DNA from: a bacterium
GTDB lineage: Bacteria; Patescibacteriota; Gracilibacteria; UM-FILTER-43-11
Assembly (NCBI GenBank): GCA_030427295.1
Contig: JAUHWS010000005.1
Span: 1-50,129 of the forward strand
Direction of reading: 5' to 3'
Length of the DNA: 50,129 bases
The notes beneath the pieces are model-generated. The model ran no database searches. It had not been told where the DNA came from and was given only the letters and a program-made list of their open reading frames with translations. Positions 1 through 50,129 of this stretch are shown here, in pieces; the first letter of the stretch is position 1, and each line of letters starts with the position of its first letter. A program made the translations under genes and the position numbers.

Positions 1-131
1 TTTGAATGTTTGGTTCAAAAAAGAATGGCCTAAATGTTAAGGAGCTCTAAATATTTTAATAATTTTTAATGAAATGTCAAGGGGAAATATAATTAATACA
101 CAATTTCTTATTTTTTGTCAATAGTAGTCGA

Positions 132-160
132 TTGATCAAGTCCTCTTTTTTTGGTATAAT
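132..160 (+). promoter_or_regulatory. sigma70-like promoter (TTGATC-17 bp-TATAAT) upstream of the first operon
   Basis: TTGATC at 132-137, 17-nt spacer, TATAAT at 155-160, about 35 nt before the GTG start at 195. Confidence 0.7.
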
Positions 161-194
161 GATGGGATTTTACCTCCACTAAAAAAATAAAACC

Positions 195-1205
195 GTGAAA
201 AAAAATAGATTCACCTTAACCGCTTTAGCTTTATTTGTTCTCAGTTTGTTCTTGGCGTATCAGCAAGGCTACTTCTTTGATTCGGGACTCGGCATGTCAG
301 ACGTTTCGTACGCCAGCTCTACTTTGCCTGCATCAGGAACAACCATTCTCTCTGGTTTACCTGCTGTGCTTGCCTCGATTTTTATGCCGGTGTTCAATTT
401 TTTGTTGTTCATGCTTGGCAATCATTTTATGGTCGCCATCATTGTATTGGCCTTATTGGTTGAACTCATTACCCTTTACCCTGCAGTGAACATTCAATTG
501 ATGCAGAAAAAAATCCACTTGTTCCATAAAAAATTAGTGGATCGTTTTCGCTCTGGTGAGCTTTCGATGGGGAAGGCGAAGCGTGAATTGGATGTCCTTT
601 ATTCTGTGAATGAACGCATGCATATGAAAGGGGCCGTTTTGGTCGTTTTCCAACTCCTTGTTTTTGCCTCTGTTTTGTCTGGGCTTTATTTGATTTCTCA
701 AGGCTTGATCAATCCTGTAGCTGTGGGAATTTCCAATGTGGGACTCGTCAATGCTCCAGTGACTTACATCCTACCTATTCTGACTGGACTTTCTTACTTG
801 CTCCACTCCTTGATTAAAATTCAGGTCAAGCAACGCGAAGATTATATCAGCGATGCTCAACTGGCGGTGGCTTTGATGTTTGCGATTTTAGGATCGGCTG
901 TGGTCTTCTTTTTCTCCACCCAATTTGCCGTTCTCCTTTCGGTTTATGTGATGACTCAAATTACGTTTGCGACCCTTCGCTACATTGTGGTTGAAAATAA
1001 GGCAAAAGCCTGGGGAAAATTGGCTCAAAAACAACTCCTTCATTTGCTTCGCACCTCCACTCGACATAAAAATAAAGTCGAGCATTTGTCTCGTAAATTC
1101 AACCATTTAGCCTTTGTTCGTCACGTTAATTTCCATCTTCTTGAAGAAGGACTTTCGATGAGCTTGGCTTTTGTGATCGCCATCACTTCTGTGGGAATCA
1201 TTTAG
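195..1205 (+). CDS. YidC/Oxa1-like polytopic membrane protein (divergent)
   Basis: ORF with multiple TM segments; 'NHFMVAIIVLALLVELITLYPAVNIQLMQKKIHLFHKKL...ELDVLYSVNERMHMKGAVLVVFQLLVFASVLSGLYLI' resembles the YidC TM-cytoplasmic loop-TM pattern. Confidence 0.55.
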   Translation: MKKNRFTLTALALFVLSLFLAYQQGYFFDSGLGMSDVSYASSTLPASGTTILSGLPAVLASIFMPVFNFLLFMLGNHFMVAIIVLALLVELITLYPAVNIQLMQKKIHLFHKKLVDRFRSGELSMGKAKRELDVLYSVNERMHMKGAVLVVFQLLVFASVLSGLYLISQGLINPVAVGISNVGLVNAPVTYILPILTGLSYLLHSLIKIQVKQREDYISDAQLAVALMFAILGSAVVFFFSTQFAVLLSVYVMTQITFATLRYIVVENKAKAWGKLAQKQLLHLLRTSTRHKNKVEHLSRKFNHLAFVRHVNFHLLEEGLSMSLAFVIAITSVGII

Positions 1206-1231
1206 TTCTGGATGCCTAAATCCTTTGAATC

Positions 1232-3397
1232 ATGAAACATAAAAAAATAAAAATCATCACCGGCCTGTTCGTTTTTTCATTTCTGATGATGACGCTTGTG
1301 GCCAATCCACAAATCAGTATGTACATGGCTGATTTGCTGAATCCTGAGGTGACGGGTGCGGATGAAGATGCTATTTATATGCCCAGTTACACCGCTGAGG
1401 CGGGCACGTCTGGTTTGATGGAGGTGAAGGCAAAGACATCTGTCCCAGCGTTTGATAGTTTGAGTTTTTTGATGTCCTTTACCCCTTCGGATGCGTTAAC
1501 CTTTGCTGATGATCCTTTGGTGCTGGATGAGGATACGCTTTTAAATGCTCCTACCTCACAAGTGGTCGAACTCAAAGAGGCAGGGGTTTTGGAGGTCACC
1601 CTTGTACTTCCTGAACCCGTGACCATTGATGGGCCTGTGCCAGCCGATGTCCTGACTCACGAGACGCTTTTTAAACTCGACGCTCAAGTAGCTGATGTGG
1701 ACGGTCCCGTGGTTTTGAATTTTACGGATGTGGCCTTTGCCAACGGCGATCAAGCTTTGGAAGAAGTGGTTTCCATTCCTCCCAGCTTGTTGACCCTTGA
1801 GCCTGCGGGTGATCAGCAGCCCGTGGTGACCGATGATTTTAATGCGGTTTCCGTGACTTCTGTAAATCCGGATACTGTTTCCAATCAATCCAATAAAATG
1901 GTGGCGATTAGCGGATCTAACTTGATGTCTGTGGACCAGGTTAAAGCCGGTAGCAACACGCTTTCGATTATCAATCAGGCGACGGATTCGTTGTTGGTTC
2001 AAGTGCCTGCGGGATTGAATCCCAACACCTATGATTTGGTGCTTTTGGACGACCAAGACACCGCGAAAATTTTTGAAGGAATGCTTACCGTGACAGCGGA
2101 TGCAAGCGATGAAGGTCTTTCTCAAAATGCAGACGCCCCTTCGGTTAATTTGGATCGCTCCTACACCAGTCCTGTGGCGGTTGAAAATGATGGAGAAACC
2201 CCCTTTGTGCTCTATGCATTTGTAGAAGATCCTCAAAATGACATTGAATCGGTGGTGGTGGATTTGTCTGCCATCGGTCAGGTGGGTCAAAGCTCTGCTG
2301 CTTTGGGTCAGGCTGAAACGCTTACTTTGCAATCAGCTACGTGTCCCACTGCCTCAAAACAAATCGTTTGTATGCAAGCCTCTGTGGAAGAGGTTTCTGG
2401 TCAATGGTTTGTGCTGCCGAACATTTATGCCAATCCTTCTACTCCTGCCAGTCAAACGCCTTATTTGATTCAAGTGTTGACTAAAGATGCCGAGGGAAAT
2501 ACTTCGATGGATGCGATTCCAGTCTACGTTGGTAACCCAGGAGACGTGGAACCTGCCAAAGTTTTGGCGGCGGTTTCAACGGGTCCCAATACGGTTGAAG
2601 TGATGTTTAACCGCGCTTTGGATTCTGCTTCTCTGGCAACGAATGGGGAAGATTTTAGCATTCAAAGTGCTTTGGATGAGTTCGATCAGTTGGCCGTTTC
2701 TGGGGCTAGTTTGAATGCAGAGGGAAATTTGGTGACTTTAAACACCTTGAATCAAACCCCAAATAAGGCCTATGAGTTGACTTTGACGGGCGAGCTTCAG
2801 GACAGTTTTGGTAAAACCGTTTCGTTTTCTGCACCTTTAACGTTTGAGGGTTACCAGCTTCTTGAAAAATCACCTCAAATTGATTATTTGACGGCTACCA
2901 GTTCCAATACCGTTGAGGTGGAATTTGAACATGATCTCAAGCTCAGTTTATTGGGCGAGGCTCAGATAAGCATCTTTAAGGCCGGTAATGAAGCTCAAAC
3001 GGTGGTGGTTAATGCGGTGACGGTTTTGGATGGAAATCAGCTTGAGCTCCAAACCGCTTCACTTGTGGCTGGAGAACGTTATCGGTTGTCGATTGATAAT
3101 TTAGCCTCATACGATGGCACATTGACGACCACGTCTTTGAATCGTGGATTTAAAGGTGCACGTTTTGCTGCTGGCCAGCATGGCGCGGCGGCTCAACAGG
3201 CTGACTTGAATGGAGATTTGCGCGTTGATTTTGCAGACTTCACCATCTTCTCGTTTTATTATGGATCTGATTTTAGGACGGGTGCAACAGATGCCACACC
3301 AACCGCTAGTTCTTCTGAGTCGACTTCGTTTGAAACGCCTGAAATTGCGGATCAGCCGGATGCTTTGGTGGAAACCACCTCTCCCATTAATAACTAG
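1232..3397 (+). CDS. secreted protein with IPT/TIG-like and Big-like domains and a C-terminal dockerin-like repeat
   Basis: N-terminal signal/TM; 'VSVTSVNPDTVSNQSNKMVAISGSNL...' is IPT/TIG-like; 'ADLNGDLRVDFADFTIFSFYYG' is a dockerin/EF-hand-like motif. Confidence 0.65.
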   Translation: MKHKKIKIITGLFVFSFLMMTLVANPQISMYMADLLNPEVTGADEDAIYMPSYTAEAGTSGLMEVKAKTSVPAFDSLSFLMSFTPSDALTFADDPLVLDEDTLLNAPTSQVVELKEAGVLEVTLVLPEPVTIDGPVPADVLTHETLFKLDAQVADVDGPVVLNFTDVAFANGDQALEEVVSIPPSLLTLEPAGDQQPVVTDDFNAVSVTSVNPDTVSNQSNKMVAISGSNLMSVDQVKAGSNTLSIINQATDSLLVQVPAGLNPNTYDLVLLDDQDTAKIFEGMLTVTADASDEGLSQNADAPSVNLDRSYTSPVAVENDGETPFVLYAFVEDPQNDIESVVVDLSAIGQVGQSSAALGQAETLTLQSATCPTASKQIVCMQASVEEVSGQWFVLPNIYANPSTPASQTPYLIQVLTKDAEGNTSMDAIPVYVGNPGDVEPAKVLAAVSTGPNTVEVMFNRALDSASLATNGEDFSIQSALDEFDQLAVSGASLNAEGNLVTLNTLNQTPNKAYELTLTGELQDSFGKTVSFSAPLTFEGYQLLEKSPQIDYLTATSSNTVEVEFEHDLKLSLLGEAQISIFKAGNEAQTVVVNAVTVLDGNQLELQTASLVAGERYRLSIDNLASYDGTLTTTSLNRGFKGARFAAGQHGAAAQQADLNGDLRVDFADFTIFSFYYGSDFRTGATDATPTASSSESTSFETPEIADQPDALVETTSPINN

Positions 3398-3429
3398 TGA
3401 GCGTATTTAGCGATTAATTTTTCATTCTC

Positions 3430-4008
3430 ATGAATTCACTTAAAATTCTATTAGCCGCAATGGTCATTGTGCTCGCTTCCAATTTTCTTTCTGGATGTGC
3501 GACACAAACCGAAAATATCAGCTTTCAAGACTACTCTGATTTGGGAATGGCTCGAATTGATGCGGCGCGTGAGTTGAAACAATCGGTACAACTCGTGGCT
3601 AAGCCCCTTTCTGATTCAGGGTTGGATTTTGAATTGACGCTTGAGAATCCTGAAAAACAAGCCATTACGTCAGCTGAATTGTGGCTCAGTTATGATCCGG
3701 CGGTGCTTTCGGGTGCTTCATTTGAACCGAATGAGAAGACGTTTGAACTGGAGGCCCCTTACGAGAATGGTTTTGATGAACTGAGAGGGCTCCTTAAAAT
3801 GGGCCGCTCAACGGCTCATCCCGTGTCGGATCCATCGATTGTTTTGGGTACCGTTCATTTTGAACGCCTTTCTGACACTTCTACCTTAATTGATGTTTAT
3901 GATTATGACCGTCAATTTTCAGGTCATGCTTCGGTCAATACCATGTTGGATGATCAACCGGTCAATTTATTGCTCGAGCCCGCTTCGCCCTTTGTGGTGA
4001 TTCATTAA
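3430..4008 (+). CDS. lipoprotein with cohesin-like domain
   Basis: Lipobox 'NFLSGC'; 'DFELTLENPEKQAITSAELWLSYDPAVLSGASFEPNE' is cohesin-like and similar to the next ORF. Confidence 0.55.
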   Translation: MNSLKILLAAMVIVLASNFLSGCATQTENISFQDYSDLGMARIDAARELKQSVQLVAKPLSDSGLDFELTLENPEKQAITSAELWLSYDPAVLSGASFEPNEKTFELEAPYENGFDELRGLLKMGRSTAHPVSDPSIVLGTVHFERLSDTSTLIDVYDYDRQFSGHASVNTMLDDQPVNLLLEPASPFVVIH

Positions 4009-4027
4009 TTTGATTTTTTTATAAACG

Positions 4028-5053
4028 ATGAAACGAATTTTTCTTCTCAGCATCGGTTTCCTCCTCGCGTTTACAGCTAGCATTCAGGGTGTCTTCGCTC
4101 AGTCTGCCCAAGATGCGACCTTGGAATATTCTTCTAATGTGACTCAGGCCAATACGGGAGATGAGTTTGAAGTGCAGATCCTCCTCAAAAATCCTAGTCA
4201 ACAACCTATCATTTCAGTTCGTTCTTGGCTCCAGTACGATCCTCAAGTTTTGGAAGGGGTTAGTATCGATACGGAAGGGACTCCATTTACTTTGGCGGCT
4301 CCCGGAGAGGATGAATTTAGTGTTTCTGATGGCTTGGTTAAGGTGGGACGTTCGAATATTTCGGGAGGTTTTTCCGGGGCTGAAACTCGGATTGCAACCA
4401 TTCGTTTTAAGGTGATTGGCACCTCTGGGGTCAATGCTTTGGTCGAACCCTACGATTTTCAAACGTCTGAATTGGGTCATGTGAGTGTGAATATCATCGA
4501 AGAAGGTTTTCCTGTGAATGTGCTTTCTGGTGAACCTCAATCCTTGCCTCTCACAATTAATTCTGGAGGCTCTACACCGATTCAAGTGGATGATCATTTG
4601 ACAGATAATGTGGGTCTTTCAGCTTTGTCTCGCCCTCAAAATCTTCGCATCATGACAGGAGAAGGCTATGTTGAACTCAAGTGGGACCTTAGTGATTCGC
4701 CTGAATTGGTGGGTTATAATGTTTATTATGGCCGAACCTCGGGGCAGTACACGCGTCGTCGTACAGTTGAAAAGGTCAATGGTTTGCGTATTGATCAACT
4801 CAATAATGGGGAGGCCTATTATTTTGCCATCACGGCTTATGATGCTCAGGGTAAGGAAACAGACTATTCCGATGAAGTGGCTGTCGTGGTGGGTGAACCT
4901 CTTTCTTCGACAGCTCCGTTTGAAGATTTTATGGATTCACTCTTGGCCAATGTGCCTACTTCGCCTGAAAATGGACCCTTGGTGGGGTGGTTGGCGTTTT
5001 CAATACTGGGTCTAGGGGGAACTCTCTACTTTAGAAAAAGCGTACAAAATTAA
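4028..5053 (+). CDS. surface protein: signal peptide, cohesin-like domain, fibronectin type III domain, C-terminal TM
   Basis: 'FEVQILLKNPSQQPIISVRSWLQYDPQVLEGVSI' cohesin-like; 'RPQNLRIMTGEGYVELKWDLSDSPELVGYNVYYG' FnIII; C-terminal 'GWLAFSILGLGGTLYF'. Confidence 0.7.
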   Translation: MKRIFLLSIGFLLAFTASIQGVFAQSAQDATLEYSSNVTQANTGDEFEVQILLKNPSQQPIISVRSWLQYDPQVLEGVSIDTEGTPFTLAAPGEDEFSVSDGLVKVGRSNISGGFSGAETRIATIRFKVIGTSGVNALVEPYDFQTSELGHVSVNIIEEGFPVNVLSGEPQSLPLTINSGGSTPIQVDDHLTDNVGLSALSRPQNLRIMTGEGYVELKWDLSDSPELVGYNVYYGRTSGQYTRRRTVEKVNGLRIDQLNNGEAYYFAITAYDAQGKETDYSDEVAVVVGEPLSSTAPFEDFMDSLLANVPTSPENGPLVGWLAFSILGLGGTLYFRKSVQN

Positions 5054-5084
5054 AAATTGATTCTTTATAAACGGCTTTATTAAA

Positions 5085-6086
5085 ATGAAAAATAATTCAA
5101 AAACACGTTGGGTGACCATTCCCGAGTCTGAGATGCCTAAAAACACTAGGCCTCCAAAGAAAAAAACCCTTCCTGTAGATAAGGTTGAAAATAAGTTTTT
5201 TTGGGCGGCTGGATTGGTGGCTGTGGTTATTTTTTCGGTGATTGTTTTTATGCCGAATCAAGTCAGCCGTTTGACGGGTAATTTGTTTGATGGATTTGAA
5301 TTTGTGCCGACGGAACAAGACGGTGGCGCTTTTTTTGCAGGTGAGGGGGGTGATTCTGATGAAGTTGATGGCGAAGGTGACGCGCTTTTGGATGACTCTC
5401 AAGGAGCTGATGCTCAATTTTTAGAGGATGTTTCTAGCGACCAGGCCTCTACGTCCAATTCTTCGGACGCGGTGCCGATTCAAATTGACCCTCTCAATGG
5501 CTCAAGTGCTTCAGAAAACGATTCATCTGTGGAAGTGAATGAATCAGACACGACAGATACTTCGGGTGCTTCGGACACTGCTTCTGGTTCTACGGATGCA
5601 GAGCTGCTTGCTTTACTTGAATCTCTCAGTGCTCAATTGGAGGAATTGAAGAAGGACGGTCTTCAAAAAGATCAAGAGATTGCCAGCTTGAAGCAAATGC
5701 TTGAGGCACAAACGACCACATCGTCTTCTAATTTGCAGGGGGCTGCTCAAGAGATTCAGACCACGATGAGTTCAGACACTAAAACGACATCTACGACAGG
5801 GGCTGGAACCTATCGGGCAAACACGCATACGGTGACGGTGAATCCTTTTGACGTTTTGAATCAAAACCGACAGTCTTTGGATCAGATTCAGGCGAGTGCG
5901 ATGCAAGCGAATATCGCTCAAGCGGATTCTTCTGACTCTGTTCAAGCGGCACCTACGATGGATCTTGCGACCTCTGGTTTGCAGTCCCAACCGACGACGG
6001 GTCCCTTTGATTCTTTTTGGATCACGCTTTTGTTGACGTCGATTGGGATTTTATTTTTTGGGATTTATCGGGCGGTTCGGGCTTAG
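5085..6086 (+). CDS. membrane-anchored acidic Ser/Thr-rich protein with short coiled coil and two TM segments
   Basis: TM near the N-terminus (FFWAAGLVAVVIFSVIVFM) and C-terminus (FWITLLLTSIGILFFGIY); low-complexity middle; same strand as the preceding genes. Confidence 0.55.
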   Translation: MKNNSKTRWVTIPESEMPKNTRPPKKKTLPVDKVENKFFWAAGLVAVVIFSVIVFMPNQVSRLTGNLFDGFEFVPTEQDGGAFFAGEGGDSDEVDGEGDALLDDSQGADAQFLEDVSSDQASTSNSSDAVPIQIDPLNGSSASENDSSVEVNESDTTDTSGASDTASGSTDAELLALLESLSAQLEELKKDGLQKDQEIASLKQMLEAQTTTSSSNLQGAAQEIQTTMSSDTKTTSTTGAGTYRANTHTVTVNPFDVLNQNRQSLDQIQASAMQANIAQADSSDSVQAAPTMDLATSGLQSQPTTGPFDSFWITLLLTSIGILFFGIYRAVRA

Positions 6087-6114
6087 AATTTCTGAGTAAA
6101 CATAATTTTAATAA

Positions 6115-6275
6115 TATAATTTAGTTTTTTCTTTTTTCTTTTTCTTCATTTTTAGCAGCAAAAACGAAGCAAAAACTGCCGGGGAGAACACGACGCGGAC
6201 TCATCGTTTTTCCTTTTTTCATCTTTTTACCCGCCGTTTCTCCCCGGACCCCTGTTTTCCGGGAGATCAGCCGGT
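6115..6275 (+). ncRNA. candidate structured leader or small RNA with competing hairpins
   Basis: TATAAT at 6115-6120; CCGGGGAGAA (6179-6188) pairs with TTCTCCCCGG (6238-6247), which can also pair with CCGGGAGA (6259-6266). Confidence 0.4.
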
Positions 6276-6427
6276 GCTTATGCTATTTTGAATTTTACTA
6301 GTTCTCTTTATCTATTTAAAATTTAAATGAGTGAAAACTTCTCGTTATGTCTTTTGTTTGTATTCTGATCATTGATTCGTTTTCTTGCCTGTGTTAGACT
6401 GTTGCCGCTTTTTAAGTTATTTAAAAA

Positions 6428-7069
6428 ATGGAAATCAAATTTTACGGACAGGCTTGTTTTTCGATTCAGGACAAGGACATGACGGTGGTGATGGATCCTT
6501 TTTCCGACGCAACAGGTCTTAAAGTTCCTTCACTGAAGGCTGATGTGGTGACGGTGAGTCATGATGATCCTGCCTATGCTCATGTGAAAGCGGTTCAAGG
6601 TGAGCCTCGTGTGTTCAGTTGGCCGGGGGAGTATGAGACGGGTGGGGTGCACTTTCGATTGCTGCATTCATTTCACAATAAGCCAGAGGATGCGGATCAG
6701 AAGGAAAACAATATTGCTCTGATGTATTTCAACGGCCTTCGTTTTTGCCATTTGGGCGCTCAGGGGCGTATGGTGTCTGAGGAGCAGGTGGACATGATGG
6801 GGGATGTGGATGTGCTTTTTGTGCCTGTGGGGGGTGGATCGGTTTTGTCTTCGAAGGAGGCTAAAAAAGTGGTGGAGGAGATTGAGCCCCGTGTGGTGAT
6901 TCCCATGCTTTATGCGACTGAAGGGTCAACCCAGGGCTTTGCTCCTTTGGCGGATTTTTTGAAGGAGATGGGATCTCAGGCGGTTGAACCGGTGTCGAGT
7001 TATAAATTCAAAAAGTCTGATTTGCCGGATGACAATACTCAGTTGGTGGTGATTGAGCCTCAAGCTTAG
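6428..7069 (+). CDS. MBL-fold metallo-hydrolase-like protein
   Basis: 'MEIKFYGQACFSIQDKDMTVVMDPFSD...VVTVSHDDPAY...' matches the start of UPF0173-type MBL proteins. Confidence 0.75.
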   Translation: MEIKFYGQACFSIQDKDMTVVMDPFSDATGLKVPSLKADVVTVSHDDPAYAHVKAVQGEPRVFSWPGEYETGGVHFRLLHSFHNKPEDADQKENNIALMYFNGLRFCHLGAQGRMVSEEQVDMMGDVDVLFVPVGGGSVLSSKEAKKVVEEIEPRVVIPMLYATEGSTQGFAPLADFLKEMGSQAVEPVSSYKFKKSDLPDDNTQLVVIEPQA

Positions 7070-7077
7070 TTACTTTG

Positions 7078-7152
7078 TGGTGCTCCCAGCAGGAATCGAA
7101 CCTACATCTAAGCCTTAGGAGTGCCTTGTTCTATCCGTTGAACTATGGGAGC
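7078..7152 (-). tRNA. tRNA-Arg (anticodon CCT), CCA encoded
   Basis: Reverse complement GCTCCCA-TA-GTTC..GAAC-..CTCCTAA..-GGTTCGATTCC-..TGGGAGC-A-CCA folds as a tRNA; anticodon stem has a mismatch. Confidence 0.85.
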
Positions 7153-7249
7153 ACAGGGTCTATTTTAGCATAGTTTTTTCTCGCTATTGGCTATTGTGAA
7201 TTTTTTTGTTCATTTTACTATCAGCTACTAGCTCCCAGCTCCCAGCATT

Positions 7250-7510
7250 TTTTAGGGGTGGGTATATACTTTGGGTTGAGGTTAGTATATACTTTTGTCT
7301 TAGTTACGAATTACGAGTGACTAATTACGAGTTGATTTTTTGAGCGTGTAGCGGTCAGCGTATAGCGTTTAGCTCTATTCTAAGATCTATTTCAGCTAAT
7401 CGCTACTCGCCATTCGCTAATCGCTTGATGAAAAAGGTACTGAGATGAACCTCAGCATTTTGAAGAGGGTGAGTATATAGATGGGGAGAGGGTGAGTATA
7501 TACTTTCTCT
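7250..7510. repeat. GTATATAC-bounded hairpin repeat, copy 1
   Basis: Paired GGTGGGTATATACTTT units at both ends; internal TAGCG-rich imperfect inverted arms. Confidence 0.7.
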
Positions 7511-8162
7511 AATTTACTATGCTCATACTGATGAGGTTGTGTACCCAGTGAGGTATGAGGGATCCCAGTAAGGATTTTGATTTGTGAAATAAGAAGGCGA
7601 AGATGACTCCAACCACGAAGATGTAGGTGGCTCGTCTGAGTAGCATCATGGGTTCAAGCTCGTTGAGTAGAATCCATTTGGGTACGTGTAAAATGACGAA
7701 AAGTAAGGATGAGATCACAATGGATTTCCAGGTATTGGTTTTCTTTTTGAGTTCTTGAAAAACGACAGATCGGAATAAGACTTCTTCAGTAATGGGTGAG
7801 CCGATGATGTGGTTGAGCCAAATGGCAGCGCTGGTGGGCAATGCGTATTCGTAGTCTCCTATTAAGGTTGGTATTCCGAAATTGATGAGTAGCAGAATTA
7901 ACGAGAATCCAAGTCCCCATTTGAGTCCTGATTTGATATTTTTTAGCCCTAAAAATTCCCACTTTTTCTTTGGATAGACTTTCCATATATAAATTAGGGC
8001 TGGAATCAGAAGGCTTCCCACCCGAATGAAGGCTCGAAGTAGGCTATCGGTTTGATTTAGACTCGGCATTTGCCACATGACGATGACCCAGCTGTACCAG
8101 AGTGTGAGCCCGATGATGAGCGGCCAATAAAATAAATTTAAGGTTGCTTTATTTTTCTCCAT
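7509..8162 (-). CDS. CPBP family intramembrane metalloprotease (CAAX/Abi type)
   Basis: Multi-TM; 'SPITEEVLFRSVVFQEL' (EExxxR), later 'LHVPKW' and 'LIPHWVHNL'. Confidence 0.85.
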   Translation of the reverse strand: MEKNKATLNLFYWPLIIGLTLWYSWVIVMWQMPSLNQTDSLLRAFIRVGSLLIPALIYIWKVYPKKKWEFLGLKNIKSGLKWGLGFSLILLLINFGIPTLIGDYEYALPTSAAIWLNHIIGSPITEEVLFRSVVFQELKKKTNTWKSIVISSLLFVILHVPKWILLNELEPMMLLRRATYIFVVGVIFAFLFHKSKSLLGSLIPHWVHNLISMSIVN

Positions 8163-8187
8163 GTCTTTTTTAGTTGGATTTAATTGC

Positions 8188-8193
8188 TATAAT
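8188..8193 (+). promoter_or_regulatory. extended -10 (TGCTATAAT) 6 nt before the P1 ATG
   Basis: tgcTATAATcacgttATG; the spacing predicts transcription starting at or near the ATG. Confidence 0.55.
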
Positions 8194-8199
8194 CACGTT

Positions 8200-9768
8200 A
8201 TGAAAACCTGCTCGCAATGTCAATCATCGTTTGAGGTGAGGGAGGAAGATCGAACCTTTTATCAGCGCATTGGTGTTTCAGAGCCTACTTTGTGTCCTGA
8301 TTGCCGCAATCAGAATCGTTTGGCATTTAGGAATGAGCGTAAGTTTTATAAAGGTCATTGTGACTTTTGTAAGAAAGCTGTGATTTCTCTTTATTCAGAT
8401 GATAAGCCATTTACCGTTTATTGTTCTGAATGTTGGTGGTCTGATCGTTTTGACCCTCTTGATTATGGGATTGACTATGATTCTGATCGGTCGTTTTTTG
8501 ATCAATTGTATGATTTGTCACAGCGAGTTCCCAAACCTGCAATATTAAATGCTAAAAGCCAGAACTCTGCCTACACCAATTATTCTCATGAGAATCAGAA
8601 TTGTTATTTTTGTGTGGGGACCATGAAATGTCAGGATTGCTATCATTGTTATCGTGTGATTGAAAGTAAAAATGTGGTTGATGGTTTTGATTTGCTTCAA
8701 TGTGAGTTGTGCTATGAATGCATCCATTCTCAAAATCTATATGCTTGTATATTTTGCGAATCCTGCGAAAATTCGTCTAACTTAATCCTTTGCAAGGATT
8801 GTATTGGATCTCAGGATTGTTTTGGTTCGGTCAATCTTAAAAACAAGCGTTTTTATATTTTTAATCAGCCATATTCAGAGGAAGAATATCGTCTAAAAGT
8901 TGATGCGCTTAAAAAAGACTGGTCTTCAGCTGTTAGGCAGTTTGAGGCTCTAAAAAAATCTCTTCCTCAAAAGGCGAATCACATTTTGAATGCTGAAAAT
9001 TGCAGTGGTGACCAAATAAAAAATTCCAAGAATTGTTATCGTTGTTTTTCGCTCAATCGGTCAGAAGAGTGTGCTTATGTTTACAATGGAGATCAAAATC
9101 GATTTTGCATGGATACTAATTTTTGTGATAGTTCTGAGTTGCTTTATAATTCGACTAACCTTGAAGACAATTATTTAGGTATTGGTTTAAACTTGGTTTG
9201 GTATTGCAAGAGTGCTTTTTATCTCACCAATTGTTTTAACTCTAGTGATGCATTTGGTTGTTTTGGTTTGAAAAAGCATCAGTATTGCATTCTTAATAAG
9301 CAATATTCAAAAGAAGCGTATGAATCACTGAGTCTTCAAATCATTGAAAAAATGAAATCAGATGAAGAGTGGGGCCTTTTTTATCCCATTGAGCATTCAC
9401 CTTTTGCTTATAATGAAACGGTGGCTCAAGATGCTTATCCGTCTGACAAAAAAAGTGTGTTGGGGCGGGGTTGGAAATGGAAGGATGATTTGAATCACGT
9501 TCCTAAAGACATTCCGGGTTCAGCAGTCACATGTGAACAAACCGGTCGCCCATTTATTATCACTTCTCAAGAGTTGAGTTTCTACAAAAAAATGGATTTG
9601 CCTTTGCCAACCCTTCATCCCGATGAGCGCCATCACCGTCGAGTTGCAGCTTCTTTCAGCTATAAACTTTACAGTAAGAAATGTGTTGCTTGTTCGAATG
9701 ATATTCAAGTGACTCGAGATGAATCTTTATTTTATTGTGATGAGTGTTATTTAAAAGAAATTTATTGA
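8200..9768 (+). CDS. array paralog P1: double zinc-ribbon / NCY-repeat protein (start MKTCSQC)
   Basis: ORF 8161..9768; conserved family start MKTC at 8200; CxxC/CPxC ribbon, 'YCILNKQYSKEAYE', C-terminal 'YCDECYLKEIY'. Confidence 0.85.
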   Translation: MKTCSQCQSSFEVREEDRTFYQRIGVSEPTLCPDCRNQNRLAFRNERKFYKGHCDFCKKAVISLYSDDKPFTVYCSECWWSDRFDPLDYGIDYDSDRSFFDQLYDLSQRVPKPAILNAKSQNSAYTNYSHENQNCYFCVGTMKCQDCYHCYRVIESKNVVDGFDLLQCELCYECIHSQNLYACIFCESCENSSNLILCKDCIGSQDCFGSVNLKNKRFYIFNQPYSEEEYRLKVDALKKDWSSAVRQFEALKKSLPQKANHILNAENCSGDQIKNSKNCYRCFSLNRSEECAYVYNGDQNRFCMDTNFCDSSELLYNSTNLEDNYLGIGLNLVWYCKSAFYLTNCFNSSDAFGCFGLKKHQYCILNKQYSKEAYESLSLQIIEKMKSDEEWGLFYPIEHSPFAYNETVAQDAYPSDKKSVLGRGWKWKDDLNHVPKDIPGSAVTCEQTGRPFIITSQELSFYKKMDLPLPTLHPDERHHRRVAASFSYKLYSKKCVACSNDIQVTRDESLFYCDECYLKEIY

Positions 9769-9781
9769 TTTATTTATTTTT

Positions 9782-10564
9782 ATGAACAAAAATCTATCCA
9801 TTTGTGTGATTGGTGCTGGTCATCTTGGAATGAGCATTTTAAATCAATTACATAAAAGAGGGCATAAGGTGCTTTGGGCAACTAGAAGAAGTCATGAGCG
9901 CCTTTCAGAAATTCGACAATTGGTACCTGGTATTAACGTAACCACAGACAATCTTTTGGCTATTAAATCATCTGAGGTAATCATTGTTGCGACGAAAGAG
10001 CATAATTTTTTAGACTTTGCATCAGATTTAAAAAACAATCGATCTGGGAAATTTATTATCAGTATGGGGCCAACTTATAGTTTAAAAAAGTTGGGTTCTA
10101 TTTTTGGTTCAGGGAATGCTCGCCTTGTCCCACCGATCGACCCTTTAGAAGATGTTCTGTGTTACAGTCTTGATGAGCATTGTGGGGCTCGGGAAAAAGA
10201 AATAATTCAATATATATTTAAAGGTACTTTATGTCAGATTCAAGATTTCCAAATGCCTATGGCTACTAGTTATGTTCTTTTTAGAGTTTTGCTCAATTCC
10301 TTTTTTGAGCCATTGCAAAATGCTGGAAAAAAGGTTGGCTTCGATGAAGAATTTATTCAGCGTATTGTTGGGAAGATGCTTATTTCTGCAGGTCAGGAGA
10401 TTGAATTGGGAATAAGTTCTAGACAAAGACTTGAGCAAGCGAGTGGAGGTTTTAATGAGAAGAGCTTTACATTGAATTTGTATAATGATCTCAAGCCTCT
10501 TCAAAATCAGTTTGAAAAACTCTTTAATCAAACTTATTCTCAGTTAAAGAACTTAGAACAATAA
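9782..10564 (+). CDS. pyrroline-5-carboxylate reductase-like (ProC fold) NAD(P)-binding protein
   Basis: 'ICVIGAGHLGMSILNQLHKRGHKVLWATRR' Rossmann motif; 'LEQASGGFNEKSF' resembles the ProC C-terminal region. Confidence 0.7.
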   Translation: MNKNLSICVIGAGHLGMSILNQLHKRGHKVLWATRRSHERLSEIRQLVPGINVTTDNLLAIKSSEVIIVATKEHNFLDFASDLKNNRSGKFIISMGPTYSLKKLGSIFGSGNARLVPPIDPLEDVLCYSLDEHCGAREKEIIQYIFKGTLCQIQDFQMPMATSYVLFRVLLNSFFEPLQNAGKKVGFDEEFIQRIVGKMLISAGQEIELGISSRQRLEQASGGFNEKSFTLNLYNDLKPLQNQFEKLFNQTYSQLKNLEQ

Positions 10565-10569
10565 ATTTT

Positions 10570-12204
10570 ATGAAAACCTGCTCGCAATGTCAATCATCGT
10601 TTGAGGTGAGGGAGGAGGATCGAGCGTTTTATCAGCGTATGGATGTTCAAGAACCTACTTTGTGTTCCAATTGCAGGCAGCGTCGGCGGGCGATGTTTAG
10701 AAATGAGTTGAATTTTTATCGTCGGAGGTGTGATTTTTCGGGGGCTGATCTGATTTCGATGTATCGTCCAGAAATCCCTGTTACGGTTTACTCGCCAAAA
10801 GTTTGGTGGTCAGATCAGTGGAATCCCATGGATTATGGGGTTGATTTTGATTTTTCAAAATCCTTTTTTGAACAATTTCAAGCTTTGAGAAAGCGAGTGC
10901 CTCGTCTTTCACTTTATGGAAAAAACAATGAAAATAGTGATTACACGAACCATACGGACCATGCGAAAAATTGTTACATGTGTGCTGATGTGGGCTTTTC
11001 GGAAGACTGTTTCTATTCTAAATGGATTATCGATTGTCGAGATTTAGTAGATTCCTATCAGTTAGAAAAATCGGAACGTTGTTATGGCTCTTTTTACTCG
11101 GTGGGTGCCTACGATTCTAAGTTTATTTACCTGGCTGATAACAGTCAAAATGCTGATTTTCTTTACAATTGTAAGTCTGTTAAAAATGCTTTGATGTGTT
11201 GGAATTTGAGGCAAAAAGAGTACTACATTGAAAATAAATCTTACTCTAAAGAGGCTTATTTAAAAGCTTTGGAATCTTATGACACTGGTTCTTACAAAAA
11301 GTTAGAATCCTACAAAGATCGCTATGCTAGCTTGGTTCGCCAGGCGATTCGTAAGCCTGCTGAAATCATTAATTCGGAAAATTGTACGGGTGATTATGTT
11401 TATCATTCTAAAAATGTTTATGACTCATTTGGTGTGATTGAGTCTCAAGATTCTCGCTATTGCTATGATTCAGGTCATTTAAAAGATTGTTATGACACTT
11501 ACGAGTCGGCTTTTGATTGTGAACTTCAGTACGAATCCTATGCTTGTAATCGAGGTAAATTTTTGATGGGTTGTATGGTTTGCTACGACGTGAGTGACCT
11601 TTTTTATTCTGAAATGTGCCACAATTCATCCGATTTATTTGGTTGCATCGGTTTGCGTTATAAAAAATATTGCATCCTTAATAAACAATACTCTAAAGAA
11701 GCATATGAGGCCTTGCTTCCTAAAATCATTGCGCACTTGAAGCAAACAGGGGAGTGGGGTGAATTCTTTCCCAATGAAATGACTTTTTTTGCTTACAATG
11801 AATCTGCTGCGCCTGAGTTTTTTCCGATGACGCAGGAGGCCGTTTTGGGTATGGGTTGGCAGTGGTATGAGGACGAAAAGGAATATCAATTACAGACGTA
11901 TCAAATTCCCGATCATATTAATGAGGTTTCAGATTCGATTGTTAATGAGGTGTTAGCCTGTGAAAAATGTGACAAGAATTATCGCATCATCACGAAAGAG
12001 CTCCAATTTTACCAATCAAACAATTTGCCTATTCCAAGAAGTTGTCCGCTTTGTCGTTATCACGAACGCTTGCAGTGGCGCAATCCTTACCAACTCTTCA
12101 ATCGCCACTGTGCCAAATGTTCGGCAGAAATCCAGACGAGCTATGCGCCTGATCGCCCCGAGACGGTGTATTGTGAATCGTGTTATTTGAAGGAAGTTTA
12201 TTAA
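10570..12204 (+). CDS. array paralog P2
   Basis: MKTCSQCQSSFEVREEDR...YCILNKQYSKEAYE...YCESCYLKEVY. Confidence 0.9.
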   Translation: MKTCSQCQSSFEVREEDRAFYQRMDVQEPTLCSNCRQRRRAMFRNELNFYRRRCDFSGADLISMYRPEIPVTVYSPKVWWSDQWNPMDYGVDFDFSKSFFEQFQALRKRVPRLSLYGKNNENSDYTNHTDHAKNCYMCADVGFSEDCFYSKWIIDCRDLVDSYQLEKSERCYGSFYSVGAYDSKFIYLADNSQNADFLYNCKSVKNALMCWNLRQKEYYIENKSYSKEAYLKALESYDTGSYKKLESYKDRYASLVRQAIRKPAEIINSENCTGDYVYHSKNVYDSFGVIESQDSRYCYDSGHLKDCYDTYESAFDCELQYESYACNRGKFLMGCMVCYDVSDLFYSEMCHNSSDLFGCIGLRYKKYCILNKQYSKEAYEALLPKIIAHLKQTGEWGEFFPNEMTFFAYNESAAPEFFPMTQEAVLGMGWQWYEDEKEYQLQTYQIPDHINEVSDSIVNEVLACEKCDKNYRIITKELQFYQSNNLPIPRSCPLCRYHERLQWRNPYQLFNRHCAKCSAEIQTSYAPDRPETVYCESCYLKEVY

Positions 12205-12245
12205 CTTAATTACGAGTTGCTAATTACGAGTTACGAATGTGGTTA

Positions 12246-12346
12246 TCAGAATAGCAGCGTTTTGGCATCCACAATAGATCCACACGAAGTTGGACCCTCG
12301 ATAGACCCTCAAAAGACCTTCCATAGGCTCTCCACAGAAAAACCGT
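12246..12346. repeat. CTATTGTGG/CCACRATAGA hairpin repeat family, copy downstream of P2
   Basis: ccacaatagatccac...gatagaccctcaaaagacctt; similar to copies at 21.2, 23.2, 30.8 and 36.4 kb. Confidence 0.6.
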
Positions 12347-12407
12347 AACAAATCAATGCTATACTCGTTTTAAATCATAGATATCTTTATCATTAATCCA
12401 TTTTATT

Positions 12408-14051
12408 ATGGTTAAACAGAATCTTTTTAGCCGCTTGTCGTCTTGGCTGCCTGGGGCAGTATTGGCGTTTGCGGCGGCTTTGGCTTTTATGCCTAACGCA
12501 CTTGCTGCTCCAACCCTCAATTATACTGAAAAAATCCCTGAGCTTTTTAAGGTGTATGAGGGGGGTGATTACGCGATGAATATTGAACTGACTGAATTCG
12601 CTGATGATACGACGGTAGAAGTTTTTATAGAGGGCCCCGTTGATGATCCTGAAAGCAGTAAGTATAAAATTGGTGAATTTGAGTACACTCAAGATGGTGT
12701 TCATGAATTCACGTGGGATGGAACTGTCGATGGCGATTATTTATTGCCGGGTGACTATTTGGTGACGGTTTCTGGAGAAGATTTGCAAAACAATCCTCTT
12801 GGCCCCTTGGATGGTTCTTTTGAAATGACTGAGGAAACTAACATGACGGTTATTACGCCTCAACCCGATGATGTTCCTGCTGACTTTGCTAGTTTTGAGT
12901 ACGAATTGGAGACAGCAGTGGGTGCTTGTATTGTTTTTGAGGTGGATGGGGCTGTAGAAAAAACAGAGGGTCCTTTGAGTAGTGGTACTTATTCGTTCAA
13001 TTGGGGTTCTCCAGGTGAATATGAGTGGTCTTTTATAGCTGATCCTCAGTATTGTGATGGTGATGCCCCTGCTTCGACTGAAGAATTGGCTTCTGGCAAG
13101 CTTGTTGTTCTTGATGGCGAAGATGAAATCATCCAAGCGCCTACACTTGGTTTTACAGAAATGCTTGAAGCGACCTATGTCTTGGATTCAGGGAATTATT
13201 CGGTTGAAGTTGGCTTAGAAAATTTTGACTCCAATACTACTGTTGAAATGACTTTGACAGGTCCAAAGGAGGGAAATGAACAGAGTTTTGTAGCGGATAC
13301 CTATCTTTATCAAGACAATGGAACTCATACGTTTTTATGGAATGGGGAAGATGAAAAAGGCCTTCCCGAACCAGGTGAATATACAGTGACTTTTCAAGGA
13401 ATGTATGGTCAAGATCAAATGACCAATAAACTTGAATACGTTCTTTCTGTTGAAGAAAAAACTGTAGAACCTCCTGTTGAAGAAGAATTTTGTGGGGGTT
13501 TCACCGACTTGCCTGGAGATTATGTTTACTGTGATGCTGTCAAAAAAGTGAAGGCTGCTGGCTTGATGACAGGGCAAGATGATGGAACAGGTGCCTTTGA
13601 TATTGGCCCTTTGAATCGGGCTGAAGCGGTTCAAATTTATGCTCGTTTGGATGCGAATTATGATGAAGTTAATGAGGTTTGTGAAGTGATTTTCCCCGAT
13701 GTGGTTTGTGATATTTGGTATGGTCCGCTGGTCTATTATAGTCATGAACAAGGGTACGTGACCGGTTATGAGGCACCGGATCCTAAGGCGGGTATGTTTG
13801 GCCCTGGGGATGATCAAATTCAGCCTCAAGGTTTTGTTTTGCTCTCTCGGGTTTTGGACGTGGATTACCCCCATCAACAAGCGTCCTTCGGAGGTAAAAT
13901 TTCTGGTTCTGAATGGTATAGTGGGGCTTATGCCTGGGCCGAAATGCTAGAGCTTTTGCCTGCTGATGAGATCGACTTGAATAGCTCATTTACTCGCGAG
14001 GATATGGCTCGCGTGTTGGCTAAGTTGATTGATATGAATTTGATTCAATAG
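12408..14051 (+). CDS. secreted protein with FlgD-like Ig repeats and C-terminal SLH-like domains
   Basis: Signal peptide; 'HEFTWDGTVDGDYLLPGDYLVTV' repeats; 'CGGFTDLPGDYVYCDAVKKVKAAGLMTGQDDGTGAFDIGPLNRAEAVQI' SLH-like. Confidence 0.7.
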   Translation: MVKQNLFSRLSSWLPGAVLAFAAALAFMPNALAAPTLNYTEKIPELFKVYEGGDYAMNIELTEFADDTTVEVFIEGPVDDPESSKYKIGEFEYTQDGVHEFTWDGTVDGDYLLPGDYLVTVSGEDLQNNPLGPLDGSFEMTEETNMTVITPQPDDVPADFASFEYELETAVGACIVFEVDGAVEKTEGPLSSGTYSFNWGSPGEYEWSFIADPQYCDGDAPASTEELASGKLVVLDGEDEIIQAPTLGFTEMLEATYVLDSGNYSVEVGLENFDSNTTVEMTLTGPKEGNEQSFVADTYLYQDNGTHTFLWNGEDEKGLPEPGEYTVTFQGMYGQDQMTNKLEYVLSVEEKTVEPPVEEEFCGGFTDLPGDYVYCDAVKKVKAAGLMTGQDDGTGAFDIGPLNRAEAVQIYARLDANYDEVNEVCEVIFPDVVCDIWYGPLVYYSHEQGYVTGYEAPDPKAGMFGPGDDQIQPQGFVLLSRVLDVDYPHQQASFGGKISGSEWYSGAYAWAEMLELLPADEIDLNSSFTREDMARVLAKLIDMNLIQ

Positions 14052-14090
14052 TTTTTTGTTGGATTGTTGTTTTAATTTTTTGCCCAACCT

Positions 14091-14118
14091 GAAGGCGAGG
14101 TTCCGGAACCTCGCCTTC
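14091..14118. repeat. 28-bp REP-like perfect palindrome (core TTCCGGAA)
   Basis: GAAGGCGAGGTTCCGGAACCTCGCCTTC. Confidence 0.9.
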
Positions 14119-14461
14119 TTTGGAAATGAAAATGGTAGGTTATCACGCTTGGACTTGATCCAAGAGTCGTCTGTATTTGGAGTCTCTGGATTCAGACGAT
14201 TCCCCCGCCGTGGCGGGGGAATGATAACAGTCACTTAGGTATATACTTTGGATTGAGGTGGGTATATACTTTCTTAGAGCTGGTAGCTATTAGCTGTTAG
14301 CTGGTAGACTAGTCGGTATTTGGAATAACTTAAATTAGCTCTTACTTAAGATAAATAGAGAATTTTACTAACTGAATTTAACTCCCAGCTACAAGCTCCT
14401 AGCTTCCAGCTTTTTTTGGAGGGTAGGTATATAGTTGAAGAGAGGGTTAGTATATACTTTA
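14091..14461. repeat. composite repeat copy 2 (REP + cloverleaf-like hairpins + GTATATAC-bounded unit)
   Basis: REP palindrome, CTTGGAC..ATCCAAG, GTCGTCTG..CAGACGAT and ATTCCCCCGCC..GGCGGGGGAAT stems, then two GTATATA pairs. Confidence 0.7.
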
Positions 14462-14503
14462 TTCACGCTATCCTCAATTTCACTCCTCTGTTAGAATCTT
14501 TAC

Positions 14504-16174
14504 ATGAAGACATGCGCTCAATGCCAATCATCGTTTGAGGTGACGGAGGGGGATCGTCAGTTTTATGATCGGATTAGTCCTGTTTTTGGAGGTCAAACGT
14601 ATCCTATTCCGGAGCCGACCCTTTGTCCCCAGTGTCGGATGCGACGGCGGATGGTTTGGCGTTCGGAGTTGCATCTTTTTAAGCATAAGAGTGATTTTTC
14701 AGGCAAAATGATGCTTTCTTCTTTTCCTCCCGAAGCCCCTTACCGGGTCATCTCCTCCGAAGAGTTTTGGTCGGACGATTGGGATCCTTTGGCGACGGGT
14801 CGAGATTTTGATTTCAGTCGGCCTTTTTTTGATCAATTTGCAGAGTTGGTTAAGGATACTCCTTTGATCAGCTTGACGGTGATCAATAATCAAAATAGTG
14901 AGTATGTGAATAATGCGGGTTGGAATAAGGATTGTTATCTGGTGGCTGGGGCGAATCGCAATGAGAGTTGTTATTATGGGAACTTTATCAATCACTCCAA
15001 AAATATTGTCGATTCTAGTTTTGTTCGAAATTCTGAGTTTTGTTACGAGTGTATTGACTGTACGGATTCCTATAATCTGAAGTATTCAGCGAATTGTACG
15101 AATTGCAGTGATTCTTTCTTTTTGTTCAACTGCAAAAATTCTCGTCATTGTTTTGGCTCGGTGAACTTGGTGAATCGAGAGTATGTTTTCATGAATGAGC
15201 AACTCTCTAAAGAGGATTATTTTGAAAAACTAAATACACTTGATTTGGATCAGCGGAGTCGTGTTTTGGAGGCCAAGACTTACTTTAAGGAGCATCGTCT
15301 TAAATATCCCCATAAATATATGATTGGCGAGATGAATGAAGGTGTTTCAGGGAATGTGGTGTATCATTCCCGGAATGCCTTTGATTGTTATGACGCGTCT
15401 GACTTGGAAGATTGTAGGTATTGTGCCTGGTTTCACACGGGTAAAAATTGTATGGATATTTATTCGTGGGGTTATCCAAATACGGAAGAATGCTATGAAT
15501 GTTTGGAGGTAGGAGACAATAGTCGTCGTGTTTTTTTCAGTGTGACGACTCAAAATTCTGATGAGCTTTTTTATACCTTGAACTGCATGCAGTCAAATTA
15601 TCTATTTGGTTGTGTGAGCTTGAAGCGATCCAAGTATTGCATTCTCAACAAACAGTATTCCAAAGCGGAATATGAAACCCTGATTCCTAAAATTATCACT
15701 CACATGCAAGAAACGGGCGAATGGGGGGAATTTTTTCCCATGTGGGTGTCTCCTTTGGCCTATAATCAAACGATTGCGATTGACTACTTTCCTCTTAAAA
15801 AGGATGAGGTTTTGGCCTTGAGGGCTAAATGGAATGAAGGAGCGCCGATCACTTCTCCTGCGCTAACAGTTGAGATTTCAGATTCTATTCATGAGGTGGA
15901 GAATTCTATTTGTGATCAAATTTTGACTTGTGCGGAATGTCGTCGGCCTTATAAAATCATTCCTCAAGAATTCCAGTTTTATAAAACTCAGACTATTCCT
16001 GTACCCGACCGTTGTTTTCAATGTCGTCATCAATCTCGGCTCAAAGCTCGAAATCCACGCCGGTTATGGGATCGGAATTGTGCTAAGTGCTCGGCTGAAA
16101 TTCAGACTAGCTATGCGCCGTATCGACCGGAGCTGGTATACTGTGAAGCGTGTTATTTGGAGGAAGTTTATTAG
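14504..16174 (+). CDS. array paralog P3
   Basis: MKTCAQCQSSFEVTEGDR...YCILNKQYSKAEYE...YCEACYLEEVY; TGtTAGAAT 6 nt before ATG. Confidence 0.9.
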   Translation: MKTCAQCQSSFEVTEGDRQFYDRISPVFGGQTYPIPEPTLCPQCRMRRRMVWRSELHLFKHKSDFSGKMMLSSFPPEAPYRVISSEEFWSDDWDPLATGRDFDFSRPFFDQFAELVKDTPLISLTVINNQNSEYVNNAGWNKDCYLVAGANRNESCYYGNFINHSKNIVDSSFVRNSEFCYECIDCTDSYNLKYSANCTNCSDSFFLFNCKNSRHCFGSVNLVNREYVFMNEQLSKEDYFEKLNTLDLDQRSRVLEAKTYFKEHRLKYPHKYMIGEMNEGVSGNVVYHSRNAFDCYDASDLEDCRYCAWFHTGKNCMDIYSWGYPNTEECYECLEVGDNSRRVFFSVTTQNSDELFYTLNCMQSNYLFGCVSLKRSKYCILNKQYSKAEYETLIPKIITHMQETGEWGEFFPMWVSPLAYNQTIAIDYFPLKKDEVLALRAKWNEGAPITSPALTVEISDSIHEVENSICDQILTCAECRRPYKIIPQEFQFYKTQTIPVPDRCFQCRHQSRLKARNPRRLWDRNCAKCSAEIQTSYAPYRPELVYCEACYLEEVY

Positions 16175-16175
16175 A

Positions 16176-16279
16176 TACCTCCTCCAGCTCCTCCGAAGGA
16201 GGAGTGCAAAAGAACTTCATTACTTCTTTAATTTTGCACCTCCCCTTTGGGGAGGCTGGGAGAGGTCCCTAAATAACTA
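16176..16279. repeat. hairpin spacer (CTCCTCCGAAGGAGGAG + CTCCCCTTTGGGGAG), identical to 32575-32678
   Basis: Two hairpins joined by TGCAAAA...TTTTGCA; essentially identical second copy in the P9-P10 gap. Confidence 0.85.
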
Positions 16280-16282
16280 TTT

Positions 16283-17965
16283 ATGAAAACCTGCCTACAA
16301 TGTCAATCATCGTTTGAGGTGACGGAGAGGGATCGAGAGTTGCTGAAGCAAGTGAGTCCCCAGTATGGAGGCCAGACCTATTTAATTCCGGAGCCAACGT
16401 TGTGCTGGAAATGCAAGTTGCAGAATCGTTTGAGTTTTCGAAATGAGCGGAGTTTGTATCGGCGTCAGTGTGATTTTTCGGGCAAGGATATTGTTTCGAT
16501 TTACTCTCCTGATAAGCCGTACAAGGTTTATCATCAAGATATTTGGTGGTCTGATCAATGGGATCCCCTAGAATATGGTCGAGACTTTGATTTTAATCGA
16601 CCTTTTTTTGAGCAGTTTGACGAGTTGTTACACGAGGTGCCGCTGATGGCGCTTTGGTTGATCAATCCTCAAAATGCCGAGTTTAACAATGCAGGATTTG
16701 GCTTAAAGGATTCCTACATGAGTATTTGTTCTGACATGGGTGAGCAGCTTTTGTATTGTTATGGCGTGGATCATTCCAATCATGTGCTTGATTCCGCGGT
16801 GATTAAAGATAGCGAGTTGGTTTATGAATGCGTGGATGGTGAAAAACTTTATCATTGCTATTTTTCTCAGTATCTTAGCAACTGTAGTGATGTGTATTTT
16901 TCTTATGATCTGACGGGTTGTCGGCATTGTTTTGGATGCGTGAATTTAAAAAATAAAGAGTACCACATCTTCAATGAACCCGTGACAAAAGAGGAGTGGG
17001 ATCAGAAAATGGCTGAATTTAAGTTCACCTCTAAATCGATTGCAGAGAACATGAGCAAGTTGGATACCTTGAAGCAATCCCTCCCACTTCGTTCGAACAT
17101 GATCATTAATTGTGAAAATGTGGTGGGGGATAACCTGTATCATTCCAAGAACATGGAAAACTGTTATGACGCCCGTAAATCCGAGGATTGTAAGAATGTA
17201 TTTTATAGTCCTTGGGGCACTAAGCATGCTTTGGATTGTTATGCGGTGGGTGAGTTGTCTTGGGCCTATGAATTGATGGGGGGTGGGGTTGGCACCAATA
17301 AATCTGCTTTTGTGATGAATTATGCGAATGGTCCAGTTTCGACCTATTATTCCACTTACATGCTCAATGGCACCTCGGATTGTTTTGGTTCGGTAAGTTT
17401 AAAGAAGGCACGCTATTGTATTTTGAATAAACAATATTCTAAACAGGAGTACGAAGCCCTTGTTCCTAAAATAATTGAGCACATGAAAGAAACAGGGGAT
17501 TGGGGTCAGTTTTTTCCATCGTCGATGTCCTTGTTTGGATACAACGAAACCAAGGCTCAGGAATTTTTTCCCTTGAGTCGTGAACAAGCTCTTGAGAAGG
17601 ACTATTTATGGTCCGATTATGAACGTCCTCAGCCGATCGCTCAAAAGCAAATTCAGGGGTCGGACCTCCCTGATTCCATCGAATCTGTTCCGGATGACAT
17701 TTTGAATTGGGTGATTGCTTGCGAGGATTCGGGGGAGCTTTATAAAATCACGCGTTTGGAATTGAATTTGTATCGTAAGCTGGGCTTGCCGATTCCTCGA
17801 AAGGCGCCAAATTTACGCTATATGAATCGGCTCAGTCGTCGTCATCCGATTTTTTTATGGGACCGTACTTGTGATCAGTGCCATAAGAACATTAAATCAA
17901 CGTATGCTCCGGATGCTAAAGAGACAGTTTATTGTGAGAGTTGTTATTTGAAGGAGGTTTATTGA
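16283..17965 (+). CDS. array paralog P4
   Basis: MKTCLQCQSSFEVTERDR...YCILNKQYSKQEYE...YCESCYLKEVY. Confidence 0.9.
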   Translation: MKTCLQCQSSFEVTERDRELLKQVSPQYGGQTYLIPEPTLCWKCKLQNRLSFRNERSLYRRQCDFSGKDIVSIYSPDKPYKVYHQDIWWSDQWDPLEYGRDFDFNRPFFEQFDELLHEVPLMALWLINPQNAEFNNAGFGLKDSYMSICSDMGEQLLYCYGVDHSNHVLDSAVIKDSELVYECVDGEKLYHCYFSQYLSNCSDVYFSYDLTGCRHCFGCVNLKNKEYHIFNEPVTKEEWDQKMAEFKFTSKSIAENMSKLDTLKQSLPLRSNMIINCENVVGDNLYHSKNMENCYDARKSEDCKNVFYSPWGTKHALDCYAVGELSWAYELMGGGVGTNKSAFVMNYANGPVSTYYSTYMLNGTSDCFGSVSLKKARYCILNKQYSKQEYEALVPKIIEHMKETGDWGQFFPSSMSLFGYNETKAQEFFPLSREQALEKDYLWSDYERPQPIAQKQIQGSDLPDSIESVPDDILNWVIACEDSGELYKITRLELNLYRKLGLPIPRKAPNLRYMNRLSRRHPIFLWDRTCDQCHKNIKSTYAPDAKETVYCESCYLKEVY

Positions 17966-18163
17966 TCCGAATGGGTTGCGGATAGGATGCGAATGGTTTT
18001 TTTAGAGCTGTTAGCTGCTAGCTATTAGCTGTTAGATTGATCGGTATTTTAGAATTACTTCATTCCCCCCCTTCACCCCCTCCTCATATGAGGAGGGGGA
18101 AGGATTTGAGCTTGAGACAAGGTGGTAAGGAGGAGGTCCTGAATAAAAGTTGAAATGATCCCT

Positions 18164-18191
18164 GAAGGCGAGGAAACGTTTCCTCGCCTTC
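18164..18191. repeat. 28-bp REP-like perfect palindrome (core AAACGTTT)
   Basis: GAAGGCGAGGAAACGTTTCCTCGCCTTC. Confidence 0.9.
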
Positions 18192-18580
18192 ATTGAAAAA
18201 TAAGAAAACGGTTGTCACTCTTGGATCAAGCCTGCCTGGCGGCAGGCAGGCTTGATCCAAGAGTCGTCTGTATTCGGAGAAACAGTATTGAGACGATTCC
18301 ATGGTCAAGCCATGGAATGACAATTGTGTACTTAGGTATATACTTCGAGTTAGGGTGAGTATATACTTTATTCTTAGTTACGAATTACTAATTACGAATT
18401 ACGAGTTTATTTTTTGAGCGTTTAGCGGTCAGCGTATAGCGTTTAGCTCTATTCTAAGATCTATTTTAGCTAGTCGCTATTCGCTACTCGCTTATCGCTT
18501 GTTGAAAAAGGTATTGAGATGGTGCCCAGCATTTCACAGAGGATAGGTATATAGTTGGGGAGAGGATGAGTATATACTTC
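18164..18580. repeat. composite repeat copy 3
   Basis: REP + cttggatcaagcctgcctggcggcaggcaggcttgatccaag + ATTCCATGG..CCATGGAAT + GTATATA pairs + TAGCG arms. Confidence 0.75.
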
Positions 18581-19376
18581 ACCGTGCTACGAAGGCGGTG
18601 GCGCCAAGCCAGGCAAGGTCAAAAAAGGATTTCATGCTTTCGGCGAAGGTGGGGCTTTCGAGGATGAGTCCGATCAGTTCATCTTTATTGAGAGAGATAA
18701 TGCCCACTTTGTTTCCGTAGATGGCGATTTCGTTTTGGAAGTTGAATTCTTTGGGGTTGACCATCAAAATTTCCAATAAGTTGGGATCATATTGTTTGGG
18801 ATAATAAGCATCGATCATGTCGACCCCTTCTTCGGTGGCGGGTGCGATGTAGCGGGTTTTGATTCTATATTTTACTTTTTTTTGACAAAATTGACGAAAA
18901 TAGTTGGGGAAGAGTTCACTTAGACCTTTTAAACTGGTGTAACCCAATACTTCGTCTTTTGTTTTTAGGATGTCCTCAAAAATACTTTTGACGCCTTCTT
19001 CTCCTTCGTAAAATCGAATTTTGGGTTTGGAAGCCATGGTGCTGGCCATGGCGAGGAGTTGCGGGATGAGGTCATTGGCCCGTTGTACTTTTTCTTCGGC
19101 CATTTGCTTGAAACGTTTGGGGTCTTCGGCGGTAAAGTGGAGTACTTTTCCCCTTCGGTAAGAACTCACTAGTCCCTTTTTAACGAGATTGTCTAGAGTG
19201 TGATAGCAAGAGGATCGATTGACTTTGGCTCGCCGGGCAATGGCGCTTACGAACGCGTTGCCCAGCTCTAAAACAGACAAGTATACTTTCGCTTCTTCTT
19301 TGGTTAATCCTAAATTTGTAAGCTCCTCATTAACGATCATTTTTTGAGTTGAGTTATTGTTGTTGAATGGATTCAA
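18579..19376 (-). CDS. TrmB-like HTH transcriptional regulator (1)
   Basis: 'LTNLGLTKEEAKVYLSVLELGNAFVSAIARRAKVNRSSCYHTLDNLVKKGLVSSYRRGKVLHFTAEDP' winged HTH; 'KIRFYEGEEGVKSIFEDIL'. Confidence 0.85.
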   Translation of the reverse strand: MNPFNNNNSTQKMIVNEELTNLGLTKEEAKVYLSVLELGNAFVSAIARRAKVNRSSCYHTLDNLVKKGLVSSYRRGKVLHFTAEDPKRFKQMAEEKVQRANDLIPQLLAMASTMASKPKIRFYEGEEGVKSIFEDILKTKDEVLGYTSLKGLSELFPNYFRQFCQKKVKYRIKTRYIAPATEEGVDMIDAYYPKQYDPNLLEILMVNPKEFNFQNEIAIYGNKVGIISLNKDELIGLILESPTFAESMKSFFDLAWLGATAFVAR

Positions 19377-19522
19377 CAGATATTATATCATAATCCTTAA
19401 ATGGCTTAAATTAAATATATAATTGGTATTATAGGACCCTTTTATTGTCGAATTAATTGGACAAAAACTTGACGGCCCGCTGGCGAACTGATAGCTTATT
19501 AGTTTAGACTTAAAATCTTAAA

Positions 19523-21208
19523 ATGCTTGCCATGAAAACTTGTGAACGATGCCAAAATTCTTTCCAAATTCATGACGATGAGAGGGAATTTCTAAAAAAG
19601 ATGGATTTCCAATTTGGGAATCAAACGTTTCGCATCCCTGAACCTGTGCTTTGTCCTGATTGTCGTTCACAGCAACGAGTGAGTCATCGAAATGAACAAA
19701 ATTTCTATCAGAATAAATCGGCAATGTCTGGTAAGCAGCTTATTTCTATTTACGCTCCCGATGTTTCTTGGGGAAGTGACTATAAAGTTTTTACAAAAGA
19801 GGAGTGGAATAGTGACGACTGGGATCCTCTTGAATATGGTCGCGATTTTGATTTCAATCGGCCTTTTTTCGAGCAATTTGAAGAGCTTCAGCGTGTTGTT
19901 CCCAAGATTAATTTAGTGGCAGTTGATAATGAAAATAGTCCTTATGTAACGGGGGTGGCTTATTCCAAAAATTGTCATGTGCTTAATTCTTCTGAATATT
20001 GTGAGGATTGCTATTATGGTAAGCTCCTCCAAAAATGTAAGAATGCTGTAGATTGTACTTATCTTTATGATAGCGAGCGTTGTTATGAGTGCTTTAGCGT
20101 CTATAATAGTTACAACTGTGTTCATCTTTCATACAGCTCTAACTGCTCGGATTGTTATTTTTCAGAGAACCTCATCAATTGTAAAAATTGCTTCCTTTGT
20201 ACTAATTTGAAGGATAAGGAATACTACTTTATGAATGAGCCCCTGGATAAGGTTGAATATGAGCGTCGGGTGGCTGAATTCATGGGTTCTCATCGGAATT
20301 TTGAAAAAGCTAAATCGATTTTGGAGGACTTGCGCAAGAAGCGGATTCACAAATATGCCAATATCACGACTTGTGAAAATTCGACGGGTGACTTTTTACA
20401 GAATTCTAAAAATTGTTTGGATTCTTATGATGTGAATGACAGTCAGGATTGTCGCTATATCCAAGTTGGAGTTCAGCTGAAAGACGTTTATGATTGTTCC
20501 AACATGTATATTAAGCCTGAGCTTTGTTACCAAGTGATGGGAGTTCTTGAGACCTATCATGTGGCTTTTTCATTGTATACTTTCCACAGTCAAAATGTTT
20601 TATATTCGGATCAAATTTATAGCTCGAATAATCTTTTTGGCTGCGTAGGGCTTCGACGTAAGGAGTATTGTGTTTTCAACAAGCAATATACTAAAGAAGA
20701 GTATAATGAAGTGGTACCCAAAATTATAGAACACATGAAAAAAACAGGCGAATGGGGTCAGTTTTTTCCTCCAGAAATTGCTTTGGTTGGTTATAATGAT
20801 TCCTTAGCTTCAGAATACTTTCCGCTAGCTAAGGAAGAAGTTGAATCTCATGGTTGGCGTTGGCATGACGATACTTCTTTTTCTGAATATAAGGGTCCTG
20901 AATGTGAGATTCCGGATCATATTGATGAGGTGACGGATGACATTTGTCAGAAGATTTTAAAATGTGAGCAGTCGGGTCGGTTTTATAAAATCATCCCCCA
21001 AGAACTTCGTTTTTATCGGGACATGAAATTGCCCATTCCTCATCTCTCCCCTGATCAGCGTCACAAAAATCGAATGAGTCTTCGTAATCCTCGAAAATTG
21101 TATGATCGCCAATGTGATCAGTGTAGTGCTGAGGTTCAGTCGACGTATTCACCGGATCGTTCAGAAACGATTTATTGTGAGAATTGCTATTTGAAGGAGA
21201 TTTATTGA
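19523..21208 (+). CDS. array paralog P5
   Basis: MLAMKTCERCQNSF...YCVFNKQYTKEEYN...YCENCYLKEIY; MKTC alternative start at 19532. Confidence 0.9.
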   Translation: MLAMKTCERCQNSFQIHDDEREFLKKMDFQFGNQTFRIPEPVLCPDCRSQQRVSHRNEQNFYQNKSAMSGKQLISIYAPDVSWGSDYKVFTKEEWNSDDWDPLEYGRDFDFNRPFFEQFEELQRVVPKINLVAVDNENSPYVTGVAYSKNCHVLNSSEYCEDCYYGKLLQKCKNAVDCTYLYDSERCYECFSVYNSYNCVHLSYSSNCSDCYFSENLINCKNCFLCTNLKDKEYYFMNEPLDKVEYERRVAEFMGSHRNFEKAKSILEDLRKKRIHKYANITTCENSTGDFLQNSKNCLDSYDVNDSQDCRYIQVGVQLKDVYDCSNMYIKPELCYQVMGVLETYHVAFSLYTFHSQNVLYSDQIYSSNNLFGCVGLRRKEYCVFNKQYTKEEYNEVVPKIIEHMKKTGEWGQFFPPEIALVGYNDSLASEYFPLAKEEVESHGWRWHDDTSFSEYKGPECEIPDHIDEVTDDICQKILKCEQSGRFYKIIPQELRFYRDMKLPIPHLSPDQRHKNRMSLRNPRKLYDRQCDQCSAEVQSTYSPDRSETIYCENCYLKEIY

Positions 21209-21312
21209 TCTCTATTGTGGGTCTACCTCGTGAAGGTCTATTGTGGATGCGAGGGTACTGTTTTCTGATGACCACGATAGAACCACGAAAGACCCTCCAT
21301 AGACCTACTAAA
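21209..21312. repeat. CTATTGTGG/CCACGATAGA hairpin repeat, copy downstream of P5
   Basis: ctctattgtgggtctacc...ggtctattgtgg...ccacgatagaaccacgaaagaccctcc. Confidence 0.65.
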
Positions 21313-21339
21313 TAAATTATTAGTTTAACTGAATTGACC

Positions 21340-21555
21340 ATGAGATTATTGCCCACCCTTTTTGCTACAAGTTTAGCTTTAAGTAGTTGCCCTAAATCTA
21401 AAAATTCTGAACCTGCTGATACTCATTCCCAATGTATTGAAACAAGTCGAGAAAAAATCATGAGGGTTGATCAGAATAAAGGTCGTTTAACTCGAACAAA
21501 ATATTCTCGCTTAAATCATCCTACTGACGTTAAAACATATACTGATTTTAACTAG
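21340..21555 (+). CDS. small putative lipoprotein just upstream of P6
   Basis: MRLLPTLFATSLALSSCPKSKNSE, lipobox-like; stop 10 bp before the P6 ATG. Confidence 0.45.
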   Translation: MRLLPTLFATSLALSSCPKSKNSEPADTHSQCIETSREKIMRVDQNKGRLTRTKYSRLNHPTDVKTYTDFN

Positions 21556-21565
21556 TATTTTTTTT

Positions 21566-23215
21566 ATGAAAACCTGTTCTCAATGTCACTCATCGTTTGA
21601 AATTTTTCCTGAAGATCGGGCGTTTTATGAAAAAATGGAGGTGCCCGAGCCGACATTTTGTCCACTTTGCCGGATGCAACGACGATTGAGTTACCGCAGT
21701 GAGCGGTTTTTGTATCATCGTAAGTGTGATCTAACGGGTAAGCAGATTATTTCGACCTATCCCCATGATTCGAAGTGGCCTGTTTATAATATTGATGATT
21801 GGTGGGGAGACCAATGGGATCCGATGGATTACGGGCGTGATTTTGATTTCACGCGTCCTTTTTTTGAGCAGTTTTTTGAACTCCGTAATCAAGTGCCCCG
21901 TTTAGCTCTTATTCAACAAAAACCGATGGAAAATAGTGATTATTGCAATGCGGCGAGCTTGAATAAGAATTGCTACTTGGTTTTTTCAACGAACCGTTGT
22001 GAGGATTGCTATTATGGATCCTGGGTGAATCAATGTCGTAATGTAGTTGATGCATTGAATATCAATACATCAGAGCTTTGTTATGAGTGTGTTGGTTGCA
22101 GTGATTGTTATAATGTTAAATACTCTATTGATTCAAATAATTGTAAAAATTCTGCTTTCTTGAGAGCATGTTCGGGTTGTTCGGATTGTTTTGGTTGTAG
22201 CAATTTAATTAATAAACAGTATTATATTTTTAATAAAGCTCATACAAAAGAACAGTACGAAGCCTTTATGAAAGAGGTAGATTTGGGAAGCTATGAAGTG
22301 GTCGAAAAAATTAAAGCCAGACTAGATGATGAGCTTTTGGATTTGATTGTTAAGGCTTTTCAAGGTGTTAATAATGAAAACTCTGTTGGTAATTATTTAC
22401 GTCAGTGCAAAGACTGTTACTCGTGTTTTGAGTGTGATAACTCAGAATCCCTTCGATATTGTTATTGTTTGGAGGGGGTGAATCATTGTATGGATTACAG
22501 CTATTGGGGTGTGGGGGCTAGTTGGGTTTATGAAACTCAAGCTTCTGGATATCAGGTGAACAATATTCGTTTTTGTAATTTGAGTTGGAATAATTGTAGT
22601 AACCTAACATATTGTGATCATTGTCATCATACTCAAGATTCCTTCGGTTGCGTTGGCCTTCGCAATAAACAGTATTGCATTTTGAATAAACAATACTCCA
22701 AAGAAGAATACGGAGTCTTGGTTCCCAAAATCATTGAACACATGAAGTCCACGGGTGAATGGGGGGAGTTTTTTCCTACCAAGGATAGTATTTATGCCTA
22801 CAACGAAACTTTGGCTTATGAGCAAATCCCGCTTTCCAAAGAAGAGGTTTTAGAGCGTGGTTGGCAGTGGCGCGATGAACAGGAAACGATGAGCTATAAG
22901 GGGCCCAAGGTTGTGATTCCTGATCATATAAAAGAGGTCGAAGATTCCATTGTAAGCGAGATTCTGATTTCTGAAAAATCGGGCAAGCCTTATAAAATAA
23001 TTCCTCAAGAACTTAAATTTTACCGTGAAAACAATATTCCTATTCCTCGATTAACCCCTGATGAGCGCCATTGGGAGCGTCTCAAAAAACGTAACCCTCG
23101 GGTTTTATTCGATCGAAACTGTGAAAAATGCGATAAAGCGATTCAGACCACTTATGCGCCTGATCGGCCTGAGAAGGTGTATTGTGAGAGTTGCTATTTG
23201 AAGGAAGTCTACTAA
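21566..23215 (+). CDS. array paralog P6
   Basis: MKTCSQCHSSFEIFPEDR...YCILNKQYSKEEYG...YCESCYLKEVY. Confidence 0.9.
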   Translation: MKTCSQCHSSFEIFPEDRAFYEKMEVPEPTFCPLCRMQRRLSYRSERFLYHRKCDLTGKQIISTYPHDSKWPVYNIDDWWGDQWDPMDYGRDFDFTRPFFEQFFELRNQVPRLALIQQKPMENSDYCNAASLNKNCYLVFSTNRCEDCYYGSWVNQCRNVVDALNINTSELCYECVGCSDCYNVKYSIDSNNCKNSAFLRACSGCSDCFGCSNLINKQYYIFNKAHTKEQYEAFMKEVDLGSYEVVEKIKARLDDELLDLIVKAFQGVNNENSVGNYLRQCKDCYSCFECDNSESLRYCYCLEGVNHCMDYSYWGVGASWVYETQASGYQVNNIRFCNLSWNNCSNLTYCDHCHHTQDSFGCVGLRNKQYCILNKQYSKEEYGVLVPKIIEHMKSTGEWGEFFPTKDSIYAYNETLAYEQIPLSKEEVLERGWQWRDEQETMSYKGPKVVIPDHIKEVEDSIVSEILISEKSGKPYKIIPQELKFYRENNIPIPRLTPDERHWERLKKRNPRVLFDRNCEKCDKAIQTTYAPDRPEKVYCESCYLKEVY

Positions 23216-23312
23216 TCTCTATTGTGAGTCCACTTCCGTGGCTCTATTGTGGTTGTACAAAATACTGCTATTTTGATGAATTACGATAGACCCTCAAAAG
23301 ACCTTCAATGGC
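23216..23312. repeat. CTATTGTGG hairpin repeat, copy downstream of P6
   Basis: ctctattgtgagtccac...ctctattgtggttg...acgatagaccctcaaaagaccttc. Confidence 0.6.
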
Positions 23313-23321
23313 TACGATTGT

Positions 23322-24071
23322 TTACCTTCCCATTTTCCACGCCCACTCGAACATGGCTCGGTAGGTTTTGGCAATTTCCTCACTTTCAATCACGATGGCA
23401 AAAATATGGTTTTTGAGGGAGAAGATGACGAGTTTGTTTTCGTAGATCACGTTGTCGGTGAATCCGAATTCAAATTCATTGCTTAAATGACGCAGTTGAT
23501 ACCCCTTTTTGTATTCTTTTTTAAAATTTTTTGACCATTGATTGGTGGTTTTACTTCTGTAGTGTAGTTCTCGAATTTTAATGGTTTTGAGTTTTGAAAT
23601 GGATTCTTTAAAGTTGTTCATCACCTCTGGAACTTCTTTATGAATGGCATCCACATTGGCAAAAAACAAGGCTTCCGCTCCGTTTTTTAGAGCGCTGAAC
23701 ATGTCTTTGTATACCAGATTCATGCCCGCTTTGTTTTCGAAGACTTGAATCCTGGGTTTACTTTTACTTTGGTGATAAAGGGCTAAAAGATCCGGCAGGC
23801 TATCTTCCATCTGGCGTTTTTGATCCTGAGCGATTTCGACCAATCGATTGGGATGGATGGCAGCGTATTTTTTACGTTTTCCAATGAGGGTTTCAGATAC
23901 CAATCCTTTTTGAATGAGATCTTCGATGACCAGATAGGCGGTGGGCCGTTTGATTTGACTGATACGAGCAATATCGGTCATTGAGACTTCCCCAATTTCA
24001 AGTAGTTTTAAATAGACTGTTCTTTCTTTTTGGTCTAGGCCAATGTTTTTTAAGCTGGCTTCTATGTTCAT
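23322..24071 (-). CDS. TrmB-like HTH transcriptional regulator (2)
   Basis: 'LKNIGLDQKERTVYLKLLEIGEVSMTDIARISQIKRPTAYLVIEDLIQKGLV'. Confidence 0.85.
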   Translation of the reverse strand: MNIEASLKNIGLDQKERTVYLKLLEIGEVSMTDIARISQIKRPTAYLVIEDLIQKGLVSETLIGKRKKYAAIHPNRLVEIAQDQKRQMEDSLPDLLALYHQSKSKPRIQVFENKAGMNLVYKDMFSALKNGAEALFFANVDAIHKEVPEVMNNFKESISKLKTIKIRELHYRSKTTNQWSKNFKKEYKKGYQLRHLSNEFEFGFTDNVIYENKLVIFSLKNHIFAIVIESEEIAKTYRAMFEWAWKMGR

Positions 24072-24185
24072 GTTTTGAGTTTATCTCATTTCTTTAAAAG
24101 TGTCAATTATTATGACGAATTTTTTATTTAAATTTTATTTTGCTTTATTAATAATATTAATTATAATTTTAATATGTAAAAAATA

Positions 24186-24214
24186 TTGACAATAAATATA
24201 TTATTTGCTATTAT
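24186..24214 (+). promoter_or_regulatory. promoter TTGACA-17-TATTAT upstream of the DUF559/P7 region
   Basis: TTGACA 24186-24191, TATTAT 24209-24214, followed by ctATTCCTG as at 28955. Confidence 0.65.
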
Positions 24215-24269
24215 CTATTCCTGAATTTAATAGAAATTATTATGGGTTTGAAGAAAGATATTTTAGAAG

Positions 24270-24767
24270 CCCCCTCTGCCTCCCCCGAATAAAGTTCCCC
24301 CTCCTTGCAGGAGGAGGGGGCTAGGGGGTGGTTCTTGTTGGAAAATTAATAACTCACTTATTACTCATTTTTATTTACATAATCGGTCTGAGCTCAAACA
24401 AAGGCGTAAGGATTTGAGAAATAATGCTACCCATCCCGAATCTTTGCTTTGGGATCGTTTGAAATCTAAGCAATTAAATGGGCTAAAATTTAGACGTCAG
24501 CATAGTATTGGTCACTATGTTTTGGATTTTTATTGTCCTCAATATAAATTGGCTATTGAGCTTGATGGGCCATCTCATTTTTCTTCGAATGCTAAAAGAT
24601 ATGATAGAGTTCGTCAGGAATATATTGAAGATTGTGATATCCATTTTTTACGATTTACAAATCAAGAGATTTTTGAAAATTTGGAGTCCGTTCTAGAGAA
24701 AATTACTGAATTTATTCACTCTAATTAAAACCACCCCAAACCCCTCCTCCTATGAGGAGGGGTTAAA
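24270..24767. mobile_element. putative hairpin-flanked DUF559 element
   Basis: Left CCCCCTCCTTGCAGGAGGAGGGGG..GGGGTGGTT and right AACCACCCC..CCCCTCCTCCTATGAGGAGGGG flank the DUF559 ORF. Confidence 0.5.
24414..24728 (+). CDS. DUF559-type (Vsr-like) endonuclease-domain protein; reading frame extends upstream without ATG
   Basis: 'NATHPESLLWDRLKSKQLNGLKFRRQHSIGHYVLDFYCPQYKLAIELDGPSH'; in-frame upstream residues LHNRSELKQRRKDLR fit the family N-terminus. Confidence 0.85.
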   Translation: MRNNATHPESLLWDRLKSKQLNGLKFRRQHSIGHYVLDFYCPQYKLAIELDGPSHFSSNAKRYDRVRQEYIEDCDIHFLRFTNQEIFENLESVLEKITEFIHSN

Positions 24768-24785
24768 TTATTAATAAGCTTCCCC

Positions 24786-26474
24786 ATGAAAACTTGCCCA
24801 CAATGCCAAAATATTTTTTCCATTCGCGATGAAGATCGTCAATTTTATGATCAAGTGAGCCCTGTGATTGGGGGGCAAAAGTATTCAATTCCTGAACCGA
24901 CTCATTGTCCTGATTGTCGACATCAGCGGCGTTTGGCCTTTCGCAATGAGCGTCATTTGTACTGGCGCACTTGCGATGGAACGGGGAAGCGTATCCTTTC
25001 TGTCTTTCTTCAAGACGCTCCTTTTAAGGTTTACGATGTTGATCATTGGTATTCGGATGCTTGGGATCCCTTGGAATATGGTCGCGACTTTGATTTTACA
25101 CGTCCTTTTTTTGAGCAGTTTCGGGAATTGATGGAGTCCGTTCCTCAACTTTCTCGCTCCGTGGTTTCTAATACAAATTGTGATTACGTGAATCAGTGTG
25201 GATGGTGTAAAAATTGCTATTTGATTTTTGAAGCTAATGACAATGAAGACTGTCTTTATGCGAATTATATTACCCATTCCAAATCGTCTGTGGATGCGCT
25301 GATGCTTCATTATTCTGAACTGTGCTACGAATCGGTGGATGTTCAAAAGGGTTATAATCTCAAGTATTGTCTGGACAGTTCAAATTGTTCGGACAGTTGG
25401 TTTCTTAAAAATTGTATTGGATCTCGAGATTGCTTTGGGGGCGTCAATCTTAAAAACAAGCAGTATTGTTTTTTTAATGAGCAGCTTACCAAAGAGGAAT
25501 ACGAAAAGCGGATGGCCGACATTGATCTTTCTGATCGCGAGGTGATTCAATCTTATTTTGAAAAATTTAAAGCCTTTCAAAAGGAGCATCCTGTGAAAGC
25601 CCTCAATGGAGTGAGCAATGAAAATTCAACCGGGAATTATTTGGTGAATACTCAAAATTGTTATGATTGTTTTGATGTGACGAACGCTCAAGATTCAGCG
25701 TATGTGGGTTATGGAAATAATCTCAAAAAAGTTTATGACATGACGGTTTTTGGGGCCTCTGGGGTAGAGTTTTGTTACGAGGTACACGAAGTGGGGGATA
25801 AGGTGAATAATACTTTATTTGCGGATCAGTGTTGGTCGGATTGTTACAACGTTCTTTATTCTAAATTGTGCTTGAACAATTCTCATGATCTTTTTGGTTG
25901 TGTGGGTTTGAAGAAAAAGCAGTATTGTATTTTGAATAAGCAATACTCCAAAGAAGAATACGAAGTCTTGGTTCCCAAAATCATTGAACACATGAAAAAA
26001 ACAGGGGAGTGGGGTGAGTTTTTTCCCGTTCATCTCTCTCCATTTGCTTATAATGAAACCCTGGGGAATGAATATTATCCTTTGGATAAGGATGAGGTTG
26101 AATCGAGGGGGTGGCGTTGGCGAGATGTTACAATTGAAATGCCAGATGTTGAAAAGAAAATCGAAGCCCATCAATTGCCAGATCGAATTGAAGAAGTTCC
26201 CGATGACATTTTGAATTGGGCGATTTTGTGTGAGGTGACGGGGCAGCCGTTCCGGATCACTAAAAAGGAGCTCGATTTTTATCGCCGTCAAAAACTCCCT
26301 ATTCCTCGACGCCATTCTGACCAACGTCACAAAGATCGTTTTGCGTTAAGATCCCCCCGTCATTTGCATGATCGATCTTGTGATGAGTGTGGCACCGCCA
26401 TTCGAAGTTCTCATTCGCCTGATTCAGGTCAGACGGTTTACTGTGAAACATGCTTCCATCGTTTGGTCTATTGA
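24786..26474 (+). CDS. array paralog P7
   Basis: MKTCPQCQNIFSIRDEDR...YCILNKQYSKEEYE...YCETCFHRLVY. Confidence 0.9.
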   Translation: MKTCPQCQNIFSIRDEDRQFYDQVSPVIGGQKYSIPEPTHCPDCRHQRRLAFRNERHLYWRTCDGTGKRILSVFLQDAPFKVYDVDHWYSDAWDPLEYGRDFDFTRPFFEQFRELMESVPQLSRSVVSNTNCDYVNQCGWCKNCYLIFEANDNEDCLYANYITHSKSSVDALMLHYSELCYESVDVQKGYNLKYCLDSSNCSDSWFLKNCIGSRDCFGGVNLKNKQYCFFNEQLTKEEYEKRMADIDLSDREVIQSYFEKFKAFQKEHPVKALNGVSNENSTGNYLVNTQNCYDCFDVTNAQDSAYVGYGNNLKKVYDMTVFGASGVEFCYEVHEVGDKVNNTLFADQCWSDCYNVLYSKLCLNNSHDLFGCVGLKKKQYCILNKQYSKEEYEVLVPKIIEHMKKTGEWGEFFPVHLSPFAYNETLGNEYYPLDKDEVESRGWRWRDVTIEMPDVEKKIEAHQLPDRIEEVPDDILNWAILCEVTGQPFRITKKELDFYRRQKLPIPRRHSDQRHKDRFALRSPRHLHDRSCDECGTAIRSSHSPDSGQTVYCETCFHRLVY

Positions 26475-26480
26475 TGGATC

Positions 26481-28004
26481 TTATTTCTTCGTTTCTTCTT
26501 TTATTTCTTCTTCGATCACTCCTTCTAGGATGAGCATTGCCAAATAGGCGGCGGCATTAATATGTCTATGTTTTCTATTTGGACTTAGAGTCGAGCCTAG
26601 GTCGTGATTTAGTTCGAAATACAATTCTGCTTCTTTTCTTTGCTTCCGTTTTTTTTCAATCTCATCTTTAGTTAAATTTAGTTTTTCAAAATACTCAAAA
26701 TCATATATAAAAAGTTCTAGCTGAGGCCCCGCCTCTCTTTTATTTACTTTAAAAGCTACGCCGTGCGTGTCTGTATTTTGACGGCCGTTTTCAAATATGG
26801 CTTTTTCCATTAGTTTCCCCGCCCTTTTTCTAACTCGCTTGTACTTTATCCTCACGTAATCTTCAAATGTTAATTCAGGTGTTCTTTTTAGCAGAGCGAA
26901 AAACTTCCCTAGGCGGCCGGGCTCTCTTATCCTAAGTGCTTTTTTCACTCGTTCATCATTTAAGTATCTTTTTGCCAGCTCCTTAACTTTTTGATATTCC
27001 TTTTCATATTCTTTTTTGTGATTAGTAACTTCGGCTATAAACTCTTCTTTTGCCACCTCTTCATTCTCTATTAGATCTTCTTCATATTCAAATACGGTGA
27101 ATTGAAATCCATCAGGATAGGTGACAACAGCTACTGGTTTTTCCCAACTTAACTTTATTTCCTCTTTATCAATTCCTTCGTTTTTTTCAAAATGTTGAGC
27201 TACTTTAAACTCTTCTAATGAGCTAAGTCCAGGTTGATGACCTCTTTTTTTGGTGTGTGCGTGTCTGGCTGTTTTTTTCTCTTTTAATATGTATTTTGAC
27301 TCACCTACATCAACTTTGTAAACACGGTCTTTAGATTGTACCCTTTTTTTCCAACGATGAGGTTTTAATAATTCTTCTCTTTTAGCCGGATCATCTGTGT
27401 TTAGGCTTATTAATATCCCGCTGGGGAGCTCAATTTCTCTTCCTGTTGTACTTCTAACATTTTCTTCTTCCTGTATTAACTCTGCACTCAATGCTAGCAT
27501 TTTGACATCTCTGGCAAAACTATAACGTTGGGCGATCATAATTCTTTCAGCATGAGTTATTCCTTTATCAAACGCCCCTAAACTTCCTAGGTCCTCTATT
27601 CTCTCTCTTAAGCCTTCTCCTTTTCGTTCCATCTCATCTCTTTCAAATGCTATTTTCTCTGCAAGGTCAGTATGAGTTTTTGCATGTTTGATGTCTGGGG
27701 AAATCAATTCATCTGGGACTGCTTCGAGGTCTAGATAGGAGCCTAAAATTCCTTTGAATCTATCTCTTAGCTTTCCAATGCGTTGATTGTGTAAATGCTT
27801 TAAAAATTCACCAGGCAGTGTTTCGCTTACGGGGGTATCGACAAAGTCAGCAACCTCCTTTCTCGTTTTACCATTTTTAATCACCTCGCGCCGAATTGCC
27901 TCAGTAACCAATTTCCATTCTCTTTCGATTTCTTTGACGGATTTCCCCACTCTTTCTATGATTGGAGTTCTAGTTTTGATGTGTTCAAATCCTACTATTC
28001 CCAT
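26481..28004 (-). CDS. hypothetical protein with diverged kinase-like features
   Basis: Single 507-aa ORF; 'SKYILKEKKTARH', 'LEEFKVAQHFEK', 'NTDTHGVAFKV...LELFIYDFEYF' resemble a kinase-fold Lys/Glu/catalytic-Asp pattern. Confidence 0.6.
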   Translation of the reverse strand: MGIVGFEHIKTRTPIIERVGKSVKEIEREWKLVTEAIRREVIKNGKTRKEVADFVDTPVSETLPGEFLKHLHNQRIGKLRDRFKGILGSYLDLEAVPDELISPDIKHAKTHTDLAEKIAFERDEMERKGEGLRERIEDLGSLGAFDKGITHAERIMIAQRYSFARDVKMLALSAELIQEEENVRSTTGREIELPSGILISLNTDDPAKREELLKPHRWKKRVQSKDRVYKVDVGESKYILKEKKTARHAHTKKRGHQPGLSSLEEFKVAQHFEKNEGIDKEEIKLSWEKPVAVVTYPDGFQFTVFEYEEDLIENEEVAKEEFIAEVTNHKKEYEKEYQKVKELAKRYLNDERVKKALRIREPGRLGKFFALLKRTPELTFEDYVRIKYKRVRKRAGKLMEKAIFENGRQNTDTHGVAFKVNKREAGPQLELFIYDFEYFEKLNLTKDEIEKKRKQRKEAELYFELNHDLGSTLSPNRKHRHINAAAYLAMLILEGVIEEEIKEETKK

Positions 28005-28101
28005 TTTAAAATTTGATAGAATTCTTATTCTTTCTATTATAGCATATTTCCCTTTTAAAATAAAGCCTCTTGGCTTTTTATTAGTCCTTTTCTGGCTAAA
28101 T

Positions 28102-28875
28102 CTAGTCTAAATTGTTCCACATCTCCTCAAAATAGATTCGAAATGTATCGGCGACGGCTTTACTTTCGATGATGATGCCTGAAGGATAGCCTCCCTCCAT
28201 GTTGGTGTAGGCGACTTTATTGGACCAGCACAGGGTGTCTGTTGGGAAGGTGCCTTTTGATTTTTTCCAGATTTTATATTGGTGTTTAGTGGGTCCATTT
28301 TTGTAGGCTTTTATGATTCGTTCAGTCATTTTGGATTCGGTCATGATGTCCCGCTTAAAGAGTCCTAGCATGTTTAAGTAGACGTTATTCTCTAGAAATC
28401 CTGGGTATGTTTTTTCTAGTTCTTCGGTCGGCCAGATGGTGATTACTTTGCGATTGCATTTTTCTGCATTCATCAAATCCTTTCGTATTTCTTCGTAGAC
28501 CCTTATCATTCCATCCACTCCTTCATAAAAACGAACTTTTGTTTTTTGGGAGGTTCCCATTTTTAAATTTTCAAAGGCACTGGCTGCTTTTTCAAACTCT
28601 TTTTCGGTCTTCTCCCATTGCCGTTTTTTTTGATTGATGTAGGCAATGAGTCCTGAATGTCCCAGTGCTTCATAGTGTTTGACGCCTGACTTTTCAAATT
28701 CTGTGATCAGTCCTTTTTCTAATAGGCTTTCGGTTAAGTCGTAAATATGAGTTCGGGTGATGTCTGTTTCTTTAGCAATGGTTTTAACGGCGGCTGGGCC
28801 CATTTTATAGATCGCCAAGAATACGGCAATTTCTTTTTCTTGGAGATTTAATCGGGATAGTAATGTTTTGAGCAT
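28102..28875 (-). CDS. TrmB-like HTH transcriptional regulator (3)
   Basis: 'LSRLNLQEKEIAVFLAIYKMGPAAVKTIAKETDITRTHIYDLTESLLEKGLITEFEKSGVKHYEAL'; 'KVRFYEGVDGMIRVYEEIRKDL'. Confidence 0.85.
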   Translation of the reverse strand: MLKTLLSRLNLQEKEIAVFLAIYKMGPAAVKTIAKETDITRTHIYDLTESLLEKGLITEFEKSGVKHYEALGHSGLIAYINQKKRQWEKTEKEFEKAASAFENLKMGTSQKTKVRFYEGVDGMIRVYEEIRKDLMNAEKCNRKVITIWPTEELEKTYPGFLENNVYLNMLGLFKRDIMTESKMTERIIKAYKNGPTKHQYKIWKKSKGTFPTDTLCWSNKVAYTNMEGGYPSGIIIESKAVADTFRIYFEEMWNNLD

Positions 28876-28954
28876 TTTTGTAAATTATTTTCGACAGTTA
28901 AATTATATATTTTAATTTTTTGTTTGTAAATAAATATTTTTTTGTAAATTATTC

Positions 28955-28983
28955 TTGACAAATATTTAAAACTCTATTAGATT
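28955..28983 (+). promoter_or_regulatory. promoter TTGACA-17-TAGATT upstream of P8
   Basis: TTGACA 28955-28960; TAGATT 28978-28983, then ATTCCTG. Confidence 0.6.
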
Positions 28984-29012
28984 ATTCCTGTTACTTTGTT
29001 TAGTATTTTTTT

Positions 29013-29104
29013 CATTTCGACCGGAGCAACGCGAAGTGGAGAAATCTCTACTTCATTCATACCGTCTCGTGACTAGTAGAGATTTCTCGACAGGCTCGAA
29101 ATGA
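29013..29104. repeat. ~92-bp imperfect inverted repeat (CATTTCGACC...AGTAGAGATTTCTCGACAGGCTCGAAATG)
   Basis: CATTTCGA...TCGAAATG ends and GAGAAATCTCTACT..AGTAGAGATTTCTC inner arms, between promoter and P8. Confidence 0.75.
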
Positions 29105-29151
29105 AAAGTAATTGAATTGAAATGAAACGTATTTATTCCTAATTAGGTCTC

Positions 29152-30798
29152 ATGAAAACTTGCCTAGAATGCGATTTGTTATTTGAAATTACTGATACGG
29201 ACCGTGCTTTTTATCAAAAAATGGAGGTGCCTGGACCACATCTTTGTCCGCCTTGTCGTCAACAACGTCGAGCGGCGTGGGCCAATCAAACCAATCTATA
29301 CAAGCGCAAATGTGATGCGACCGGTGAGATGATTGTGTCTCATTATCATCCCGATGCGCCGGTTAAAGTTTACTCCAGAAAGGCTTTTATCAATGATGAT
29401 TTCGATGCGACTGAGTATGATCGGGATTTTGATTTTGAGAGACCTTTCTTTGAGCAGTGGGCCGAGCTGTCCGCTGAAGTTCCTAGGCCTGCCCTTCATG
29501 GGGCCTTGGAATTCAATGAAAATTCTGACTATGTTAACTATGCTGGTTTCAACAAGGATTGTTATATGATTTTTGATGCGGATTACAATGAATCTTGCTA
29601 CTACTCGGTTGGATTGAATAAAAGTAAAATGAGTGCTGATCTTTTGCGTAGCAAGGAATGTGAACTTTGCTATGAGTGTGTGGATTGCTTTCGTTCATAC
29701 CGTCTCCTTTATTCCCAGGATTGTGATAATTGTAGCGATAGTGCTTTCCTTAAAAATTGTGTGGGCGTGAGGAACTCATTCATGTGTAGCAATTTAAAAA
29801 ATAAAGAATATTATATTTTCAACAAGCCTTATGATAAAGAAACTTATGAACGTTTGATGAATTCCTTGTCCGATCAGAATGAATTGGCTAAGTATCTTAA
29901 GGATTGGGAGGCGTTTAAATTGAACTATCCTCAAAAATATACGCATGGGGTGCAAAATGAAAACGTCATTGGTGATTATTTGATCAATTCCAAGGACACT
30001 GAGTATGGTTATGATGCGATGGAGCTTTGGAATTGTAAGTACATTTATCGTTCTTTTGGTGATGTGAAAGATTCCATGGATTGCGATGAGATTGGCACGG
30101 GTGCAGAGCTCCTTTATGAATGTTCAATGAGTGGCTTCAATTTTCAAAATAGCCGGTTCAATACGCATTGTTGGAACCAAATTTCTGACTTGGACTATAG
30201 TGTTTATTGCAACAGCTCTAAGTACTTATTTGCTTGTATTAGTCTCAATCGAAAAGAATATTGCATCCTGAATAAACAGTATACAAAGGAGGAGTATGAA
30301 CGTTTGGTGCCTAAAATCATTGAGCATATGAAGCGTACAGGGGAGTGGGGAGAATTTTTCCCGGTCGAGCTTTCTGATCAATGTTATAACGAAACCATTG
30401 CTCAAGAAGATCAACCTTTGAGTAAAGAGGAGGTGCTAAGGAGAGGATGGAAATGGAGAGATAAAGACGATAAAGAATATTCTCCTGCGACTGCTCAAAT
30501 TCCTGAGGATTCTAGAAATGCCGAGATTTCGATATGCCAGGAGGTCTTTGCTTGTGAGGGGTGTGGTAAGAATTATAAGCTCATTGAGCAAGAATTTAAG
30601 TTGTATAAGACTTTGGGTGTTCCTATGCCAAGACACTGTTTTCATTGCCGGCATCAGTCTCGATTTGCATTGCGCAATCCTCGAATGTTTTTCGATCGAC
30701 AATGCGACAAGTGTCAGATCTCTATCAATACGACCTACTCGCCTGAAAGGCCTGAGATGGTTTATTGCGAAGCGTGCTATTTGGAGTCGATGCACTAG
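29152..30798 (+). CDS. array paralog P8
   Basis: MKTCLECDLLFEITDTDR...YCILNKQYTKEEYE...YCEACYLESMH. Confidence 0.9.
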   Translation: MKTCLECDLLFEITDTDRAFYQKMEVPGPHLCPPCRQQRRAAWANQTNLYKRKCDATGEMIVSHYHPDAPVKVYSRKAFINDDFDATEYDRDFDFERPFFEQWAELSAEVPRPALHGALEFNENSDYVNYAGFNKDCYMIFDADYNESCYYSVGLNKSKMSADLLRSKECELCYECVDCFRSYRLLYSQDCDNCSDSAFLKNCVGVRNSFMCSNLKNKEYYIFNKPYDKETYERLMNSLSDQNELAKYLKDWEAFKLNYPQKYTHGVQNENVIGDYLINSKDTEYGYDAMELWNCKYIYRSFGDVKDSMDCDEIGTGAELLYECSMSGFNFQNSRFNTHCWNQISDLDYSVYCNSSKYLFACISLNRKEYCILNKQYTKEEYERLVPKIIEHMKRTGEWGEFFPVELSDQCYNETIAQEDQPLSKEEVLRRGWKWRDKDDKEYSPATAQIPEDSRNAEISICQEVFACEGCGKNYKLIEQEFKLYKTLGVPMPRHCFHCRHQSRFALRNPRMFFDRQCDKCQISINTTYSPERPEMVYCEACYLESMH

Positions 30799-30799
30799 T

Positions 30800-30898
30800 T
30801 TCTGTTGTGGGACTGCTTCGCGTGGTTCTATTGTGGTCATAAAAATGCTATCATTCTAATAACCACGATAGACCTTCAATAGACCCTCAACAGAAATT
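30800..30898. repeat. CTATTGTGG hairpin repeat, copy between P8 and P9
   Basis: TTTCTGTTGTGGG...TTCTATTGTGGT..ACCACGATAGACC...CTCAACAGAAA. Confidence 0.75.
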
Positions 30899-30902
30899 TA
30901 TG

Positions 30903-32573
30903 ATGAAGACTTGTGTTCAATGCAAAACGGCGTTTGATTTTTCTGATAATGATCGGCATTTGCTGGATAAAATGACCTATGTCTTTGCTGGTGAGTCTTT
31001 TGAGATTCCTAATCCGACACTCTGTCCTACTTGTGCGTTTCAGAGGCGTTTGCTTTTTCGTTACAATGGTACTTACCATAGGCGCCCATCGGCTTTGTCT
31101 GGAAAATCTCTGATCACTATGCATGCGCCATCTAGAAAAGTGACTGTTTATTCTCCTGAAGAATGGTGGTCTGATGCCTGGGATGGCCGAGATTACGGGC
31201 GTGATTTTGATTTCAGTCGGTCTTTTTTTGAACAGTTGATTGAACTCTTTGAAGTCGTTCCTCAGATGGCTTTGGTGCAAGATGGCAGTAGTGAGAATTG
31301 TATGTTCACCAATTATGGTCATGGGAGCAAGAACTGCTACATGGCTTTGGCCTTTAAATCTGAGGATTGTTACTATGCTGAAACTTTTTATTGCAAAGAT
31401 GTTGTGGATAGCTTCCATGCCACTCAGTGTGAAAAATCTTATGAAGTTTTGGACTCTCAAAATTGCTACAATGTTAAGTATGTTCAGAATTCACAAGGCT
31501 GTAGTGATTCGATGTTTTTGGAGAACTGTGTGAGCTGTAAAAATTGTTTGGGCTGTAAAAATTTACGAAATAAGGAGTACTATATTTTTAATAAGCCCTA
31601 TTCGAAGGAGGAATATGAAAAAAAGATTTTAGAATATCAATTAGATAGCTATTCTGGCATTCGCGCATTTGAAAAGGAATTTGAGGCTTTTAAGTTGGCC
31701 CTTCCTAATCGGTATAATCGTGAGATCAACAGTGAAAATAGTACAGGTGATTTATTGGTGGGAGCAAAGGATTGTCACGATTGTTTTGATGTGATCAATG
31801 GCGCTGAGAATTGCCGTGATGCGGCTATTTTTGGTTTGGATGGCCGAGATGTGATGCGCTCTAGTTTTTTTGGAGCTGAGTTGGGTTATGAGATTGATGG
31901 TAGCCTTCATGCCTATCATTCGGCATTCATTCATCACAATCGCTACTGTTCTGAATGTTTGTATTCGATGTATATCTATAGTTGCGAGAATTTATTTGGT
32001 TGTATCAGTTTGAAAAATCAAAAATACTGTATTCTCAACAAACAATATTCTAAAGAAGAGTATGAGGTGATGGTTTCTAAAATCATAAAACACATGCAAG
32101 AAACCGGCGAGTGGGGGCAGGTTTTTCCGATTGATTTTCCAGCCTTTGCTTATAACGAATCGGAAGCAAAATTTCACTTTCCCCTTTCCAAGGAAGAGGC
32201 TATAGCTCAAGGTTTTTTGTGGCTTGAGATTGACCAAACAGTAGAAGCTCAGAAAAAGATTCATGCTAGTCAACTCCCTGAGCGGATTGAAGACACTCCG
32301 GATGATATTTTGAATTGGGCGATTGAATGTGAAGCATCGGGTCGACTTTATAAAATCATTCCTCAGGAACTCCGTTTTTACAGAGCTCACCAGATTCCTG
32401 TGCCTCATTTTCATCCTGAAGTACGTTATGCCGAACGCTTTGCTAAACGGAATCCATATCGCCTCTGGGACCGTCAGTGCGATAAATGTAACAAAGCCAT
32501 TCGCACCTCTTTTTCTCCGGATCGGCCCGAGCTGGTATACTGTGAAGCGTGTTATTTGGAGGAGGTTTATTAG
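30903..32573 (+). CDS. array paralog P9
   Basis: MKTCVQCKTAFDFSDNDR...YCILNKQYSKEEYE...YCEACYLEEVY; ORF also opens one codon upstream. Confidence 0.9.
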   Translation: MKTCVQCKTAFDFSDNDRHLLDKMTYVFAGESFEIPNPTLCPTCAFQRRLLFRYNGTYHRRPSALSGKSLITMHAPSRKVTVYSPEEWWSDAWDGRDYGRDFDFSRSFFEQLIELFEVVPQMALVQDGSSENCMFTNYGHGSKNCYMALAFKSEDCYYAETFYCKDVVDSFHATQCEKSYEVLDSQNCYNVKYVQNSQGCSDSMFLENCVSCKNCLGCKNLRNKEYYIFNKPYSKEEYEKKILEYQLDSYSGIRAFEKEFEAFKLALPNRYNREINSENSTGDLLVGAKDCHDCFDVINGAENCRDAAIFGLDGRDVMRSSFFGAELGYEIDGSLHAYHSAFIHHNRYCSECLYSMYIYSCENLFGCISLKNQKYCILNKQYSKEEYEVMVSKIIKHMQETGEWGQVFPIDFPAFAYNESEAKFHFPLSKEEAIAQGFLWLEIDQTVEAQKKIHASQLPERIEDTPDDILNWAIECEASGRLYKIIPQELRFYRAHQIPVPHFHPEVRYAERFAKRNPYRLWDRQCDKCNKAIRTSFSPDRPELVYCEACYLEEVY

Positions 32574-32574
32574 A

Positions 32575-32678
32575 TACCTCCTCCAGCTCCTCCGAAGGAG
32601 GAGTGCAAAAGAACTTCATTACTTCTTTAATTTTGCACCTCCCCTTTGGGGAGGCTGGGAGAGGTCCCTAAATAACTA
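32575..32678. repeat. hairpin spacer identical to 16176-16279
   Basis: Same sequence by eye between P9 and P10. Confidence 0.85.
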
Positions 32679-32680
32679 AT

Positions 32681-34369
32681 ATGAAAACCTGCCTACAATG
32701 CCAATCAGCCTTCGAAGTTGCCGACCAAGATCGGAATTTTTACGATCAAGTGAGTCCGGTTTTTAATGGCGTGAAGTACTCCATTCCTGAACCAACGCTT
32801 TGTCCGGACTGTCGTCAACAACGTCGTTTGTCGATTGTGAATGAGCGATTTTTTTATCCAGGGACGTGCGGACTCTGTCAAAAGCGTTTGTTGACGGAGC
32901 ATCCATCCTACAGTGCTAAGACGGTTTATTGTTATGATTGTTGGCTTGGTGATTCTTGGGATGCTCGTGATTATGGTCGTGAAGTGGATTTTACACGTCC
33001 CATCTTTGATCAGATCAAAGAATTGTGGTCTGCCGTTCCGGCTCAAAATTTACTGGTTGAAGGGACGAATGTTAATTCTGAATACATCCATTATGCCGGT
33101 TATGCTAAAAACTGTTATTTGATCACGCATGCGGATTATTGTGAGGATTGTTATTATGGTTATGGGATCAAGCAGTCTAAATCTTGTGTGGATGGCTTTT
33201 ATAATTTGGCTTCCGAGCTTTGCTATGACTGTGTGGACGTGAATAAATGTTATGACCTGAAAGGTTCTCAGGATTGTTTTAACTCCAGCTCATCGGCTTT
33301 TTTGAAGGATTGTGTGGGGGTTAAGCATTGTTTTTTGTCGGTTGGGCTCCGTAATAAGGAATATTGTTTTCGCAATGAGCAGTTGACTGAAGCGGAGTAT
33401 AAAAAGCGAATGTCGGAGATTGATTTGGGGTCGCATGAGCAGTATCAGCGTTATAAAAATGAGCTCACGGAACTCGCTAAAAAGTATCCGGTAAAGGCGA
33501 CGCATGGTCATAATAATGAAAACTCTTCCGGCGATCATTTAACTAATTGTAAAAATGTTCAGGATAGTTTTGATTGCGAAGATGTGGAGGATGGGCGCTT
33601 TTTGTATCAGGTGGTGACCGGTGCTAAGAATGATTATGATATTTATCAATATGGGCTCAATTTATCGGAGTCTTATGAATGTTGTATTGCGGGCAATAAT
33701 TGTTACCATATTCTTTTTTCTCATAATGCGCATGTCAATTGTTCTGACTTAATTTATTGTTGGTTTGTTCAAAATTCTAAAAATTGTTTTGCCTCGGTGA
33801 ATATGCATCATGCTCAGTATTGTATTTTGAATAAGCAATATACCAAAGAAGAGTACGAGGCGCTAGTGCCGAAAATTATCAAATACATGAAGCAAACGGG
33901 GGAGTGGGGTGAGTTTTTTCCAGCGAGTTTTTCACCTTTTGGATATAATAAAACGACGGCCCAACTTTATTTTCCAATGACGAAGGATGAAGTGCTTTCT
34001 AGGGGGTGGCAATGGGATGACGAGCTGCTTCCTAAACCTGATTTTGAACGTGTGATTGAAGCTTCTCAACTTCCTGATTCCATTGATGACATTCCCGATG
34101 ATATTTTGAATTGGGCGATTCGTTGTGAAATTTCTGGTCGCTTGTTTAAATTGATTCCACAGGAACTTAAATTTTATCGCTCACATCGCCTCCCCATTCC
34201 TCGCCGTTCTTCCAATCAACGGCATTTGGATCGTTTTGCACTCCGCAATCCTCGTCGCTTTTTGGATCGTCAGTGTGATCAGTGTCACCAAAATATCCGG
34301 ACGACTTATGGGGCTCATTATCCGGGTAAGGTTTATTGTGAGGAGTGTTATTTGAAGACTGTTTATTGA
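32681..34369 (+). CDS. array paralog P10
   Basis: MKTCLQCQSAFEVADQDR...YCILNKQYTKEEYE...YCEECYLKTVY. Confidence 0.9.
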   Translation: MKTCLQCQSAFEVADQDRNFYDQVSPVFNGVKYSIPEPTLCPDCRQQRRLSIVNERFFYPGTCGLCQKRLLTEHPSYSAKTVYCYDCWLGDSWDARDYGREVDFTRPIFDQIKELWSAVPAQNLLVEGTNVNSEYIHYAGYAKNCYLITHADYCEDCYYGYGIKQSKSCVDGFYNLASELCYDCVDVNKCYDLKGSQDCFNSSSSAFLKDCVGVKHCFLSVGLRNKEYCFRNEQLTEAEYKKRMSEIDLGSHEQYQRYKNELTELAKKYPVKATHGHNNENSSGDHLTNCKNVQDSFDCEDVEDGRFLYQVVTGAKNDYDIYQYGLNLSESYECCIAGNNCYHILFSHNAHVNCSDLIYCWFVQNSKNCFASVNMHHAQYCILNKQYTKEEYEALVPKIIKYMKQTGEWGEFFPASFSPFGYNKTTAQLYFPMTKDEVLSRGWQWDDELLPKPDFERVIEASQLPDSIDDIPDDILNWAIRCEISGRLFKLIPQELKFYRSHRLPIPRRSSNQRHLDRFALRNPRRFLDRQCDQCHQNIRTTYGAHYPGKVYCEECYLKTVY

Positions 34370-34602
34370 TAGGTATGTATATACTTTTGGTGAGGGTTGG
34401 TATATACTTTTTTCGAGCTGATAGCTATTAGCTGTTAGCTGGTAGACTATTCAGTATTCAGAATAACTCGAATTATCTCTTATTTAAGATAAATAAAGGG
34501 TTGCATTAACTGAATTTCACTCCCAGCTATCAGCTCCAAGCTCCCAGCTTTTTTCAAAAGGTAGGTATATAGTTGGGGAGAGGGTGAGTATATACTTTAT
34601 TC
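34370..34602. repeat. GTATATAC-bounded repeat, copy 4 (AGCTNNT-arm subtype)
   Basis: ggtatgtatatac...gttggtatatac ... ggtaggtatatagttggggagagggtgagtatatac; agctgatagctattagctgttagct arms. Confidence 0.75.
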
Positions 34603-34641
34603 ACACTATCCCTAATTTAGCTCCTCTGCTAGAATCTTTAC

Positions 34642-36318
34642 ATGAAGACTTGCAATCAATGTCAATCATCGTTTGAGGTGACGGAAGAGGATCGACGGTT
34701 TTATGAAAAAATCAGTCCAGTTATTGGGGGTCAAACGTTTTTGATTCCTGAGCCTACTCTATGTTCAGATTGTCGTTTGCAGCGCCGTTTGGCTTTTCGT
34801 AATGATCACCATTTGTACGAACGGCGATGTGATCAGTCTGGAAAACGGCTGATCTCTATGTATCCCCAAGAAGCTCCCGTGACGGTTTATGATAAGGATA
34901 TTTGGTGGTCTGATGAATGGGATCCAAAAGATTATGGGCGAGAGTTTGATTTCAATCGGTCTTTTTTTGAGCAATATGGCGAATTGATCTCAGAAGTGCC
35001 TCATGCTCACACGGTGATTCTTGATGCGGAAAATAGTCTTTATACTAATTATAATGGCTTTGTTCGCAATTGCTATTTATGCTTTGCAGGGAATCATCTT
35101 CAGGATAGCTTGTATTGTTACAATGCTCAGAATTCCAAAGATTGCGTGGACTGTCTTTTTGTTTATGATTCGGAATTGGCTTATGAATCGGTTCATAGCG
35201 ATCAGCTTTATAACACGGTTTATGCATTGCATTCTAAAAACTGTTCCGACTCAATGTTTATTGAGGGGTGTACCGGGGTGAAGAATTGTTTCATGTCTTT
35301 TAATTTGAATAATAAGGAATATTGTATTTTAAATGAGCAGTATTCCAAGGAAGAATATGAAAAGCGGATTGAGTCTTATCAGCTCAATACTTATTTTGGT
35401 TTTAAGAGAGCTTTAGATTACTGGTTAGAAGTTCGGAAGAACTATCCTAAACGCTCCAATTATAACTTGATGAGTGAGGATGTGTCTGGGGAGTACATTT
35501 TGCAATCTAAAAATTGTCATGAGGCTTATATTGTTGCCAAAGGTTCTCAGGATTCAAAGTATCTTTTTTCTACCTTTCCTGGATTGAAAGATAGTTACGA
35601 CTGTAGTTTTTCAGGTGAGGATATTTCGTTTTTCTACGAGTGTATGGGGAGTGGGGCGAAGGGAACCGAGAATTTATTTGGAGCTTTGATTTTGGATGGC
35701 TGCAGTAATGTGCTTTACTCACAGTTTATGTTCAATTCAAAGAACTGTTTTGGATGTAGTAATATGCGCAATGCTCAATACTGTATTTTGAATAAGCAAT
35801 ATACCAAAGAAGAGTATGAAGTCCTGGTACCTAAAATTATTGAGCACATGGAACGAATGGGGGAATGGGGTGAGTTTTTTCCGATTTCAATGTCGCCTTA
35901 CGCTTATAATAAGACAGTAGCTTTTGAGCAGTTTCCCCTTAAGAAATCTCAATTGGAACAAAGTGGGTGGAATTGGGAAGATCAGCATATTTCTAATAAA
36001 GCTCATGAATCTTACGATATTCCTGACGATATCAATGACGTTTCAAGTGATATTACTTCAGCGGTTTTGACCTGTGAAGGATGTGGTAAATCTTATCGCA
36101 TTATTCAACAGGAGTATGCCTACTACTTAAAGCGTCAGTTGCCCATTCCTCGTTATTGTTTTGATTGTCGTCACCAAGCTCGATTAACCCTACGCAATAC
36201 CCGCAAGCTCTATGACCGCCAGTGTGATAAATGTGGTGTGGAGATTCAGACTTCTTACGCTCCTGACCGACCAGAGACAGTGTATTGTGAGAGCTGTTAT
36301 TTGAAAGAGGTCTACTAG
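34642..36318 (+). CDS. array paralog P11
   Basis: MKTCNQCQSSFEVTEEDR...YCILNKQYTKEEYE...YCESCYLKEVY; TGcTAGAAT 6 nt before ATG. Confidence 0.9.
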   Translation: MKTCNQCQSSFEVTEEDRRFYEKISPVIGGQTFLIPEPTLCSDCRLQRRLAFRNDHHLYERRCDQSGKRLISMYPQEAPVTVYDKDIWWSDEWDPKDYGREFDFNRSFFEQYGELISEVPHAHTVILDAENSLYTNYNGFVRNCYLCFAGNHLQDSLYCYNAQNSKDCVDCLFVYDSELAYESVHSDQLYNTVYALHSKNCSDSMFIEGCTGVKNCFMSFNLNNKEYCILNEQYSKEEYEKRIESYQLNTYFGFKRALDYWLEVRKNYPKRSNYNLMSEDVSGEYILQSKNCHEAYIVAKGSQDSKYLFSTFPGLKDSYDCSFSGEDISFFYECMGSGAKGTENLFGALILDGCSNVLYSQFMFNSKNCFGCSNMRNAQYCILNKQYTKEEYEVLVPKIIEHMERMGEWGEFFPISMSPYAYNKTVAFEQFPLKKSQLEQSGWNWEDQHISNKAHESYDIPDDINDVSSDITSAVLTCEGCGKSYRIIQQEYAYYLKRQLPIPRYCFDCRHQARLTLRNTRKLYDRQCDKCGVEIQTSYAPDRPETVYCESCYLKEVY

Positions 36319-36365
36319 CTTAATTACGAGTTACTAATTACGAGTTACAAATTTGCTTGATTAAT

Positions 36366-36496
36366 CTCTATTGTGGGCCCACTTTGTGAAGGTCTATTGT
36401 GGATGTGAGAATGCTGTTATTATGGTGGCCATGGTAGAACTACGATAGACCTTCAAAAGACCCACCATAGAACCACAATTGATCCTTCACAGAAAT
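36366..36496. repeat. CTATTGTGG hairpin repeat, copy downstream of P11
   Basis: ctctattgtgggcccac...ggtctattgtgg...tacgatagaccttcaaaagaccc... Confidence 0.6.
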
Positions 36497-36591
36497 AAAT
36501 AAAAAAATAAAAAAAGCTCTTGTCAAATATTTCATTTTGGTGCTACAATTAGGCCTGTTCTCCATGTTTAGTTTGTTAGAGCTATTTTCTA

Positions 36592-38835
36592 TTGAAACTC
36601 CATTATCTACATGTGGTGGTGCCTCAAGGGGAATCGGATAACCCCAAAAAAGAAGCTTTGTTTGAGCAGGTTTTGGTGAATTTGCACAATACCGTCAAGA
36701 ATAAGATGGTTTCGCTGGAGTTTTTTGGTTATGAGCAGTATACCTATTTTTATGTGGTGGTTCCTGATGAGCTGCTAGAAACGGTTGAAGGCTTGATTTA
36801 TTCAACCTTTCCGGACTGTGAAATCATGCCCACTCAGGATTATACAAACGCTTTTGACTCCTCTAAAAAAGCTTATGCGGGAGCGAATTTGAAATTAAAG
36901 TTCTTTGATATCTATCCGATTAAGTCTTACGAAGAATTCACAAAGGATAGTCAATCGGGTCTTTTTTCTGTGATTTCCAAAATCACTTCCGGTGAACAAG
37001 TGTGGATTCAAATTGTTATTAATCCTGTTAATGAGTCGGCCGGGTATCATTTTAAGCGGCGTTGGTCCATGCGTTTTGCGTCATTGCGTCAGAAATTCCA
37101 TGTGCGGGACTGGTTTCGGGCCAAGTCGAGTGATGATAACAATATCCGTAAAAGACGCTCGGTCGCGGCTGAGGGAAAGTATGAAAAAGAGCCTTTTAAT
37201 GTTGCGGTCCGTTGTGCATACATTGCTGACAATGAGGAATTGGCCCGTCGTAAATTGACCGCGGTGACCAATAGTTTTTATCAGTTCAATGTGACAGATA
37301 TTCAGGAATTTTATTCCGCAAAACCGACGACTTCCCAGCTTTTTTTAACTCAATATCGTAATCGATCTCTAGCTCGCAGCTACAAAATGGGAGCTAAAGA
37401 GTTGGCGACCCTTTATCATTATCCTAACTCAGATCACACCCCCCATGTGGTTCATGTGTTGGCGAAAAAATCTGAGCCACCTCAGGACCTTCCTAAAAAA
37501 GGAGATCCTGACATTTCGCTTTTTGGGAATACCAATTATCACAACAACTTCATTCCTTTTGGGATCAAGCGCTCAGATCGGCGACGTCATTTGTATGCCG
37601 TGGGAAAGTCTGGGTCTGGGAAATCTAAATTTTTGGAACTTTTGATCAAAGAGGATTTTGACTCGGGTCAAGGGGTGGCGGTTTTGGATCCTCATGGAGA
37701 TTTGGTGGACAATGTGATGCGTTATATTCCTGAGCATCGGATTAAAGATGTGGTGCTTTTTGACCCCTCGGATACGGATTTTCCGATTGCTTTCAATCCT
37801 TTGGAAAATGTGGGTGAGGCTTACAAAATGCAGGTCACGATTGGCTTTATCGATATTTTTAAAAAGCTGTTTGGAGACAACTGGTCAGATCGTTTGGAGC
37901 ATGTGCTTCGTTACACCACCCTGGCCCTTTTGGATAGTCCGAACACGACTGTTCTCTCAATTTTGAAGATGCTGACGGATAAAAATTATCGTCAAAAAAT
38001 CATTTCTCGCATTCAAGATTCGGTAGTCAAAAACTTTTGGGTGTCTGAATTTGCGGCGTGGAGTGAAAAGTTTGATGCGGAAGCCATCACCCCCCTCCTT
38101 AATAAAGTGGGGCAGCTCGTGTCGACCAACATGATTCGAAATATTATCGGTCAACCTGAAACGAAGTTCAATATTCGAGATATCATGGACAACCGAAAGA
38201 TTTTGCTGATGAAGGTGTCAAAAGGCCTTTTGGGTGAGGAAAATTCGGGTTTGATTGGTTCGATGATTATTACCAAGATGTACCAGGCCGCGATGCAGCG
38301 CGCGGACATGCGAGAAGAAGAACGAAATGATTTTTACTTCTACATTGATGAATTCCAAAACTTTGCCACGGATACTTTTTCTGAAATCTTATCTGAAGCG
38401 CGCAAGTATCGTTTGAATTTGACCATTGCTCATCAGTACATGGGACAACTCTTACCTGTGGTTCAAAAAACCGTGTTTGGTAATGTGGGCTCGATTGTGA
38501 GTTTCCGTGTGGGGGCAGATGATGCGGGTATTTTGGCGAATGAATATGAGCCTATTTTTAAAGAGCGCGATATTATTAATTTAGGGGTTCGAGAATTTTA
38601 CACCAAGATGTCGGTCAAAGGTGAAATTCGCGAGGCGTTCTCGGGTCGTACCTTGAATGTCCCTCCGGTGACGAATGACTGTACCCGCTTGATTGTGGAT
38701 CATTCTCGTCAGAGCTTCTGTACCCCAAAAGCTGAAGTGGAGAAATTGCTCACGAAGTGGGATGAAGCGGGGGATTTTTCAGAAGAGAATATGGCCCCCG
38801 AGATGGAGCAGGAATTTGAAGAGCCTTTGATTTAA
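36592..38835 (+). CDS. TraG/VirD4/DUF87-like AAA ATPase (type IV secretion/conjugation-related), TTG start
   Basis: Walker A 'AVGKSGSGKSKFLELL', 'VAVLDPHGDLVDNVM', 'FYFYIDEFQNFATDTFSEILSEARKYRLNLTIAHQYM'. Confidence 0.8.
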   Translation: MKLHYLHVVVPQGESDNPKKEALFEQVLVNLHNTVKNKMVSLEFFGYEQYTYFYVVVPDELLETVEGLIYSTFPDCEIMPTQDYTNAFDSSKKAYAGANLKLKFFDIYPIKSYEEFTKDSQSGLFSVISKITSGEQVWIQIVINPVNESAGYHFKRRWSMRFASLRQKFHVRDWFRAKSSDDNNIRKRRSVAAEGKYEKEPFNVAVRCAYIADNEELARRKLTAVTNSFYQFNVTDIQEFYSAKPTTSQLFLTQYRNRSLARSYKMGAKELATLYHYPNSDHTPHVVHVLAKKSEPPQDLPKKGDPDISLFGNTNYHNNFIPFGIKRSDRRRHLYAVGKSGSGKSKFLELLIKEDFDSGQGVAVLDPHGDLVDNVMRYIPEHRIKDVVLFDPSDTDFPIAFNPLENVGEAYKMQVTIGFIDIFKKLFGDNWSDRLEHVLRYTTLALLDSPNTTVLSILKMLTDKNYRQKIISRIQDSVVKNFWVSEFAAWSEKFDAEAITPLLNKVGQLVSTNMIRNIIGQPETKFNIRDIMDNRKILLMKVSKGLLGEENSGLIGSMIITKMYQAAMQRADMREEERNDFYFYIDEFQNFATDTFSEILSEARKYRLNLTIAHQYMGQLLPVVQKTVFGNVGSIVSFRVGADDAGILANEYEPIFKERDIINLGVREFYTKMSVKGEIREAFSGRTLNVPPVTNDCTRLIVDHSRQSFCTPKAEVEKLLTKWDEAGDFSEENMAPEMEQEFEEPLI

Positions 38836-40691
38836 GATTCCTTTTGCTGTTCAATCATCTTTACCAATCGAATTTCTTCATATGGAATTTCTTCATCTAA
38901 TTTTTCAAAAATAGGTTTTAACTTTCCATCTTCTGAGTTTAAGAGCTCTTTTTTGATACGTTTGTAAGTTTCTTCTTTTGGCTTAAGGTAATCAAGTTGT
39001 AGTTGATACCCCTTTTCTAGCATTCTTTCCAGATGCCCCATCATACTCGATTCTTTGATGCCATGTTGCCGAGCGATTTCTGGCAAAGGTTTTTTGTTTT
39101 GTAACATTTGTAGCGTAATGTTGTATTTTTCGGAGAATTTTTGAATTGGAGTGCCCCTTTCTTTTTTCTCTCTGACTTGTTTGAGGATGGGTTTGCTTTC
39201 TAGGTGGTGTGCTTGGCAATATTCATCGATGACTCCTAGAAAGGCTTTTCCAAAGTTCTCCAATTTTTTATTCGCCACACCACTGATTTTCAAAAATTCT
39301 TCTTCGGAGCGGGGATAGTAATAGGCCATTTCTTGTAGTGTTCGGTCTCCGAAGATGACGTAGGGGGGTACACCATTTTCGCTAGCAATTTCTTTTCTGA
39401 GTTTTCGGAGTGTCTCGAACAATGCGCTGTCGTATTCTGTATTTGCCTTCTGTAATTCTTGTCTTCTTTTTTCTGATTTTTTTTCTAACTCTTGATCGAT
39501 ATTCAATTTCAAACAAATATCACAGGCTTGGCAATTCACTTCAGGTTTGATTTCTCCAAAATAAGAGAGAATGGATCGTCTCCGGCAACAATTTTTCCAT
39601 TGGGCATAACGCATGACTTGATTTACTTTTTGCTCGGCCGATTTTTTGAGAATGGGGTCTTGCATTCGATCTGTAAAATATTTGTGGCTCCACCAGTCTT
39701 GTTTACCAAATAGCATCACACAATCACTTACTAAACCATCTCGCCCAGCCCGTCCGACTTCTTGGTAATAGCCTTCCATGGATTTGGGGAAGCTATGATG
39801 AATAACCAGACGAATGTTAGATTTATCGATTCCCATTCCAAAAGCGATGGTAGCTGTAATGATGTTGACATCATCATTGATAAATTGATCCTGAGTCTTT
39901 TTTCTTTCTTCTGTATTTAGACCAGCGTGGTAGGGGAGGGTTTTATAGCCTATTTCATTGAGTTGGTCGGCTAAATTTTCAGTATGTTTTCGTGAGAAAC
40001 AATAAATGATAGCAGACTCATCTTTATGTTTATCCAAGTAGTATCGAATTTTTTCAAAAACTTGTTTCTTTTTGAGGACGATGAAATTAAGATTGGGTCT
40101 GTCGAAACTGGCTTTAAAGCTCCTTGGATTTTTGAGTTTAATTTGCTTCTTGATATCTTCTTCTACTTTCTCAGTTGCTGTTGCAGTCAGAGCAATGATG
40201 GGCACGTCTGAGAACCAATCTCTTAAGTTTGATAAATTTCGGTAATCAGGTCTAAAATCATGTCCCCATTCCGAAATACAATGCGCTTCGTCAATGGCAA
40301 TTAGACTTATGTTAAGGTTTTGTAATAAATTCCTAAAGTTATCTTGAGCTAAGCGTTCGGGAGCTACATAGAGAATCTTTAAGTCTCCTGATAGGGCTTG
40401 TTTTTCAACTTCTGATATTTGTTGATAACTGAGGGATGAGTTGATGAAGGCTGCTTTTATTCCGTTTACTCTTAAGCTATCTACTTGATCCTTCATGAGG
40501 GCGATGAGGGGGGAAATGACTAAAGTTAATCCTTCAAAATAAAGAGCGGGGAGTTGATAGCATAAGGATTTTCCTCCTCCGGTGGGCATGAGGACAAAGG
40601 TATCCTTGCCTGTGGTGATACTATGGATGATTTCCTCTTGTAGGGGGCGAAATTCTTCGTAGCCGAAATATTGTTTTAAAAGTTGTTTCAT
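38832..40691 (-). CDS. recQ: ATP-dependent DNA helicase RecQ (helicase, Zn-binding, HRDC-like)
   Basis: 'FRPLQEEIIHSITTGKDTFVLMPTGGGKSLCYQLPAL', 'DEAHCISEWGHDFRPDY', 'GRAGRDG', 'CCRRRSILSYFGE..C.ACDIC'. Confidence 0.95.
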   Translation of the reverse strand: MKQLLKQYFGYEEFRPLQEEIIHSITTGKDTFVLMPTGGGKSLCYQLPALYFEGLTLVISPLIALMKDQVDSLRVNGIKAAFINSSLSYQQISEVEKQALSGDLKILYVAPERLAQDNFRNLLQNLNISLIAIDEAHCISEWGHDFRPDYRNLSNLRDWFSDVPIIALTATATEKVEEDIKKQIKLKNPRSFKASFDRPNLNFIVLKKKQVFEKIRYYLDKHKDESAIIYCFSRKHTENLADQLNEIGYKTLPYHAGLNTEERKKTQDQFINDDVNIITATIAFGMGIDKSNIRLVIHHSFPKSMEGYYQEVGRAGRDGLVSDCVMLFGKQDWWSHKYFTDRMQDPILKKSAEQKVNQVMRYAQWKNCCRRRSILSYFGEIKPEVNCQACDICLKLNIDQELEKKSEKRRQELQKANTEYDSALFETLRKLRKEIASENGVPPYVIFGDRTLQEMAYYYPRSEEEFLKISGVANKKLENFGKAFLGVIDEYCQAHHLESKPILKQVREKKERGTPIQKFSEKYNITLQMLQNKKPLPEIARQHGIKESSMMGHLERMLEKGYQLQLDYLKPKEETYKRIKKELLNSEDGKLKPIFEKLDEEIPYEEIRLVKMIEQQKES

Positions 40692-40755
40692 TGAAATTCT
40701 AGTTCGTCCTTTGGATTCTTATTCTAAAGATTTTTTCTTCTGATGTCTTGTTTTT

Positions 40756-41334
40756 TTACATCTTCCGTATCACTCCTACGACTTTTCCAAAGAGTTTGAG
40801 TTCGTTTTGAGGAATGATGGTGGAATAATTTGGATTGCCGGGTCGAAGAATAATTTGTCCGTTTTTAGACTTTTCTAGGTATTTGACGGTGTAATCTCCA
40901 TCGACAATGGCGACCACGATGTCTCCGATATTGGCTGAGCTGCCGACTTCAACAATGACTTTGTCGCCTTCTTGAATTCCGGCATCGATCATGCTGTCGC
41001 CGCGTACGTTGATGAGACAGGTTTTTTCAGGTCTTTTGATGAGGAGGTCATTCAGGTCAACATGCTCCATCAAAGTCTCTTCTTCGGCGGTGGGCATTCC
41101 GGCTTGGACGCTGTTGAAAAGGGGAAGGCCCAAAAAATGAGGTCCAGGCTTGAGTCGTCCTTTGTCCATTTTTTCAACAAAATGTTCTTCCACCAATTTA
41201 TTGACTAGTTTGAAGGCTGCATTTTTAGATTTGAATCCAAACAGCAAGCAAATTTCATCGTAAGTGGGCATGATTTTATTCTGTTGGTAGAAGGCTCGAA
41301 GGCGATTGACTTTTTCTTTTAGGGTATCGATCAT
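40756..41334 (-). CDS. lexA: LexA-family repressor
   Basis: N-terminal HTH; 'SVQAGMPTAEEE' cleavage region; 'VRGDSMIDAGIQEGDKVIVE', 'DGDYTVKYLEK' Ser/Lys peptidase motifs. Confidence 0.9.
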   Translation of the reverse strand: MIDTLKEKVNRLRAFYQQNKIMPTYDEICLLFGFKSKNAAFKLVNKLVEEHFVEKMDKGRLKPGPHFLGLPLFNSVQAGMPTAEEETLMEHVDLNDLLIKRPEKTCLINVRGDSMIDAGIQEGDKVIVEVGSSANIGDIVVAIVDGDYTVKYLEKSKNGQIILRPGNPNYSTIIPQNELKLFGKVVGVIRKM

Positions 41335-41357
41335 TTGAATGAGGTTAGGAATTTTCT

Positions 41358-41633
41358 CTAAAAAATGCGTTTGCTCTTACTGAGTATTGTAATCAGATCA
41401 TTACATTCTTCAATGGCATTTTGGATGGCTCTGGCTTCGTTAGCTTCGTGAGTGTCTTTCATAACTCGTAAGAAGAGTCGGGTTTCTTTTAATTTCTTCA
41501 AACATATTTTTAGACTTCCATTGAATTCTTTTTTTGACCTGGCCTCCAGTGCTCTTGCATAATTTTCAGTGACAGCGGTATGCACTTCAATCAATTTTTC
41601 CGATAATTTGAGTTCAAAGGTGGATGGATTCAT
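41358..41633 (-). CDS. small four-helix-bundle-like protein
   Basis: 91-aa helical ORF; 'SLKICLKKLKETRLFLRVMKDTHEANEARAIQNAIEECNDLITILSKS' resembles the IVS/four-helix bundle family. Confidence 0.5.
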   Translation of the reverse strand: MNPSTFELKLSEKLIEVHTAVTENYARALEARSKKEFNGSLKICLKKLKETRLFLRVMKDTHEANEARAIQNAIEECNDLITILSKSKRIF

Positions 41634-41726
41634 TGGACCTGCATTAGATTTAGTGATTTTCTTTGATGAGATAGAAAAATCCTGTTATTAGACTGAAGAT
41701 AAGTAAACTTAACGTTAAGTTGATGA

Positions 41727-41957
41727 TCATGTGGAGTAGGTTTTATTGAGTAGGGGTTTTTTAATGGCTTTTCGGTATCGCATGTAGGCTCGTAAAATAT
41801 ATTCAGTGAGCAATTTAGACCGGTGGGCGAATTTGAGTAATCTTTTGATTCCACGGGAGATGAGCGTGGTGCTGGTATCAAGGGTGACCATTCCAATGAA
41901 GGTGATAGTGAGGAGTCCGATGGCGAAAAGAAAATTGAGAATCATTTTGTTTCGATT
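41727..41957 (-). CDS. small membrane protein upstream of lexA (candidate SOS-regulated; start MILNFLF... preferred)
   Basis: ORF 41727..41990; one N-terminal TM (ILNFLFAIGLLTITFIGMVTL) and a basic tail; two SOS-box-like palindromes just upstream of the internal ATG. Confidence 0.5.
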   Translation of the reverse strand, partial: NRNKMILNFLFAIGLLTITFIGMVTLDTSTTLISRGIKRLLKFAHRSKLLTEYILRAYMRYRKAIKKPLLNKTYST

Positions 41958-41976
41958 AAGTTCAACTCCATCATAT

Positions 41977-42019
41977 GAACGTTTGTTCACCTTGGCAAGT
42001 AAAAAGTGAACTTTTGTAC
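41977..42019 (-). promoter_or_regulatory. tandem SOS-box-like LexA operator candidates
   Basis: GAACAAACGTTC (41977-41988, read on minus) and GTACAAAAGTTC (42008-42019), centres 31 bp apart; GAACNNNNGTTC type. Confidence 0.6.
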
Positions 42020-42242
42020 ACTTCTCTTCTTTTTATCCTTTAAATAAGCTGTTTAATTTGCTTGCGTTAATTTATTTTTTATTACTTATTATTGATTACT
42101 GATTTACCACTACTCATTCTTTTTCGTCGATTATTGCGCACTTAGAATTGCATTTGCAGTCCATGGATTAAGTATTATGAAGTATGGATTAAGTCAAATA
42201 ACATGCCTAGTCCTTAGTCTATACTCCTTAATCCTTTACCTA

Positions 42243-42980
42243 TTATTTAAAAATCAAAACCAATCCCATAATGGCCAATAAAATGAGCATGAGTTGTTTT
42301 AGTTTTGCTTCGTCAATTTTTTTGTAGAATAGGCTTCCGAGGAGTAAGGCTAAAAGGAATCCGGGGAGAGCCCAAATGGTTTTTGCAAAAATTTCCATAC
42401 TGAGTAGCTCATTCTGAATAAGAAGAGGGATTCTTAGAATATTGCTAATTCCTAGTAAGGCGATGATGGTTCCTCTGACGTGGGACGCTAAATGGAATCG
42501 GCTGTTTAAATGTATCAGGAAGATAATGCCTCCATTGTTGATGAGCCCTGAAGACAGCCCTCCTAAAAATCCAAATAGCTTTTCATGCTTGGCGATGGAT
42601 TTGATCCGTTTCTTTTTAAAATAGTGATAAATGATGTAGGTTAAGGTAAAGACACCCAATATTTTTTCTAAGAATTGAGGCTGGATGATTTTTAAAAGTT
42701 GAATCCCCACAAAAAGGCCGATGACACTGGTGATGGCCATGCTCAAAAAGGCTTTTTTATTGACTGATTTCCACGATTTTGGCCCCATGATGAGACTGAA
42801 CCCCAATAAAAAAATCGATAAATAGGCAATGGTGTCTTGAAAGCCAAATAAAAACAGGAGTAGGGGAATGGCAATCAAGCTCGCGGCAAAACCCACCGTG
42901 GTTTGGACGAAGAATCCCGCAAAAATGGCAATGTTGGCGATGAGGATTTCTTTCATGGGCTTTTTGTAGACATTTTGCAT
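42243..42980 (-). CDS. TauE/SafE-like sulfite exporter family membrane protein
   Basis: Multi-TM; 'FFVQTTVGFAASLIAIPLLLFLFG' and 'FLGGLSSGLINNGGIIFLIHLNSR'. Confidence 0.75.
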   Translation of the reverse strand: MQNVYKKPMKEILIANIAIFAGFFVQTTVGFAASLIAIPLLLFLFGFQDTIAYLSIFLLGFSLIMGPKSWKSVNKKAFLSMAITSVIGLFVGIQLLKIIQPQFLEKILGVFTLTYIIYHYFKKKRIKSIAKHEKLFGFLGGLSSGLINNGGIIFLIHLNSRFHLASHVRGTIIALLGISNILRIPLLIQNELLSMEIFAKTIWALPGFLLALLLGSLFYKKIDEAKLKQLMLILLAIMGLVLIFK

Positions 42981-43022
42981 CTATTAGCTTAAGATGTTGT
43001 CGTTATTTTGTAAAAACATTTT

Positions 43023-43658
43023 ATGACTATTGCTCAGCGGATTGCTCAAATTCTTCTCGAAAAAGAAGCAGTGCGGATTTCAACGAACCCTCCCTTTACT
43101 TGGACCAGTGGGATTGTGGGTCCGATTTATTGTGACAATCGTTTGTTGATTTCTTATCCTGAAGCCCGCCATGAAATCATTGAAGGGTTCAAATCCATCA
43201 TTCAAGAAAAAGGTTTAGAATTTGATGTGATTGGAGGGACCGCCACGGCGGCAATTCCGTGGGCATCTTTTTTGGCACATGAGCTCGATAAGCCGATGGT
43301 GTACATTCGTCCAAAGCCCAAAGGACATGGGGCGGGTAAGCAAGTGGAAGGCACCATGAAGAAAGGGGCTCGTGTGCTCATTGTGGAAGATTTATTTTCA
43401 ACTGGAGGCAGTTCCATTCGTTCTGCGGAGGCGTGCCAACGCGAGTATGACGCTGAAATTGTGGCCGCTTTGGGGATTTTTACTTATGAGTTTGAGAAGG
43501 CGAAGAATGGTTTTGCTGAAGCCGGTATTGATTACTATCCACTTTCTAATTTTTCCACCCTGGTTCAGGAGTTAGATGTTTCTGACGACCAAAAACAACT
43601 CATCACTCAGTTTTCGGCTGATCCTGCAGGATGGTGGGATAATTTCAATAAAAAATAG
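43023..43658 (+). CDS. pyrE: orotate phosphoribosyltransferase
   Basis: 'FTWTSGIVGPIYCDNRLL', 'YIRPKPKGHGAGKQVEG', 'VLIVEDLFSTGGSS' PRPP motif. Confidence 0.93.
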   Translation: MTIAQRIAQILLEKEAVRISTNPPFTWTSGIVGPIYCDNRLLISYPEARHEIIEGFKSIIQEKGLEFDVIGGTATAAIPWASFLAHELDKPMVYIRPKPKGHGAGKQVEGTMKKGARVLIVEDLFSTGGSSIRSAEACQREYDAEIVAALGIFTYEFEKAKNGFAEAGIDYYPLSNFSTLVQELDVSDDQKQLITQFSADPAGWWDNFNKK

Positions 43659-43736
43659 CATTCTTGCTTTAAATTGATTTGAATGTGAGTTGATAGGAGG
43701 AGGGGGTGGTTATAAATTAAAATGGACGCAATCCCT

Positions 43737-43764
43737 GAAGGCGAGGTCTCGAGACCTCGCCTTC
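43737..43764. repeat. 28-bp REP-like perfect palindrome (core TCTCGAGA)
   Basis: GAAGGCGAGGTCTCGAGACCTCGCCTTC. Confidence 0.9.
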
Positions 43765-44128
43765 ATTGAGAAGTAGGGAAACAGATGTCACTCTAGGGCG
43801 CCAGACCCTAGAATCGTCTGCATTTAGTGTCTCTGAATTCAGACGATTCCATTATCAAGTCATGGAATGACAATGGGTACTTGAGTATATACTTTGAGTT
43901 GAGGTGGGTATATACTTTATTCTTAGTTATGAATTACAAGTTGCTAATTACGAGTGTATTTTTTGAGCGTTTAGCAATCAGCGTATAGCGTTTAGCTTTT
44001 TAAAATAAGGTTTTTAGCTAATCGCTACTCGCTATTCGCTAATCGCTTGCTGAAAAAGGTAGTGAGATGATGCTCAGCATTTCGAAGAAGGTAGGTATAT
44101 AGTTGGAAAGAAGGTCAGTATATACTTC
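43737..44128. repeat. composite repeat copy 5
   Basis: REP + ctagggcgccagaccctag + GTCTGCATT..TCAGACGAT + ATTCCATTATCAAGTCATGGAAT + GTATATA pairs + TAGCG arms. Confidence 0.75.
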
Positions 44129-44205
44129 CATCTTTTTTTGAAAACACTAGACATTCTTTTTAAATTTATTTAATATGGAGATAATTCTTAATAAAACATT
44201 AAAAA

Positions 44206-45630
44206 ATGAAGCGATTTACCTTTCTCAGCCGGGCGGTATCTACTTTGGCCTTGGCTGCTTTTTTCTTTGTCACTCCTACTTTGGCGGCGCCTGTGATTGG
44301 TTTTGACCAAATGCCATTAGAATCCTTTAAGCGTTATGAAACCTTGACCTACTCTGCTTTGGTGAATGTATTTGGAGTGGAGCAGCCGACTTTGGTTCAC
44401 ATGTATGTTTATGGTCCCATGGATGATTCAGGTGCCGAAGAGCATTTGATTGCGTCGCATGTTTACGAAACGAGTGGGGTTTATGAATTCACGTGGGATG
44501 GTAAGGCGGATGGCTATTCTTTGCCTGCCGGAGATTACGAACTTCGCTTCAAAAGTGGTGGGCTTTTTCAAGCCTCTGAATCGGCGCTACGTTTTGAATT
44601 TGAATTGACGGATAACTATTTCGTTACTGTTCAAGAGGATGACAGCTCTCAGGCAGATGATTCCAATGGAGCTACGGATGGTTCTTCTGATGATTCGGAT
44701 GATGACTCTAACAATGATGGTACCGCAGATGATACTGGCTCAGGCGATGATGCTTCAAATGCTGACCCGGATGAGGATGATTTGGTGGATGATATTTCCT
44801 TTAGTCTTCAATCGCTTGAACCGATTTGTGCTGAATTGAAAGTGGATGGAGTGTCTCAAAAGGTTTACGAGGCTCTTGAAGAAGGAGAACATCAAATCGA
44901 TTTGGACGAGTTGATGGATTCAGAGGATTTAGAGCCAGGTGATCATGAGTGGGGGCTCTATACCGATGGTTTGGCTTGTGGCGGGTCGGATGAGGATGAA
45001 CAATTGATGGCTTCTGGCCAATTTACGGTGGCCGAGCGCGAACCGGATTATTCTGAGTTGTGTTCGATTTTTACGGATATTGAACCCGATCATCCTGATT
45101 GTCCTGCGATCGGCTATGTGTACAGTATTGGGGCGATGACGGGGTATCCGGATGGGACCTTTCGACCCAAAAAAATCTTGCAACGCGATGAGGTGTCGAA
45201 GATTTCTTTGATGGCTTTTGAATTTTATAAGGATGGTTTGGATTACTGTCGAGGTGAGGATCCTTTCCCCGATGTTCGTGTGAATGGAGATGAGCCCGAT
45301 TGGTCGGCTCAATATGTGTGCCGCGGGGTCGAGAAAAATATGATCACCGGTTATGAAGGTGGTGAAGACGAGGGTTATTTCCGTCCGGCTCGATTGGTGA
45401 ACATTGCTGAGTTCTTGGCTCTGTTCTTCCGCAACTTGAATGAGACCATGCCGGCTGATAGTAGTGCTTCGTATGCCAATATTCCTACGGGGGAATGGTT
45501 TACCGGCTTCTTCCGCTTTGCTCAAGATAATGATCTTCTGGATACGATTCCATCGTCCCCAACCGATGATGTGCCTCGTTTGCAAGTGGCCAAGGTGCTT
45601 TATAAGTTGTATCAGTTGGGGATGTTGTAG
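44206..45630 (+). CDS. secreted SLH-domain protein, paralog of 12408..14051, with Asp/Ser-rich linker
   Basis: Signal peptide; 'YEFTWDGKADGYSLPAGDYELRF'; 'CSIFTDIEPDHPDCPAIGYVYSIGAMTGYPDGTFRPKKILQRDEVSKI' SLH. Confidence 0.8.
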   Translation: MKRFTFLSRAVSTLALAAFFFVTPTLAAPVIGFDQMPLESFKRYETLTYSALVNVFGVEQPTLVHMYVYGPMDDSGAEEHLIASHVYETSGVYEFTWDGKADGYSLPAGDYELRFKSGGLFQASESALRFEFELTDNYFVTVQEDDSSQADDSNGATDGSSDDSDDDSNNDGTADDTGSGDDASNADPDEDDLVDDISFSLQSLEPICAELKVDGVSQKVYEALEEGEHQIDLDELMDSEDLEPGDHEWGLYTDGLACGGSDEDEQLMASGQFTVAEREPDYSELCSIFTDIEPDHPDCPAIGYVYSIGAMTGYPDGTFRPKKILQRDEVSKISLMAFEFYKDGLDYCRGEDPFPDVRVNGDEPDWSAQYVCRGVEKNMITGYEGGEDEGYFRPARLVNIAEFLALFFRNLNETMPADSSASYANIPTGEWFTGFFRFAQDNDLLDTIPSSPTDDVPRLQVAKVLYKLYQLGML

Positions 45631-45740
45631 CCCCCTCTAACTCCCCCAAAGGGGGAGAATTCTTGAGGGAAAATAGTGAAGGAATTGAGTTTATTCAAAA
45701 GATGAGAAATACTCTGAATTCAGAATTCAAAATAAGGGGA

Positions 45741-45796
45741 CCCCATGAAATGTGAAGCGACTTCGAACAAAGTGAGAAGAAGCGGATTTCATGGGG
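45741..45796. repeat. inverted repeat CCCCATGAAAT...ATTTCATGGGG
   Basis: 11-bp perfect arms, ~34-nt loop. Confidence 0.8.
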
Positions 45797-45801
45797 AAGG
45801 A

Positions 45802-45871
45802 GCAAAATGATGCGTAGGCTGAAGAAGGAAGCTCGAAAGAGATTCATTCGTAAGTCGAAGCATCATTTTGC
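45802..45871. repeat. inverted repeat GCAAAATGATGC...GCATCATTTTGC next to the tRNA-Gln 3' end
   Basis: 12-bp perfect arms, ~46-nt loop. Confidence 0.8.
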
Positions 45872-45873
45872 GA

Positions 45874-45948
45874 TGGCTCGGGAGGAGGGATTCGAACCCC
45901 CGAATGACGGGACCAGAACCCGTTGCCTTACCACTTGGCGACTCCCGA
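45874..45948 (-). tRNA. tRNA-Gln (anticodon CTG), CCA encoded
   Basis: Reverse complement TCGGGAG-TC-GCC..GGC-..ACGGGTTCTGGTCCCGT..GGGGTTCGAATCCC..CTCCCGA-G-CCA. Confidence 0.88.
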
Positions 45949-45954
45949 ATATGT

Positions 45955-46527
45955 TTAGGTGATTTCCGATTGAATGATTTTGGACACGTTTTTGACGGTT
46001 TTGCCTAACTTTCCATTTTCATTTTCGACCATGTAATCGCAGTCGCGCATGCGGTTGAATTCTTTGTGCATGCTTTCTTTTCGTTTCTCGAGTTCGTCTT
46101 CTGAGATGGCGGCTCGATTTACGATGCGTTCTATCAACTCTTTTTTATTGGGGGCGGTGATGAAAATGGTGGTCAAATCCTCTGGGTCGATTTTTTCGCG
46201 GATGCTGTCAAAGCCTTGAATGTCGACTTCTCTGATCACTGTTTTACCGGATTCCAGGGCATTGATCAAGGGCTTTTTGATGAGGCCGTAGTAGTTGTCT
46301 TGATGCACGATGGCCCATTCTAAAAATTCGTCGTTTTCGATACCTTTTTTGAATTCTTCCTTGCTATAAAAATGGTAGATTTCTCCCTCTTTTTCACCTT
46401 CTCGCATGGGTCTGGTGGTGGCCGAGAGGGGATAGGTGAATTCAGGATGTTTCTTTTTGAGCTCCGCTAAGACAGAGCTTTTTCCGGATCCAGAGGGGCC
46501 GACGAGGAGGAAGAGTTTTCCTTTCAT
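45955..46527 (-). CDS. gmk: guanylate kinase
   Basis: 'LFLLVGPSGSGKSSVLAELKKKHPEFTYPLSATTRPMREGEKEGEIYHF'. Confidence 0.93.
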   Translation of the reverse strand: MKGKLFLLVGPSGSGKSSVLAELKKKHPEFTYPLSATTRPMREGEKEGEIYHFYSKEEFKKGIENDEFLEWAIVHQDNYYGLIKKPLINALESGKTVIREVDIQGFDSIREKIDPEDLTTIFITAPNKKELIERIVNRAAISEDELEKRKESMHKEFNRMRDCDYMVENENGKLGKTVKNVSKIIQSEIT

Positions 46528-46591
46528 TTCTTAGTTAAGGGGTTAGCTTGTCTATTTTAGAGCATTTATTTACTTTTTTGAAGTAAAACCC

Positions 46592-46620
46592 TTGACTTTT
46601 TATTTTTGAGCTGCTATAAT
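46592..46620 (+). promoter_or_regulatory. near-consensus promoter (TTGACT-17-TATAAT) of the orphan ncRNA
   Basis: TTGACT 46592-46597; TATAAT 46615-46620. Confidence 0.75.
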
Positions 46621-46626
46621 GATCTA

Positions 46627-47121
46627 ATCACTTAGGAAATGTTCTTTGACAGCACTGGCAAAGCAGCCGGGGGCCAATAACCCCATATGTGTCCCTTGAT
46701 GGATTACAGTGGCATGGTTATTGGCCTCTCTCTGCTTTCCCCAACTTACTTCGTTCTACCCTAATGGTAGACCAGCAAGTGAGAAAGTAGTCTCTCGTTT
46801 GGCTTTTGCCAAGCTAGAGAGGCCAAAAACAAAAAACAAACGCCTTTATCTCGGTTTTCGGACCGTGAGAATCGCCTCATAGCGGCGGGTTACAAATTGC
46901 TAAAGCAGGGAGTCTCTATCTTTGGTTTGTCCACTAACTTTGTTAGTGTGATGAGCTAAGATTCTGACCACTCCCCATTCTTGGGTTGTGTGTCGTTGGG
47001 GCGCCAGGCCACCTCTATTTCCTTATCATTTGATGGAAACAAGTGCCAAGCCTGGCGCTTCAAATTCCTTTTGAAGCCACTCTTAAAGTACGATTTCGTT
47101 TAATCCGATCGTGCTTTTTTT
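46627..47121 (+). ncRNA. candidate ~490-nt structured noncoding RNA, family unknown
   Basis: Promoter at the 5' end, terminator at the 3' end, no long ORF, several perfect stems (GGCCAATAACC/GGTTATTGGCC, GCGCCAGGC/GCCTGGCGC, CACTAAC/GTTAGTG). Confidence 0.6.
47088..47121 (+). terminator. rho-independent terminator (GTACGAT...ATCGTGC + T7)
   Basis: Stem followed by TTTTTTT. Confidence 0.65.
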
Positions 47122-47183
47122 GATTCTCTCTATCGAGAGGGTGGGCTTTGTGATAGAATTTGATTGCAACAAATATTAAAAAA

Positions 47184-48107
47184 ATGAATGTCCGCCGCAT
47201 TGTGGGTCAGGGTTTGCAAATGACCAACGAACATTTTAAAAAGCTCATCTGGTATGCGTTTATTCCAGCTTTTTTGGGAGTGGTCATTTCGAGTGCTTAC
47301 TTGACTTATCAATACTACACCCTCATTAATTCGCCGCTTTTTTCGACGGAACAACGCGATATTTGGGCGATTTATGACCTGTTTAAGGATATTTTTGCCG
47401 ACCGTCTTGTTATCCTTGTTACTCTGGTTATTTTGGCGATTTTAGTGGTTTTGGGGAACATTCTACTCAAGCCTATTTTTAATGGTACTTTGATCAATGC
47501 CTTGATGCGGCTTGAAAGAGGTCATTCGATTGATGGGAGTGTTGAGGTGGGTATTCGAAAGTTTTTTCCTCTGTTTGAGTTTGGCATTTTGACGAGTGCT
47601 TTTAGTATCACAGCCTTGTTCACACAATCCTTTTTTATTCTGAAGCTTTGGGGTCAAAATGCTTTGTTTTTCATCCTCCCGATTTTGCTTTTTGTGGCGA
47701 TGGCAGGCTTGATGATCAATTTTTTCTTTGTGTACAGCGAGTATTATATTGTTTTGGAGGATAAAAAGCTGATCAAATCGTTGGTAGAGAGTTTTTATTT
47801 GGTGATTGGAAATTTGCGAAAGACAATTTTGGTTTTACTTCTGATGATTTTAATTGGGGCTCGAGCCATTTTGAATGCTCTTTTCTTTTTGTTGATTCCG
47901 ATGCTGGTCATCTTTTTGACAAGTTATTTTGAGACGTTTTTCCTTTCAATGATTGGGATTGTTTTAATGGCGGTCATTATTTTGGTGGTTTTGGTGGCGT
48001 CGGCTTATTTGTTGGGATTTTTTCAGATTTTTGCGACGGCGGTGTGGGTGCTGACGTTTAAACAGCTTCGCTTGAAGAGTCTTGGGATTGAGCACGATGA
48101 GGAATAG
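47184..48107 (+). CDS. polytopic membrane protein, unknown function
   Basis: ORF 47160..48107; likely start MNVRRIVGQG at 47184; multiple TM helices. Confidence 0.7.
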   Translation: MNVRRIVGQGLQMTNEHFKKLIWYAFIPAFLGVVISSAYLTYQYYTLINSPLFSTEQRDIWAIYDLFKDIFADRLVILVTLVILAILVVLGNILLKPIFNGTLINALMRLERGHSIDGSVEVGIRKFFPLFEFGILTSAFSITALFTQSFFILKLWGQNALFFILPILLFVAMAGLMINFFFVYSEYYIVLEDKKLIKSLVESFYLVIGNLRKTILVLLLMILIGARAILNALFFLLIPMLVIFLTSYFETFFLSMIGIVLMAVIILVVLVASAYLLGFFQIFATAVWVLTFKQLRLKSLGIEHDEE

Positions 48108-48203
48108 GTTCAATTCTTTCACTTATTTAGAGTGATTCTGCTACTTGTTTTTAAGGCCCTTTTTTAGGGGGGTCTTTATATTATTTTTTCATAAAATTTT
48201 AAT

Positions 48204-48232
48204 TGACAAATGTTTTTAATTTGGTTACTATC
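48204..48232 (+). promoter_or_regulatory. promoter TTGACA-17-TACTAT upstream of leader A
   Basis: TTGACA 48204-48209; TACTAT 48227-48232. Confidence 0.6.
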
Positions 48233-48246
48233 TTTTTTGCTGTTCT

Positions 48247-48308
48247 TTAAAATCACCTTTTGAGTCGGTACATCCTTGTCTTATTTCTAGTTGTCTGTTG
48301 CCCTCCAG
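48247..48308 (+). repeat. conserved 62-nt leader block, copy A
   Basis: TTTAAAATCACCTTTTGAGTCGGTACATCC...TGTTGCCCTCCA, identical to 48974-49035. Confidence 0.9.
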
Positions 48309-48507
48309 CAATAGTACAGACAGAATACATAAGGAATGGATTCCGCTGACTCAATGCATTATTTGCACATGTCGACAATTGCTTTTTTTAGAAGGTGGTT
48401 GCCGGCATGTGCAAAGAGACTTCTTTGCCTTGTTGGTATCAGGGGTATACCTCACCCTGGTGTGCTGGAGATTTGCCTCCAGAAACCCCTTGAGGTTATT
48501 CAACGCT

Positions 48508-48897
48508 ATGTCGTTCTACAACAAGAGCTTTTCCTGCGGCCTCGGCCGTCTTCTTTCCACCTCTTTCCTGGGCCTCGCCCTTTTCCTCGCGGGCTGCGAT
48601 AGCTGCGAGGACGAGTCCTGTGACGACCCCATCCTCGCCGACGACGTCGACTGCTTCGTCAACGACGGCGACGAGGTTCGTCCCTGCACCGAGGACGACG
48701 ACGTCAGCGTCGTCGAGGTGCCGAACGAGGACCTCACCCTCCCCCCCGTCGGCAATACGGTCCTCCACTGCTACAGCGAGAAGCGTTGTGCTGAGGTGGA
48801 GGCTGGGTGCAACAAGCCTGGCCAGGAGTACTCCGAGACCAAGAAGGTCCAGGAGGACGGCAGCGTCTCCATCCACGGCGTCTGCACGACGCCGTAG
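48508..48897 (+). CDS. GC-rich, acidic, Cys-rich putative lipoprotein A
   Basis: MSFYNKSFSCGLGRLLSTSFLGLALFLAGCDSCEDE (lipobox LAGC); start after the ~200-nt leader. Confidence 0.6.
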   Translation: MSFYNKSFSCGLGRLLSTSFLGLALFLAGCDSCEDESCDDPILADDVDCFVNDGDEVRPCTEDDDVSVVEVPNEDLTLPPVGNTVLHCYSEKRCAEVEAGCNKPGQEYSETKKVQEDGSVSIHGVCTTP

Positions 48898-48921
48898 TGA
48901 CTGACGCGGATCCATGAACCC

Positions 48922-48950
48922 AAGCCCCGCGCGCGGTATCGCGCGCGGGC
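48922..48950 (+). terminator. GC-rich hairpin after lipoprotein A
   Basis: CCCGCGCGCGGTATCGCGCGCGGG. Confidence 0.6.
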
Positions 48951-48973
48951 AACTAAAACAATTTTTATCGCTT

Positions 48974-49035
48974 TTTAAAATCACCTTTTGAGTCGGTACA
49001 TCCTTGTCTTATTTCTAGTTGTCTGTTGCCCTCCA
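48974..49035 (+). repeat. conserved 62-nt leader block, copy B
   Basis: Identical to 48247-48308. Confidence 0.9.
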
Positions 49036-49239
49036 AATGCAATAGTGCGAATGGAAGCTATAAGGAACGGATCCCCCCGACTTAAATCTCACGTTACAAC
49101 TGAGTTGGCTATATTCTAGCCATTTGAATTGTGACGTGAGAGATGCGTTCGCATTTCAAGATGTACGGATAAGGCCGGACGCAGGCGGGGAGGCTTGCGC
49201 GTTCACACCACCAACCCTTTGCTTGGAGTTTTTTCCAGC

Positions 49240-49578
49240 ATGTTCCGCAAGTTTGGCCAAGTGGCCATGTTGTTCACCATCCTACTCGGATTCGGCTGCG
49301 ATCCTGAGCCTTCGCCTATCAGTTCTGAAGCGCCTGCTCCGGACGAAGTGTTCGAGGAGGATGAGGAGATCCTCACGGGCCGTGAGCTCGATCTCCTTCA
49401 GAAGGTCTGGCCGGCAACTGACGGTTGCCACTGGAAAAAGACCCCACAGGAGGATGGCAACGTTCTCTATGAGAAGGAGTGCTGTACGGTCGATGACGCC
49501 TCAGGTGGTGTGAGCTGCAAAGTCGTCAGCTCAATGATCTGTCCCCCGGACGCCAATGGGCCCAGCGACTGCTGGTGA
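49240..49578 (+). CDS. GC-rich, acidic, Cys-rich putative lipoprotein B
   Basis: MFRKFGQVAMLFTILLGFGCDPEPS (lipobox-like GFGC); ORF open from 49195. Confidence 0.55.
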   Translation: MFRKFGQVAMLFTILLGFGCDPEPSPISSEAPAPDEVFEEDEEILTGRELDLLQKVWPATDGCHWKKTPQEDGNVLYEKECCTVDDASGGVSCKVVSSMICPPDANGPSDCW

Positions 49579-49781
49579 CCTGACGCGACGACGATCCGTG
49601 ACGGCGCCGGTGGACCACCAGGTTCGCCGGCGCCTCGCCAATCAAATGGGTTTTCTAGAATTTTTCTTCTGCTTTTTTAGGGTATTTGTGCCTTATTGAT
49701 TCAGTCATTTGGCTTCTTGATTTTTTAGCTTATTTTAGGTATAAACGTAGACCTCCCTTTTACTCTTTGAATGAGGGAGAT

Positions 49782-50129
49782 ATGGAGTATCGGAATTCTC
49801 AAAAGCGGTTTCATGTTGAGGGATATACATATTTTGTGACGGGAGTGACCAAGCATCGATATCGGTATTTTGAGGAGAAAATCTTTTGTGAGGTGTTTTG
49901 GGAGAATTTGAAATTGTGTCAGGAGTTGAAGAACTTTATTCTTCATGGATGGTTTTTGGGATATGATCATTTTCATTTATTGGTGACGCCGATGGGGGAT
50001 GCGAATATTTCGGAGATCATGAAATCGATCAAAGGCAATTCGTCGTGTGATATTAATCGAATCATAAATCCATTTCTTGAAGGCGAGGTTCCGGAACCTC
50101 GCCTTCAAGAAATATATGATGGTCAGAAG
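49782..50129 (+). CDS. REP-associated tyrosine transposase (Y1_Tnp/HUH), truncated by window edge
   Basis: Manual translation MEYRNSQKRFHVEGYTYFVTGVTKHRYRYF...FILHGWFLGYDHFHLLVTPMGDANISEIMKSIKGNSSCDINRI; HFH = HUH motif; absent from the ORF track because it runs off the end. Confidence 0.88.
   Translation, partial: MEYRNSQKRFHVEGYTYFVTGVTKHRYRYFEEKIFCEVFWENLKLCQELKNFILHGWFLGYDHFHLLVTPMGDANISEIMKSIKGNSSCDINRIINPFLEGEVPEPRLQEIYDGQK
50079..50106. repeat. 28-bp REP-like palindrome inside the transposase CDS
   Basis: GAAGGCGAGGTTCCGGAACCTCGCCTTC, identical to 14091-14118. Confidence 0.92.

Follow-up and report, generated by a model that had tools for sequence, protein, structure and literature searches.

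An array of eleven double-solenoid proteins in a Gracilibacteria genome is paired with a soluble VirB4/VirD4/HerA-type motor ATPase, and this pairing is strongly supported. Because the paralogs are genetically tied to the ATPase both here and across the phylum, the data suggest that they serve this motor as interchangeable partners or adaptors and do not act as stand-alone proteins. The window, meaning the whole stretch of DNA that was analysed, spans 50,129 nt and includes the array, the ATPase gene and TrmB-type regulators (Table 1). An earlier, sequence-only reading of this DNA had recognised neither the solenoid architecture nor the ATPase partner nor the divergently placed regulators.

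The eleven paralogs (8161-36318) are intact and together account for 18.3 kb. As the sequence-only reading had it, all lie on one strand and encode proteins of 535-562 aa, and the motifs it quoted are correct. P1 and P5 probably start at a conserved MKTC, at 8200 and 19532, respectively. The paralogs share 39-44% identity with one reference member over nearly their full length, and a search of the same genome returned E-values of 1e-103 to 1e-154, which rule out chance similarity. Two further copies turned up in this search, a full-length one on contig C93 and a truncated one (465 aa) on contig C9. The array is interrupted by non-family genes. P4 and P10 are each preceded by the same 108-bp spacer. 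Because fragments of this spacer recur at other places in the genome, repeats and recombination are a likelier explanation than a family-specific leader, which we reject. The spacers bear marks of recent recombination. No Rfam match was found within the array, and neither promoters nor terminators stood out from background in scans.

Table 1 Features of the paralog array and its surroundings (window coordinates)
Feature	Position	Strand	Remarks
Paralog P1	8161..9768	+	zf_Tbcl 21.5 bits, below cut-off 24
Oxidoreductase gene	9782		Within array
Paralog P2	10570..12204	+	ORF, own-genome search, alignment
SLH/FlgD-Ig protein gene	12408		Within array
Paralog P3	14504..16174	+	ORF, own-genome search, alignment
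Paralog P4	16283..17965	+	ORF, own-genome search, alignment
TrmB-type regulator	18579..19376	-	Divergent from P5; PF01978 E 2e-14
Paralog P5	19523..21208	+	ORF, own-genome search, alignment
Paralog P6	21566..23215	+	Copy modelled by AlphaFold, pLDDT 90.8
P6 N-terminal zinc module	21566..21829	+	~Residues 1-88; vs C-terminal module hhalign E 1e-25
P6 solenoid 1	21932..22243	+	~Residues 123-226; 12-residue coils, Cys 2/5/8/11
P6 solenoid 2	22367..22693	+	~Residues 268-376; vs solenoid 1 hhalign E 8.5e-36
P6 C-terminal zinc module	22964..23212	+	~Residues 467-549
TrmB-type regulator	23322..24071	-	Divergent from P7; PF01978 E 5e-14
Paralog P7	24786..26474	+	ORF, own-genome search, alignment
507-aa gene, no identity assigned	26481		Within array
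TrmB-type regulator	28102..28875	-	Divergent from P8; PF01978 E 2e-12
Paralog P8	29152..30798	+	ORF, own-genome search, alignment
Paralog P9	30900..32573	+	ORF, own-genome search, alignment
Paralog P10	32681..34369	+	ORF, own-genome search, alignment
Paralog P11	34642..36318	+	ORF, own-genome search, alignment
VirB4/VirD4/HerA-type motor ATPase, soluble	36592..38835	+	747 aa; no transmembrane helix; Walker residues invariant

Register and autocorrelation resolve two homologous solenoids per paralog with an exact 12-residue coil, flanked by zinc modules that are homologous to each other. The NCY repeats described earlier are present and follow an exact period, in two homologous copies, instead of a loose pattern. 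Solenoid Cys residues are confined to coil positions 2, 5, 8 and 11; positions 1 and 3 carry mainly Asn/Asp and Tyr or other residues. Positions 6, 7, 9 and 10 are variable, while the protein ends are conserved; the surface variability may simply reflect a lack of constraint. The AlphaFold model of P6 is confident, with strands spaced 12 residues apart. All 11 paralogs carry two CxxC motifs near the N terminus and a CxxC...CxxC arrangement at the C terminus, and from these residues the terminal modules may bind zinc. A hydropathy scan revealed no membrane-like or N-terminal hydrophobic segment in the paralogs, in keeping with the earlier remark that they have no signal peptide.

Both terminal modules resemble PF13451 zf_Tbcl, PF23477 zf_Tbcl_2 and NCBIfam TIGR04272 (CxxC-x17-CxxC), which agrees with the treble-clef zinc domains proposed before, but all matches are under the curated cut-offs and span only ~35-50 of 550 residues. 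The tested paralogs score 16.0-21.5 bits with PF13451 (gathering cut-off 24) and 19.5-22.1 bits with PF23477 (cut-off 27), and it is in paralogs other than P6 that the C-terminal module gives a sub-threshold PF23477 match. Over its length the protein matches no named family and no known enzyme, as the sequence-only reading anticipated, and the paralogs showed no toxin or enzyme domain. A whole-protein fold search of the model against the PDB and viral models returned nothing at E < 0.001; GlmU and gamma-carbonic anhydrase, other beta-helices matched weakly and with low TM-scores, were discarded as fold relatives. The solenoid register is that of the Tenebrio antifreeze beta-helix. In TmAFP (1EZG; PMC8038014), too, the coil is 12 residues long and positions 2, 5, 8 and 11 hold small core residues. 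The profile contact with the paralogs is weak (E 5.4), and common descent is no more than a possibility. The paralogs differ in having two solenoids plus zinc modules and in lacking both a signal peptide and the Thr-x-Thr ice face, in whose place stands Asn/Asp-Cys-Tyr. An antifreeze function is rejected, since the register is shared but the ice face is absent.

With 24-38 Cys per paralog in the window, stacked in the solenoids at positions 2, 5, 8 and 11, the proteins could be pictured as storing or buffering zinc or copper. In single-solenoid relatives from another Patescibacteria class, however, Ser, Val or Ile predominate at the same core positions (mean Cys 0.19), and the solenoid Cys therefore looks like small core filler. 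This replaceability weakens metal storage as the main role, and storage would leave the linkage to the ATPase unexplained; we consider it very improbable.

The ATPase gene follows the end of the array, just beyond the region covered by the sequence-only reading. Its product has the features of a T4CP motor, being RecA-like with Walker motifs and a TrwB/VirB4-like fold, and the moderately confident structure model (pLDDT 79.6) resembles VirB4, TrwB and HerA. Hydropathy indicates no membrane-like segment: the highest 19-residue value is 1.2, below the 1.6 taken to mark an N-terminal transmembrane anchor, so the protein is classed only as T4CP-like. Classical T4CPs have a membrane helix.

Close orthologs of the ATPase (at least 54% identity) are present in 21 of the 23 genomes that contain full-length family members, G005 and G040 being the exceptions, and in 0 of 18 other related genomes (Fisher p 9e-10, for genomes that are not phylogenetically independent). 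Presence and absence of ATPase and family are concordant within three genera. In 16/22 cases the ATPase gene comes directly downstream of a family gene and in the same orientation, and adjacency extends to other classes (G053, G321). Of 31 loci with single-solenoid relatives, 29 have the relative immediately after an ATPase gene and two are cut by contig ends, so that all 29 testable loci have adjacent or overlapping genes; in one case the relative is fused to the ATPase. Genetic association with a VirD4/TraG-class ATPase, as expected of a T4CP partner, is thus present. Many family copies are found on contigs that lack the ATPase, inheritance can preserve a neighbourhood, and the spacers have recombined recently; all of this would fit a shared genomic neighbourhood without function and paralogs that are unrelated scaffold or stress proteins. 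The concordance within genera, the linkage in several Patescibacteria classes and the 29/29 adjacency make this quite improbable.

The same linkage bears on whether the paralogs could be effectors without signal peptides that the T4CP-like ATPase delivers to host or prey cells by way of a type IV secretion system, the conserved C-terminal zinc module serving as a possible export signal. A VirD4-like ATPase encoded alongside a large, diverse repertoire with a conserved C terminus and no visible signal peptide is compatible with export, as is the epibiotic life known for the phylum (PMC12102498). The simplest form of the system, one solenoid gene that overlaps the ATPase gene and is once fused to it, nonetheless suits a subunit more than cargo; the motor, unlike classical T4CPs, has no membrane helix, and the paralogs contain no recognisable toxin or enzyme domain. 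We regard effectors as unlikely.

The sequence-only reading called the expansion lineage-specific. This does not hold: every one of the 12 full-length members is closest to a gene of another genome (44-84% identity), and siblings reach at most 49%. The family is patchy across Patescibacteria, with 0-38 matches per genome, and even inside genera. Copies are intact and the sampled pairs are under purifying selection, contrary to what an array of pseudogenes would show. One IMG/VR fragment matches the family; a phage or plasmid origin was rejected, as 50,697 phage and 72,556 plasmid records gave no protein-level match. Patchiness and a diversified repertoire would also suit a conflict or defence module in which a HerA-type DNA-pumping ATPase works with diversified sensors against phages or plasmids, and structural matches of the ATPase include HerA and an anti-phage complex. 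In PADLOC, the ATPase gave only weak HerA and mad8 matches, and two paralogs and one single-solenoid relative gave none. No nuclease or other effector gene was found to recur beside the arrays, and similar copies persist across genera at the identities given above, so that defence seems decidedly unlikely.

We tentatively favour, at slightly less than an even chance, a role for the paralogs as a switchable repertoire of cytosolic, zinc-stabilised double-solenoid adaptors or substrate receptors for the T4CP-like soluble motor; protein recognition, a candidate role in the earlier reading, is plausible. The paralogs would be interchangeable subunits of the ATPase, docking onto the common motor through their zinc modules and the conserved solenoid face. 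Coil positions 6, 7, 9 and 10 would bind differing cargo, and each paralog would thereby re-target the same motor. Zinc binding, physical binding to the motor, cargo binding, the nature of the cargo and TrmB switching are what we infer here. TrmB-type regulators lie divergently ahead of array segments and may turn them on or off; they are divergent from a family gene in 30/39 cases compared with 21/272 for other ORFs. Their number does not evidently track paralog copy number, and we thus claim only this local arrangement. The simplest and perhaps ancestral form would be one solenoid per motor, encoded by an overlapping downstream gene in the position of the adaptor-binding C-terminal extension of a T4CP.

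To our knowledge, no combinatorial adaptor system of such size exists for a single motor. A close parallel is the DotL C-terminal extension with IcmSW-LvgA, cytosolic proteins that work with a VirD4/TraG-family ATPase and whose heterogeneity is proposed to widen the substrate range (PMC7251119). We found no reported sequence likeness between those adaptors and the paralogs. The partners here are instead double beta-solenoids that end in zinc modules and come in large arrays, and the motor has no membrane helix. Whether taken together this represents an undescribed modular Patescibacteria machine, a soluble VirB4/VirD4-type motor whose target is set by up to ~38 swappable and individually regulated Cys-core double-solenoid receptors, is more doubtful, though possible. 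No description of the family was found among openly licensed papers.

Patescibacteria form a very large group of bacteria whose genomes are tiny, yet some of them spend at least a percent of the genome on this solenoid family. PMC12102498 reports 5,713 VirD4 homologs in the group, of which only 148 lie close to virB4, and leaves room for exaptation to other functions; its main text uses neither "solenoid" nor "zinc", and we found no such partner named there. The linked ATPase belongs to the same broad class, and the link would give a partner to part of these many orphan homologs. With this link, what was an unknown expanded family can be approached as a testable interaction between two proteins. 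Being small, the single-solenoid/ATPase gene pair lends itself to direct biochemistry.

The ORF check bore out the eleven ORFs claimed by the sequence-only reading, which are intact and lie where it had placed them. P1-P11 share ~39-44% identity with one reference member along their length and sum to 18.3 kb. Searching the source genome (1.48 Mb, in 98 contigs) with the family returned the eleven paralogs at E-values of 1e-103 to 1e-154; one further full-length copy and one truncated copy lie outside the array. In sampled loci, neighbouring family pairs agree in strand without exception (210/210).

Comparing profiles drawn from the family alignment reveals a doubled architecture: the N-terminal and C-terminal zinc modules are homologous (E 1e-25), as are the two repeat regions (E 8.5e-36). 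Repeat region 1 has a register of exactly 12 residues with cysteines almost wholly at positions 2, 5, 8 and 11, and its Cys-profile autocorrelation (0.67 at lag 3, 0.60 at lag 12) was reached by none of 5000 shuffles. Coil positions 1, 2, 4, 11 and 12 vary little; 6, 7, 9 and 10 are the most variable. The AlphaFold model of P6 (pLDDT 90.8, pTM 0.91) has strands spaced every 12 residues. This register equals that of the Tenebrio antifreeze beta-helix, whose consensus is TCTxSxNCxxAx (PMC8038014), and the sole beta-helix chain touched by a PDB profile search was this protein (1EZG, non-significant at E 5.4). Foldseek with the P6 model gave no significant match among PDB and viral structures, and Pfam and NCBIfam matches are limited to the zinc ends, all below cut-off. 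Residues 133-219 of P6 (21566-23212), in the solenoid, weakly match phage family phrog_15341 of unassigned function (E 2e-5).

Full-length members occur in 23 of 41 related genomes, one of which (0.9 Mb) carries up to 38 family matches. Some match is found in 68 of 384 sampled genomes of the phylum, many to the small zinc module only, and named loci with the family are mostly from Peregrinibacteria, Peribacteria and Gracilibacteria. Each of the source genome's 12 full-length members is most similar to a gene of some other genome (44-84% identity, versus at most 49% within their own). Between this genome and another of its genus, five reciprocal best pairs differ by 0.10-0.38 at non-synonymous versus 0.70-0.85 at synonymous sites, the latter saturated in four pairs; the fifth has a dN/dS of 0.09. 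The paralog set is thus of long standing and has been maintained, with lineages losing or exchanging members, rather than a recent local burst.

The family's pairing with a VirB4/VirD4/HerA-class motor is the firmest finding. The linked ATPase has invariant Walker residues, its model (pLDDT 79.6) is similar in structure to TrwK/VirB4, HerA and TrwB, and no membrane-like segment was seen in it. ATPases of the broad class occur in 41/41 related genomes. Close orthologs (at least 54% identity) occur in 21 of the 23 genomes with full-length members versus none of the 18 others (Fisher p 9e-10, the genomes not being independent). Three genera hold both states, and in each the family and ATPase differ together. 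By hand count from match listings, 16 of the 21 genomes have the ATPase no more than 5 kb away from a family gene; in sampled loci it comes directly 3' of a same-strand family gene in 16 of 22 cases.

Profile matches in distant Patescibacteria identified ~233-aa relatives with one solenoid and the same C-terminal cap as the paralogs (GKRFCIANMQF..EEY in the relatives versus NKQYCILNKQYSKEEY). This shared cap argues for common descent rather than chance repeat likeness; in reverse, the single-solenoid profile recovers the window paralogs at E 2e-9. Of 31 loci picked solely by the solenoid protein, 29 carry the gene for a VirD4/HerA-like ATPase directly before it in the same orientation, either overlapping it or separated by a few bases, or else fused to it; contig ends truncate the remaining two. 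The single fusion, in genome G325, is one 638-aa ORF in which the solenoid lacks its first ~40 residues. Two more genomes carry split forms, with a double-solenoid protein and a separate 104-105-aa zinc protein near a full-length ATPase. In locus L118, outside the window, the ATPase and double-solenoid genes are separated by a gene (7953-9002) whose product has sigma-70 region 4 and HARE-HTH domains.

Across loci, 30 of the 39 TrmB-type genes that have a neighbour are divergent from a family gene, versus 21 of 272 other ORFs. This comparison is rough, as possession of the family decided which loci were taken and some of the other ORFs are spurious. The number of TrmB genes was not found to track family copy number. 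The near-identity of the P3/P4 and P9/P10 junctions, despite widely differing coding parts around them, points to probable recent recombination at gene junctions. Searches of Pfam, NCBIfam, PADLOC and PHROGs gave no match for the 507-aa protein.

Features of the window beside the paralogs
Feature	Position	Strand	Remarks
Linked ATPase, 747 aa	36592-38835	+	Directly beyond P11; Pfam T4SS-DNA_transf, TrwB and HerA matches
Three TrmB-type genes	18579-19376, 23322-24071, 28102-28875	-	Each divergent from a paralog
507-aa protein	26481-28004	-	Within array; kinase-like stretches by eye
Two related secreted proteins	12408-14051, 44206-45630		Both carry FlgD-type Ig plus S-layer homology domains; 12408-14051 is inside array
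P3/P4 and P9/P10 junctions	16118-16320, 32517-32718		203 nt at 94.6% identity; 108-bp spacer identical
P3 and P11, leader plus initial 134 nt of each	14236-14637, 34374-34775		83% identity across 402 nt
Non-coding ~245-nt repeat, three copies	7259-7505, 18335-18579, 43882-44127		84-87% identity; one copy adjoins a TrmB gene
Near-perfect inverted repeat, 48 nt	18217-18264		Terminator-like; between P4 and TrmB gene

The overlapping genes, joint absence and one fusion point to the paralogs being a subunit or adaptor of the motor rather than exported cargo. Type IV coupling proteins can employ cytosolic adaptors at their C-terminal extension, where a heterogeneous set of adaptors has been proposed to broaden substrate range (PMC7251119). 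PMC12102498 describes orphan VirD4 homologs as common in Patescibacteria (5,713 found, 148 near virB4) and considers their exaptation possible. Given this pairing and these precedents, we propose that one motor may be served by an interchangeable repertoire of adaptors, whose binding partners and moved cargo we infer.
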